Source: Melioribacteraceae bacterium
Lineage (GTDB): Bacteria; Bacteroidota; Ignavibacteria; Ignavibacteriales; Melioribacteraceae
NCBI GenBank assembly: GCA_021739765.1
Contig: JAIPBD010000029.1
Span: forward strand, 1 to 47,458
DNA length: 47,458 nucleotides
Direction: 5' to 3'
The position numbers were made by a program, and so were the translations under genes. The stretch's first letter is position 1. Each line of letters opens with the position of its first letter. This document shows, in pieces, positions 1-47,458 of the stretch. Under the pieces are notes generated by a model that was given only the letters and a program-made list of their open reading frames with translations, had not been told where the DNA came from and did no database searches.

Positions 1-115
1 GAGCCGCTGCGATTTTGATTTTGTCTGACAAACATATACAAAAATAACTTGCAGCACCCAAATTGCAAAATTTACACTACTTAACTCGTTCTAACTCAAC
101 AACTTAGCTTTTCTG
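1..115. other. Gene-free window edge
   Basis: No open frame of note or recognisable protein fragment is visible here on either strand. The only structure seen is a short inverted repeat, TTTGTC-T-GACAAA, at 20-32. It is too short to assign. Together with the GH27 fragment next to it, this makes up the 355-base stretch without an intact gene at the left edge of the window. Confidence 0.4.
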
Positions 116-352
116 CTAGCGGACCCCGCACAAGACAGGAGTATATTTTAATTTTCTTCTTTCGGAATTCGCCACTTCTGGACTTAAATACCTGGCGCCA
201 TCTTTATTGTCACTTGACCCACCAACAAATCCAGCTTGTTAGGAAATCCATTGTGTTGAATATATACCAAGCTTTAATCCTAAATTATACATATGATCTG
301 CAAGTTTGTGCAAACCAGGAATTTCTAGCAAAGGCTGAATTGCACTATCAAG
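116..352 (-). pseudogene. Remnant of a GH27-type alpha-galactosidase
   Basis: Read on the minus strand directly after the GH28 stop (TAG at 356-358) and in the same frame, this stretch gives 'PGLHKLADHMYNLGLKLGIYST'-like sequence at about 319-254, then a TAA at 239-241, then 'QAGFVGGSSDNKDG' at about 238-197, ending at TAG 116-118. The 'LAD...GLK.GIYS' block followed by W-I and 'GFVGGSSDN' is what I recognise from the first barrel strands of GH27 alpha-galactosidases of Bacteroidota, where the protein would continue unbroken for several hundred residues. Both the N-terminal start and the C-terminal catalytic half are missing, and a stop interrupts the piece, so it cannot be functional. I infer that a GH27 gene once followed the GH28 genes and was lost by deletion. 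The family call rests on my memory of the motif, without alignment. Confidence 0.55.
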
Positions 353-355
353 TTT

Positions 356-1858
356 CTACTCCCTCTCAGTTTGAATAATCAATTTTTCAGAATTATACGA
401 TTTGAACCCCGTAACCCCTTCCAAAAATATATCGAAGTCTAATCGTGCAGGACGATCCGCGTATACGTTATCGATTGTAAAATCAATTATATCGGAAGCA
501 TAGATTGCTGGTCGGGAATCCTCATTTTCGAATTCTAAATAAACATTTTTCATCGAAACATTTACTGCGTGTCTGAGATAAAACCCATATGCCGGTCGTC
601 TTTCCATACTCCTTGGAGTGTAACTTCTTAAAGGATCTTTTGGATTGATTTCCTCCCAATCACCGGCATCAATCCCTTTGTAAATTATATGAATATTTTC
701 CAAAGTCACATTATCCACGGGAAATTCTTTTATACCGCTTATCGTGGCAGTCCATGGACCTCTATGTTTTAAGTAGCCGTATACATCTTTTGCGGTAACA
801 TTCTTTATTACAATGTTTTTGAATTGACCCGGTGTGACTTTTTCCGGGGTTCTTAACCTTTGGGAGGTATGGATAAATAATGGAGTCGCAACTCTTCGCA
901 TAGTTATATTATTAATATAAATTCCATCCAAAACCGCCCCGTCGTTTGTAGTCATACCGATTCCGGCTTTTTCTGCACCAAGAATTATTATGTTTTCAAC
1001 GCGAATGTTTTTGAAATCCCCCGCAGTTTCAGAGCCGATTTGGAAAGCATTAGCGCCGCCGCTTCTTATTACACAATCCCTAATGGTGATGTTCTCGCTC
1101 AATCGTGCATAGCCGAGTGAGTAGTCACTTTTCAAGGCAATCGCGTCATCTCCTTCTTCAATGTGACTTTTTTCATCGTGCAGTACAGCTTCAACAAAAC
1201 AGTTTTCAACCAAAACTTCGGTTGATGCGATAATGTTCATACCATCACGAGGGGTATATATCTGGATATTTCTGATTGTTAAAGTATCGCAGCCGGTGGC
1301 AATAATCGCAAAGTGACCTCCTTGCTCAATTCTGACTCCGTCAATTAGAATATTTTTAGAATGTTTCAAAGAAATAGCTTTGTCTCCACCCCCATCGGGA
1401 ACAACATTTCGATCAGTAATTCCTCCACCATTGATAACGCCCTGTCCGATTATATTAACATTCTCAACTTCAATTCCGACAATTAATCCATTTTGAAAAT
1501 GACTGTGGCCAAAATCCTGGTACTCATCCCACGGATTTTCCTCAGCGGATTCATAAGCACCAATATTATTTTCAGCTCCGAGAATGATTGCCCCAAAATC
1601 TAATTGCAGAGTTACATTATTTTGAAGTCTTATTGTACCAGATAAATAAGTACCGTGTGGGAAACGAACTATCCCACCTCCATTATTACTACATTCTAAA
1701 ATCAGCTTGTTAATCGAGTCCGTCGTAAGAATTTTGCCATCATTTATTACCCCGTAATCCAACACATTATAAACTGTATTAGAATTTTGTGGCAATATTG
1801 CACTGTCACAGAATAGAACGAGGGTAATTGTTAAAAAGATTCTTGAAATTTTCATCAT
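356..1858 (-). CDS. Secreted GH28 family glycosidase (polygalacturonase-like), paralog A
   Basis: This 500-residue protein has an N-terminal signal sequence (about residues 1-22), then a right-handed parallel beta-helix typical of glycoside hydrolase family 28, which hydrolyses alpha-galacturonide links in pectin. 'YNVLDYGVINDG' near residue 30 is the usual pectate-lyase-superfamily entry. The carboxylates are present as 'RDG' (D205) and 'GDD' (D237, D238). The classical NTD, GHG and RIK motifs are altered to PRDGMN, ANAFQIGSE and GIGMTTNDG, so substrate preference may differ from endo-polygalacturonase. The start is ATG 1858 with AAAGGA seven bases upstream; a second ATG follows at 1855. It lies 27 bp after its paralog and is the last intact gene of the operon, with no T-rich hairpin after it. 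I am confident of the family and unsure of the exact substrate. Confidence 0.85.
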   Translation of the reverse strand: MMKISRIFLTITLVLFCDSAILPQNSNTVYNVLDYGVINDGKILTTDSINKLILECSNNGGGIVRFPHGTYLSGTIRLQNNVTLQLDFGAIILGAENNIGAYESAEENPWDEYQDFGHSHFQNGLIVGIEVENVNIIGQGVINGGGITDRNVVPDGGGDKAISLKHSKNILIDGVRIEQGGHFAIIATGCDTLTIRNIQIYTPRDGMNIIASTEVLVENCFVEAVLHDEKSHIEEGDDAIALKSDYSLGYARLSENITIRDCVIRSGGANAFQIGSETAGDFKNIRVENIIILGAEKAGIGMTTNDGAVLDGIYINNITMRRVATPLFIHTSQRLRTPEKVTPGQFKNIVIKNVTAKDVYGYLKHRGPWTATISGIKEFPVDNVTLENIHIIYKGIDAGDWEEINPKDPLRSYTPRSMERRPAYGFYLRHAVNVSMKNVYLEFENEDSRPAIYASDIIDFTIDNVYADRPARLDFDIFLEGVTGFKSYNSEKLIIQTERE

Positions 1859-1885
1859 ACTGCTATCCTTTCATGAATAAAATAT

Positions 1886-3394
1886 TTATTCAATATATTT
1901 TATTATTAAAGAGTCATTATTTGAATAAAAGTTACGGGTTTTGTTTAGAATAATATCCGGCGATTCCGGATTTGCTTTCAAAGCGAAGTAATTTTTAATT
2001 TTTAATTCATCTACATTCATGGCTAATAAAGATGGTCGAAAATCCTTCTGTTTATAGGTGAATACAACATTTTCCAGTTCTACATTCTCTGCATGACGAA
2101 TAAACAAACCGTAAGCAGGACGAATCCCCATAAATCGAGGTGGAAATCTTGCCGGTGGGTCAGGCGGTGTAATATTTGTCCATTGCGCCTCACCTCCACC
2201 TTCATATATAATATTGATATCCTTTAATTTTATATTTTCAATTCTTGAATCCCGCATACCATTTATTGAAGCTGTCCAAGGCCCACGGTTTGAGGTTGAA
2301 CCTTTTACATCCGCTGCGGTAAACTTTTCGATTAAGATGTTCCTAATGTTCCCTTTAACTGTTTTATCAGGTCTACGGAGTCGATCTGAAACGTTGATGT
2401 ACAATGGTGTTACAACTTTGCCCATTCTAATATCCCGAAGAGTTATCCCGTCAATAATCCCGCCGTCATTTGTGGTAATTCCAATACCGGCTTTTTCAGC
2501 TCGAAGAATTATAAGATCTTCGATCAAAATATTTTTGAAATCTCCAACGGTCTCTGACCCGATGTTAAACGCGTTTGCGCCACCACTTCCGATTTCACAT
2601 CTTCGGATTATAATGTTTTCGCTTGTTCTTGGATATCCGAGTGAATAATCACTTTTTAATGCCAGTGCGTCGTCCCCACCAACTAATTTTTCATTTTCGT
2701 AGTGATATGAAAGTATCTTGCAATCTTCCACTAATACGTTGCTGGAAGAGACAATGTTCACACCATCCCGTTGCGTGCTGATTGAAAGACTTTTTAGCAA
2801 AAGCGTGTCAATTCCGGTTGCAAGAACTGCAAAATGCCCGGCTTCTTTTATAATTAAATTCTCTATTCTAACGTTACTACATAATTTGAAGGATATAACC
2901 TTATCCCCATCACCATCGGGAACGTTGTTGCTTTTTGTAAGACCTCCGCCCTCAATAATTCCGGGCCCTATCACTCCTATTCTATTTTCATTTTCTGCCC
3001 AGATCAGAGCGGGACGAAAATATGAATGACCGACATCCTGATATCTATCCCAAATGTTTTCTTCTCTAGGATCATAAGCATGCACACCTGCCGGCGCCCC
3101 TATTAGTTTAGCATTTCTCTCGATTTTTAAAGTCACATTGCTTTTCAACCTGATCGAGCCGGATAAAAAATTGCCAGCCTTTAGAATTACAATTCCACCA
3201 CCTTGCAAATAAGCCGCTTCAATAGCGCGGTTAATTGCTTTGTGATCCATTGATTCACCATCGCCCACCGCTCCAAAATCTTTGACATCAAACTCCTTTT
3301 GAATCTTCGATAACAAATTAGCGTTCACAATTTGCGCGGTAAACAGTAACAGAAGGATCAAAAATTTTGTAATGATATTTTTTATCTTATTCAT
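1886..3394 (-). CDS. Secreted GH28 family glycosidase (polygalacturonase-like), paralog B
   Basis: This 502-residue protein is a close paralog of the next gene downstream. Both share blocks such as 'GGANAF.IGSET.GDFKNI' and 'RPAYG...RHA', so a tandem duplication is likely. It has a hydrophobic signal sequence (residues 1-25), then 'FDVKDFGAVGDGESMDHKAI', the beginning of the GH28 beta-helix. The conserved carboxylates are D210 (RDG) and D241-D242 (GGDDALALKSD). As in the paralog, the histidine of the GHG motif and the arginine-lysine pair are not in their usual form. The predicted role is exo-type removal of galacturonate or a related uronate outside the cytoplasm. Its ATG directly abuts the TAA of the GH2 gene (TAAATG), and an AAGGAAA lies within the end of that gene, so translation is probably coupled. 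Confidence 0.85.
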   Translation of the reverse strand: MNKIKNIITKFLILLLLFTAQIVNANLLSKIQKEFDVKDFGAVGDGESMDHKAINRAIEAAYLQGGGIVILKAGNFLSGSIRLKSNVTLKIERNAKLIGAPAGVHAYDPREENIWDRYQDVGHSYFRPALIWAENENRIGVIGPGIIEGGGLTKSNNVPDGDGDKVISFKLCSNVRIENLIIKEAGHFAVLATGIDTLLLKSLSISTQRDGVNIVSSSNVLVEDCKILSYHYENEKLVGGDDALALKSDYSLGYPRTSENIIIRRCEIGSGGANAFNIGSETVGDFKNILIEDLIILRAEKAGIGITTNDGGIIDGITLRDIRMGKVVTPLYINVSDRLRRPDKTVKGNIRNILIEKFTAADVKGSTSNRGPWTASINGMRDSRIENIKLKDINIIYEGGGEAQWTNITPPDPPARFPPRFMGIRPAYGLFIRHAENVELENVVFTYKQKDFRPSLLAMNVDELKIKNYFALKANPESPDIILNKTRNFYSNNDSLIIKYIE

Positions 3395-6154
3395 TTATAG
3401 AATTTTCCTTAGCAAAATTGCATTTAAAAAACCTGGTATTTTACCCGAATTCAGCTTTATGGTGATTCCCGAATCATTTTTTACCAATACTTCGGTCTTA
3501 TAAATTTCGGCTCTTTCTGCTCCAATATTTTTTGCCAAATTAATTCCGGGAAAAATCACTTTATCATTTATCAGTATATCAAATATCCTTTCTGCAGGAG
3601 AGGTTGAATCGAACTGATCATTCCCAAGATTATAAATGAGCTCTTTAGATTCACTATCAACCTCTAATTCAGCAAGGTAAAATTCAATTTCATATTTGCC
3701 GTCATTGACATCAAATCTGTAAGAATCGAATCCTTGACGCTGGGATTGAAATAGTGGATCGTTTTCTGTTCCGAGAATATTTTTTTCAGAACCGAACTTA
3801 ATTTTAAGATTTTTTGATATATCATTTTTCTGATTCGAATTCACATTTTTCTGTTTGAATGTTTGGCTTTGAAAAGTGGATTTTTTGTAATAAACCTCTC
3901 CACCCATAAAACCCCAATTCCCGCTCTCGTATTTTTTATCCGGAAGCCAATTAATTCGAGTGACGGGATCGTAAAAATTCCTGTGATCACCAAGATTAAC
4001 CGCGATTAAATTCCAATTTGAATATTCTTTCAGATTATATGGAATAATTTCAAATTCAATTGTCACCTGATCAATAATTTCTTCACCATCAGAGATTCCA
4101 ATTGCTCGGACAAAATTGGAACCGTTTTCGAATTTAATTTGAAAGTTTGCTACATTTTCAACTAATTCCTTCCACTCAGAACTATTACCATTGTGAATTA
4201 AATAAACAGAATCGAGATTGCTATAAACTTCGATCGTTTGATTAGTAATTTTTTCATCAATTAGTGAAACTCCGGTTCTTTTCGTCCAATTCTTTGAACC
4301 AATTTCAACAACCGGTTTTTCATTTAATATTGCTTTATACCAGTAATAAACATCTTTTGGAACACGATCAATTCCCACGAGTCCTTTATTATTAATATGC
4401 GGAACAGCATCAACTCGAAATTCCGATCCAAAATCCGCAAAATTCCAAACGAATCCACCGGAAACAAATGGTCTTTTATTCATCGCATCAACATAATATT
4501 TATGATATTTTACAGCCCAATCATGCGTAAAATCAAATCTTATCGGCTCTTCCGATCTCAGACGCGGATCAACACCGGCTCCGTATTCCCCAATTAACAA
4601 AGGTGTGTTCGGAAATTTTTTGTAGTGTTCATCAAGATGTTTGTCGAGATTTTCAAAATTTTCACTGTACCAGCCATGATAAAGATTCCAAGCATTTAAA
4701 TCGGCCACCTCCGAAAGTCCTGCCTTCGAATAAAGATCTAGTTCACCATGATTTACAATCATTGTATATCTCTCACTGTCCAAAGCCTTTGAAATGCTGT
4801 CCATTTCGGATGCTAATCGTTTTACTTCGCTAAAATAATTGGATGTGTATGCGTTCGGATCATTTTTTGTTTTTCGTTTATATCCCAACAAAATTTCATT
4901 CATGTAACACCAAGCAATAACGGAAGGATGATTATAATTTTGGAAGATCATCTCTTTCATCATGTTGTGAGAGTTTTCAAAAAACGAATCAGATAATGTG
5001 ATGTCATTTACAAGCGGAGTTTCAACAGAAGCCAAAATTCCAAGTCTGTCGCATGTTTCCAATATGGATGGATCTTGCGGATAATGCGCGATTCTTAAAA
5101 AGTTCGCGCCCATTTCTTTTATCAACTCAACATCTTTAACATGTAATTCATTACTCAATCCATTCCCAATATTTGCATAATCTTGATGACGTGATACACC
5201 GATTATTTTTAGCGGCTCCCCATTTAAGAAAAATCCCTCGTCCGGATCAAAATGGTAAAATCTAAATCCAAGCGGATTCTCAACCTCATCCAAAACTCTA
5301 TCGTTTTGTTTATCCTTTAGGATAACAGAAACTCGATAAAGATTAGGTGTTTTCAGAGACCAAAGTATTGGGGACGTTATTTTTAGATCGTTGATTGAGA
5401 ATTCTTTCTTGAATCCTGCCGGTAGCTCAATTTGGGAAATAGTTTCAAACACTGTCTTGTTGGAAGGGTCTTTTATTTTTATATCAATTTGCAACTCTGA
5501 ATATTCTGTCGATTTATTTGATAAAAGTCCTTTAATATTAACCAGTGCAAAGTCTTTGTTAACTTCAGGAGTTGAAATTAAAATTCCCGAATCAGCATAT
5601 TTTTCAAAATCAAAATGTATGGGTTCTTTTTCGATTATCCATACATCTCTGTAGATACCACCGTAGAAAGTAAAATCCCCACTAAGTGGAGGGATGTCAG
5701 CATCGACTTCATTGTTTACTTTTACCAGAATTTGATTCGTTTGACCGAACAATAACTGCTCGGTAATATCAAAAGTAAATGCTGTATAACCACCTTTGTG
5801 TTGACCGATAAAATTATTATTTATGTAAACACTTGTGACCTGGTTTGCTCCTTCAAATAAAACAAATATTCTTTTTTCTTCACCATAGGAAGGAACAAAA
5901 AAGTCCCTTTTATACCATCCGTTACCCTGATAGTAACCTGGTTCATCATCTAAAACATCATTATCATTCCAAGTATGAGGTAAATTTACATATTTCCAAT
6001 TCTCTGTGGGAAGCTCATCAATTTGATCTGTTTGGTTTTTAATGAATTTCCAATTGCTGTTAATACTCTTTTTTATGGAGATGCTTTGGGCATCGATAGT
6101 AACCGCTATCAAAAAGATTCCCAATAGTAATAAATAATTCTTAGCTCTAATCAA
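3395..6154 (-). CDS. Secreted GH2 glycosidase with C-terminal malectin-like domain
   Basis: This 919-residue family 2 glycosidase is probably a beta-galactosidase or beta-glucuronidase. In order I see a signal peptide (1-22), the GH2 sugar-binding domain (about 30-180, 'NLPHTWND', 'YQGNGWYKR'), an immunoglobulin-like domain, and the TIM barrel starting near 'FFLNGEPLKIIGVSRHQD' (308-325). The acid/base glutamate is E420 (NHPSVIAWCYMNE) and the nucleophile E523 (LLIGEYGAG). From about residue 740 to the end a malectin-like carbohydrate-binding domain is suggested by 'GSEKNILGTEND' and 'YEIEFYLAE.EVDS'. The start is TTG: no ATG fits, the signal peptide begins here, and AAAGGATAGGAA sits just before it. 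It opens the GH2-GH28-GH28 group after a 112-bp gap that contains a candidate operator. GH2 is certain, but its substrate is not readable from the sequence. Confidence 0.88.
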   Translation of the reverse strand: MIRAKNYLLLLGIFLIAVTIDAQSISIKKSINSNWKFIKNQTDQIDELPTENWKYVNLPHTWNDNDVLDDEPGYYQGNGWYKRDFFVPSYGEEKRIFVLFEGANQVTSVYINNNFIGQHKGGYTAFTFDITEQLLFGQTNQILVKVNNEVDADIPPLSGDFTFYGGIYRDVWIIEKEPIHFDFEKYADSGILISTPEVNKDFALVNIKGLLSNKSTEYSELQIDIKIKDPSNKTVFETISQIELPAGFKKEFSINDLKITSPILWSLKTPNLYRVSVILKDKQNDRVLDEVENPLGFRFYHFDPDEGFFLNGEPLKIIGVSRHQDYANIGNGLSNELHVKDVELIKEMGANFLRIAHYPQDPSILETCDRLGILASVETPLVNDITLSDSFFENSHNMMKEMIFQNYNHPSVIAWCYMNEILLGYKRKTKNDPNAYTSNYFSEVKRLASEMDSISKALDSERYTMIVNHGELDLYSKAGLSEVADLNAWNLYHGWYSENFENLDKHLDEHYKKFPNTPLLIGEYGAGVDPRLRSEEPIRFDFTHDWAVKYHKYYVDAMNKRPFVSGGFVWNFADFGSEFRVDAVPHINNKGLVGIDRVPKDVYYWYKAILNEKPVVEIGSKNWTKRTGVSLIDEKITNQTIEVYSNLDSVYLIHNGNSSEWKELVENVANFQIKFENGSNFVRAIGISDGEEIIDQVTIEFEIIPYNLKEYSNWNLIAVNLGDHRNFYDPVTRINWLPDKKYESGNWGFMGGEVYYKKSTFQSQTFKQKNVNSNQKNDISKNLKIKFGSEKNILGTENDPLFQSQRQGFDSYRFDVNDGKYEIEFYLAELEVDSESKELIYNLGNDQFDSTSPAERIFDILINDKVIFPGINLAKNIGAERAEIYKTEVLVKNDSGITIKLNSGKIPGFLNAILLRKIL

Positions 6155-6184
6155 TTCCTATCCTTTCCTAAAATCTTATTATTT

Positions 6185-6301
6185 TTATTCATTTGTCGCA
6201 TTGAATCGGTGATGGAGCGCTCCTTTGTTTAGAATCTCACGTTCAATATCACGCCCAATGATATTTCTAATTATTGGAAGACTTTGAAGGGGGTGCGGCA
6301 T
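6185..6301 (-). CDS. Possible 38-residue small protein or gene remnant
   Basis: An ATG at 6301, inside the 3' end of the GH92 gene in another frame, opens 38 codons ending in TAA at 6187-6185. GGGGAAG lies eight bases before the ATG. The frame fills most of the 112-bp gap and ends 30 bases before the GH2 start, which is operon-like spacing. The product starts MPHPLQSLPIIRN and ends HHRFNATNE. I recognise no family. It could be a real small protein, the C-terminal relic of a lost gene, or a chance open frame, since the part lying outside GH92 is only about 27 codons. It overlaps the GGAGCGCTCC palindrome listed separately, so the two interpretations compete. Confidence 0.22.
   Translation of the reverse strand: MPHPLQSLPIIRNIIGRDIEREILNKGALHHRFNATNE
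6214..6223. promoter_or_regulatory. Perfect GGAGCGCTCC palindrome, LacI-family-operator-like
   Basis: A perfect 10-bp palindrome with a central CG lies in the gap between GH92 and GH2, about 60 bases before the GH2 start. Its core is identical to the central ten bases of the TGGGAGCGCTCCCA box bound by CelR, a LacI/GalR-family regulator of cellulase genes in Thermobifida. The outer two bases on each side do not match. I infer a possible operator for GH2-GH28-GH28. It could instead be part of a small coding frame. Confidence 0.3.
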
Positions 6302-8651
6302 CACTAATACTTCCCCAATTTTTGTTTGGTTCGCTTCCCATCCGAATTTTTAATGTTCCACCATCAACTAAATCCGAATGAAAGAACCATGGTTTATTCA
6401 AATCTTCACCATCTAACTCAACTTTTTGGATATATCGGTTTTCTTTCGAATTGTTTTCAGTTTCAATAACGAAAAATTTGCCGGAATAAAAATCTTCATC
6501 AAGTGTAATTGTAATTTTATCAAAGACTGGACTACCGATTTCATAGAACGGTTTTGGGGAACAACCGCCGTTCATTTCAAATAATCCTATTCTCAATAAA
6601 ACGGCAAGCGAGCCCATTAAACCCTGATCCTCATCTCCGGAATAGCCTCCGTCAGGTAATGTTGAGCTGAATACCGTATTAACAATTTCTCTTGTCCAAT
6701 GCTGAGTCAGCCAAGGAGCACCGGAGTAGTTAAACAGATTTGCCATTTGAGTTGATGGTTGATTTCCATAATTTACATAAACTTCGCGGTGAGGTTTTTC
6801 ACCTATAAAACCATTCCCAATACTCATTTCGAAAGCTAAATTTAATCTATCAGTAAATTTTTCATTTCCTCCCAACAGATCAATCAAACCTTTTACATCA
6901 TGAGGAACAAAATATGTCGCTTGCGCCCCGTTTGATTCCACCCACCCTTCATCATAAGTCAAAGGATCATAATTCGGGCGAAATTGTCCATCAACATTTT
7001 TTGGCCGCATCCAACCAATGCCCGAATCGAAAATATTGGTATAGTTCTCGGATCGTTTCATAAACAGCTTATAGTCATCTTCCTTACCGAGTGAATTTGC
7101 CATCTGTGCAAGTGTCCAGTCTTGATAAGCATATTCAAGAGTTTGCCCCGCACCATCTTGATGTCCTGCTATTACTTTTTCAGGCAAAGGATAAGGCACA
7201 AAACCATTTTTTATATAATGTTCCAATCCCCCGCCAAGCCAGGTATTGTGCTCATATCCGGCCTTTGCCATAATTCCGCCGGGCAAATGATTTTTGCGTA
7301 AACCTTCATAAACTCTTTCTATATCAAAACCGCGAATTCCTTTCTGATAAGCACTAACTATAAATGGAGTTGAATGAGCACCAACCATCACATACGTATA
7401 ATTTCCACCGGATGGACCTCTTGGAATTAGTCCTCCATCTTCATACATAAGCATCATCGAATTTATAAATTCCTGAGAAACTTTTGGGTAAACGAGGTGC
7501 CACAGTGTATTTAAAGTCCACTGCGCCCCCCAATATGAATCAGAATTGTAGTGATTAAATAAAGGTTTGTTATTTTCATCCAGCGGAATTTGTTTTATTC
7601 TGCGTTCATCACCTGTGAAATCACTATACTTTCCATTCACATCACTAATTGTTCTTCTACCTTGTAAAGCATGCCATAAATCTGTATAAAATCTTTGTTG
7701 CTCATTTAGAGTTGCACCTTCAACATCAATTTTACCTAACCACTCATTCCATTCATCAAAAGATTCTTGAACAGTTTTGTCAAAATCCCAATGTGATAAT
7801 TCAGTTTCAAGATTTAACCTCGCCTGTTCAATGCTGACATAAGATATGCCGACTTTTATCAATAACTCTTGATTTTCCTCCGAATTAAATTGAAGAATAG
7901 CGCCAACATTTTCTCCAGAAATTTCATTTTCATCGTATAAGATTTCTGATCCTTTCCAAAAATCAAATTCTTTCATTGGAGAGTTCAATTGTGCAACAAA
8001 AAAGACCGGACAATGCTTTGGCCGTCTTCTGGTGGGTGCATTGACTGAAAATCCTTCGATCTCCGTGGCGGAAACCTTTTTCGCAAAACCATCTTCCATG
8101 TAAGAAGGACCCAATTGTCCACCTAGATTGAAAAAGACTTTCGCTTCAGATGATTTCGGGAAGGTATACCTGTGAAATCCTACCCGTTTTGTTGATGTAA
8201 CTTCAGCTTTAATATCGTAACGATCGAGTTCAACATAATGATAACCAGGTTTTACTTTTTCTTTTTCGTGACTGTATGGTGAGCCATAATCGTTTGCGCC
8301 TTTGGTCGGATCAACGTCCCCAACCACCGGCATGATCGATATTCCTGAAAGTTGCCAAGCGTGTATGTGACTAAAACCTCGAATAGAATCAACACTGTAA
8401 TCATATCCGGTCTTCCAAGTTTCAGAAACGAGATTATCCGGATTCAAGTTGACCATTCCGAATGGGCGTGATGCGGAAGAAAAATAGAACCATCTTGTTT
8501 CTATTGTCCCCATAAGTGGTTGAACTAAATCCACATAGCTTATTTCGGATTTTTGCATTTGCGTTTCGCAACCAGACAAACTTAAAGTATATACAAATGC
8601 TATCGCGAAAAGAATTATTCTCTTATTTATCAAATTTATTTTCCTTGTCAT
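6267..8651 (-). CDS. GH92 alpha-mannosidase, lipoprotein
   Basis: This 794-residue protein has a lipoprotein leader (LSLSGC near residue 27), so it should be anchored to a membrane facing the periplasm or outside. Family 92 enzymes are calcium-dependent exo-alpha-mannosidases, most often alpha-1,2. Family signatures run the whole length: 'ASRPFGMVNLNPD' and 'GFSHIHAWQLSG' in the N-terminal beta-sandwich, 'WGAQWTLNTLWHL', 'WVESNGAQATYFVPHDVKGLI', 'LFNYSGAPWLTQHWTREIV', and 'DGGYSGDEDQGLMG' in the alpha/alpha barrel. The last corresponds to the family's GNEDCGQMSAW segment, with Q in place of C-G and no tryptophan, a slight deviation. The typical C-terminal 'EPNKNWG' is present. It follows the GH115-like gene by 7 bp, in one operon. 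The family is firm; the linkage is not. Confidence 0.9.
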   Translation of the reverse strand: MTRKINLINKRIILFAIAFVYTLSLSGCETQMQKSEISYVDLVQPLMGTIETRWFYFSSASRPFGMVNLNPDNLVSETWKTGYDYSVDSIRGFSHIHAWQLSGISIMPVVGDVDPTKGANDYGSPYSHEKEKVKPGYHYVELDRYDIKAEVTSTKRVGFHRYTFPKSSEAKVFFNLGGQLGPSYMEDGFAKKVSATEIEGFSVNAPTRRRPKHCPVFFVAQLNSPMKEFDFWKGSEILYDENEISGENVGAILQFNSEENQELLIKVGISYVSIEQARLNLETELSHWDFDKTVQESFDEWNEWLGKIDVEGATLNEQQRFYTDLWHALQGRRTISDVNGKYSDFTGDERRIKQIPLDENNKPLFNHYNSDSYWGAQWTLNTLWHLVYPKVSQEFINSMMLMYEDGGLIPRGPSGGNYTYVMVGAHSTPFIVSAYQKGIRGFDIERVYEGLRKNHLPGGIMAKAGYEHNTWLGGGLEHYIKNGFVPYPLPEKVIAGHQDGAGQTLEYAYQDWTLAQMANSLGKEDDYKLFMKRSENYTNIFDSGIGWMRPKNVDGQFRPNYDPLTYDEGWVESNGAQATYFVPHDVKGLIDLLGGNEKFTDRLNLAFEMSIGNGFIGEKPHREVYVNYGNQPSTQMANLFNYSGAPWLTQHWTREIVNTVFSSTLPDGGYSGDEDQGLMGSLAVLLRIGLFEMNGGCSPKPFYEIGSPVFDKITITLDEDFYSGKFFVIETENNSKENRYIQKVELDGEDLNKPWFFHSDLVDGGTLKIRMGSEPNKNWGSISDAAPPSKSSNN

Positions 8652-8658
8652 TTTATAC

Positions 8659-10617
8659 TTATTCTAACCCACCAACATGTATTATTAAATTATTAAGCAT
8701 TTCTTCTGTAGGATAACCATTGTTTGGTCTTTGTTTTGATGGATAATACCAGGTTGCCCAATCCATGTTTTTGTCACCTTTAATTTTATTTGAAGTATGA
8801 CTTTGAAGAATATCATTAGCTTCATGAATTTTCTCTATAAAGCTATTTAGATCGGTTTGATTTTTCTTTTGGAGATATACTTCCTTTAGGTCAACAGCTT
8901 CTTCAAGTGCATTTTGAAACTCGTAAATTTCTTTCAACAATTCAATTTGCAGTAAAATATGGTCATGATAAAAATAAGATTGATCATCAACCGTGTGTTC
9001 AATTTCATAAGCACGGTTCAGCGCATCGGTAATTTTATCAAGCCGCCAATCAAGTCGTTCGATTAAAACCTCTTCTTTGTTCACATAAAATGACTTCCAT
9101 GCTCCTTGTACTTTTTCATCGCCCAGGTAAGCAATTATTTTTTTGATGTACCATAAAACTTCCACATAGCCCATTCGATCATATTGTGCATCGTGAAAAT
9201 CTTTAAGGATGCGAACCATTTCATTCGAATGCTTAAATCCGAAATAGCGAGTTACCCATTCGTTGTAAAATTTTTCTCCGTCAAAGTTTTCGGGATCATT
9301 CGATACTCTCGCCAATGCTTCAATATTGATCAGAAATAATCTAAATGTTTGACCATTAACTTTAACAATATTATATGCATCGTATTCGCGAAACATTTTT
9401 TTCATCAGTGTCTCGATTTTTACCGGATAAGGATCCATCACAATATGATTTCGCCAAAAACCGGCATGATTATAAATGCCAAACTTATAACCGTATGTAT
9501 CTTCAGGATAAAGCTCAAATCCTCCTTTACCATCATCAGACCAGAGTACGTAATAATCCTTTGGAGGTCTAAATCCCTCATTAAAAAGTCTCATTCCGCT
9601 TGCGTATAATTCAGCTGACTTTGGTGTGTTGGGATAATATATATTCAACAGACTATCTTTAACGCGATAAATTTCCGTAAAAAGCTCTACCAAATTTTCT
9701 CCACAAGAACTCTCGTAAGCAATATCCGCGAATGGATATCGCGGTCGGTATTCTACAAAAATAGAGTCTTTGTACTTAAAGTTTTGTAGCTGGTATTCCC
9801 AGTTTTCGATCCATTTGTCTCTGTTTTCAGAGAAGCACAATTCTACTTGGTCTGTAAAGTCATTTGGATATTTACCCAATCTAAAGTCTTCAACAATTAA
9901 CATTCCCCTTTTTCGGGCATAATTAATCGTACTATCCGCCATCGAACTGGGCAAGAGAACATTGAATTTCAACCTTACTAATGAATCTATCAACTGCTTC
10001 CCGAGGCGAAAGCCTATTTTTCCGACCGGTTCTTCAAGATTCGCAAGCTCATTTTCATCATTTACGAAATATTCCAAATAATCAACTTTGGGTGGGCTGA
10101 TAATCTCATCAGAAACTTGAAGCGGATTAAAGTCAGTATTTTTTTTAGGATTATAACCTGTCCAAAAAGCAAACGGATCAATCCCCAAATTCTTATGTGA
10201 AAATTCAAAAAGGGAATACATACACCCCTCAGGGTCGCTACCTCCGATAATTAATATTTTGCCACCATTGTTTTCTTCAACAACTTGAATTATTCCTCCA
10301 CGTTTACCGGGATTCTCACCGGATAGGTTTATCTTACGCAAGTTTGCCAATTCGTTTATTTTATAATTTGTATTAACAGTTCCGATTAAATAAATGAATC
10401 CATTTTGATTCTTATATTCTTTCTCGGACATTAGCATAACTTTTGATTGGGTGACCCTCTCAAGATCATTTTTCAGATCTTTTGCAGCCAAATATTCTAT
10501 ATCCGTTGATTTATCACCAATAATTAAAATATGCTGATTTGAACTATAATCATGCGCGCTTATCGGGCATAAATCCGATAGAGCCAAAACCAATAATATT
10601 TTAAATAATTTTTTCAT
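8659..10617 (-). CDS. Secreted GH115-like protein (alpha-glucuronidase-like), copy 1
   Basis: This 652-residue protein has a signal peptide (1-21). The N-terminal domain (about 28-160) resembles the alpha-glucuronidase N-terminal fold: 'AAKDLKNDLERVTQSKV', then 'IYLIGT', then 'ILIIGGSDPEGCMYSLFEFS...GIDPFAFWTGY', which parallels 'GSDKRGTIYGIYELS...GVSPWYWW' of GH115. The central barrel has 'YESSCGENLVELF', 'DYYVLWSDDGKGGFELYP' and 'GIYNHAGFW', matching the GH115 order of W-x-DDN-G followed by YYH. Known GH115 enzymes remove 4-O-methyl-glucuronate from xylan and usually exceed 800 residues, so this is a short, divergent relative. The C-terminus bears 'WATWYYPSKQRPNNGYP', also present in the neighbouring paralog. 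It starts two bases after that gene, whose end supplies AAAGGAAG. Glucuronate release is inferred. Confidence 0.68.
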   Translation of the reverse strand: MKKLFKILLVLALSDLCPISAHDYSSNQHILIIGDKSTDIEYLAAKDLKNDLERVTQSKVMLMSEKEYKNQNGFIYLIGTVNTNYKINELANLRKINLSGENPGKRGGIIQVVEENNGGKILIIGGSDPEGCMYSLFEFSHKNLGIDPFAFWTGYNPKKNTDFNPLQVSDEIISPPKVDYLEYFVNDENELANLEEPVGKIGFRLGKQLIDSLVRLKFNVLLPSSMADSTINYARKRGMLIVEDFRLGKYPNDFTDQVELCFSENRDKWIENWEYQLQNFKYKDSIFVEYRPRYPFADIAYESSCGENLVELFTEIYRVKDSLLNIYYPNTPKSAELYASGMRLFNEGFRPPKDYYVLWSDDGKGGFELYPEDTYGYKFGIYNHAGFWRNHIVMDPYPVKIETLMKKMFREYDAYNIVKVNGQTFRLFLINIEALARVSNDPENFDGEKFYNEWVTRYFGFKHSNEMVRILKDFHDAQYDRMGYVEVLWYIKKIIAYLGDEKVQGAWKSFYVNKEEVLIERLDWRLDKITDALNRAYEIEHTVDDQSYFYHDHILLQIELLKEIYEFQNALEEAVDLKEVYLQKKNQTDLNSFIEKIHEANDILQSHTSNKIKGDKNMDWATWYYPSKQRPNNGYPTEEMLNNLIIHVGGLE

Positions 10618-10619
10618 TT

Positions 10620-12638
10620 CTAATTCACTTCCTTTCGCAATACTTTATCCAGCATCTCCTGTTCCGGATAACCATTATTTGGTCTTTGTTTTGAAGGGTA
10701 ATACCATGTCGCCCATTTTTTATTTTTATCTCCCTCAATTCGATTTTGAGTATGAGTTTCTAATAGTTTTTTTGCGATCTTTATTTGATCCATAAATGCT
10801 GTTCGATCCTGATCTGATTTTGTCATCTCATATCGTTCCTTCAGCATAGCCGCATGTTCTAGCGATTTTTGGAATTCATACAATTGTGTCAATAATTCAA
10901 TTTGCAAGATTACATGATCGTGAAAAAAGAAAGCTTGATCATCAACCTTTCCTTCCAATTGATAGGCACGTTCCAATGCCGAACGAATTGTTTTTATTCT
11001 CCAATCGAGATTATCGATCTTGATTTCCTCTTTATCAACATAGAAGGATCTCCATGCTCCTTGAACCTTTTCGTCCTGAAGGTAAGCTATCGATTTTTTG
11101 ATATACCATAATACTTCAACATATCCCATTCTGTCATACTGAGCATAATGGAAATCCTTAAGAATTTGAACTATCTCAGAAGCATGTTTTTCACCAAAAT
11201 ATCTTGTCGTCCATTCGATGTAGAACTTTTCACCATCGTATTTTTCCGGAAAATTTGATACTCTCGCGAGAGCTTCAATATTGAGTAGGAATAACCGAAA
11301 CGTCTGTCCGTTAACTCTAACAGCATTGGTAGCGTTGTACTTTTCGAACATTTCTTTCATCGTTGTATCAATTTTAACAGGATAAGGATCCATTACAACA
11401 TGATTACGCCAAAAACCTGCATGGTTATAAATGCCCATTTTATATCCATCTGTATTTTTCGGATAAACTTCCCACCCACCTGCGCCATCATCAGCCCAAA
11501 AGATATAGTAATCCTTCGGTGGTCGAACACCGTCATTAAAGTCCTGCATCGCCTCCGAGTATAATCCATTTCCTTTAGGTACATTCGGATAATAAACATT
11601 GAGTAAACTATCTTTTACCCTAAACCATTCATTTGCTATTTCCACTATATTTTCGCCGCATGAGCTTTCATAACCTCTATCGGCATATGGATACCGAGCC
11701 CCGTAAATAACAAATATATCCTCCTTAAATCGAAAATTTTTGATCTGATATTCCCAATTTTCCATCCATTCCTTTTTATGTTCTTCGTAACATAATTGGA
11801 CTTGATCTGAAAAATCATTTGGGATTTTCCCTAAACCAAAAGATTGATGCAATAACATTCCTCTTTTGCGGGCATAATTCGCAATACTATCTATCAATGC
11901 ATCATTCGGTTTATAATTAGGCCTCAATTTTTTATAATGCTCCCTGCTAACAAAGCCATGACCACCCAGTTGATTATTAAGATTCAGCACATTAAACCGA
12001 AGTCTTACAATAGCATCGATCAATTCCTTAAAATTTTCAAAATCAATTTCGAGAGGAGGATCTTTAAGATTCGCCAATTCGTCAAAATCATTATTAATAT
12101 ATTCCAAGTACTCCACTAATGGAGGCTCAATGATTTTTTCATCTACAATAAAGGGATTGAAGTCATAATTCTTTTCCGGTTTATACCCGTTCCAGTAAGA
12201 AAACGGATCGACTTTCAAATACTCCGTACAAAAATCGAACAAAGCATAGACAGCACCATTAGCATCGCTGCCTCCAATAACTAAAGCCTTTTTACTACTT
12301 TCCAGATTTACAGTTTTTAATATTCCCCCTCTTTTCCCCGGATTTTCACCGGAAAGTTCTAATTTCCCCTGTTCAACTAATTTTTTAATGTTTTCATTCG
12401 AAGTAGGAGTTCCAATCAGATATATAAATCCGTCCGATTCAAATCTATCGGTTTCCTCCCCCACAAATACTTCACTCTCAGTAACTTCTTTAAGATCATC
12501 TCTAAGATCTAAAGCAGCAAGATATTCTGCATCGGACTTGTTTTTGCCATAATAGATATAGTGTTTTTCATTCTCGTGACTTGTACAGCTTATGGTAAAT
12601 ACCAATATGGTTATCAATAATATTCGCATATAAATCAT
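10620..12638 (-). CDS. GH115-like lipoprotein (alpha-glucuronidase-like), copy 2
   Basis: This 672-residue paralog of the following gene has a lipoprotein signal (VFTISC, lipobox Cys near residue 19) where the other copy has a plain signal peptide. The domain order is the same: a GH67/GH115-type N-terminal domain with 'LVIGGSDANGAVYALFDFC' and 'DPFSYWNGY', a barrel with 'YESSCGENIVEIANEWFRVKD', 'DYYIFWADDGAGGWEVYP', 'GIYNHAGFWRNHVVMDPYP' and 'VNGQTFRLFLLNIEALARVS', and a helical C-terminal part closing with 'KWATWYYPSKQRPNNGYP'. It carries about 20 extra residues around 'LNNQLGGHGFVSREHYKK' that the other copy lacks, possibly a specificity loop. AAGGAAATTAA precedes the ATG. A 75-bp AT-rich gap separates it from the preceding gene. 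GH115-like is my best call; a new family with the same fold is the alternative. Confidence 0.68.
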   Translation of the reverse strand: MIYMRILLITILVFTISCTSHENEKHYIYYGKNKSDAEYLAALDLRDDLKEVTESEVFVGEETDRFESDGFIYLIGTPTSNENIKKLVEQGKLELSGENPGKRGGILKTVNLESSKKALVIGGSDANGAVYALFDFCTEYLKVDPFSYWNGYKPEKNYDFNPFIVDEKIIEPPLVEYLEYINNDFDELANLKDPPLEIDFENFKELIDAIVRLRFNVLNLNNQLGGHGFVSREHYKKLRPNYKPNDALIDSIANYARKRGMLLHQSFGLGKIPNDFSDQVQLCYEEHKKEWMENWEYQIKNFRFKEDIFVIYGARYPYADRGYESSCGENIVEIANEWFRVKDSLLNVYYPNVPKGNGLYSEAMQDFNDGVRPPKDYYIFWADDGAGGWEVYPKNTDGYKMGIYNHAGFWRNHVVMDPYPVKIDTTMKEMFEKYNATNAVRVNGQTFRLFLLNIEALARVSNFPEKYDGEKFYIEWTTRYFGEKHASEIVQILKDFHYAQYDRMGYVEVLWYIKKSIAYLQDEKVQGAWRSFYVDKEEIKIDNLDWRIKTIRSALERAYQLEGKVDDQAFFFHDHVILQIELLTQLYEFQKSLEHAAMLKERYEMTKSDQDRTAFMDQIKIAKKLLETHTQNRIEGDKNKKWATWYYPSKQRPNNGYPEQEMLDKVLRKEVN

Positions 12639-12713
12639 TTAATTTCCTTACTATTAATTATAATTATTCAAAAGATGATAATTGTATTACTATATATACT
12701 AGTATGAAACGTA

Positions 12714-13991
12714 TTATTTTTTCCAGAACTCAATAAAAGGAATAAAACCTTTATCACCGATTTTGAAAAATTTACCATTCATAATATTTTCGAGCTCATG
12801 ATCACCAATTTCCGAAACTTGCCATCGAGGGGTACAATAGAGTGCAAGACCGTCATCCGCAGTAACATAGATTCCTGCAGCACCAAAATGGCCGTACCCT
12901 TTTGGGTCGAGTTGTTTTTGTGCAAACTCTTTGATTTTTATCAGTTGGATAATTGGTTTCGAGATATTTCCATTTTCGAAGCTTAGTTTGAAAAGTCTTG
13001 CAAAACTTCTTTGTGGTCGCATCGGATCCATTTTACTCCCTCCAAGTTTGACACTCGAAAAGCCAAAGAGGAATAGCTCACCATTCTTTTGTTTAACAAA
13101 ATTTACTCCGCTTCCTCCAAATTTGACATTCGATTTTCCGTCAATTGAGAGGGCGGTTTTTTCGTCAATTATTGCCAGCGGTTCTTGGTTAAACCCATCT
13201 AAAAAATTTGTTGAGTTCGATATATACAAATAGGAATGAGTGGTACTTCGTGCAAGCAGAAGGAAAAATCCATCATCCATTCTTACCAAAGCTGCTGCTC
13301 CGGCCTTATCTTCGATCGGATCGCCGGTTCTATCTACAATGAAATTAAATTTTTTGGGTTGCTCCGGATTTGAAACATCATAGAAAAGAATTTGAGAAGA
13401 AACTTTTCCCAGTTCAGCAGAATAATTTTCGGTTGGAACAACAAGTATATCACCGTAGACACTAATTCCACCGGGATGCCAAAGGTATGTACCCGATGGC
13501 AGTTTTATTTTAACTTTGATGTCATAAATTATTCGATCCAACTCATCTGGTTTCTCTGTTTGAGTATCAATATTCGACCCAAATTCACCTATAGCTTTTT
13601 TAGATGTTAAACGTGCAATAAACAAGTTCCCTTCAGGCTCAATCAGATCATCAAAACTTTTACCGCTTCCTATTCCGTATCTTGAAGTATTTCCCAATCT
13701 GGCAATATTCGATCCCGAAATTACAATGTAATTTTTATCTTGAAGTCGTTGCATTCCTTGAAAATGTGTTCTGCCGAAATCATTATCCATATTTAAGGCG
13801 TAATATGGGTAAGGGATAAAACCATCCGACCAAACTCCGAGTTTGTTTCCAATTGTATCTATTTCACTAAGTGATTTTACAACATTAGTTAAAGTTGGGG
13901 CTTCGAATCTGAAATTGGCTTCTTGCCCTGAATTGTATTCACTAAAAATGATTGTGATAATAACGGTTAACAGGATCTTAATTTTATTCAA
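12714..13991 (-). CDS. Secreted protein of unknown function, likely beta-propeller
   Basis: I do not recognise this 425-residue protein. It has a signal peptide (about 1-22). The rest is rich in short beta-strands and glycine turns, with repeated phrases of the type 'hydrophobic-strand, GGS/GxG, DGxxLL' ('DGFFLLLARSTTHSYLYIS', 'NGELFLFGFSSVKLGG', 'DGLALYCTPRWQVS'). That pattern and 'IVISGSNIARLG' suggest a beta-propeller. The start must be TTG at 13991, since the signal peptide begins there and no ATG is near. That TTG overlaps the last eight bases of the GH106 gene, so the two are translationally linked. Its place between rhamnosidase and glucuronidase-like genes suggests a sugar-binding or lyase-type role on the same substrate, which is inference only. 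Confidence 0.6.
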   Translation of the reverse strand: MNKIKILLTVIITIIFSEYNSGQEANFRFEAPTLTNVVKSLSEIDTIGNKLGVWSDGFIPYPYYALNMDNDFGRTHFQGMQRLQDKNYIVISGSNIARLGNTSRYGIGSGKSFDDLIEPEGNLFIARLTSKKAIGEFGSNIDTQTEKPDELDRIIYDIKVKIKLPSGTYLWHPGGISVYGDILVVPTENYSAELGKVSSQILFYDVSNPEQPKKFNFIVDRTGDPIEDKAGAAALVRMDDGFFLLLARSTTHSYLYISNSTNFLDGFNQEPLAIIDEKTALSIDGKSNVKFGGSGVNFVKQKNGELFLFGFSSVKLGGSKMDPMRPQRSFARLFKLSFENGNISKPIIQLIKIKEFAQKQLDPKGYGHFGAAGIYVTADDGLALYCTPRWQVSEIGDHELENIMNGKFFKIGDKGFIPFIEFWKK

Positions 13992-16900
13992 TTTTTACAC
14001 TCACTTTTTTTAAAGGGATTAAATTTACGGGACCGATCAAACCTGATTTTAATTTATTCTTTTCTCTACTAATTGTACCGTCAAGCCACCACCTCGCTGC
14101 TCGTGAATCATAATTATCATCAAGGATATTCCACTGGGCTTCATTAATAATAAGATTTGCAACAACCACCGTTATGTTATTCTGACCTTCGATTAAGAAA
14201 TTTGTTATATCAGACTCGAAGGGTCCCCATGAATGATAAGATGCTAACTTTCCATTAATCCAGATTTCAGCAAAATGATTGACTTCGCCCAAATCCAAGA
14301 TTAACTTTTGATCTTCGCCCAAATAATTATTCGGTACAATAATGGATTTGGAATAAAGTCCTCTGCCCGAATACCAACCTATATTTAGATTTTGCCAGTC
14401 GGTCAGTTCGGTTTCAATACTAGTGCAGAAAATTTGCAGCGGTTTAATTAATCCATAATTTTCATCGAAAATTTCCACAGAAATTTCAATCTCATTTTCC
14501 TTCTCACTTAATAAATGCTGAAAATTCAAACTGTCCTCATTCGGGTTGAATTCTAACAATTGATTATTGATATATATATTATATTCACCAATTATATTTG
14601 GTTTCTTTAGAGCGAAAGCTCCAGGGGGCAAAAACTGTTTATAATTTGCGATGAGCGGAAAACTAATTTTCGAATCCGTTTTGGCTATTTTTCCCCAGCG
14701 ACCTAGAGGAGGAGATGAATATTCAAAAGCATTCTCTACCACTGAACCGTCATCAACTGCCAGCCATGAGTTGTCAGAAATTACTTTCACGATTTCGCCA
14801 TCAGTTAATTCAAAATCAGCCTCGAATAAAAGACCGTTTGTATTTTTAACTTTTACGATTATTTCTGTTTCAGACTGAAACCTGGCTCCATCTAACTCAT
14901 ATCTTTCTACAGTTTTCCAATTATTATCTTTACTGATGAACTCACCGTTAATCATCAATTCGTAAGATTCATCGGCAGTAATAAAAATTTTTGCGTTGGA
15001 AATAGGTTTTTCAAATTCAATCGATTTCTTAAATAATTTGGAGCCCCCTCCTAAATTCCTTCTGTGGAGTTGAGTTTGGTAATAGGTTATCCATTTTGCA
15101 TTCCAGTCACTCAAGTATCGCTGAACACCTTCTTTTTTATTATATAGGTCTTCAATTTTGATTTCCTTCCAGAGTAATGGATTTATTTCATCTCTTAATG
15201 AAGAGTTCAAATTTTCATGGCTCCAAGCAAATTTCATTAAAGGCAATTCTACAATTTGATGCGAGACATTATTAGTCCATTTATAGTCCAATTCTTCAGG
15301 TACGAGTTGAAAGTTCCATTTTCCCTCAATTTCTAGAGATTTTAAATCATTCTCAGCAGGAATTTTTATTTTTTCTTTTTCAAGATTGCCGGTAAGTAAC
15401 TCAACTGATATCGAATCCTTAGATTTACTCCAACCGGTTACCGTTTTTGCGCTTTCTTGCATTGTCATTTTGGGATGGAGAAGATTGCTCTCCTTTATCG
15501 CTTCTGTCTTCGATTCAATACTTCCATCAACAAACGTAAAAACTTTGCTTTCATGTCCTTTCAGGCTTAAAACCAAACATTGATTCCCATTTGCCCCGGT
15601 AAGCCAATTATTTTCTTCTGATATTTCGCCGGTGTACAAATCCCATTTTTCGATATATCTAACACCATCGAATTCGATAACCCAGCTTTTCGTCTCATCC
15701 AATTCATTCATAAAATAAAATATTTCTGCGTCTTTCAATTTTCGTCTATTAAAATTTAATGCTATTTTGTCGCCACTTAAAATATCGAATCCATCATTAA
15801 CCACTATTTCAAGTATTCTTGGTATCTCGTTCAGGTATTGAGTAAAGATTCCGATTCCACCATTAACATTTTTATGCGTACGATAAAAATGTTTAAAGTT
15901 GTCGTCAACTCGAAAATACCTTTTCTGTATTTGACTCGGATCATAACCGAATACTTTCTTAATTATTTCTTTAACCCGACCGTCGTTTGTACCGCCGTGC
16001 ATTGATTTAGAAGGGAGGGGATCCAGGGCTACCACGATTCCGCCATTTTGGTAGAATTCATAAATTTTTTCAGCTTCCTCAAGGCTCAAAACCGGGATAG
16101 CCGGAAGTAATAATACCTTATAATTTGCGTCAAATATTGAGATGAAGCCATCACTAACATCCGATTTTGATAACGAATTTGGATCAATAATATCATAGTC
16201 TATCAAATTATCTAATAAATTTTGTTGGATATTCATAAAATCCGTTTCCTGAATCCTCCTCTCATTTCCATCAGCCCACTGAGCACTTAATGGATGCAAT
16301 AAAGCAACATCGCTGACATGATGGCCTTGTGATAAAACATAAGAAAGCCGCTTTCCATAATCCGCTAAGGGTTTGAAATATTTCCAATAAGGATTGCGGT
16401 AAAACCAACTTGGAGGCGCATCTTCTTGAGTTTCCGGAGTATTCACTTCGTAATGAAATAGATGGGGAATAAAAAAGTTGATGCCGTAGGAAGCTAACAT
16501 CCCTAATCCGTATTTATATTCAGCGAGTGAAATTCCATAACCCCCACCACCCATCGCTTCGCTTCCAACCCGAGTTCGCCCATAATTATGCGCAATAGAA
16601 CTCATTTGTTTTGGTGCATACCAATTTATCAGACGGGGAAAACCATAACGAAAGTCCTCATTATCTGCGGTTGGGATTTGAAGCTGTCCCATAGTTTTAA
16701 AATAATCACCTTGTTTGAAGAAAGAATCGAATCGTTCACCTGTGTGACCCGTTACCCAAATTGAGTGATCTTCGGCCCAATCGGCATATTGTCTAAACCA
16801 TGCGTTTGTATAAAGTTCACTAACAACATCGAAATAATCGGAACGGATTTTTGATGTCTCTTCATCACCATCAAAACTCAGAAGTGGTAAAAAGGGTTTA

Positions 16901-17748
16901 AGATCGTATCCTTTTAGTGTCAGAAACTGTTCTAAGAAGTCGTCAGTCCAAATCAAAGTTCGTATTCTCTGATGGGGGTTCAAATAGATTTCGTCGAAAA
17001 ATATTCCGGGAATTGTTCTTCCAAACTCATTTCCAAATCTTTTATAATATTCTTCATGTGTGAGATCGAGAAAAGTACGAACAGCATCCATATCCATATA
17101 ATCTATTTGTCCGGTTTGATCTAAATGTAAAGAAAAAGCGACGATCAACCATTTCCCATTGGGAACGTTCCAAACCGTTCCATTTTTATTTGTAATATCA
17201 ATCAAAGATGATGTTATTAAAATGCCGTCATGTTTTAGCTTTCCCGCAAAAACGGAAACAATATCTCCTCTGAAATTCAAATTAATTTGCTGCTCGCCAA
17301 TCACTTCCATAAAATCATAGTATAATCCCTTTTTAGTAAATTCTTCGGGATTAACGGCAATAGTTCTTCCACCGGCGCTTCCGCTAGGCCATTTGTCCTC
17401 ATCATATAGATATGTTTGGAAACCAATTCGTTTTGCGTGAGTTACCGAGGTATCCATGGCAACCCAAAATGCATCGGATAAATAAGGAGTCTCGCTTTCT
17501 GTGAGACCTGCTCTTGCGTGGATAAACGCACCATCAATTCCCTTTTCCTTCATTTGATCCATTTGCCATTTCAGTTTATCTGCTTCGAGCTTTCCGTTCC
17601 AAGACCAGAATGGAACAAGACTATATTCTGCAGGTGGATTTGAAAAATTTGATCTTATTTTTTCTATTTGCCCAATTGCGGACGAATAGAGAAATATTAA
17701 TATCAAAAACAAATGTTTATTCAGCCATCTCGTAAGTTTACTCATCAT
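13984..17748 (-). CDS. Large secreted GH106-like alpha-L-rhamnosidase
   Basis: This 1254-residue protein has a signal peptide (about 1-27). 'PFWSWNGKLEADKLKWQMDQMKEKGIDGAFIHARAGL' and 'YLYDEDKWPSGSAGG' (about 115-127) are typical of the GH106 alpha-L-rhamnosidase barrel, as is the long region with 'FFDEIYLNPHQRIRTLIWTDDFLEQF'. GH106 enzymes invert and release terminal rhamnose, notably from rhamnogalacturonan. The C-terminal third holds galactose-binding-like beta-sandwich domains, including a GH2-type sugar-binding module with 'GRGLYSKSIIVPNN' and 'EVNHFAEIWINGKLASYHSWGPFESDIT'. At over 1200 residues it is at the long end of the family. The start is ATG 17748 (ATGATG, so 17745 is possible) behind a strong GAGGAGGG. 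It is the first gene after a 513-bp gap and so probably heads the left-hand hydrolase operon. Confidence 0.78.
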   Translation of the reverse strand: MMSKLTRWLNKHLFLILIFLYSSAIGQIEKIRSNFSNPPAEYSLVPFWSWNGKLEADKLKWQMDQMKEKGIDGAFIHARAGLTESETPYLSDAFWVAMDTSVTHAKRIGFQTYLYDEDKWPSGSAGGRTIAVNPEEFTKKGLYYDFMEVIGEQQINLNFRGDIVSVFAGKLKHDGILITSSLIDITNKNGTVWNVPNGKWLIVAFSLHLDQTGQIDYMDMDAVRTFLDLTHEEYYKRFGNEFGRTIPGIFFDEIYLNPHQRIRTLIWTDDFLEQFLTLKGYDLKPFLPLLSFDGDEETSKIRSDYFDVVSELYTNAWFRQYADWAEDHSIWVTGHTGERFDSFFKQGDYFKTMGQLQIPTADNEDFRYGFPRLINWYAPKQMSSIAHNYGRTRVGSEAMGGGGYGISLAEYKYGLGMLASYGINFFIPHLFHYEVNTPETQEDAPPSWFYRNPYWKYFKPLADYGKRLSYVLSQGHHVSDVALLHPLSAQWADGNERRIQETDFMNIQQNLLDNLIDYDIIDPNSLSKSDVSDGFISIFDANYKVLLLPAIPVLSLEEAEKIYEFYQNGGIVVALDPLPSKSMHGGTNDGRVKEIIKKVFGYDPSQIQKRYFRVDDNFKHFYRTHKNVNGGIGIFTQYLNEIPRILEIVVNDGFDILSGDKIALNFNRRKLKDAEIFYFMNELDETKSWVIEFDGVRYIEKWDLYTGEISEENNWLTGANGNQCLVLSLKGHESKVFTFVDGSIESKTEAIKESNLLHPKMTMQESAKTVTGWSKSKDSISVELLTGNLEKEKIKIPAENDLKSLEIEGKWNFQLVPEELDYKWTNNVSHQIVELPLMKFAWSHENLNSSLRDEINPLLWKEIKIEDLYNKKEGVQRYLSDWNAKWITYYQTQLHRRNLGGGSKLFKKSIEFEKPISNAKIFITADESYELMINGEFISKDNNWKTVERYELDGARFQSETEIIVKVKNTNGLLFEADFELTDGEIVKVISDNSWLAVDDGSVVENAFEYSSPPLGRWGKIAKTDSKISFPLIANYKQFLPPGAFALKKPNIIGEYNIYINNQLLEFNPNEDSLNFQHLLSEKENEIEISVEIFDENYGLIKPLQIFCTSIETELTDWQNLNIGWYSGRGLYSKSIIVPNNYLGEDQKLILDLGEVNHFAEIWINGKLASYHSWGPFESDITNFLIEGQNNITVVVANLIINEAQWNILDDNYDSRAARWWLDGTISREKNKLKSGLIGPVNLIPLKKVSVKIE

Positions 17749-18132
17749 GAATTTTCCCTCCTCAAATCAAATATTAAGACAAATAGAACTGTTGAACTAT
17801 TTATCATTTCAATCGTTGATACACTTGTATGATCACCAATTATATAAACTAATAACAGTGTATCGCTTCCCAATTTTAGAAACTTCAGACTTATAGTCTC
17901 TGCATTTAAATCTTTATTATTAATTATATGTTCAATCATTCTGCGCTGTTAATTATTTTTATGTATTGAATTCTTTCCAAAAGCTCCGATAACAATTACT
18001 ATGCCTCCGACTTCTACCCTTGATATTTTGCTAAGAATACCCCTTTTGGGCGACAAATTTTTGACATCTGTAAACCAAAATCACAATTCAATTCTTGGTA
18101 TTCCGATATAAATTAAAGATATTAAAGACACC

Positions 18133-18144
18133 GCAAACGTCTGC
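18133..18144. promoter_or_regulatory. LacI/PurR-type operator-like palindrome
   Basis: GCAAACGTCTGC is a near-perfect 12-bp palindrome (10 of 12 positions symmetric) with the central ACGT seen in many LacI-family operators; the PurR consensus core is GCAAACGTTTGC, differing here at one base. It lies about 385 bases before the GH106 start and just downstream of a possible promoter, the position expected for a repressor site. No LacI-family gene is in the window, so the regulator would be encoded elsewhere. Confidence 0.4.
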
Positions 18145-18146
18145 AA

Positions 18147-18175
18147 CGCATATTAATTTTTTTTGCATCTATCAA
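18147..18175 (-). promoter_or_regulatory. Candidate sigma-70-like promoter before the GH106 operon
   Basis: On the minus strand TTGATA (18175-18170) is followed after 17 bases by TATGCG (18152-18147). The -35 is good and the -10 only fair. The palindrome at 18133-18144 would overlap the expected transcription start, which fits a repressible promoter. Organisms of this group often use a different -33/-7 consensus (TTTG and TAnnTTTG), and I did not find a clear copy of that here. Confidence 0.2.
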
Positions 18176-18238
18176 CAATTCAGATCGAAATAATAAGCGA
18201 AACTGAATATTGATCGCGCTTTTCTCAATAAATGATTC

Positions 18239-18255
18239 ATCTGCCTTATGCAGAT
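18239..18255 (-). terminator. Short hairpin after the sulfatase gene
   Basis: ATCTGC and GCAGAT form a perfect 6-bp stem around a 5-base loop, beginning seven bases after the sulfatase stop codon on the minus strand. No run of T follows, so it is a weak terminator candidate or an mRNA 3'-end structure. Confidence 0.25.
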
Positions 18256-18261
18256 ATATTA

Positions 18262-19863
18262 TTAAACTCCGCATTTTTCGGCCCACAATGAATAATCATG
18301 CTTTAATTCTGCTGCAAGATCGGGATACTGATTTATGAGATTGTTAGTTTCGGTCCGATCTGATTTCATATCGTACAATTCCCAATTACCATCATCTACA
18401 GAAACCAATTTCCAATTTCCTTTCCGAATGGCTCTATTTCCGATATGCTCCCAATAAATTTTATCATGAATGTTTTTATTTTCTCCTTTCAGTAAAGGCA
18501 TTAAGGATTTGCCTTCAAGTGGTGTTATACTATTACCTTTGAATTTTGTAGGATAATTTGAATCGGAAATGTCTAAGACAGTCGCCATAATATCAATAAC
18601 GTGCCCCATTTGGTCACTTTTTGATCCGGGTTTTACTTCTCTCGGAAAACGTGCGATTAGAGGGGTAGCTATTCCACCCTCATGAGTATTCTTTTTGTGA
18701 AGTCGAAAAGGAGTGTTGGATGCATTCGACCATGATCTTCCATAAGTCGAGTAAGAATTAACTGTACCAAGCTCCCCGTTCCATCCTCCCATGCCGTCAT
18801 TTCCAAGAGGATGATTTTCGGCGCATCCGCCGTTATCAGATAAAAACAGTATCAAAGTTTCATCCAATTGATTCATATTTTTCAGTTTTTCGATAACTCT
18901 TCCAATATTTGTATCCATTCTTTCAATCTGAGCCGCGTAAATCGCCATTTTGAGATCCATTCTTTCCTTATCCGCAACCTCTTCCCATTCATATGCCTCA
19001 GAATCCTGTTCTGATAATTTCCAATCAGGAGAAATTAATCCCATTTCCAATTGTCTGTTGTATCTTTCACGCCTGAGTTCGGCCCAACCCTTCATATATT
19101 TTCCACGATATTTATCTATATCTTCTGGATATGCATGTAGTGGCCAGTGTGGAGCATTGTAAGCGAGATACATAAAAAATGGCTTTTCACTTTGAGCATG
19201 ATCGGTCAACTGCGAAATTGCTTCATCAGTAAAAGCATCTGTCGAATAAAAATTATTTTTCGGTGGATCGAATAACTCACCATCTTTTGCAAAAACCCTT
19301 TTTAAGCCCTTTTTTTTACTTTTGCTGATATCGAAATAGTTCATTGCTCCGCTAATCAGTCCGTAGTATTTGTCAAATCCTCGATCAACAGGCCAGTGAG
19401 GCCTATTTTCACCGACGTGCCATTTACCCGACATATACGTTTTGTAACCATTCGATTTTAAAACTTCAGCAATTGTTACTCCGTTTTCACTGAGGAAACC
19501 TTGATACGGACCCTTCTCGCTTGGTTCTTTTTGAACCATATTTCCAAGACCAGCTTGGTGAGGATATAATCCCGTGAGCAACGAAGCTCTTGTCGGACAG
19601 CAACGAGCAGCGTTATAGAATTGAGTGAATTTCATTCCTTCACTGGCAAGTTTGTCTAAATTTGGAGTTGATATTTCTCCTCCGTAACATCCGATATCAG
19701 AGAAACCCATATCATCACACATTATTAGAAGAACATTCGGTTTTTTACCTGCTACTTTATTCTCAACAGAACAAGCCGATAACAATCCCGAGGTACCAAG
19801 CGTGATACCTGAGGCTGCGACCAAACTTTTTTTAATAAAATCTCTTCTGTTATTTTTTATCAT
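18262..19863 (-). CDS. Sulfatase, Tat-type lipoprotein
   Basis: This 533-residue type I sulfatase hydrolyses sulfate esters, probably on a glycan. The leader has 'NNRRDFIKKSLVAASG' (twin arginine at 6-7) and then 'LLSAC' (C31), as in Tat-exported lipoproteins. The formylglycine motif C-x-P-x-R is C88-C-P-T-R92 followed by ASLLTG; a second cysteine sits right after the catalytic one. Metal-site residues appear in 'LLIMCDDMG' (D50-D51) and in 'LFLSDNGG', and 'YMSGKWHVGE' is the conserved lysine/histidine segment. It has long insertions near 250-300 ('WAELRRERYNRQLEMG...'). It lies 50 bp after the metallophosphoesterase gene and is the last gene before the 513-bp gap. Maturation needs a formylglycine-generating enzyme or anSME not encoded here. 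Sulfatase function is firm; the subfamily is not assigned. Confidence 0.9.
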   Translation of the reverse strand: MIKNNRRDFIKKSLVAASGITLGTSGLLSACSVENKVAGKKPNVLLIMCDDMGFSDIGCYGGEISTPNLDKLASEGMKFTQFYNAARCCPTRASLLTGLYPHQAGLGNMVQKEPSEKGPYQGFLSENGVTIAEVLKSNGYKTYMSGKWHVGENRPHWPVDRGFDKYYGLISGAMNYFDISKSKKKGLKRVFAKDGELFDPPKNNFYSTDAFTDEAISQLTDHAQSEKPFFMYLAYNAPHWPLHAYPEDIDKYRGKYMKGWAELRRERYNRQLEMGLISPDWKLSEQDSEAYEWEEVADKERMDLKMAIYAAQIERMDTNIGRVIEKLKNMNQLDETLILFLSDNGGCAENHPLGNDGMGGWNGELGTVNSYSTYGRSWSNASNTPFRLHKKNTHEGGIATPLIARFPREVKPGSKSDQMGHVIDIMATVLDISDSNYPTKFKGNSITPLEGKSLMPLLKGENKNIHDKIYWEHIGNRAIRKGNWKLVSVDDGNWELYDMKSDRTETNNLINQYPDLAAELKHDYSLWAEKCGV

Positions 19864-19913
19864 CGCTCAGCCATAAATTTTTATTAAACTCCATTTCATT
19901 AATAAATTCAGAA

Positions 19914-21779
19914 TCACCTCAATTTTATAAAATCAATTTCTTCGAGAGTATCAGGGTTCAGTACTTTCATTTCAACCTTTTCGCCGTCAATAAAAAATAG
20001 GCAAATTGCGTATTGAGTCGAAAACGATGTGGTAAAGTCAGTCCATGGGACTTCGAGTTGAGCCTGATATGGAGCACCTGCTGAACCATTGTTTATTTGA
20101 AAAACCGTTCTTTTTAGCTTTATTCTCTCATATAAATAATCTTCAGGATAAATCGGCGTTTCCGGTCCAATTTCCGTTTTACAATAATTATGTTCATCAC
20201 CTGTTAAAAAGGCGACGAATTTTTGGGATTCGTTTACCGTTATGTTCAGAATTTCGTCTCTTCTTTCCAAAATTCCTTTCTTGGTTTGATTGCCTGCAAT
20301 CCATGGTCTTACCGAATTATCTCCATTGTGCCACATTCCATCTTTAATATGGCCGCTATTTGGAAAAACCGGAGTATGAATCGTGACAAAAATGTGATCG
20401 ATATTTGGATTTTTTTCAAACTTTGTTATTTGCTGTCTCAACCAGTTTAGTTGATTATCCATTATATAACCATGCGGATTTCCACCAATTTCTTTATAAT
20501 CCGGATACCAATAATGTGAATTGAGAACAATCATCGCCACGTTATCATATACGTACGAAAATACATTTTCATCATAACTTGGAAAATCTAACTTGGTCGG
20601 GTCAGGATCATATATTGCCCCATCCTCTGAAAGCGGGCTATTTTTTGGATTAATAAAGTTTTGCCCATAAATCACTTCAGCAGATTCGGTTTCAAACGGG
20701 AAACGATCTATTCTGATAGCCTCCCCATTTTTATCACTACCAAAATCGAATACTATTTTTTCATGATTTCCCACACCGGTGATAATTGGAAAATGATGGG
20801 CAAAGGGAGCAATTACATTCTTCCAATTAATATACTGCAGTTCAGATTCTGAAAGTCTGGTCGGGGCTCCATTTATTAAATCACCGGTGAATTGCATGAA
20901 TCTTGAATCATAAAATGAACTGACTGCCGCGGCTTTTTTCATAATGTATGCATTATTTCCAAACAGATTACGTTCTCCACCACCTCCGTTATGCCTGGAA
21001 TCACTCAAATAGGAAAAGACAAACTTTTCGCGTGATCCTTCAATCGGGGCAGTTTTAAAGGCATAGCTCTGTTTAAGTTCGCCATATTTAATTACATATT
21101 TATAATAAGTTGAAGATTCTAAATTATTTATTTCGAAAACGTGCATGTAGGTTGAGTCTTGATCAGTATAAATTCTCCCGTTTACCACGAGTTCAACTAT
21201 CGATTTTTCATTCGTATTAAAATTTATTGTGCAACTATTTGGAGCTAACAGATTGATAAAAGGTCCTTCGATTATTGTGTTTACAACTTCGAAAGGGCCA
21301 TTCCCGATAAAACTTATTTTGCCGTCGTAAATTATCTCACCGTCAGCATTCGTTATCCTGTAACCGATCGTTCCTTGCTTGTTTTTCTCCCAATTTATCA
21401 TATCATTTTTTCCATTAAGGGAGGAAATATCGATGAATACTCTTCCTTGTTTAATTGGGATAAAATCTTTTCTATAGACTGGCATCGGGTGGTCTGAATC
21501 CGAATAATGTATAAACCCGTAGTGAACAATCCCGGTAATACTTTCATGGAATTTTAATTCGATTCCTCGTTCCATTCCCCTGCCTTCGGCTAAAACTTTA
21601 TCGATCGAGTAAAAGGAATTGTCCTTTTTTGCATAATATTTTGTGCCGTTCATAAGGGCGAATACTTTTCCATTTTCATCAAGCTGTAAATTTGAGTATA
21701 CCGAGGGAACATCAATTTTTGATTGAGCACTTAATATTGATGTTAAAATGAATGTTATTAAACAAATGCATCGTTTCAT
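19914..21779 (-). CDS. Secreted metallophosphoesterase, purple-acid-phosphatase-like
   Basis: This 621-residue protein has a signal peptide (about 1-20). A fibronectin-III/Ig-like domain ending near 'YKYVIKYGELKQSYAFKTAP' (about 245) precedes the catalytic domain, the arrangement of purple acid phosphatases. The dinuclear-metal motifs appear in order: 'YLSDSRHNGGGG' (motif I), 'MQFTGDLINGA' (GD), 'GVGNHEKI' (GNHE), 'VTIHTPVFPNSGH' (H) and 'LTGDEHNYCKTE' (GDEH). Motif I lacks the usual D-x-H or D-x-G form. The family cleaves phosphomono- or diesters. Its position between two sulfatases, and close to inositol genes, suggests dephosphorylation of an inositol-phosphate or a phosphorylated glycan. 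It starts 6 bp after the preceding sulfatase stop, in one transcript with it. Confidence 0.82.
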   Translation of the reverse strand: MKRCICLITFILTSILSAQSKIDVPSVYSNLQLDENGKVFALMNGTKYYAKKDNSFYSIDKVLAEGRGMERGIELKFHESITGIVHYGFIHYSDSDHPMPVYRKDFIPIKQGRVFIDISSLNGKNDMINWEKNKQGTIGYRITNADGEIIYDGKISFIGNGPFEVVNTIIEGPFINLLAPNSCTINFNTNEKSIVELVVNGRIYTDQDSTYMHVFEINNLESSTYYKYVIKYGELKQSYAFKTAPIEGSREKFVFSYLSDSRHNGGGGERNLFGNNAYIMKKAAAVSSFYDSRFMQFTGDLINGAPTRLSESELQYINWKNVIAPFAHHFPIITGVGNHEKIVFDFGSDKNGEAIRIDRFPFETESAEVIYGQNFINPKNSPLSEDGAIYDPDPTKLDFPSYDENVFSYVYDNVAMIVLNSHYWYPDYKEIGGNPHGYIMDNQLNWLRQQITKFEKNPNIDHIFVTIHTPVFPNSGHIKDGMWHNGDNSVRPWIAGNQTKKGILERRDEILNITVNESQKFVAFLTGDEHNYCKTEIGPETPIYPEDYLYERIKLKRTVFQINNGSAGAPYQAQLEVPWTDFTTSFSTQYAICLFFIDGEKVEMKVLNPDTLEEIDFIKLR

Positions 21780-21785
21780 TTTATT

Positions 21786-23204
21786 TTATCTCATTCCAAA
21801 TTGTTTGTTAATATTTTTCCATCTGGCCGAATGAATAATTGGTCTTTCTTCCCCGGCATGCATCATTCTTTGAATAAGCCTCTCAGCTAATTCAGTACGA
21901 ATTTCATCATACGTCGGGTCCTCTACTAAATTATTGATCTCGGACGGATCATTTTCTAGATCATATAAACAATCTTCAACGAATGTATCACTCTCGAAAT
22001 CGTCCCAACCTTCTTTATGTGGAGCCGTAACCGAATACTTCCACCTTTTGGTTCTTATTGCACGGCCCACTTGCGATTCACTTATTTGAACAAATACATC
22101 TTTTTGCCAGTCATATTTATCATTATCGAGTAAGAGCTGCAATGGTTTTCCTTTCATAGATTGCGGCACATTTCTACCTGCCGCTTTAACTACAGTTGGC
22201 GGCAAATCTATTAAACTTACCATCTCATTTACAACTTTTCCTCCTTTGAAGCCCGGACCGTAAATAATTAACGGAACCCTTATAGAGCTTTCATGACAAG
22301 ATCTTTTATACTCATCATTTCTTGTTCGAAAATGAGAACCATGATCGGACACATAAATTACCAGAGTATCTTCGTCCATGTTTAACCGTGCAAGCTCCTT
22401 GCGAATGCGACCCAAGTTATAGTCCAGAGCATTACAACATCCAAGATAATCTGGCATTTCCTTTTCCCAATCGCCCTCATATCTCTTCAGATCATCCGGG
22501 ACTCTGTATTCGGCAAATTTTTCTTTTGAACCTTTTGGTCCTTCATACCTAAAATTATCGTTCTGATGGTGTGGTTCTATGTAAGATAAAAAAAGGAAAA
22601 ATGGGTTAACTTCATCTTTTTGCTCCTTAATATATTCAATCGCCCAATCAGTCAAGACGTCGGCTCTATATTTACCTTTTGTTAGGAATTTTTTATTTCC
22701 ATTCTGATCGAACATATACCCATCATAACTATGGGAAGTGAACTCAAGCACATCGGAGGCCAACCAGAAATCATTATATCCACCACGCTTTTCCGGAGGA
22801 ACAGGCGCATCCCAATAATCTTCGACCGGTCGTCCTTTAATTTTATTCGTCGCTAAATGCCATTTACCTATGTAGGCATTTTTATATCCGCATTCCGATA
22901 GCCAATGCGCCAATGTTTTCTCATCTGGTTTTAGCCCGATTTCATTTCGGAAACAGCCTGTTTCAGTGGCATATTTTCCTGTTTGCAAGCAAGAACGCGT
23001 TGGTCCGCAAACAGGTTGAGCAGTAAATGTATTATGAAATCTTACTCCCTCAGCTGCCATTTGGTCAAGATTCGGGGTTAGATTTTTAAATATTGGCTCA
23101 CCATAACATTCAACTGTATCCCATCGTTGTTGGTCGCTTAAAATGAATAAAATGTTCGTTTTATTTTCATTATTGCTTTCATTTATTTTTTTTGAACTAG
23201 CCAT
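21786..23204 (-). CDS. Sulfatase without signal peptide, behind iolG
   Basis: This is a type I sulfatase of about 472 residues. The formylglycine motif is 'VCGPTRSCLQTGKY' (C66 from the chosen start). Metal and active-site segments are 'ILFILSDQQRWDT', 'AYIGKWHLATNK' and 'VIYVSDHGSHFR'. The DQQ-type N-terminus resembles choline-sulfatase and related S1 groups. A TTG at 23252 overlaps the iolG stop and would add 16 residues. I prefer ATG 23204, which has CGGAAA in front. With either start the N-terminus is polar ('MASSKKINESNNENKTN') with no signal or twin arginine, unlike the other four sulfatases here, so it should act in the cytoplasm. Its position directly after iolG suggests an imported sulfated small molecule as substrate, which is inference. 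Confidence 0.88.
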   Translation of the reverse strand: MASSKKINESNNENKTNILFILSDQQRWDTVECYGEPIFKNLTPNLDQMAAEGVRFHNTFTAQPVCGPTRSCLQTGKYATETGCFRNEIGLKPDEKTLAHWLSECGYKNAYIGKWHLATNKIKGRPVEDYWDAPVPPEKRGGYNDFWLASDVLEFTSHSYDGYMFDQNGNKKFLTKGKYRADVLTDWAIEYIKEQKDEVNPFFLFLSYIEPHHQNDNFRYEGPKGSKEKFAEYRVPDDLKRYEGDWEKEMPDYLGCCNALDYNLGRIRKELARLNMDEDTLVIYVSDHGSHFRTRNDEYKRSCHESSIRVPLIIYGPGFKGGKVVNEMVSLIDLPPTVVKAAGRNVPQSMKGKPLQLLLDNDKYDWQKDVFVQISESQVGRAIRTKRWKYSVTAPHKEGWDDFESDTFVEDCLYDLENDPSEINNLVEDPTYDEIRTELAERLIQRMMHAGEERPIIHSARWKNINKQFGMR

Positions 23205-23244
23205 TTCTGTATTTCCGTTTTTTTCGTATTTCACTAATAGTTTG

Positions 23245-24258
23245 CTATTCAATTTCAGACATTTTTACAGGTCGATTTTCGGTCGCTGACAATTTTGCGG
23301 CCATAGCGATTCTTATCGCTTCAAGTCCGTCCCTGCCTGAAACCGGAGGAATTTTATTATTAAAAACTGATTCACAGAATTCATTTATCTCATTGAGATA
23401 AGACTGTGTATATCTTTGCATAAAAAAGTGAAGGGGCAGCGATTCATGTTTACCATTTTCATCGTAATAAAAGTGATTATCCGCTTTATTATTTTCAGCG
23501 CCCAACATCCCTTTTGAACCAAAGACTTCCAACCTCTGATCATATCCATAAATTGCTTTTCTGCTGTTATCAATAATCACGAGTGTACCATCAACAAATT
23601 TTAGAACGGCAACAGAAGTGTCAAAATCCCCTGCCGTTTTAATTTCCGGATCGACTCGAACCATCCCCTTGCAAAATATTTCGTCCACCTCTGAATTCGT
23701 AATAAACCGCGCCATGTCAAAATCATGAATAACCATATCCATATAAACTCCTCCCGAACCGAGTATATACTCTATCGGCGGAGGTCCCGGATCACGACTG
23801 GTGATCTTCACTATATGAATATCTCCAACTTTGTCATTTTGTATTTCGCCTTTTACTTTGGAAAAATTAGGATCAAATCTCCTGTTGAATCCAACCATAA
23901 ATTTAATTCCGGATGCATCAACTGCAGAAAGCGCTTCTTTAGTTTTTTGAATAGTCATATCGATAGGTTTCTCACAAAAAACATGCTTACCGGCTCTCGC
24001 AGCCTCAATAATTATCTCTGAGTGCGTATCCGTTGATGAGCATATGAGGATCGCATCTAAATTTTTAAGATTGATCAACTCCTTATAGTTTTCGTAAGCA
24101 TGATCAATTGAATACTTTTCTGAGATTGTGGTGGCTAACTCAAAATTTGTATCCGCAATTGCTACAACTTCTGCTATTTGAATCCGTTGCACAATATTTT
24201 CAATATGGACTTGTCCAATTCTTCCGGCACCAATTACACCAATATTTAACTTTTTCAT
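23245..24258 (-). CDS. iolG: Inositol 2-dehydrogenase (Gfo/Idh/MocA family)
   Basis: This 337-residue cytoplasmic oxidoreductase converts myo-inositol to 2-keto-myo-inositol with NAD+, the first step of inositol breakdown. The Rossmann motif GAGRIG is at 10-15, the nucleotide and substrate lysine in 'CEKPID' (K97), and the catalytic D174-x3-H178 in 'YMDMVIHDFD'. 'GFNRRFDPNF' and 'SRDPGPPP' are typical of IolG proteins. Length is normal. It starts 1 bp after iolE with TAGGAATATAAA before the ATG and is the last iol gene of the run. A related dehydrogenase acting on scyllo-inositol or another sugar cannot be excluded by sequence alone, but the iol context makes IolG the best call. Confidence 0.9.
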   Translation of the reverse strand: MKKLNIGVIGAGRIGQVHIENIVQRIQIAEVVAIADTNFELATTISEKYSIDHAYENYKELINLKNLDAILICSSTDTHSEIIIEAARAGKHVFCEKPIDMTIQKTKEALSAVDASGIKFMVGFNRRFDPNFSKVKGEIQNDKVGDIHIVKITSRDPGPPPIEYILGSGGVYMDMVIHDFDMARFITNSEVDEIFCKGMVRVDPEIKTAGDFDTSVAVLKFVDGTLVIIDNSRKAIYGYDQRLEVFGSKGMLGAENNKADNHFYYDENGKHESLPLHFFMQRYTQSYLNEINEFCESVFNNKIPPVSGRDGLEAIRIAMAAKLSATENRPVKMSEIE

Positions 24259-24259
24259 T

Positions 24260-25159
24260 TTATATTCCTAATACTTGAAGATAATCTCTATTTCTCCGGG
24301 CACAGACTTTGGGAGATCCCATCCCAGGAAGAACATCCTGCTCAACAACAATCCAGTCATCGTATCCCCAATTCTTTAGGTAATCCAGAATACTTGAGAA
24401 ATCGACCGCACCTTTACCGAGTTCACAAAAAACACCGTTTTCAACAGACTTAAAATAGTCCCATTCATTAGCTCTCGAATCCTCAACTATTTGGGTGTCA
24501 CAATCCTTAAAGTGAACGTGCCAAATTCTATCCTGATATTTTTTGAGTATGCTTATTGGATCGGATCCGCCAAATCGTAAATGTCCTGAGTCAAAACATA
24601 ATCCTACAAGCTCCGGATTGGTAAATTCCATCAACTTATCAATCTCAGTCTCTGTTTCAATAAATCCACCGCAGTGATGATGAAAAACTGATCGTATGCC
24701 AAATTTGTTCAAAACAGAATCCGCAATATTGTTAACACCGTTTGCAAATATTTTAAATTGTTCGATGTTAAGCGAATGTTCCGGTTTAATTCTCCCCGCG
24801 TATTTTGTTCTTATTTCGTCAGTCCCATTATCATCGGCTAACACAATAAAAGCATTTGTAAATCCGGCTTTGTACATTAATTCAGCCGTTTTTAGAGCTA
24901 CTTTCTCACCTGCCTCATGACAATCTTGGTCTTTGAAATTGACAGGAACAAATGCACCCAGCAATTTTAAATTGCGCTTATTAATCTCAAATTTTAGTTC
25001 TTCCGGGTTTGTGGGCAAGAATCCCCAATCACCCAACTCGGTTCCGATGTATCCTGTTTCCTTAAGTTCATCTAGGAATTGAGGATACTTCGCGGCATCG
25101 CCTTCCAAACCAAATTCCAGAATTCCCCATGAGCAAGGAGCATTAGCAACTTTAATCAT
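24260..25159 (-). CDS. iolE: Myo-inosose-2 dehydratase
   Basis: About 299 residues forming an AP-endonuclease-type TIM barrel. IolE removes water from 2-keto-myo-inositol to give 3D-(3,5/4)-trihydroxycyclohexane-1,2-dione. 'ANAPCSWGILEF' at the start, 'GYIGTELGDWGFLP', 'HHHCGGFIETETEI', 'GLCFDSGHLRFGG' and 'WHVHFKDCD' are the hallmark strands with metal-binding His and Glu. A TTG at 25174 would add five residues, but ATG 25159 has GGAG nine bases upstream and gives the usual IolE N-terminus, so I use it. It lies between iolA (18 bp) and iolG (1 bp) in an unbroken iol operon. Confidence 0.92.
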   Translation of the reverse strand: MIKVANAPCSWGILEFGLEGDAAKYPQFLDELKETGYIGTELGDWGFLPTNPEELKFEINKRNLKLLGAFVPVNFKDQDCHEAGEKVALKTAELMYKAGFTNAFIVLADDNGTDEIRTKYAGRIKPEHSLNIEQFKIFANGVNNIADSVLNKFGIRSVFHHHCGGFIETETEIDKLMEFTNPELVGLCFDSGHLRFGGSDPISILKKYQDRIWHVHFKDCDTQIVEDSRANEWDYFKSVENGVFCELGKGAVDFSSILDYLKNWGYDDWIVVEQDVLPGMGSPKVCARRNRDYLQVLGI

Positions 25160-25177
25160 CGTTCTTGTCTCCAATTA

Positions 25178-26644
25178 TTAAAATTTCCGACTCCATTCCT
25201 TAGGCCATCTTTCGATAACCACTTTTGTTTGCGTGAAAAACTCCACAGCATGTTTACCTTGTCCATGCAAATCTCCATAAAAACTTTCTCGCCAACCGCT
25301 AAATGGAAAAAATGCCATTGGCGCAGCGATTCCAATATTGATACCAACATTTCCCGTATTCGCTTCATATCTAAACTTCCTGGCCGAAGAACCACTTGAG
25401 GTAAAAATACTGGCAGCATTTCCATATCTTCCCGAGTTTACAATTTTAATGGCATCTTCAATAGTTTCAATCGAAATAATACCCATAACGGGTCCGAAAA
25501 TTTCAGTTTGAAAAACTTCACCATCCGGATTTACATCCGCAATTATAGTCGGTTTCATGTAGTATCCGCTCATCAAAATACTTCCACTTAATTTCCTCCC
25601 ATCAAGCACAAGTTTTCCGCCTTCGGCAATACTCTTATCAACTAGTGAATAAACTCGTTTTTTACTTTCTTCGGTAATTAAAGAACCCATTTCAACATTT
25701 TCGTCCAAACCATATCCGACAATTTTGTTTGAAGCTGAGTCAATAAGCGAATCTATCATTTTCGCTTTTGATTCACCTACGGTTATAACTGTTGAGGTTG
25801 CAAGACATCTTTGACCGGCACATCCGTAAACACTATCACTTATAATTTTTGAAGTTACATCAATATCCGCGTCAGGTAGTATTATTACCGGGTTCTTCGC
25901 TCCACCTTGAGCCTGAACTCTTTTACCGTATTTAGCGGATTCGCTGTATATATATTGGGCGACATCCGAAGAACCGACAAAACTGATCGCTTTAATTTGT
26001 GGATGCCTCAATATCGCGTCGACACTTTCTTTCCCGCCATTTACTAGATTTAACACACCTTTTGGGAACCCCGCCTCTTCGATGAGCTCGAATACTTTTT
26101 GCATTGTGAAGGGTACTTTTTCAGAGGGCTTCACGAGATATGTATTACCACATGCCACAGCGTACGGTAAAAACCAGAAAGGAATCATTCCGGGAAAATT
26201 AAACGGCGTAATACAAGCTGCCACACCGAGTGGTTGTCTAATCATGAATTCATCAATTCCTGAAGAGATGTCCTCTGAAAATTCACTTTGCATCATCATA
26301 GGAATTCCGCATGCGACTTCCACATTTTCGATCGCTCTTTTTAATTCACCTTTAGATTCGGCAATAGTTTTACCGCATTCTATTGTGATCGTTCTAGCAA
26401 GACTTTCGATATTTTCATCAAGTAAGACCTTTAACTTAAATAAATACTGAATCCTCTCTGTTGCGGGGGTTGCCCTCCAAGATGGGAACGCCGATTGCGC
26501 AGAAATGACAGCATGATGCACTTCTTCCTCAGATGATAATACTACTTCACCTATTATTTCATCTTTACCGGGATCAACCACTTTCAACCTCTGACTTGAT
26601 TGAGTCACCCATTGCCCATCGATGTAATTTCTCGCTAATTTCAT
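25178..26644 (-). CDS. iolA: Methylmalonate-semialdehyde / malonate-semialdehyde dehydrogenase (CoA-acylating)
   Basis: This 488-residue aldehyde dehydrogenase carries out the last Iol step, oxidising malonate semialdehyde to acetyl-CoA with release of CO2. Length and motifs match the MmsA/IolA group: 'YIDGQWV' at the start, '[22 protein letters not shown]', 'KPSEKVP', '[10 protein letters not shown]', the catalytic cysteine C280 in 'GCAGQRCLA', and 'EIFGPVMGI'. It sits between iolD and iolE with 27-bp and 18-bp spacers and TAGGA before its ATG. A separate valine-catabolism role is possible for this family, but the neighbours point to inositol. Confidence 0.93.
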
Positions 26645-26671
26645 TATATGCAGTCCTATCTTCTAAATATT

Positions 26672-28534
26672 TTATAGATAATACTTCTGTTTTGATTTAT
26701 TGAACTTATATCTTTCATATGCGCTTTTAACCGAATCAATTTCGGACACTTCAGCGACCGGCACTTCCCACCACGCATAACCATCAACTCGATGCTCCAA
26801 ATCTGTTTCTATAAAAATTACCGTAGTTTTGGTTTTAGATTTAGATTCAACTAAAGATTTTTTAAATGATTCAATATCTGTACATGTAAAAACTTCAGCT
26901 CCCAGACTTTTTGCATTTTTAACAAAATCTACAGGTAGAGTTTTACCATCCAATTGATCTGTCTGAGAGTTTCGATATCTGTATTTGGTCCCGAATCTTT
27001 TATTTCCGAGAGATTCGGATAATCCACCGATACTTGCATAACCATTATTATTAAGAAGTATTATTGTGAGTTTATAATTTTCTTGAATGGATGTAATAAT
27101 TTCATGATTCATCATTAAGTAACTGCCATCACCAAGCATAATGTATACTTCACGCTCGGAATCGGCTATTTTAACACCTAATCCGCCGGCGATTTCATAT
27201 CCCATACATGAGTAACCATACTCGAGATGAAATCCTTTAGGGTTTGCGGTTCTCCAAAGTTTGTGTAAATCACCTGGTAAACTTCCGGCAGCACAAACAA
27301 TTACATCCTTAGATTCGGCAAAATTATTAAGGGCACCAATTACACTTCCTTGAGCAGCGGGAATACCATGATCATAACTATAAATTTGATCTACTTTTTT
27401 ATTCCATTCTTTTCTCAAGGACTCACATTTATTTGAATAATCATGCTCAACACGAAAATCTCCTAAAATGCCGGATAATTCAGAAATCGTAACTTTTGCA
27501 TCCCCAACCAATTTTAAGGCTGAATGTTTCGCTGAATCAAAATCTGTAATATTGATATTTAAGAACTTCACTTCGGGATTTTGAAATGCAGATTTAGAAG
27601 CAGTCGTAAAATCCGAATATCGCGTTCCAATCCCGATTATCAAATCAGCTTCTTCCGCAATTTCAACAGCCCCGGGCGTTCCGGTAACTCCGGCCGCTCC
27701 TAAATTGAGTTCATGCGTATAATGTAATGAACCCTTTCCGGCAAAAGTTTCGGCAACGGGTATTCCGGTGCGCTTAACAAAATCAGAAAGAGTTTGTGTT
27801 GCACCACTGTAAATAACTCCCCCGCCCGAAATAATTAGTGGTTTTCGCGCTTCTTTAATTAATTTAGCCGCTCTTTTGATCGCATTTAAATCCGGCCGAG
27901 GTCTATCAATTAACCAGATTCTTTTCTTGAATAACTCAAGTGGGAAATCGAAGACCTCTGTTTGAACGTCTTGAGGTAGTGCAATTGTTACAGTTCCTGT
28001 ATCTGCTTGCGAGGTCAGCACTCTTATCGCTTCCGGTAAAGAGGTGATCAACTGTTCCGGCCGATTTATTCGATCCCAATATTTTGATATAGGTTTAAAG
28101 CAATCATTCACCGAAATATCTTGAAGGTTCTCCGATTCCAATTGTTGAAGAACCGGTGCCACATTCCTGCGAGCAAAGATATCTCCGGGTAGTAAGAGTA
28201 CAGGAAGTCTATTGATGGTAGCGCCGGCAGCGGCTGTAATCATATTAGTCGCTCCGGGACCGATTGAAGATGTACAAGCAAATGTTTGCAAACGATTCTT
28301 CATCTTAGTAAATGCAGCTGCGGTATGAACCATTGATTGTTCATTCCGCGTTTGATAAAATTTAAATTCTGGGAACTGCTGCAAAGCTTGTCCAATACCC
28401 GCAACATTTCCGTGCCCAAATATTCCAAAACAACCTGCAAAAAATTTGTTATCTTTTCCGTCTCTTTCAACAAATTGATTGTCTAGAAATTTAATTAATG
28501 CTTGAGCTGTAGCTAACTTAATATTTTGATTCAT
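26672..28534 (-). CDS. iolD: 3D-(3,5/4)-trihydroxycyclohexane-1,2-dione hydrolase
   Basis: This 620-residue thiamine-diphosphate enzyme opens the cyclohexane-dione ring to 5-deoxy-glucuronate. The N-terminal pyrimidine-binding domain has 'GHGNVAGIGQAL' and 'RNEQSMVHTA' (E65, probably the cofactor-activating glutamate), 'STSSIGPGATNMITAA'-like sequence follows, and the C-terminal cofactor site is 'GDGSYLMMNHE' (468-478) closing with 'NNNGYASIGG'. 'RYRNSQTDQLDG' and 'WWEVPVAEVSE' near the end are characteristic of IolD rather than of acetolactate synthase. Length is normal. It starts 12 bp after iolC. Confidence 0.95.
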   Translation of the reverse strand: MNQNIKLATAQALIKFLDNQFVERDGKDNKFFAGCFGIFGHGNVAGIGQALQQFPEFKFYQTRNEQSMVHTAAAFTKMKNRLQTFACTSSIGPGATNMITAAAGATINRLPVLLLPGDIFARRNVAPVLQQLESENLQDISVNDCFKPISKYWDRINRPEQLITSLPEAIRVLTSQADTGTVTIALPQDVQTEVFDFPLELFKKRIWLIDRPRPDLNAIKRAAKLIKEARKPLIISGGGVIYSGATQTLSDFVKRTGIPVAETFAGKGSLHYTHELNLGAAGVTGTPGAVEIAEEADLIIGIGTRYSDFTTASKSAFQNPEVKFLNINITDFDSAKHSALKLVGDAKVTISELSGILGDFRVEHDYSNKCESLRKEWNKKVDQIYSYDHGIPAAQGSVIGALNNFAESKDVIVCAAGSLPGDLHKLWRTANPKGFHLEYGYSCMGYEIAGGLGVKIADSEREVYIMLGDGSYLMMNHEIITSIQENYKLTIILLNNNGYASIGGLSESLGNKRFGTKYRYRNSQTDQLDGKTLPVDFVKNAKSLGAEVFTCTDIESFKKSLVESKSKTKTTVIFIETDLEHRVDGYAWWEVPVAEVSEIDSVKSAYERYKFNKSKQKYYL

Positions 28535-28546
28535 TATTATTCCGAT

Positions 28547-29560
28547 TTAAAATCCACCATTATTTTCAACAAACTCTAATGCTTCTTTTTCATACGGCAT
28601 AAAGTTTGCGCAACCGTGCCGAGTTACGACAATTGCTCCGGAAGCATTTCCCATCCTGATAGATTGATGCCAATTCCAGCCTTTCAGATAACCGTAAATA
28701 AAACCACTCGCGAACGCGTCGCCGGCACCGAGTATGTTGGTTACTTGAACCGGAAAGCCCTGCACAAGCTCGCTAAATCCATCTTTATGATGATAGGAGG
28801 CACCCTTTTCACCTCGTTTTACAATTAGAATTTCCGGACCCATTTTCAATATTTCAGCTATTGCGAGATCGATATCTCCGGTTATTTCCGGTGCGGAAAT
28901 CTGCTGATCTTTTATCGAAACTTGTTCTAACCGGGAAAGCATAGTGGCCTTAATTTCTTCCTCAGTACCTATAGCAATTTTTACTTTTGATAAAAGTGCC
29001 CTTGACATAACTCCAAAAGCACGAATGTCATCCCATTGGTCAGCTCTAAAATCCAAATCGAGCAGGACCGGAATGCCATTGTTGTAGGCTTGTTCAGCCG
29101 CGAAGAATGCCGAAGATCTACTGGGATCTCGGCTTAGCGCGGTTCCGGAAATTTCAAGGAGGCGAGCATTTTCAATATTAGCTTTAATTACATCATCAAT
29201 AGTAATTTCAATATCCGCGCAATTATCACGATAATAAACAAGCGGGAATTTATCCGGTGGTTCAATTCCTAAAATTACCGCGCTTGTACGTGCGGTTTTT
29301 ACGATAGGAATAAACTTAGTTTCAACGTTTTCCTTCTTAAGAAACTTGAGAATAAAACTGCCTACTTTATCTTCACCAAGTCCCGTAATAAGTGCGGATT
29401 TTAGTCCCAGCCGACTGCATCCAACGGCAATATTTAAAGGTGATCCGCCAACGTACGCTGCAAAGTTTGTGATGTCCTCGAATCTACTACCAATATCGTT
29501 CGAATAGAGGTCAATAGATGAACGTCCAAAAGTTATGATATCATATTTTTTAGTCTGCAT
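28547..29560 (-). CDS. iolC: 5-dehydro-2-deoxygluconokinase
   Basis: About 337 residues of the PfkB/ribokinase family. IolC phosphorylates 5-dehydro-2-deoxygluconate with ATP. 'YDIITFGRSSIDLYS' and 'YVGGSPLNIAVGCSRLGL' form the substrate lid region, and 'NILGAGDAFASGF' holds the catalytic aspartate (D281). An upstream ATG at 29599 would add 13 residues, but ATG 29560 gives the usual N-terminus. With it the gene overlaps the end of iolB by 11 bp, showing coupled translation. The aldolase for its product (IolJ) is not found next to it. Confidence 0.92.
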   Translation of the reverse strand: MQTKKYDIITFGRSSIDLYSNDIGSRFEDITNFAAYVGGSPLNIAVGCSRLGLKSALITGLGEDKVGSFILKFLKKENVETKFIPIVKTARTSAVILGIEPPDKFPLVYYRDNCADIEITIDDVIKANIENARLLEISGTALSRDPSRSSAFFAAEQAYNNGIPVLLDLDFRADQWDDIRAFGVMSRALLSKVKIAIGTEEEIKATMLSRLEQVSIKDQQISAPEITGDIDLAIAEILKMGPEILIVKRGEKGASYHHKDGFSELVQGFPVQVTNILGAGDAFASGFIYGYLKGWNWHQSIRMGNASGAIVVTRHGCANFMPYEKEALEFVENNGGF

Positions 29561-30452
29561 TATTTTTCCGAGTAATATTTTCCATTTCCAGACTGACAAC
29601 CGGAACCCTTGAGTCTAATTCATGCCAAGTATCTTTTATCCATGCATGCTCCGGATCATCATAATTTGCAAGGGATTGGGCGCTGCCGGCCAAAAAATTT
29701 AAGTAGTAGATATTGTATCCATGCGCTGCTGAAACAGGATGATAACCTTTCGGAACAAGTACTACATCATTATTTTTCGCAACTGCTATTTCATCAATTT
29801 CTTTATCAGATGTATAAATTCTCTGAATTCCAAAACCCTCTTTTCTATCAACTTTGTAGAAGTAAGTTTCCTCCAAGCATGCTTCGAGAATGTTTCCATG
29901 TTCATCTTCACGGTGTTCATCATGTTTATGCGGAGGATACGAACTCCAATTCCCGGAAGGCGTAAAGACCTCAACCGCAACAATTCTATCACATTCAAAA
30001 CCTGGCGGAATAATATTGTTAATTTGGCGTGTCGCGTTTCCCCCACCCCGAATTTCGATTGAAACTTCCTCCGGTGTAATTAGTCTGGCGGGATATTCAT
30101 TTTGCGATGAACACCATCCATATGCAATATCTAATTCATCGCTTTCGGCAGTAACCGAAAATTCAGTATTAATTGATAAATAAACCGCGAAAGGCATACC
30201 GGAGAAAACATCTTTCCTTCGTCCTATTTTTTCCCAAGTTCCCTCGGAACTGATAATAGAAGCGATTCCTCCAAGAATGATAATAGCTGTTTCGTTTCCC
30301 TGAGTATTACTATTCCACGTTTCGCCTCTTCTTAATTTTCTGGCTGCAAAATTTAGATCCTTCCAGCCCGCATCCTCCGGAGTTATCTTTTGGTATTCTT
30401 GTTCCGTCTCATTTGGTTTAATCAGAAACGGATATTTTGAGTCTCTAATCAT
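29550..30452 (-). CDS. iolB: 5-deoxy-glucuronate isomerase
   Basis: This 300-residue bicupin isomerises 5-deoxy-glucuronate to 5-dehydro-2-deoxygluconate. The metal site is plain in 'YPPHKHDEHREDEHG' (H175, H177), 'LEETYFYK' (E194-E195) and 'GYHPVSAAHGYNIYYLNFLAG' (H238, H244). 'GNETAIIILGG' and 'GRRKDVFSGMP' are standard IolB segments, and the length is slightly above the usual 270. GGAG lies eight bases before the ATG. It follows the symporter by 75 bp; an inverted repeat in that gap may control it. It starts the compact iolBCDAEG run. Confidence 0.94.
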   Translation of the reverse strand: MIRDSKYPFLIKPNETEQEYQKITPEDAGWKDLNFAARKLRRGETWNSNTQGNETAIIILGGIASIISSEGTWEKIGRRKDVFSGMPFAVYLSINTEFSVTAESDELDIAYGWCSSQNEYPARLITPEEVSIEIRGGGNATRQINNIIPPGFECDRIVAVEVFTPSGNWSSYPPHKHDEHREDEHGNILEACLEETYFYKVDRKEGFGIQRIYTSDKEIDEIAVAKNNDVVLVPKGYHPVSAAHGYNIYYLNFLAGSAQSLANYDDPEHAWIKDTWHELDSRVPVVSLEMENITRKNNAD

Positions 30453-30470
30453 TATCTAAACTCCATTTCG

Positions 30471-30491
30471 CAATTCGTTAATATCGAATTG
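30471..30491. promoter_or_regulatory. Inverted repeat before iolB (operator or attenuator candidate)
   Basis: CAATTCG and CGAATTG are perfect 7-bp arms separated by seven AT-rich bases, lying 19 bases before the iolB start and 37 bases after the symporter stop. No T-run follows on either strand, so it does not look like an intrinsic terminator. A regulator binding site for an Iol repressor, or an RNA hairpin that sets the ratio of transporter to enzymes, are both possible. The regulator is unknown. Confidence 0.35.
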
Positions 30492-30527
30492 AGTTTTATT
30501 TTTCAACTAAAACATCATATCTGTTAA

Positions 30528-32717
30528 TTATGCTCCAAACGAAACCATAAAAAAGAATAGGAATAGTATTAAGACTACTACTCCGACAGCCACAAGAAAT
30601 CCGACTAAATCCGAAGTACTCCATTTATAAATTTCCCAGTTACTGTTTGGAAAGACTAAGGTTTCTTTTCTTCCATTCAGATGAACACGTGATTCTTCCA
30701 ATGCCTGCTTATCCTCCCCAGGATCGCCTTTAACTCGAGTCCTCATTTTAAGATAAAAATTCTCTAATCTTTTTGAATCATCAGATTCAGTAAATAAAGC
30801 CACTGCAATAAGAATCAGAAAAGGAAAAATTAATCTTATTAAAATTCTAATTGTTTCATTTAGTGCATAAGGGTTTTCATCCATTTGAAATCCCATTTTA
30901 TCCAAAAGAATTAATTCGAGATACAAATATCCAAAACCGGTTAAAACACCGGCCTCAGATTTTTTTACATCCTTCGACCAGAATATTGATTTCGGTGGGA
31001 GGATATACTCCTTCTCGAATTCTTCATTTTCGATCAAAGGAGCAGGCTTCTGACCTATTTCTTTCCCCAATGCGGCATACTTTTCCCAATCTAAAATTCT
31101 TTGATTTCTTTCCTCAACGTCCATCACATGTGCGGTGTATGTTCTTGTAACCGGATCAGGGTGAGTCTGCTTAACTAGATATTCTGATGTGCGCATTGAT
31201 GGGAAAAGAGTCGGAAGTAAGATCGGGATAAAGTAAAAAATTACAAATGTAAACCCGATTGATGCCCATGCCGATTTTTTATTCGCTCTTCTCCATTTTA
31301 ATCCCAACCAAAAAGCAGCCGCGAAGATCACAAAGAATTCCCACATCAATTTTAATATTTGTAATATATTATCAAATTGGGTCGTAATTAGTGCCCCGCC
31401 GATTAGGAATAATGCTCCAAATATTCTTCCTGCCTTAACAAAATGTTGTTCACTTTTATCTTGAAATAAGGGTCGGTAAATATTGTTTACCAACAATCCC
31501 GAACAAGTAAGCAGTAAAGCATCAGCTGTCGACATAAGCGCAGCCATCATGCTCGCGATCATCAATCCCACCAGTCCAAGATCCAAACCACCAAGCAAAT
31601 CTCTTGTCGCCATTCCCCAAACTAAATCTGAATTTTGAACTGAGTTCCCATAAAGAAGAATCGAAGCCAAACCGAGCAAACCCCAAAGTAGAGTTAAAGT
31701 GCGTTTAGTGAAGGTTCCGATCACATACCCATACCGCGCCGAATTCTCGTCCCTTGCCGCACCGTTTGTAACCAGTTGATTTGGTTGAGTTACAACAGTA
31801 ATTCCCGCTACCAATGCAATTGCAAATATGTAATACCACGTAAAATCAATAACGGTTGGAGAACCAAACACTTCGAAAAAAGCCTGAGGCAGTCTATCGT
31901 GCATTATTGTAAATGCGTCAGAAATTCCTTCACCACCATACATATCGCTAATTTTATAAAAACCGAACGGCAGCAACAATACAGAAAGAAGAATTATAAA
32001 ATTGCCCTGCAACATATCGGTATAAAATGCAGCTTCTAAGCCTCCCGCTATGGCGTAAATCAGAACTATAAAACAAACGATCCAAACCAGGGCGTTTTCA
32101 TCAATGTGAGAAAATATTTGTTGAGGTTGTAATTCCCTAAGTTCGGCTAACCGTTCTTTGTCAATATCGGATAAATATTGATAATCCATTTTCTCCAATT
32201 CATTCAATTCTTGGCCAAGAGAATATTCAGAAAATTCTTCAACAGTGAGCTGCTCGACTGCCTTTGGTGTCATCGCAACTACTGTTTTGGTCATTGCGGT
32301 AAAACCCACGGAGACAAGTGCCATCATACCAATTGTTCCGATTAAGGCATAAACAGCGGCCATACTTTTGGAACCGTAGCGTTCTTCGTAAAAATCGGCC
32401 ATTGTCATAATTCTTAATCGACGCAGCCAGGGAGAGGTAATCCAGAATAGTGGAGTTGCAAATAATAAGAGCAAAGAACTCCATATGCCGGCAGCACCAT
32501 TGCGGAAAGTTGTGGTAACTACACCAACAGGACTGGTGGCGGAGGTTGCTTGACCAAAACTTGCGAAAGTTTGAATAAATTTCCCAAATTTTCTGCCACC
32601 CAGAAAGTAATCTTCTTTGTTTTGAATTCGTTTCATTGACCACATGCCGATTGCAATTGTGATCGCGAAATAAATTAAAATCACCAGTATATCAATTATT
32701 GATAGTCCATATATCAT
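30528..32717 (-). CDS. Sodium:solute symporter (SSS family), probable inositol or sugar-acid transporter
   Basis: This 729-residue inner-membrane protein has about 13-15 predicted transmembrane helices. 'DIL..LIYFAITIAIGMW', 'NKEDYFLGGRKFGKFIQTFASFGQATSATSPVGV' and 'MAALMSTADALLLTCSGLLVNNIYRP' are SSS signatures, the last with the sodium-site serines. It is longer than the usual 450-600 residues. There is a hydrophilic, glutamate-rich insertion near residues 150-205 and a second soluble loop of about 110 residues near 515-620 before two more helices. GGAAG precedes the ATG. Lying directly ahead of iolB, it is the natural candidate for inositol uptake, though a conjugated or acidic product cannot be ruled out. 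The family is certain; the substrate is inferred from context. Confidence 0.85.
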   Translation of the reverse strand: MIYGLSIIDILVILIYFAITIAIGMWSMKRIQNKEDYFLGGRKFGKFIQTFASFGQATSATSPVGVVTTTFRNGAAGIWSSLLLLFATPLFWITSPWLRRLRIMTMADFYEERYGSKSMAAVYALIGTIGMMALVSVGFTAMTKTVVAMTPKAVEQLTVEEFSEYSLGQELNELEKMDYQYLSDIDKERLAELRELQPQQIFSHIDENALVWIVCFIVLIYAIAGGLEAAFYTDMLQGNFIILLSVLLLPFGFYKISDMYGGEGISDAFTIMHDRLPQAFFEVFGSPTVIDFTWYYIFAIALVAGITVVTQPNQLVTNGAARDENSARYGYVIGTFTKRTLTLLWGLLGLASILLYGNSVQNSDLVWGMATRDLLGGLDLGLVGLMIASMMAALMSTADALLLTCSGLLVNNIYRPLFQDKSEQHFVKAGRIFGALFLIGGALITTQFDNILQILKLMWEFFVIFAAAFWLGLKWRRANKKSAWASIGFTFVIFYFIPILLPTLFPSMRTSEYLVKQTHPDPVTRTYTAHVMDVEERNQRILDWEKYAALGKEIGQKPAPLIENEEFEKEYILPPKSIFWSKDVKKSEAGVLTGFGYLYLELILLDKMGFQMDENPYALNETIRILIRLIFPFLILIAVALFTESDDSKRLENFYLKMRTRVKGDPGEDKQALEESRVHLNGRKETLVFPNSNWEIYKWSTSDLVGFLVAVGVVVLILFLFFFMVSFGA

Positions 32718-32751
32718 ATTAAGAATCTTCCATTACAGATTTTATCAACCA

Positions 32752-34131
32752 TTATTTAATATTTACCAATCGTCTATCCGGAAATTTTTCCTTACACGAT
32801 GAAACACCCTTGAAGTCTATAACTTCAAATACTTCAACGTTCTCGGCATCAATAGCCGATCCAAAACTCTCACCGACATTTTCACCCCATTCCAAAGAGC
32901 AATATTTAATTGAAACATTTTTTGCTCTATTTACATATATGCCGGCAATGGGGTATTCTATTATGCCTTCGACATCACAGGGCCGTCTGTCATAAACCCC
33001 ACCTTTGTATTTTGTAGTTTTGTCAATTCTGATTTTAACATCGGTCAAAGAAATATTTTCCGGAACATTGTTGTCAGACCCGGCGATAAAAACTCCACTT
33101 TCGCCTTCACAAAAAATATTATTAAATTTTATATTTTTAACTTTCCCAACATTTTTTTGAATGCCATCCGGCGAGAATCTTCTTTTTACATCATTACGGT
33201 TAAATGAAGTAATATAAATTGGTTCCGCTTTTCCCCACCACACATCATCAAATAAACGAGATTGAATAATCATATTCGAGAAAATTAAATTTTCCACATT
33301 TCCTTCATCCCGATTTTGAATCCCAATACCGCGGTTGCTTGAATAGATTATGCACGAATCCATTACGACATTTCTAATTGTATTGACGTTTTCGCTTCCA
33401 ATTTTTATTGCGCAAGATGTCGATTTAAGAATGCAGCCGGTAACTGTAATATTTTCACAATCTCCAAATTCTTCGTATTCCCTTCTGTTTTTAAGGCAAA
33501 TACAATCGTCTCCTGATTCGATATAACAGTCGCTTATTCGAACATTTTTGCAATGATCAGGATCAATTCCATCACAATTCCGAATTTTTAAATTATTTAG
33601 AATTCTCACTCCATTAATCAAAACATCCACGCAACCAACAAGGTGGAGACACCAATAAGTCGCGTTTTTAAATGTTACGTCGCGAATGGTAACGTTATTA
33701 CACCCAATCCATGTCAACAGATGTGGGCGAATATCAACATCGTCACACTCAGGAAGTCGAAAGGCTGCCGGGTCTTCTCCATCCATAAATTTAGTTGCAT
33801 CGCCGTCAATACTTCCGGTTCCGGTAATGGATATGTTATCCGCATTTTCGCCACCAATCCATATTGTACCTTCGGTTTTATTGTATTTAAAGGCTGATGT
33901 TGTATAAACCGATTTGTCGGGATTTGCAAGAATTCTGGCATTTCCTTCAAGATGTAGTTCAACATTTGATTTAAAACTAAATGGACCCGCCAGAAAAGTT
34001 TTACCGGATGGTACAATAACTCTTCCACCTCCATTTTCGTGGCAAGCATCGATTGCATTCTGGATACCCGGGGCATCATCAGATACACCGTCTCCAACCG
34101 CGCCGAAATATTCAATATTATAAGTAGCCAA
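32752..34131 (-). CDS. GH28 family glycosidase without signal peptide
   Basis: This 459-residue GH28 enzyme begins directly with 'YNIEYFGAVGDGVSDDAPGIQNAID', the first beta-helix turn, leaving no room for a signal peptide. The start is TTG at 34131 with GGAG seven bases before it and no better ATG upstream, so it probably works in the cytoplasm. Unlike the two secreted GH28 copies it keeps near-canonical motifs: N185-C-D187-G-I-D190, G-D208-D209 and 'SCAIKIGSE' (239-247), with 'RGIGIQNRDEG' beyond. It is therefore a different branch, likely an exo-acting hydrolase on short uronide oligosaccharides. It is 34 bp ahead of the symporter gene, which suggests that the transporter may bring in its substrate. 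Confidence 0.85.
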   Translation of the reverse strand: MATYNIEYFGAVGDGVSDDAPGIQNAIDACHENGGGRVIVPSGKTFLAGPFSFKSNVELHLEGNARILANPDKSVYTTSAFKYNKTEGTIWIGGENADNISITGTGSIDGDATKFMDGEDPAAFRLPECDDVDIRPHLLTWIGCNNVTIRDVTFKNATYWCLHLVGCVDVLINGVRILNNLKIRNCDGIDPDHCKNVRISDCYIESGDDCICLKNRREYEEFGDCENITVTGCILKSTSCAIKIGSENVNTIRNVVMDSCIIYSSNRGIGIQNRDEGNVENLIFSNMIIQSRLFDDVWWGKAEPIYITSFNRNDVKRRFSPDGIQKNVGKVKNIKFNNIFCEGESGVFIAGSDNNVPENISLTDVKIRIDKTTKYKGGVYDRRPCDVEGIIEYPIAGIYVNRAKNVSIKYCSLEWGENVGESFGSAIDAENVEVFEVIDFKGVSSCKEKFPDRRLVNIK

Positions 34132-34153
34132 TAATTTTCTCCAAACTAACTTT

Positions 34154-35638
34154 CTATATTGTAGGGTATTTATCTTCGTGCAATAAGTCGCCTTCGGGAC
34201 TGTAATATTTCATCAACGCAATTGGTTCACCGGATTCTCTTTTTATTTCCACAGACAAAAATCCTCCTCGAACATTTAGGTATTTATGTTCGGGTAGAAC
34301 ATCGTTCTGATTCCAGCCTCCGGAATGGGAATCGCTGGCCGGACCGCATGAGTATTCTCTCACTTTTGTTTTTAGGTCTTCTGAGATATATTGCCAGTGT
34401 CTGTCACCGCAAATAACAAATGAATTAGTCTGTTTTGATAAAAATTCTCGAATCAAGTTTCCTTCATACCGGAATCCTTTGTTAGCATGGTTGTCATTCT
34501 TTTTTATACGATCAGGTCCAACGATTGGTGTTGGTGAAACTAAAATCCTAAATGTCGCGTCAGATTCTTCAAACGTTGAGAAGAGCCATTCTAATTGCTC
34601 TTTACCCCAAATGGTTTTTTCCGGACCATCTTCCATGTTATTTGGACTGCGGAAATCTCTCCCTTCCACAAACCACATCTGCAAATCTTTTCCCCACCGA
34701 ACTGTTCTATATGTCGGCTTGGGAATTGGTACTTCATATGTAAATATTTCAAGTCCCTGCTCAAAAGTAAATTCGCCCATATACTTAATATCTCTGGTGG
34801 GCCAGCAGTCATTTACCCAAGTATCATGGTCGTCTTTAATAAAATAACTTGGGACCTGTTTGTGAAACTCAACATTCGAAGGTAAACTATACATTCTTGC
34901 CCAGTGCCATTCCGCAAGTTCTTTCGTTTTTGCAAGTTTGTCGTAATAAAGAATATCTCCGGTATGTATAAAAAAATCGGGATTTAATTTTAGCATTTCG
35001 TAATACATTTTAAATCCGGCAGATGTATCGAGATCGCGGTATGCTGTGCCGGTTGTAACTGTAAAAAGCAACTGCTTTTGGTCTTCTAAATCCGGGGCGG
35101 TAGTAAAATTTCCGTCAATTACCTGTCCAAGATATTCAGTTCCGATTTCTCTGCTTTCAACTTTAATCAAATATTTGGTATCAGCGATTAGATTGGCAAG
35201 GGGGAATTGACGTGTAAAATCTTTATCAACATCGACCTCACGCCATTCTGTTTTTAACCATTCCATTTCTGTTTCCGGTTTGTAGAGTACTCGTACCTCT
35301 CCTAATTTTCCCGGCGCAGCGCCTTCAATTGTGTGGATATCACTCTGATTAGGATAAATAACTCTTGGCTCCCACTGAAGAGCTTTTCCTCTTTCAGCAT
35401 CAGCCCATTCTTTCGTTTCATGATTAAAATATTCTACAACAGGCATTGGCGACTTATTATCAACGCGGATAGAATCTGCGGTTAATCGAGTCCAAATAAT
35501 TGCAGTGCTTGTAGTTACTTCGCCAATTTTAATACCGGTGGCTTGAAAAATATTAGGTGATCTTTCCCATATTTCACATGACGTTAATGTTATGGTCAAC
35601 ATTAAAGCTATCAATAATTTTTTAGTGTTAATGTACAT
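34154..35638 (-). CDS. PhoD-like alkaline phosphatase / phosphodiesterase, lipoprotein
   Basis: About 494 residues. The leader 'LLIALMLTITLTSC' is a lipoprotein signal, so the enzyme faces the periplasm or outside. The N-terminal beta domain ('GIKIGEVTTSTAIIWTRL') and metal motifs 'FIHTGDILYYDK', 'YFIKDDHDTWVNDCW' and 'FVICGDRHWQYISE' are those of PhoD, a calcium/iron phosphodiesterase-phosphatase. 'GPASDSHSGGWN' near the C-terminus is also typical. A longer frame starts at 35680, but ATG 35638 puts the signal peptide at the N-terminus and has GAGG upstream, and it removes an overlap with the sulfatase gene. Together with the purple-acid-like enzyme it gives the locus two exported phosphoesterases. 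Confidence 0.87.
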   Translation of the reverse strand: MYINTKKLLIALMLTITLTSCEIWERSPNIFQATGIKIGEVTTSTAIIWTRLTADSIRVDNKSPMPVVEYFNHETKEWADAERGKALQWEPRVIYPNQSDIHTIEGAAPGKLGEVRVLYKPETEMEWLKTEWREVDVDKDFTRQFPLANLIADTKYLIKVESREIGTEYLGQVIDGNFTTAPDLEDQKQLLFTVTTGTAYRDLDTSAGFKMYYEMLKLNPDFFIHTGDILYYDKLAKTKELAEWHWARMYSLPSNVEFHKQVPSYFIKDDHDTWVNDCWPTRDIKYMGEFTFEQGLEIFTYEVPIPKPTYRTVRWGKDLQMWFVEGRDFRSPNNMEDGPEKTIWGKEQLEWLFSTFEESDATFRILVSPTPIVGPDRIKKNDNHANKGFRYEGNLIREFLSKQTNSFVICGDRHWQYISEDLKTKVREYSCGPASDSHSGGWNQNDVLPEHKYLNVRGGFLSVEIKRESGEPIALMKYYSPEGDLLHEDKYPTI

Positions 35639-35663
35639 TTTAGTCACTATCCTCTTTTTAGTT

Positions 35664-37061
35664 TTATTGTGCGCTCTCAATTACTTCCGGGATTTGTGCA
35701 TTAATTTCATTTCTCCATTTTTTCAATTTATTCCATAACTTTTTTGTTTTTTCAGGTAATTGCTTTGAAAGATCAACTGTTTCGCTAATATCTTCTTTAA
35801 GATTAAACAGTTCTACAGGATTCGATTTATCCGTCAGTGATCTTTCGTACCATTCAATTAATTTATAATCACCCTCTCGAATAACTGAGCATGGTCCTTC
35901 GCCGTTGCCATGGTAATGCGGATAATTCCAATACAGTGTGTTTCTATCAATTTTTTCTTTCCCTGAAATAAACGGTACGAGACTGATCCCATCCAAATCA
36001 GCCGGTTTATTTTTAATATCAGCTATTTCAAGGAAGGTTGGGAAAAAGTCATATGTATTTACTAAAGCGTCGGTTTCAGTTCCAGCTTTAACTTTTCCCG
36101 GCCAACTAATTATTAAAGGAACTCGAATACCGCCCTCGTACAAACTGGCTTTACCACTTCTGAACGGAGCATTGCTTGCTTCTTTTAATAAATTTCCGTT
36201 GTCGGAATAAAAAATGAAAACCGTGTTATCTGTTAAACCCAATTTGTCAAGTTTATCCATAACATCCCCAACATGATTATCCAGTGTTTCAATCATTGCA
36301 CCGAAAACAGGATTATTTCTGGGATCATTTGAATTGGCTTTTTGTTTGTACTTCTCAATTAATTTTGCCTTTTCCATCAAAGGATTGTGAATAGTATTAT
36401 GCGAGATGCCGAGGAAAAACGGTTTGTTTTTATTCTTCTCAATAAATTTTAACGAGAGTTCATTTAACAATTTTACATTGTGACCGTCATTTTCTGGAGT
36501 CTGCCATTCTTGTCCCAATTTATTTGAGGGTTTATAAGTTACAAACACCTCATCAAATCCTTGTTTATCGGGGTTATGCTCCAAGCTGATAGGCGGATTT
36601 TTTTCAATACTTAAATGCCATTTCCCAAACCATGCTGTTGAATAATCATGCTGCTTTAGAATTTCGGCAAAAGTAGTTTCTTCTAATGGTAAATGCTTCT
36701 GCCATTTCGGATGATTAAGTGGTGCCCCTTCCGGTGGATCGTTTCCTTTAATAAAATCAGTTACATGTGTTTTAGCCGGAAATTTCCCTGTCATCAAACT
36801 TGCTCTTGTCGGGGAGCAAACAGGTGCCGCTGAATAAGCTTGTGTAAATTTCATTCCGCGCGCGGCTAATCGGTCAATATTTGGTGTTTCGTAATAATCG
36901 CTACCATAGCAACCGAGTTGAGTGCTACCCATATCATCAGCCATAATGAATACGATGTTTGGAGACTTATTCTTGAACTCCGAGCAACCCAATACCGGTA
37001 AGCAAAACGCAGCTGCTGAAATAGATGCTAATCTTATAAATTCCCTTCGATCGTAACTCAT
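35664..37061 (-). CDS. Sulfatase, Tat-type lipoprotein
   Basis: About 465 residues. The leader 'MSYDRREFIRLASISAAAF...LGC' carries a twin arginine at 5-6 and a lipobox cysteine at 26. The formylglycine motif is C82-S-P-T-R ('VCSPTRASLMTGKF'). 'IVFIMADDMG', 'TAWFGKWHLSIE' and 'VFIFYSDNGNLL' supply the metal and active-site segments. 'ETLDNHVGDVMDKLDKLG' is the usual helix before the second metal loop. An ATG at 37085 would add eight residues ahead of the Tat leader and lacks a ribosome site, so I use 37061. It resembles glycan exo-sulfatases in length. It is 87 bp after the neighbouring sulfatase in an AT-rich gap and is followed at 25 bp by the PhoD-like gene. Confidence 0.9.
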   Translation of the reverse strand: MSYDRREFIRLASISAAAFCLPVLGCSEFKNKSPNIVFIMADDMGSTQLGCYGSDYYETPNIDRLAARGMKFTQAYSAAPVCSPTRASLMTGKFPAKTHVTDFIKGNDPPEGAPLNHPKWQKHLPLEETTFAEILKQHDYSTAWFGKWHLSIEKNPPISLEHNPDKQGFDEVFVTYKPSNKLGQEWQTPENDGHNVKLLNELSLKFIEKNKNKPFFLGISHNTIHNPLMEKAKLIEKYKQKANSNDPRNNPVFGAMIETLDNHVGDVMDKLDKLGLTDNTVFIFYSDNGNLLKEASNAPFRSGKASLYEGGIRVPLIISWPGKVKAGTETDALVNTYDFFPTFLEIADIKNKPADLDGISLVPFISGKEKIDRNTLYWNYPHYHGNGEGPCSVIREGDYKLIEWYERSLTDKSNPVELFNLKEDISETVDLSKQLPEKTKKLWNKLKKWRNEINAQIPEVIESAQ

Positions 37062-37148
37062 TTTTTTATCAAATTCTCTTATCATATTATTTTTTACAAT
37101 TCGTTATATTTTATTTATATTTTATATTTTTTAGTCTTATAATAAATT

Positions 37149-38576
37149 TCAATATTTATCCACTTCATACTGTTTTTGCAGATCTGCTAATTGTGTTTTT
37201 AACACAGATATCACATTAGCGTAACTTTTATCATTATATAAATTGTTTAGCTCGTTGGGATCATTATCAAGATCGAATAGTTCCCATTGATCTAAATCTT
37301 CATAAAAATGAATCAACTTGTATCTTTTAGTTCTGATACCGTAATGTTTCCGGACGGAGTGAGAAGCTGGGAAAGCATAGTAGTGATAATAGACCGCATC
37401 CCGCCAATCATCAGGGTTCTTGCCTGTCAACAATTTTCTAAGCGATTTACCTTGCATCGAAGCGGGTATTTCTATATTTGCGAAATCGAGTAAAGTTTCC
37501 GCAAAATCAATATTTTGAACTAAATTTTCATTCTCACTTCCCTTCTCAATTATTCCGGGATAACTGACTATAAATGGCATTCTCAAAGATTCTTCGTACA
37601 TGAATCTTTTATCAAACCAACCGTGTTCCCCAAGAAAAAATCCTTGATCGGATGTATAAATAATAATAGTATTTTCCCGGAGACCTGTTTCATCCAGGTA
37701 GTTAATCAACCGACCGACGTTATCATCCAGCGAAGCGACGCACCTTAGATAATCTTTAATATATCGTTGATACTTCCATTCCTTTAATGATTGTCCGGAT
37801 AATCCATCAGGGTAAGGCTTTTTAACATCCGCTACCGTAAGATGTTTTGCAATTGTCATTTCTTGCAATCGGGCTGCATCGCTGCGAGTCGAATAATCGT
37901 CATTAAAAGTCTCTGGTTCAGAGATCGTTTCATTCTCGTAAAGTTTTGCGTGTTTCTCATCTGGGAACCATTTTCTATGCGGTGCTTTATGCTGTGAAAT
38001 CAATAAAAAGGGTTTTTCTTTATCTCTGTTTTTTAACCATTCTATTGATTTATCAGTGATAAGATCGGTGACATAACCCTTATGTTTATTAGTTTCTCCC
38101 ATCTCAATGAATTCCGGGTCGAAGTAATCTCCTTGACCCGGCAGGATGCTGTAATAGTCAAAACCCGTCGGTTCACTCTTTAAATGCCATTTACCGATCA
38201 TAGCAGTCTGATAACCATTTTCGCGTAATAATTTCGGATAGGTCATTTGCGAACCGTCAAATGATTGTTTGTTATCCATAACTCCATTTTTATGACTAAA
38301 CTTTCCGGTCAGTATCGCTGCTCTGCTTGGCGAACAAATGCTGTTTGTGCAAAAACAGTTCTTAAAAATCATTCCTTCTTTTGCCAAACGATCAATATTC
38401 GGTGTTTTATTAATTTTTGAACCGTACGCACTAATAGCTTGGGTGGCATGATCGTCGCTCATGATAAAAATAATATTTGGTCTTTCTTCATTGAAAGAGC
38501 AGGCTGTCAACCAAGCCGGTAATGATGCCAAAGCCAATCCGGCACTGCTATTTTTTATGAATTTTCGTCTATTCAT
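37149..38576 (-). CDS. Sulfatase, Tat-type lipoprotein
   Basis: This 475-residue type I sulfatase has the leader 'MNRRKFIKNSSAGLALASLPAWLTAC' (twin arginine at 3-4, lipobox C26). The formylglycine motif is C81-S-P-S-R ('ICSPSRAAILTGKF'). 'IIFIMSDDHATQAISAYG' and 'TAMIGKWHLKSE' match the group of heparan/mucin-type and related N- or O-sulfatases that begin with DDH, and 'IIYTSDQGFFLGEHGWFDKRFMYEESLRMPFIV' is characteristic of it. The C-terminus has 'YYHYYAFPASHSVRKHYGIRTKRYKLI', the usual substrate-facing tail. The leader is very like that of the sulfatase at 45036-46298, which lies on the other side of the beta-helix array. It starts 11 bp after that array. Confidence 0.92.
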   Translation of the reverse strand: MNRRKFIKNSSAGLALASLPAWLTACSFNEERPNIIFIMSDDHATQAISAYGSKINKTPNIDRLAKEGMIFKNCFCTNSICSPSRAAILTGKFSHKNGVMDNKQSFDGSQMTYPKLLRENGYQTAMIGKWHLKSEPTGFDYYSILPGQGDYFDPEFIEMGETNKHKGYVTDLITDKSIEWLKNRDKEKPFLLISQHKAPHRKWFPDEKHAKLYENETISEPETFNDDYSTRSDAARLQEMTIAKHLTVADVKKPYPDGLSGQSLKEWKYQRYIKDYLRCVASLDDNVGRLINYLDETGLRENTIIIYTSDQGFFLGEHGWFDKRFMYEESLRMPFIVSYPGIIEKGSENENLVQNIDFAETLLDFANIEIPASMQGKSLRKLLTGKNPDDWRDAVYYHYYAFPASHSVRKHYGIRTKRYKLIHFYEDLDQWELFDLDNDPNELNNLYNDKSYANVISVLKTQLADLQKQYEVDKY

Positions 38577-38587
38577 AACGTTATTAA

Positions 38588-40189
38588 CTATTTTAGATAA
38601 ATCATTTTATTCATGAAACTATTTTCATCTACCTTCAATTTTACAAAGTATATATTTGTCGATACTGAATTATGTATTGAATTTTCCACATTCCACTTAA
38701 CGCTATGTTTCCCGGGATTTTTTATTTCGTCATTAATAAGAGTTCCTACTTTTTCTCCCAACATATTATAAATTGATAAGTTTACAACTGCACTTCTGTT
38801 TAGGTAAAATGATATTGTAGTTGAAGGATTGAACGGGTTCGGATAATTTTGATAAAGCTCAATTTTACCAGGTAATTGTTGTTCTGTATTTTTAATCGAA
38901 GTTAAAATTTCACCGGCTTCCCATTGAGACTTTTTATCCGGGAACCAATTCAAATCACCAAGCGGATAGCCATTTTCTGCTGCTGTATAGCAGAAATTGG
39001 TTTCCGGATATGAAAAATCAAATGGATTCCCTTCATTTGTAAAACGACCAAGAACATCTTCACCCACACTTCCATCTTGATTGTCATCAGTAAGACTCCA
39101 CAACAAAGATACATGTTCAGGTACAACAAGGGGTGGATGCTCAAATTCAACGTCTATTTCATACCACGTTTCCAAAGAATTGTTTTCATAGAATTTCTCC
39201 CATCCATAATTTTCAAAGTATGGGATCGGATAAGTTACTCCTTCCGGAATTGCTTCTATATACGCAGGGTCGTTAAAAAAGTTATTATGATGAAAGTATA
39301 AGTTTTGTTCTTTGCCTACGGCATAGATATTGTTTAGCTCACGGATTGTTAAAAAGATGTCTCCTTCGTACTGAGGGTGCGGCAGATAGGTTCCTAATGA
39401 ATCTTTACCCATAATTGCCATATTTATGAAAAGATTATTCGTAAAATATGAATCGATAGTTTGACCCACACCTCCCATTTTTCTGGATACATTGTAGATT
39501 GTATTGTGGTCCCACTTAATAAAATTTATTGCTCCACCACTGCTTGTTCCTCGTGACGGATAGGAAGCAATATTATAAATAGTACAGTTTTGAATTAATA
39601 TTGAATCTACATTATTCTTTCGAGTATCATACAATCTGGATCCGTTGTATGCCCCGTTTGAATTACTAAAAATACAATCAATGGCTTTTATATTTAACCA
39701 ATCCACATCCATTCGAATAAATGAAGTTGCTGTTGAGTCGAAATGACAATCTTCAAAAACAATATTTAAACTATCCGATCTGCCTACAACACAATCCCCC
39801 AATACACTCCCAAGTATATCCACATTTCTAATGCTCAAGCCTTTCAGGTATAAATCTCCCCTAGGTGTAAAAGAATTCACCGACAAACCACCTTGATCAA
39901 CACCAGGTTTTATGATAGGCCTTGCGCCCGGGCCATCTGCCGACCAAACATTTAACTTGTAAGCCACATTTTCCAGAGTGCCGGTTGTGATATAAAAACC
40001 ATCCCTTTCAAGAGTAAAAATTGTATTACTCAATTCTTCTCGGGAATGATTTGATTCTTCGTTTTCTATCGCCGCGTTCAAAGTTCCATAACCGGGATTT
40101 ACCGGTACAATCTTCTGACTATAAATCTTCTGCATTAGCAAAAGAGTTAAAATTAAAAACAAATAATTTTGATAAGCACTTAATTTCAT
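38588..40189 (-). CDS. T9SS-sorted beta-helix protein, tandem copy 4
   Basis: A 533-residue secreted protein: signal peptide (1-25), a conserved 'VNPGYGTLNAAI' start, a right-handed beta-helix-like body with 'NVDSILIQNCTIYNI' and 'GGAINFIKWDHNTIYNV', an acidic DDNQDG loop at 368-373, the block 'GYPLGDLNWFPDKK' (407-420), and a C-terminal sorting domain from 'YQNYPNPFNPSTTI' (446) to the final strand 'NKMIYLK'. The body recalls the secreted DUF4957/DUF5123 beta-helix proteins of Bacteroides carbohydrate loci, which are lyase-like or binding proteins. I cannot name catalytic residues. The sorting domain predicts export by a type IX-like system and attachment to the cell surface. It is the last of four adjacent paralogs, 1 bp after the previous one. 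Confidence 0.75.
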   Translation of the reverse strand: MKLSAYQNYLFLILTLLLMQKIYSQKIVPVNPGYGTLNAAIENEESNHSREELSNTIFTLERDGFYITTGTLENVAYKLNVWSADGPGARPIIKPGVDQGGLSVNSFTPRGDLYLKGLSIRNVDILGSVLGDCVVGRSDSLNIVFEDCHFDSTATSFIRMDVDWLNIKAIDCIFSNSNGAYNGSRLYDTRKNNVDSILIQNCTIYNIASYPSRGTSSGGAINFIKWDHNTIYNVSRKMGGVGQTIDSYFTNNLFINMAIMGKDSLGTYLPHPQYEGDIFLTIRELNNIYAVGKEQNLYFHHNNFFNDPAYIEAIPEGVTYPIPYFENYGWEKFYENNSLETWYEIDVEFEHPPLVVPEHVSLLWSLTDDNQDGSVGEDVLGRFTNEGNPFDFSYPETNFCYTAAENGYPLGDLNWFPDKKSQWEAGEILTSIKNTEQQLPGKIELYQNYPNPFNPSTTISFYLNRSAVVNLSIYNMLGEKVGTLINDEIKNPGKHSVKWNVENSIHNSVSTNIYFVKLKVDENSFMNKMIYLK

Positions 40190-40190
40190 T

Positions 40191-41798
40191 TTATTTCACC
40201 ATCACTATTTTTTTCGTTATAAAAATTTCATCTGCTTGCAGTCTTGCAAACAGAATATTGCTTGTCCTTTTACTTCCATTCATTGTAGATGCATCCCATT
40301 TAATCTCATGGATACCCCGATTTAGATTGCTTCCATTTAATAGTTTTGTAATTTCTCGCCCCAATACATCATAAATTGTCAAGTGAACATTTGATCTCTC
40401 AGCCAGCGAAAAAGTAATTATCGTGGAAGGATTAAATGGATTTGGATAATTTTGGAAAAACTCAATTTTTTGCGGAAACGAACTTGTTTCCTCATTCAAG
40501 GAGGTTAGTATCTCTCCAGCTTCCCATTTAGCCTTTTTGTCCGGGAACCAATTTAGATCTCCTAGTGGATATCCATTTTCAGCGGCAGTGTAACTAAAAT
40601 TTTCGGTAGAATATGAAAAATCAAACGGCGCACCTTCATTGCTAAATTCAGCAGGAATTAAATTGCCAAGTCTGCCGTCTCTATCATCATCATCATCATA
40701 CCAAAGTCGAGTTATATATCCAACATCAATTGGTGGTGGATTAGTAAACGCAATCCGTTTTTCGAACCAAAACTCACCGGTATTATATTTCTCATACATC
40801 TTTCTCCCATAATTTTCAAAATATGGAAGTGGATACGTTACTCCCTGTGGAAACGGATAGTTTCGATAATCATCGTCCGTGAAAAAGTTATTGTGATGTA
40901 AATAGAACGTTTGAGTCCTGCCAATCGCATAAAGATTGTTAAGAGCAACAATTTTAAAGTAAAATGTATTGTCAAAAACTCGATCCGGGAAATATGCACC
41001 CAGCGAGTCTTTTCCAAGGAGCGCGGAATTTATGCAAAGATTATTTGTAAAATATGTGTCGATTGTTTGACCGACTGTCCCGAATCCCCTGCCGATATTA
41101 TAAAAAGTATTATGGTCCCACTTAATGTAATTGAGTGCACCGCCGCTATTCGCACCTCGGGAGCAATATCCGCCAATATTGTAAATTGTACAGTTTTGAA
41201 CTAATACAGAATCAACATTATTTTTCGCAGTGTCATAAACTCGCGTATCATGGTAATTTCCAATTGAGTTACTGAATACGCAATTTGTCATATATATCTT
41301 TAGCCAATCAACAGACATATAAATAAAACAATTCGCTGTTGAATCAAAATGACAATCATCGAGTGTTATTCTTATGCTATCAGACCTTCCATCAATAGTG
41401 TTGGGAAGAAGTTGACCGAGGAGATCAACATTAAGTACATATAACCCTTTAAGTGTTAAATTTCCTCTTGGTGAAAATGAATTCGTTGATAAGCCGCCTT
41501 GATCAACACCAGGCCGAACAATTGGTCTCGCTCCTTTGCCTTCTTCAGCTTGAATGTTTAATTCGTAGCCCACATTTTCAATTGTCCCGGAAGTGATATA
41601 ATAGCCGCCTCTTTTAAGTTGATATATTGTATTGTTTAATTCCGAGATTTGTTGTGTAGCTTCGTCATTCTGGACTGCAGCATTTAAGGTGCCGTAACCC
41701 GGATCTACTTTTACTATTCTTTGCGCGAGGGCAGAATTAAAAAGAGTGACTCCTATCAATCCTGAAATAAGCAGTATTTGTCGTATTCTAAACTTCAT
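40191..41798 (-). CDS. T9SS-sorted beta-helix protein, tandem copy 3
   Basis: This 535-residue paralog of its neighbours has the same architecture: signal peptide ending near 'FNSALAQ', 'VDPGYGTLNAAV', 'GARPIVRPGVDQGGLSTNSFSPRG', 'NVDSVLVQNCTIYNIGGYCSRG', a very acidic calcium-loop-like segment (DDDDDRDGRLGN), 'GYPLGDLNWFPDKK', and a C-terminal sorting domain 'FFQNYPNPFNPSTIITF' with final 'KKIVMVK'. Its start overlaps the stop of copy 2 by four bases (ATGA), and its own end (ATGGTGAAATAAA) leads straight into the next ATG. It is more like copies 1 and 4 than copy 2. Function unknown; surface binding or cleavage of an acidic polysaccharide is a reasonable guess from the fold and context. Confidence 0.75.
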   Translation of the reverse strand: MKFRIRQILLISGLIGVTLFNSALAQRIVKVDPGYGTLNAAVQNDEATQQISELNNTIYQLKRGGYYITSGTIENVGYELNIQAEEGKGARPIVRPGVDQGGLSTNSFSPRGNLTLKGLYVLNVDLLGQLLPNTIDGRSDSIRITLDDCHFDSTANCFIYMSVDWLKIYMTNCVFSNSIGNYHDTRVYDTAKNNVDSVLVQNCTIYNIGGYCSRGANSGGALNYIKWDHNTFYNIGRGFGTVGQTIDTYFTNNLCINSALLGKDSLGAYFPDRVFDNTFYFKIVALNNLYAIGRTQTFYLHHNNFFTDDDYRNYPFPQGVTYPLPYFENYGRKMYEKYNTGEFWFEKRIAFTNPPPIDVGYITRLWYDDDDDRDGRLGNLIPAEFSNEGAPFDFSYSTENFSYTAAENGYPLGDLNWFPDKKAKWEAGEILTSLNEETSSFPQKIEFFQNYPNPFNPSTIITFSLAERSNVHLTIYDVLGREITKLLNGSNLNRGIHEIKWDASTMNGSKRTSNILFARLQADEIFITKKIVMVK

Positions 41799-43384
41799 TT
41801 CAAAATTATCATTTTATTGGTGATTATTTTATTATCAACTTCCAATTGGATAAATAGGATATTATTTGAAATTTTATTTCCGTCTGAGTTTTTGCCATTC
41901 CAAATTAATTTATGAATACCCGCATTTCGGATTTCACTATTTATCAAATTTACTACCAGGCGACCAAGTGCGTCATAAATTGTTAGTTTTACCATTGATT
42001 CTGATGTTAGTGAATAGGAAATCGTCGTCGAAGGATTGAACGGGTTTGGATAGTTTTGATATAATTGCACTTTATCCGGACTTTGTGTGAAATTGTTTTC
42101 GTAAGAAGTTAAAATTTCACCGTTATCCCACTTAGTTTTAATATCGGGGAACCAATTTAAGTCTCCCAAAGGGAAGTTACCCTCAGCGGCAGTATAGGCA
42201 AATTCATCTGTACCGTACGAGAAATCAAACGGTTTACCCTCATTATTGAAAGGTGCGGGAATGTCGGTTCCCAATCTATCGTCATTATCAGCATCAACGT
42301 CGTACCAAAAATTATGAATAAACATTGTATCAATCGGAGGAGCATTAGTAAAAGTGATCGGTTTGCTATACCAGGTTTCGTCTCCATTAAAGTACTCAAA
42401 CAATTTTTTTGAATGATTATCAAAAATCGGAATTGGAAACTCGACCAAATCTCCATCAGGAGAACGGGGGAACGGATAATTCTCGTAAGCATTATCTCGA
42501 TAAAAAAGATTGTGCCGGAATTTAAATATTTGGTCTAAACCAATAGTATAAATTCCCGATAACGGTTCAACTCTGAATATGTTATCATCCTGAAGCTCCA
42601 TAATTGAACCCAAGCTATCACGTCCGAGAAGACCCGAGTTAACAATAAGATTATTTGTAAAATGAGTTTCAACCGTTTTACCCAGAATTGCTATTTTTTT
42701 ACCAATATGGTAAAGTGTGCAGTGATCAAATTCGTAGAACATTGTTGTACCGCCACCGCCTTCTCTAACTAAGGTTAAGATATTGTAAAATGTTGTATTC
42801 GAGATTGAAACAGAATCAACATTGTTTTTTCTATCGTCTATTCCACGACTGTTCCTATATCCATTGCCATAGGAATTACTTATTTGCGAATCTTTAATTT
42901 TCAATCGCATCCAATCGCCATCAAATCTGAAAAACGCTTGACCTGTACTGTCCAACCAACACCCTTCAACTCTAACCAAAATGCTGTCCGAAATGCATCG
43001 AATCATATTGGGAAGAGAATTTCCCAACAAGTCTACATTTCGTATATTCAAATTTTTTAGAAATAAATCTCCCCTTGGAGAAAAGGAATTTACTGAAAGG
43101 CCTCCTTGATCAACTCCGGGTTTTATAATCGGGCGCTCACCTTCTCCTTCTTCAGCCCAGATATTTAGAGTATAACCCTTATTTTCGATAGTACCTGAAG
43201 TAATGTAGAACCCATTTCGTTGTAATTCATAAACAGTAAATTCATCTCGACCGGTATCATTATTAATCGCGTTATTTAAGGTTCCATATCCAGGATTTAC
43301 TCTTACAATTCTCTGTGCGATGGAAAAATTATAGAAAATAAAGTGCAATACAATTGCGGTAAATATTATTTTCACAGCTGACAC
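41795..43384 (-). CDS. T9SS-sorted beta-helix protein, tandem copy 2 (divergent)
   Basis: This 529-residue member is the most divergent of the four. It keeps 'VNPGYGTLNNAI', 'ERPIIKPGVDQGGLSVNSFSPRGDLFLKNLNIRNVD' and 'NFPLGDLNWFPDIK', but where the others have 'SRGTSSGGAINYIKWDHNT' it reads 'VREGGGGTTMFYEFDHCTLYHIG', and 'DWMRLKIKDSQISNS' replaces the usual strand. The acidic loop is DADNDDR. The C-terminal sorting domain starts at 'YQNYPNPFNPSTTISY'. The start is GTG at 43384, two bases after copy 1; the junction ATGGTGAAATAAAAGTG copies that before copy 4, which supports it. A GTG nine bases further in is the alternative. The divergence suggests a changed ligand. Confidence 0.72.
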   Translation of the reverse strand: MSAVKIIFTAIVLHFIFYNFSIAQRIVRVNPGYGTLNNAINNDTGRDEFTVYELQRNGFYITSGTIENKGYTLNIWAEEGEGERPIIKPGVDQGGLSVNSFSPRGDLFLKNLNIRNVDLLGNSLPNMIRCISDSILVRVEGCWLDSTGQAFFRFDGDWMRLKIKDSQISNSYGNGYRNSRGIDDRKNNVDSVSISNTTFYNILTLVREGGGGTTMFYEFDHCTLYHIGKKIAILGKTVETHFTNNLIVNSGLLGRDSLGSIMELQDDNIFRVEPLSGIYTIGLDQIFKFRHNLFYRDNAYENYPFPRSPDGDLVEFPIPIFDNHSKKLFEYFNGDETWYSKPITFTNAPPIDTMFIHNFWYDVDADNDDRLGTDIPAPFNNEGKPFDFSYGTDEFAYTAAEGNFPLGDLNWFPDIKTKWDNGEILTSYENNFTQSPDKVQLYQNYPNPFNPSTTISYSLTSESMVKLTIYDALGRLVVNLINSEIRNAGIHKLIWNGKNSDGNKISNNILFIQLEVDNKIITNKMIILK

Positions 43385-43386
43385 TT

Positions 43387-44985
43387 TTATTTCACCATTA
43401 TCATTTTATTTGTAAATACTTCTCCATTTACTTCAAGTCTTGCAAATAAAATATTGCTTGAAATTCTTTGACCTTTAGAATTTTTACCGTTCCACTCTAT
43501 TTTATGAATTCCCGCAGATTGCGTTTTACCATCTACCAAACTGATAATTTTATTGCCAAGTATATCATGAACCGTAAGATTAACGCCTGCACTTTTATTC
43601 AATTGGTATGAGATTATCGTGGAAGGATTAAACGGGTTTGGATAGTTTTGATGCAACTCGATTTGCAAGGGTAACTGAGTTACTTTATCATCAACTGAAG
43701 TTAAACCATTTTCCCAATCGGCTTTTTTATCGGGGAACCAGTTTAAATCCCCAAGAGGAAAACCATCCTCAGCGGCTGTATAGCAGAAATTACTTTCGGA
43801 GTAGGAGAAATCAAAAGGTCTGCCCTCATTGCTAAAGATCGCTAAAATTTCATCTCCTACCTGACCGTTTTGGTTTTCATCGGTATCTGTCCACAATTTG
43901 TGGATATAACTCACATCAACCGGAGGAGGATTCGTGAACGCGATTCTTTCCTCGAACCACGTATCCATTGTATTTGATTCATTAAATCGTTTCCAACCAT
44001 AAGGTTCAAAATAAGGAATCGGATATTCAATACCGGCGGGGAAATTATAGTTTTTATATTCATCATCAACAAAAAAGTTGTTATGGTGAAAATACATTTT
44101 TTGAGTTTTTCCTATAGCATATAGATTATTTAATTCTCTAATTGTTAAAAATATATCATTTTCAAACTGCCCGTGGGAGAAAAACTGTTTAAGGGAATCT
44201 CTTCCGAGAATAGCTGTATTAATGATTAAATTATTGGTAAAATAAGAATCGATAGTCTGTCCAACTCCACCTATTTTTCTGCCAACATTATAGAGCGTAT
44301 TATGATCCCATTTAATATAATTTATCGCTCCGCCGCTACTGGTTCCACGTGAGGGATAACCGCCAATGTTGTAGAATGTACAATTCTGAACAAGAATGGA
44401 ATCTACATTATTCTTGCGAGTATCATAAAAGCGAGAATTATGGTAATTGCCCATAGCGTTGCTGATTATTGAATTTATTACTTTAATATTTAACCAATCG
44501 ACATCCATTCTGATAAATGAGACGCTGGCAGAGTCCAAATGACAGTCATCAATTATGATATTCAAGCTGTCCGATCGCCCTATTATTGCATCTGTTAGAA
44601 CATTACCAAGTACATCTACGTTAACAATGTTGAGACCCTTGATATGTAAATCACCGCGAGGCGAAAAAGAATTAACCGAAAGCCCCCCTTGATCCACTCC
44701 GCATTTAATGATAGGTCTCGCACCTGCGCCCACTTCTGCCCAAACATTTAATTCGTAACCAACGTTTTCAATTGTACCGTTAGTGACGTAAAAACCATCT
44801 CGTTCCAATTCATAAATTGTATTATTAAGTGTTTCAAGACTGTTGGCATTGTAATCATTTTCAATTATCGAATTAAGTGTTCCAAATCCGGGCGATACCT
44901 TCACGATTCTTTGAGCAACTATTTCACTTCCGACAATCATAAATAAAATAGCGAGCACTATTAGCTTTCCTATTTTATTTTTCAT
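43387..44985 (-). CDS. T9SS-sorted beta-helix protein, tandem copy 1
   Basis: About 532 residues, first of the four paralogs to be transcribed. A longer frame opens at 45039, but ATG 44985 has a strong AAAGGAG six bases upstream and starts the signal peptide (MKNKIGKLIVLAILFMIVGSEIVAQ), so I use it. The body has 'VSPGFGTLNSII', 'ARPIIKCGVDQGGLSVNSFSPRGDLHIKGLNIVNVDVLG', 'TFYNIGGYPSRGTSSGGAINYIKWDHNTLYNVGRK', the acidic loop DENQNG, 'GFPLGDLNWFPDKK' and the sorting domain 'HQNYPNPFNPSTIISY' ending in 'NKMIMVK'. This is the best ribosome site in the array, so translation probably enters here and is passed on by the tight junctions that follow. Confidence 0.77.
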   Translation of the reverse strand: MKNKIGKLIVLAILFMIVGSEIVAQRIVKVSPGFGTLNSIIENDYNANSLETLNNTIYELERDGFYVTNGTIENVGYELNVWAEVGAGARPIIKCGVDQGGLSVNSFSPRGDLHIKGLNIVNVDVLGNVLTDAIIGRSDSLNIIIDDCHLDSASVSFIRMDVDWLNIKVINSIISNAMGNYHNSRFYDTRKNNVDSILVQNCTFYNIGGYPSRGTSSGGAINYIKWDHNTLYNVGRKIGGVGQTIDSYFTNNLIINTAILGRDSLKQFFSHGQFENDIFLTIRELNNLYAIGKTQKMYFHHNNFFVDDEYKNYNFPAGIEYPIPYFEPYGWKRFNESNTMDTWFEERIAFTNPPPVDVSYIHKLWTDTDENQNGQVGDEILAIFSNEGRPFDFSYSESNFCYTAAEDGFPLGDLNWFPDKKADWENGLTSVDDKVTQLPLQIELHQNYPNPFNPSTIISYQLNKSAGVNLTVHDILGNKIISLVDGKTQSAGIHKIEWNGKNSKGQRISSNILFARLEVNGEVFTNKMIMVK

Positions 44986-45035
44986 GTTCCACTCCTTTCT
45001 TATATTTCTCAATCTATGTTTACTGATGTTAAAAT

Positions 45036-46298
45036 TCATTTTGTAGAGTCCAATTCCGCTAAATATTCTGTTAACTCTCGTCGCATTTTTTGGGATATCT
45101 GAGTATCAGTTTCCGGATAATAAGGTTTATCCTCATTCGGATCTTCGCTAACATTAAATAATTTGGTATCTCTATATAATTTCCATTCTTTGTTTCTGAT
45201 CCAAGCCTCACCGTGCCATTCTTGATAAGCCCATTTACGTGAAACCGAATCTTCATTACTTAACTGTCTTTTAAAACTTTTCCCATCAATTTTTAAGTTC
45301 TTAGGTTTTTCTTGTTCGGCAAGTCCTAAAAAAGTTGGAAAGAAGTCTGTAAAATCAATCAGGTTTTCATTCACTGAACCTGGTTTGAGTTTACCTTTCC
45401 AATTAACTACAAGTGGCACGTGAGTTCCTGTATCTTTCATACTTTTTTTCCCGCCCGGAATTTTCCGATCGCCCATATTTGAGATAATACCCTCCGGAGT
45501 TCCGTTATCAGTTGTAAAAATTATAATCGTATCCTCCGCTAATCCGCTATTGTTCAACGCTTCAGTGAACTCACCAATTATTCGATCAAGATTTGCAACC
45601 ATATCAGCATAGCTTTGATACTCACCATTCGGTCCAACCGGCTCCTTATATTTGCCTCCGGTTTTCGCAAAATGTGTAAGCAGCATCGGATAATAAAGAA
45701 AGAATGGCTGATCTTTTGATCGATGCATGAATTCTATTGAAAAATCCTGCAATACATCCGGGCCATATCTATCGGAAATATTTTCTTTTACTTTTCCGTT
45801 CTCCCAAATCCACGGATTCCAGTATCTCGGACCTTCATGCCAACCCCAGCAACAGTATTCATCAAAACCTTTTCTGTTAATAAATGATGGATCGTCACCA
45901 ATTTTTCCGAATTGCCACTTCCCGACTATGGCTGTTCTATAACCAGCATTTTGAAGCAACGATGAGATTGTAGTTTCATTCTCGGGTAAAACTCCCCATT
46001 CTTCTCCGGTTCGAAAAGTGTATCGACCTGTTAGAAGTTGAGTTCGAGATGGACTGCAAACAGGTGCGCTATAGCAGTAAGTAAATTTCATTCCAGTCGC
46101 CGCCAGCTTATCAATATTTGGTGTATTATATGAAGTTCCACCATTGAAACCGGGCACTTCATATCCCATATCATCTACAAGAAATAAAACTATATTTGGT
46201 TTCTTATTACTCTGAATTGAGCAATTGTTCAACCAAATCGGAAGCGACGATAACGCCAATCCGGTCGCTGTATTTTTAATGAAGTCTCTTCTTTTCAT
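45036..46298 (-). CDS. Sulfatase, Tat-type lipoprotein (short)
   Basis: At 420 residues this is the shortest sulfatase in the window. Leader 'MKRRDFIKNTATGLALSSLPIWLNNC' has a twin arginine at 3-4 and lipobox C26. The formylglycine motif is C81-S-P-S-R ('VCSPSRTQLLTGRY'). 'IVLFLVDDMGYEVPGFNGG', 'TAIVGKWQFGKIG' (the usual GKWH has Q in place of H) and 'IIIFTTDNGTPEG' are the remaining core segments. The missing histidine of GKWH is odd and may alter activity or specificity. It lies 50 bp ahead of the beta-helix array and 140 bp after the DUF202 gene, and is probably the first gene of this transcript. Confidence 0.88.
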   Translation of the reverse strand: MKRRDFIKNTATGLALSSLPIWLNNCSIQSNKKPNIVLFLVDDMGYEVPGFNGGTSYNTPNIDKLAATGMKFTYCYSAPVCSPSRTQLLTGRYTFRTGEEWGVLPENETTISSLLQNAGYRTAIVGKWQFGKIGDDPSFINRKGFDEYCCWGWHEGPRYWNPWIWENGKVKENISDRYGPDVLQDFSIEFMHRSKDQPFFLYYPMLLTHFAKTGGKYKEPVGPNGEYQSYADMVANLDRIIGEFTEALNNSGLAEDTIIIFTTDNGTPEGIISNMGDRKIPGGKKSMKDTGTHVPLVVNWKGKLKPGSVNENLIDFTDFFPTFLGLAEQEKPKNLKIDGKSFKRQLSNEDSVSRKWAYQEWHGEAWIRNKEWKLYRDTKLFNVSEDPNEDKPYYPETDTQISQKMRRELTEYLAELDSTK

Positions 46299-46412
46299 TT
46301 ATCTACATTCCAAATTCTTGGTATAGGCGGAATAAAAAAATTGTTTAGATGATATTCAAATATGTCAGTCGGAATTAATCTTACTTTCTGCAATTGTTTC
46401 CATTGTCACCAA

Positions 46413-46433
46413 CTTCAATACTTGTATTTGAAG
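46413..46433 (-). terminator. Hairpin after the DUF202 gene
   Basis: CTTCAA and TTGAAG form a 6-bp stem around nine bases, six bases after the DUF202 stop on the minus strand. The inner bases can pair further with a bulge. No T-run follows, so termination would be weak. The rest of the 140-bp gap (46299-46438) shows no clear promoter to me, although the sulfatase transcript may begin there. Confidence 0.25.
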
Positions 46434-46438
46434 CTCAG

Positions 46439-46756
46439 TTAAGTGATACTATTTTCACCAGTCTTATAAATCTTTAATAATCTAACTCTTGTTTTAAAGA
46501 ATTGCTTTAATCCGATTAGCATAACAATCAAAGCTAATCCCATCAGAGCAACACCAAGGAAATTAAAGAATAAATCCGGAAGTAATTTTATAAGTGTAAA
46601 ACCTGAAGCCGTAAACATTACAAATGTTCGGGTATAGGATAAAAGTGTACGTTCATTAGCCAGCATCGTTCTATCGAAAGCAAGATGGTCTCTCATGATC
46701 ATCTCATCAGGTTCATATGCAAAATATTTTTTAGATGTATATTTTTTTGGAGTCAT
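46439..46756 (-). CDS. DUF202 family small membrane protein
   Basis: This 105-residue protein has the DUF202 signature 'RDHLAFDRTMLANERTLLSYTRTFVMF' (about 21-47), then two clear membrane helices ('SGFTLIKLLPDLFFNFLG' and 'VALMGLALIVMLIGLKQFF'). The family includes YidH-type inner-membrane proteins of unknown function. It is not obviously part of the glycan cluster: it sits between a strong terminator upstream and a 140-bp gap downstream. ATG 46756 has no Shine-Dalgarno, and only ten bases separate it from the terminator stem, so a promoter is hard to place between them. It may be expressed by read-through. Confidence 0.8.
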   Translation of the reverse strand: MTPKKYTSKKYFAYEPDEMIMRDHLAFDRTMLANERTLLSYTRTFVMFTASGFTLIKLLPDLFFNFLGVALMGLALIVMLIGLKQFFKTRVRLLKIYKTGENSIT

Positions 46757-46765
46757 TTTAATTAA

Positions 46766-46790
46766 GGAGCGGAAGTAGAACTTCCGCTCC
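46766..46790 (-). terminator. Strong intrinsic terminator of the T9SS-type gene
   Basis: GGAGCGGAAG and CTTCCGCTCC are perfect 10-bp arms around a 5-base loop. On the minus strand the stem begins 25 bases after the stop codon of the partial secreted protein and is followed by TTAATTAAAA. GC content of the stem is far above the surroundings. This is the clearest terminator in the window and marks the right boundary of the cluster. Confidence 0.75.
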
Positions 46791-46814
46791 CAAAGATATT
46801 AGTTTAAAAGAGTT

Positions 46815-47458
46815 TTATTTAAGTAACAACATCTTTCTTGTTTCAGATTTATTGTCAAATTGTACATTGTAGATATAAATACCTGATGACAATCTACCGG
46901 CATCAAACTGCAATTTATGAATCCCGGCATCGAATTCACGGTTCGCAAGAGTTGTAACCAACTGTCCGATTATGTTGTAAATCTTAACTTCTACAAATCC
47001 TGTTTTATTAAGAGCAAACTGAATCGTAGTAGTAGGATTGAACGGATTAGGATAATTTTGGCTCAACTTAAACTCGGTTGGTAATTCTCCATCTTCTACT
47101 CCAACAGCAGTTGTTGTTCCCCACCGCGTATCACCGATATTAGCTCCATCCGAGGCAGCGCCGATTAATTCCGAGCCTTCGACCAATGCAAAATTACCGT
47201 TCGTTGTATCAGCGAACATTGGATCCACAAAGAATAACGAAGTTGAATCGACTATTACACTATCTCCTGCGAACAAATCACTTACATCCCACAATGCTGT
47301 GTATGATAGTGTATTGCCTGCTCCATCTAATCTTATCGATTCTTTTGCTTTATTCCATTGTGCACTTGCTATTACATTCTGTATTGTCCAGCTATTTGTT
47401 ACATCACGGATATAAAGCATTTGATCCCGATAATCATGCAACGTTACATGATCTATCA
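46815..47458 (-). CDS. C-terminal part of a T9SS-sorted secreted protein (5' end outside window)
   Basis: The reading frame stays open to the last base of the window (about 214 residues visible), so the start lies beyond it. The TTG at 47441 is not a convincing start: the frame continues upstream as 'IDHVTLHD'. The visible part begins with beta-helix-like strands ('HVTLHDYRDQMLYIRDV', 'WTIQNVIASAQWNKAKE'), then 'DPMFADTTNGNFALVEGSELIGAASDGANIGDTRWG', the usual end of pectate-lyase-like or chondroitinase-like beta-helix proteins. It then reaches a C-terminal sorting domain 'LSQNYPNPFNPTTTIQFALN...SSGIYIYNVQFDNKSETRKMLLLK'. It differs from the four-copy array in all but the sorting domain. Role in polysaccharide binding or cleavage is inferred. 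Confidence 0.8.
   Translation of the reverse strand, partial: IDHVTLHDYRDQMLYIRDVTNSWTIQNVIASAQWNKAKESIRLDGAGNTLSYTALWDVSDLFAGDSVIVDSTSLFFVDPMFADTTNGNFALVEGSELIGAASDGANIGDTRWGTTTAVGVEDGELPTEFKLSQNYPNPFNPTTTIQFALNKTGFVEVKIYNIIGQLVTTLANREFDAGIHKLQFDAGRLSSGIYIYNVQFDNKSETRKMLLLK

Follow-up and report, generated by a model that had tools for sequence, protein, structure and literature searches.

Several described systems resemble parts of the locus analyzed here. The bacterial iol operon (the TIGR04377-04382 set) places IolB, C, D, A, E, and G in a single run, as does our window, the whole 47,458-nucleotide stretch of Melioribacteraceae DNA under study, but in the window this set sits between a GH28/symporter pair and sulfatases, and neither a class II aldolase (the IolJ candidate) nor an IolR or IolT-type gene was detected among the 28 window open reading frames (ORFs) scanned. 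The likeness to Bacteroidota polysaccharide utilization loci lies in co-directional CAZymes, T9SS-type tails, and TonB receptors, the last in the related genomes G042, G080, G110, and G205; unlike such loci, the window, truncated on either side by the contig ends, lacks SusCD and carries a central inositol pathway. In lysosomes, the HGSNAT and NAGLU (GH89) pair acts in heparan sulfate breakdown. Adjacent DUF5009/HGSNAT-like and GH89 genes recur in G042, G110, G185, G311, and L114, but these bacterial genes sit with inositol or GH28 genes, and both are missing from the window. Finally, Botrytis GIPC-PLC1 and plant GIPC-PLD cut GIPCs and release inositol (phosphate) glycans, although the relevant passages of these reports do not describe how the glycan or the inositol is degraded further (PMC11496612, PMC12498067). 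We found no description in the literature of a bacterial system of the kind proposed below.

The window is one complete contig (C37 of G000, the window's own genome), and both of its ends are therefore cut. From 18262 to 46298, every gene lies on the minus strand with intergenic gaps of -50 to 75 bp (Table 1). Family searches and the gap check confirmed a previous, sequence-only reading that had placed five sulfatases, two phosphoesterases, a GH28, a symporter, and iolBCDAEG in one such run; its inventory was sound except that it omitted four tandem T9SS-tailed paralogs (38588-45039), which make up almost a quarter of the run. It also made no mention of the 425-aa protein or of the missing signal peptide on the GH28 protein within the run. 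A further block of minus-strand genes (356-17748) is set off from the main run by a 513-bp gap. Within this gap are a terminator-like hairpin, immediately past the end of the first sulfatase gene, and an 11-of-12 promoter match, so this second block is probably its own transcription unit. Scans of the window for Rfam families and tRNAs found nothing.

Table 1. Features of the window and the matches or readings behind their annotation
Feature	Position	Strand	Evidence
Two GH28 genes, not GH28c type	356-1858, 1886-3394	-	PF00295, E 1e-15 and 2e-15; leaders by eye
GH2 with malectin domain	3395-6154	-	PF02836, E 3e-30; PF11721
GH92 alpha-mannosidase-like	6267-8651	-	PF07971, E 3e-143
Two GH115-like genes	8659-10617, 10620-12638	-	PF15979
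425-aa protein	12714-13991	-	Leader by eye; no Pfam or NCBIfam family match
GH106-like alpha-L-rhamnosidase, probable second transcription unit	13984-17748	-	PF17132, E 1e-35
Sulfatase 1	18262-19863	-	PF00884, E 3e-63
Exported metallophosphoesterase-like protein	19914-21779	-	Leader by eye; sub-threshold PF16656 (purple-acid-phosphatase) and PF09423 (PhoD) only
Sulfatase 2	21786-23252	-	PF00884, E 3e-54
iolG	23245-24258	-	TIGR04380, 442 bits (cut-off 355)
iolE (divergent)	24260-25174	-	TIGR04379, 204 bits (cut-off 290)
iolA/mmsA	25178-26644	-	TIGR01722 (MMSDH subfamily), 544 bits (cut-off 448.5)
iolD	26672-28534	-	TIGR04377, 904 bits (cut-off 715); genome's sole match above cut-off
iolC	28547-29599	-	TIGR04382, 379 bits (cut-off 300); real start probably downstream of listed TTG
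iolB	29550-30452	-	TIGR04378, 343 bits (cut-off 205)
SSS symporter, 729-aa type; proposed glycosyl-inositol importer	30528-32717	-	PF00474
GH28c, leaderless GH28; proposed glycosyl-inositol (GlcA-inositol) hydrolase	32752-34131	-	PF00295, E 2.7e-29
PhoD-like phosphoesterase	34154-35680	-	PF09423, E 2e-21; lipoprotein-type leader by eye
Sulfatase 3	35664-37085	-	PF00884, E 5e-61
Sulfatase 4	37149-38576	-	PF00884, E 7e-57
Four tandem paralogs with T9SS-type tails	38588-40189, 40191-41798, 41795-43384, 43387-45039	-	Tails PF18962/PF13860, some below cut-off
Sulfatase 5	45036-46298	-	PF00884, E 2e-50

Five of the six Iol proteins pass their cut-offs, IolB, C, D, and G in their own NCBIfam families and IolA at the subfamily level. 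IolE scores below its cut-off and is therefore a divergent IolE; it is 55 to 63% identical to the IolE at the same place in G042, G080, G110, G205, and L043. A class II aldolase gene adjoins iolB in G042 and, by similarity, in G080, G110, and G205. When IolD was compared with plasmids, 1466 records matched, the best 5 of the 1466 all at less than 60% identity.

The feature that ties this locus to others is the leaderless GH28 gene, whose clade (GH28c) is bounded by an E-value gap from 2e-195 to 1e-105. GH28c occurs in 17 of 395 genomes of the phylum. The sequence-only reading had held that iol genes and hydrolases occurring separately as a rule would refute a single locus, and the outcome depended on the side from which relatives were viewed. 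Seen from GH28c, 16 of the 17 genomes have a gene of inositol catabolism no more than about 10 kb away (iolD in 3; in 13 MIOX, the unrelated myo-inositol oxygenase; never both), and these genomes cover 8 of the 9 genera and 7 of the 8 families; the hypergeometric probability is 2e-15 at the genome level, a value that ignores kinship, with 8 of the 17 genomes belonging to one genus. Seen from iolD, 16 of the 19 loci in the sample are without GH28c, and these 16 stretches gave no GH28, GH92, HGSNAT-like, or GH89 match. Thus iol has no general link to hydrolases, but members of the GH28c clade are, as a rule, linked to inositol catabolism. The Iol pathway and MIOX, an oxygen-using enzyme, are mutually exclusive in the genomes seen (19 and 28 of 395, respectively, with zero overlap). 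As a control, we located all 84 GH28 ORFs of the 13 MIOX genomes: a distance of 10.4 kb from MIOX takes in the 13 GH28c and 11 ORFs of a single companion type, but none of the other 60.

The same pattern was seen in a set of 84 GH28c-centred stretches, from which the duplicate contigs L044 (= G042) and L107 (= G080) were left out, as they were from the leader and symporter counts below. MIOX or iol is present in 66 of these stretches, and both in none. When we re-searched 19 named genomes, 16 of them chosen for missing both genes near GH28c, MIOX was recovered in 11 and iolD in 5; three named genomes and G311 carry GH28c with neither gene. One of these five iolD genes is a fragment at a contig end.

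GH28c is related to the GH28 polygalacturonases and rhamnogalacturonidases (3jur, 5olp, PglB, and BT4146/4153/4155) by family match and by the paired Asp motifs, kept in 24 of 24 aligned GH28c sequences, yet it forms a separate, inositol-gene-linked clade. Its best NCBIfam match, the polygalacturonase PglB equivalog, reaches 246.6 bits against a cut-off of 600. Arg-x-Lys is the substrate motif of GH28 polygalacturonases, seen as R-L-K in 3jur; all 24 sequences have G-I-Q in its place, embedded in an R-G/A-x-G-I-Q-N/H-R-D-E-G stretch. A further difference from known GH28 enzymes is that the window's GH28c has no signal peptide, and the frame upstream of it holds no hydrophobic leader.

This leader state tracks the type of neighboring symporter. 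A 729-aa symporter, 59% identical in the window to its G042 and G080 orthologs, accompanies leaderless GH28c in 14 of 14 cases, and a 545-aa symporter accompanies signal-bearing GH28c in 59 of 59. The leader rule was crude: four calls were corrected by reading N-termini (a start codon too far upstream in L074, and an FGA pattern inside the signal peptides of L083, L110, and L111), and the states of G110, G205, G311, and L114 were set by hand. On the tree the switch is a single event, and the correlation is therefore not replicated evidence.

Around GH28c, the 84 stretches contain HGSNAT-like genes (45), GH2 (42), GH51 (36), GH29/95 (30), GH92 (22), phosphoesterases (20), GH27 (10), and GH89 (5), counts that include self-matches of the query genomes; SusC/TonB genes occur in 32 and SusD in 23, and 21 stretches have none of GH92, HGSNAT-like, or GH89. 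HGSNAT-like is our label for a Pfam match to DUF5009 only (28.4 bits, cut-off 25). Among the 20 phosphoesterase stretches, those of the window and G042 are self-matches, 17 others represent one calcineurin-like family (PF00149 for a representative), and two labels were assigned by eye, that of L108 and that of G042, whose protein is PHP-like but matches no Pfam family. The window's GH92 is 53 to 57% identical to those near GH28c in L041, L078, L082, and L108, and its GH115-like proteins 34 to 41% to those in L078, L082, and L108. A PI-PLC-C1 gene lies inside the G042 run (E 3e-121); another, in G278, is separated from MIOX by 7 kb and from GH28c by 16 kb. We rejected PI-PLC as a constant part of GH28c loci: 17 of 50 genomes carry it, and only in G042, G278, and G250 does it come as close as about 10 kb to MIOX or iolD; among the sample's 17 GH28c genomes, 7 have it at some position, and it was not found in the window's genome. 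HGSNAT, GH89, PI-PLC, GH51, and SusCD/TonB were all absent from the 28 window ORFs scanned.

The plant GIPC head group is reported as Man/GlcN(Ac)-α1,4-GlcA-α1,2-inositol-P-ceramide with Gal, Ara, and Fuc (PMC12498067, PMC8099651, PMC12201980, PMC6151786), and Bacteroidetes are reported to produce inositol lipids of their own (PMC9246714). Judged by family assignment, the pooled companions (HGSNAT-like, GH89, GH92, GH51, GH2, GH27, GH29/95, and rarely PI-PLC) would together match this head group. A candidate enzyme for each of its bonds is found only on pooling loci, the window's share being GH92, GH115, GH28c, the phosphoesterases, and iol. GH115 is known for alpha1,2-GlcA, and where present it competes with GH28c as the candidate for the GlcA-inositol bond. 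We favor, with modest confidence, a glycosyl-inositol utilization system whose natural substrate is most likely the plant GIPC head group or a close algal or protist relative. The shared inositol-glycan substrate put forward in the sequence-only reading is thus supported in part, for iol with at least GH28, the symporter, and GH92 as a unit and with a GIPC-type glycan as the best candidate, but not for sulfate as a general component: sulfatases occur in only 2 of the 84 stretches, the window and L115.

In the mechanism we propose, the substrate would have the form X-alpha1,4-GlcA-alpha1,2-myo-inositol-1-phosphate, with X being Man, GlcN, or GlcNAc and with outer Gal, Ara, and Fuc. Phosphoesterases and exo-glycosidases outside the cell and in the periplasm would trim this head group, and the 729-aa Na+ symporter would bring the remaining small glycosyl-inositol into the cell. 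There, cytoplasmic GH28c may split it, most likely as GlcA-inositol, and so release myo-inositol together with a sugar, in all likelihood D-glucuronate. IolGEDBCA would degrade the inositol, and the uronate would pass to UxaC, encoded elsewhere in the genome and present in five of the five iol- and GH28c-bearing genomes searched. In many relatives, GH28c with a signal peptide would act before import, the 545-aa symporter would carry the product, and MIOX would stand in for Iol. This suggests a so far undescribed route by which bacteria digest the inositol-sugar head groups that membrane lipids of plant type carry. It points to a single enzyme clade that named strains of Flavobacterium and Pedobacter possess, which makes the idea directly testable, and GH28c could become an enzymatic tool for analyzing GIPC glycans. 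More tentatively, and at somewhat less than even chances, GH28c may be the first clade of enzymes to act on the uronosyl-inositol bond, in a phylum-wide route that takes plant GIPC head groups fully apart, ends interchangeably in Iol or MIOX, and has its key step either in the cytoplasm or in the periplasm; the window's five sulfatases would then point to undescribed sulfated inositol glycolipids.

Other substrates would account for some of the same genes. If the glycan were a GPI anchor or of fungal type, its core would be Man-GlcN-inositol or Man-inositol rather than GlcA-inositol, and GH92, HGSNAT-like, and GH89 enzymes, followed by Iol or MIOX, would suit the GPI core equally well (core structures in PMC6151786). 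PI-PLC and PNGase F in G042 also fit. Such a glycan leaves without a role, however, GH28c, the sole glycosidase that is tied to inositol genes in 16 of 17 genomes, in a family whose known bonds involve uronic acid or rhamnose, and we consider it unlikely. We find it similarly improbable that GH28c is a pectin enzyme of a plant-debris locus with co-regulated use of free inositol, which phytate or galactinol would just happen to supply alongside pectin. GH28 is a pectin family, PglB is the best match, and MIOX feeds a uronate pathway common to pectin; yet just two GH28 types lie near MIOX, the Iol route bypasses uronate, leaderless GH28c pairs with one symporter type, and GH92, HGSNAT-like, and GH89 are non-pectin enzymes. 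Least probable is that two unrelated loci lie side by side in this genome, as the many iolD loci without GH28c, the lack of counterparts to the window's sulfatases in other iol+GH28c stretches, and the promoter-like and terminator-like sites of the GH106 block and the iol run might suggest, since GH28c, SSS, and iol recur jointly in G042, G080, G110, G205, and L043 and MIOX substitutes for iol in other genomes. The iol genes are thus not in the window by chance; this recurrence rules out chance neighborhood for the GH28c-SSS-iol core, and side-by-side placement may still apply to the sulfatases, the 19914-21779 gene, and much of the GH106 block.

Known plant GIPCs leave the five sulfatases, GH106, and one phosphoesterase unexplained. 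All five sulfatases keep the Cys of C-x-P-x-R, as read from the translations, and a sulfatase gene also lies near MIOX in G154 and G241. A literature search on sulfated inositol phosphorylceramides returned, among the matches listed, only work on sulfated polysaccharides or glycans. The PhoD-like protein has a 38 to 42% identical homolog beside MIOX in G241 and one weak alkaline phosphatase match in the PDB; we rejected it as a conserved part, with homologs at 1e-30 in 5 of 49 other genomes and on the inositol gene's contig in G241 only. The 19914-21779 protein was rejected likewise: of the 49 genomes searched, the 48 besides its own gave nothing at 1e-20, and no Pfam family matched at 0.001. 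PDB searches with this protein and with the tandem paralogs gave no match. The paralogs are 529 to 550 aa long, three of them 52 to 62% identical to the fourth (43387-45039), which is itself 28 to 29% identical to proteins of the G042 and G080 loci. Two paralogs scanned loosely gave weak DUF4957 matches, and all four are possibly beta-helix surface proteins.

All 28 ORFs scanned against Pfam lie on the minus strand of the window, which is the entire contig C37 of a 4.54-Mb genome (99.8% complete), and 26 of them have a family match at 0.001. Three plus-strand ORFs of 122 to 144 aa, outside the Pfam scan, each overlap a larger minus-strand ORF. We treated the second block as a separate unit, because the 513-bp gap that sets it off from the first run contains a terminator-like hairpin and an 11/12 promoter match.

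Features of the window, in order of transcription
Position (strand)	Feature	Remarks
near 46770-46800	Hairpin	3' of truncated T9SS-tailed gene
46439-46756 (-)	Small 105-aa membrane-type protein	Between truncated T9SS-tailed protein and sulfatase 5; resembles DUF202/YidH family by eye
46298-18262 (-)	First run: sulfatase, four T9SS-tailed paralogs, two sulfatases, PhoD, GH28, SSS symporter, iolB, iolC, iolD, iolA, iolE, iolG, sulfatase, phosphoesterase-like protein, sulfatase	Intergenic gaps -50 to 75 bp
38588-45039	Four tandem T9SS-tailed paralogs	Weak similarity, to DUF4957 only
34154-35680	PhoD	
32752-34131 (-)	GH28	No leader
30528-32717 (-)	SSS symporter	729 aa
19914-21779	Phosphoesterase-like protein	
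356-17748 (-)	Second block: GH106, unknown protein, two GH115, GH92, GH2, two GH28	
12714-13991 (-)	425-aa protein between GH115 and GH106	Leader by eye; no Pfam or NCBIfam match

Of 98 genomes (the window's own and 97 relatives), three have an iolD above the family cut-off: that of the window, G042 (from a different genus in its family) and G080 (from a different family in its order). In the latter two, iolBCDAEG is flanked by orthologs of the window GH28 (57 and 53% identity) and symporter (59%), and the loci also hold two GH92 genes, a class II aldolase adjoining iolB, a LacI regulator, a TonB receptor and relatives of the T9SS-tailed paralogs (one and two, versus four in the window). The same gene set was found, by similarity, in two class-level relatives (G110 and G205), and the core genes are present in a Bacteroidales MAG (L043). 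The sequence-only reading had joined the iol genes and hydrolases into one system; the GH28-symporter-iol core of that system recurs in all of these genomes, but at these loci no counterpart was found of the five sulfatases, GH106 or the phosphoesterase-like protein.

Scanning species genomes with a three-sequence GH28 alignment yielded 139 relatives. We retained the 80 best loci, which, judging from record titles, are mostly Flavobacterium, Pedobacter and Chitinophagaceae. A neighbor of ∼295 aa recurred in 58 of these best 80 loci, and its representative is a myo-inositol oxygenase (MIOX; PF05153, E 9e-109), an enzyme unrelated to Iol that converts inositol to glucuronate. One contig titled Thalassovita sp. 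(L074, PBYL01000031.1) carries GH28c, SSS and genes that by eye are SusC/SusD-like, a locus resembling those of Bacteroidota, and is perhaps mis-binned.

The clade of the window's GH28 (GH28c) was present at E <= 2e-195 in 17 of 395 genomes of the phylum, the next match being at 1e-105 (a limit of 1e-80 takes in 21 genomes). MIOX was found in 28 genomes and iolD in 19, never together. Among the 17, MIOX occurs in 13 and iolD in 3, on the same contig and within ∼10 kb of GH28c; the remaining genome, G311, has neither anywhere. The linkage spans 8 of 9 genera and 7 of 8 families (genome-level hypergeometric 2e-15, uncorrected for kinship, with one genus supplying 8 of the 17). The 13 MIOX genomes hold 84 GH28 ORFs (85 rows, as one ORF appears in two stretches). 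Those near MIOX are the 13 GH28c and 11 ORFs of a companion type, of which 11 of the genomes have one each; the other 60 lie elsewhere. We re-searched 19 named genomes, picked mostly for neither inositol gene being visible near GH28c, although L043 had iol known beforehand. MIOX was found in 11, iolD in 5 (counting a contig-end fragment below cut-off in L042), both in none, and neither in the genomes of L074, L108 and L118. Together, these results make it very likely that this GH28 clade is linked to inositol catabolism.

The converse is looser, as GH28c is absent from 15 of 28 MIOX loci and 16 of 19 iolD loci. A regular separation of iol and hydrolase genes among relatives, which the sequence-only reading had set against its single system, is thus not seen from the side of GH28c (linked in 16 of 17 genomes) but is seen from that of iolD. 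The 16 iolD stretches without GH28c (3.9 to 20 kb, the shortest of which say little) had no GH28, GH92, GH89 or HGSNAT-like match (our label; Pfam name DUF5009, 28.4 bits against a cut-off of 25), and one, G250, had a PI-PLC match. Among the 15 MIOX stretches, L166 has GH92 and a sulfatase, and 12 have no such glycosidase, phosphoesterase or sulfatase match. L167 (G185:C57:3200-23199) reads consecutively SusC, SusD, GH89, HGSNAT-like, a GH28 other than GH28c (30% to the window 356-1858 protein) and MIOX, and another GH28 clade may have taken over the same role there. A single run in L171 (G241:C5:56700-76699) combines MIOX, SSS, PhoD, sulfatase, an unknown ORF, SusD and SusC but lacks GH28; it may represent another type of locus for inositol, phosphate and sulfate.

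Signal peptides, called by N-terminus position and hydrophobicity rather than a trained predictor (four calls corrected), divide 84 GH28c sequences. All 14 without one are paired with a window-type 729-aa symporter; all 59 beside a 545-aa symporter have one, as do the remaining 11, with neither symporter type in reach. This change maps to one switch on the tree (quick method, support 92). Most simply read, the 729-aa symporter brings in what GH28c cleaves, and the 545-aa type takes up what it releases.

Stretches centered on these 84 genes (up to ∼21 kb, shorter at contig ends) contain MIOX in 60 and iol in 6, together with HGSNAT-like (45), GH2 (42), GH51 (36), GH29/95 (30), GH92 (22), phosphoesterase (20), GH27 (10), GH89 (5), GH115 (3) and sulfatase (2) genes. 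Of the 84, 63 contain one or more of the GH92, HGSNAT-like and GH89 genes, and 21 contain none of the three. G311, the sole GH28c genome of the 395 without an inositol gene, has the row GH92, unknown ORF, GH89, HGSNAT-like, SusC, SusD, GH28c. In G042, HGSNAT-like, GH89 (E 1e-126) and PI-PLC-C1 (E 3e-121) genes lie in the same run, ∼14 to 26 kb from GH28c.

Two sources give the head group of plant glycosyl-inositol-phosphoryl-ceramide (GIPC) as GlcNAc-α1,4-GlcA-α1,2-inositol-1-phosphoceramide (PMC8099651, PMC6151786), and a third gives Man-α1,4-GlcA-α1,2-inositol (PMC12498067); free GlcN is also described, as are outer Gal, Ara and Man (PMC8099651) and outer Fuc (PMC12201980). On such a molecule, GH92 would act on Man, GH2/GH27 on Gal, GH51 on Ara and GH29/95 on Fuc. 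HGSNAT-like and GH89 proteins would handle GlcN and GlcNAc by acetylation, then cleavage, the route of lysosomal heparan breakdown. Phosphate would fall to PI-PLC or phosphatases and inositol to MIOX or Iol, so that GH28c, the sole enzyme without a bond, would take GlcA-inositol, the sole bond without an enzyme. GH28 enzymes cleave α-linked uronic acids; GH28c keeps the paired Asp motifs and has G-I-Q where 3jur has R-L-K, a change that, from sequence, may accommodate a non-uronate leaving group. We give GIPC as the substrate, with GH28c as a uronosyl-inositol hydrolase, roughly an even chance.

The window departs from this scheme in several genes. Its scanned ORFs include no HGSNAT-like, GH89, GH51 or PI-PLC gene, and a search of its genome for PI-PLC-C1 at 1e-15 found none. 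Relatives of the GH115 pair (34 to 41%) and of the GH92 (53 to 57%) in the second block lie near GH28c in L078, L082 and L108, which makes it probable that part of this block is a component of the GH28c system. GH115 cleaves α1,2-GlcA in xylan and could share or take over the GlcA-inositol step. The substrate may be an inositol glycan that carries sulfate, perhaps from algae, but a single literature search gave no support for this. Sulfate, which the sequence-only reading placed in the substrate, did not hold up as a general feature, with sulfatases in just 2 of the 84 stretches; near MIOX, G154 has a sulfatase, and PhoD together with a sulfatase was seen only in G241. The inositol genes and the CAZyme families are each of known types, and their combination here is conserved and specific. 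Searches of the open-access literature (subscription papers and preprints fell mostly outside) listed no description of this combination in bacteria. A PNGase F-type gene (L037:10489-11613) lies at the edge of the G042 locus.
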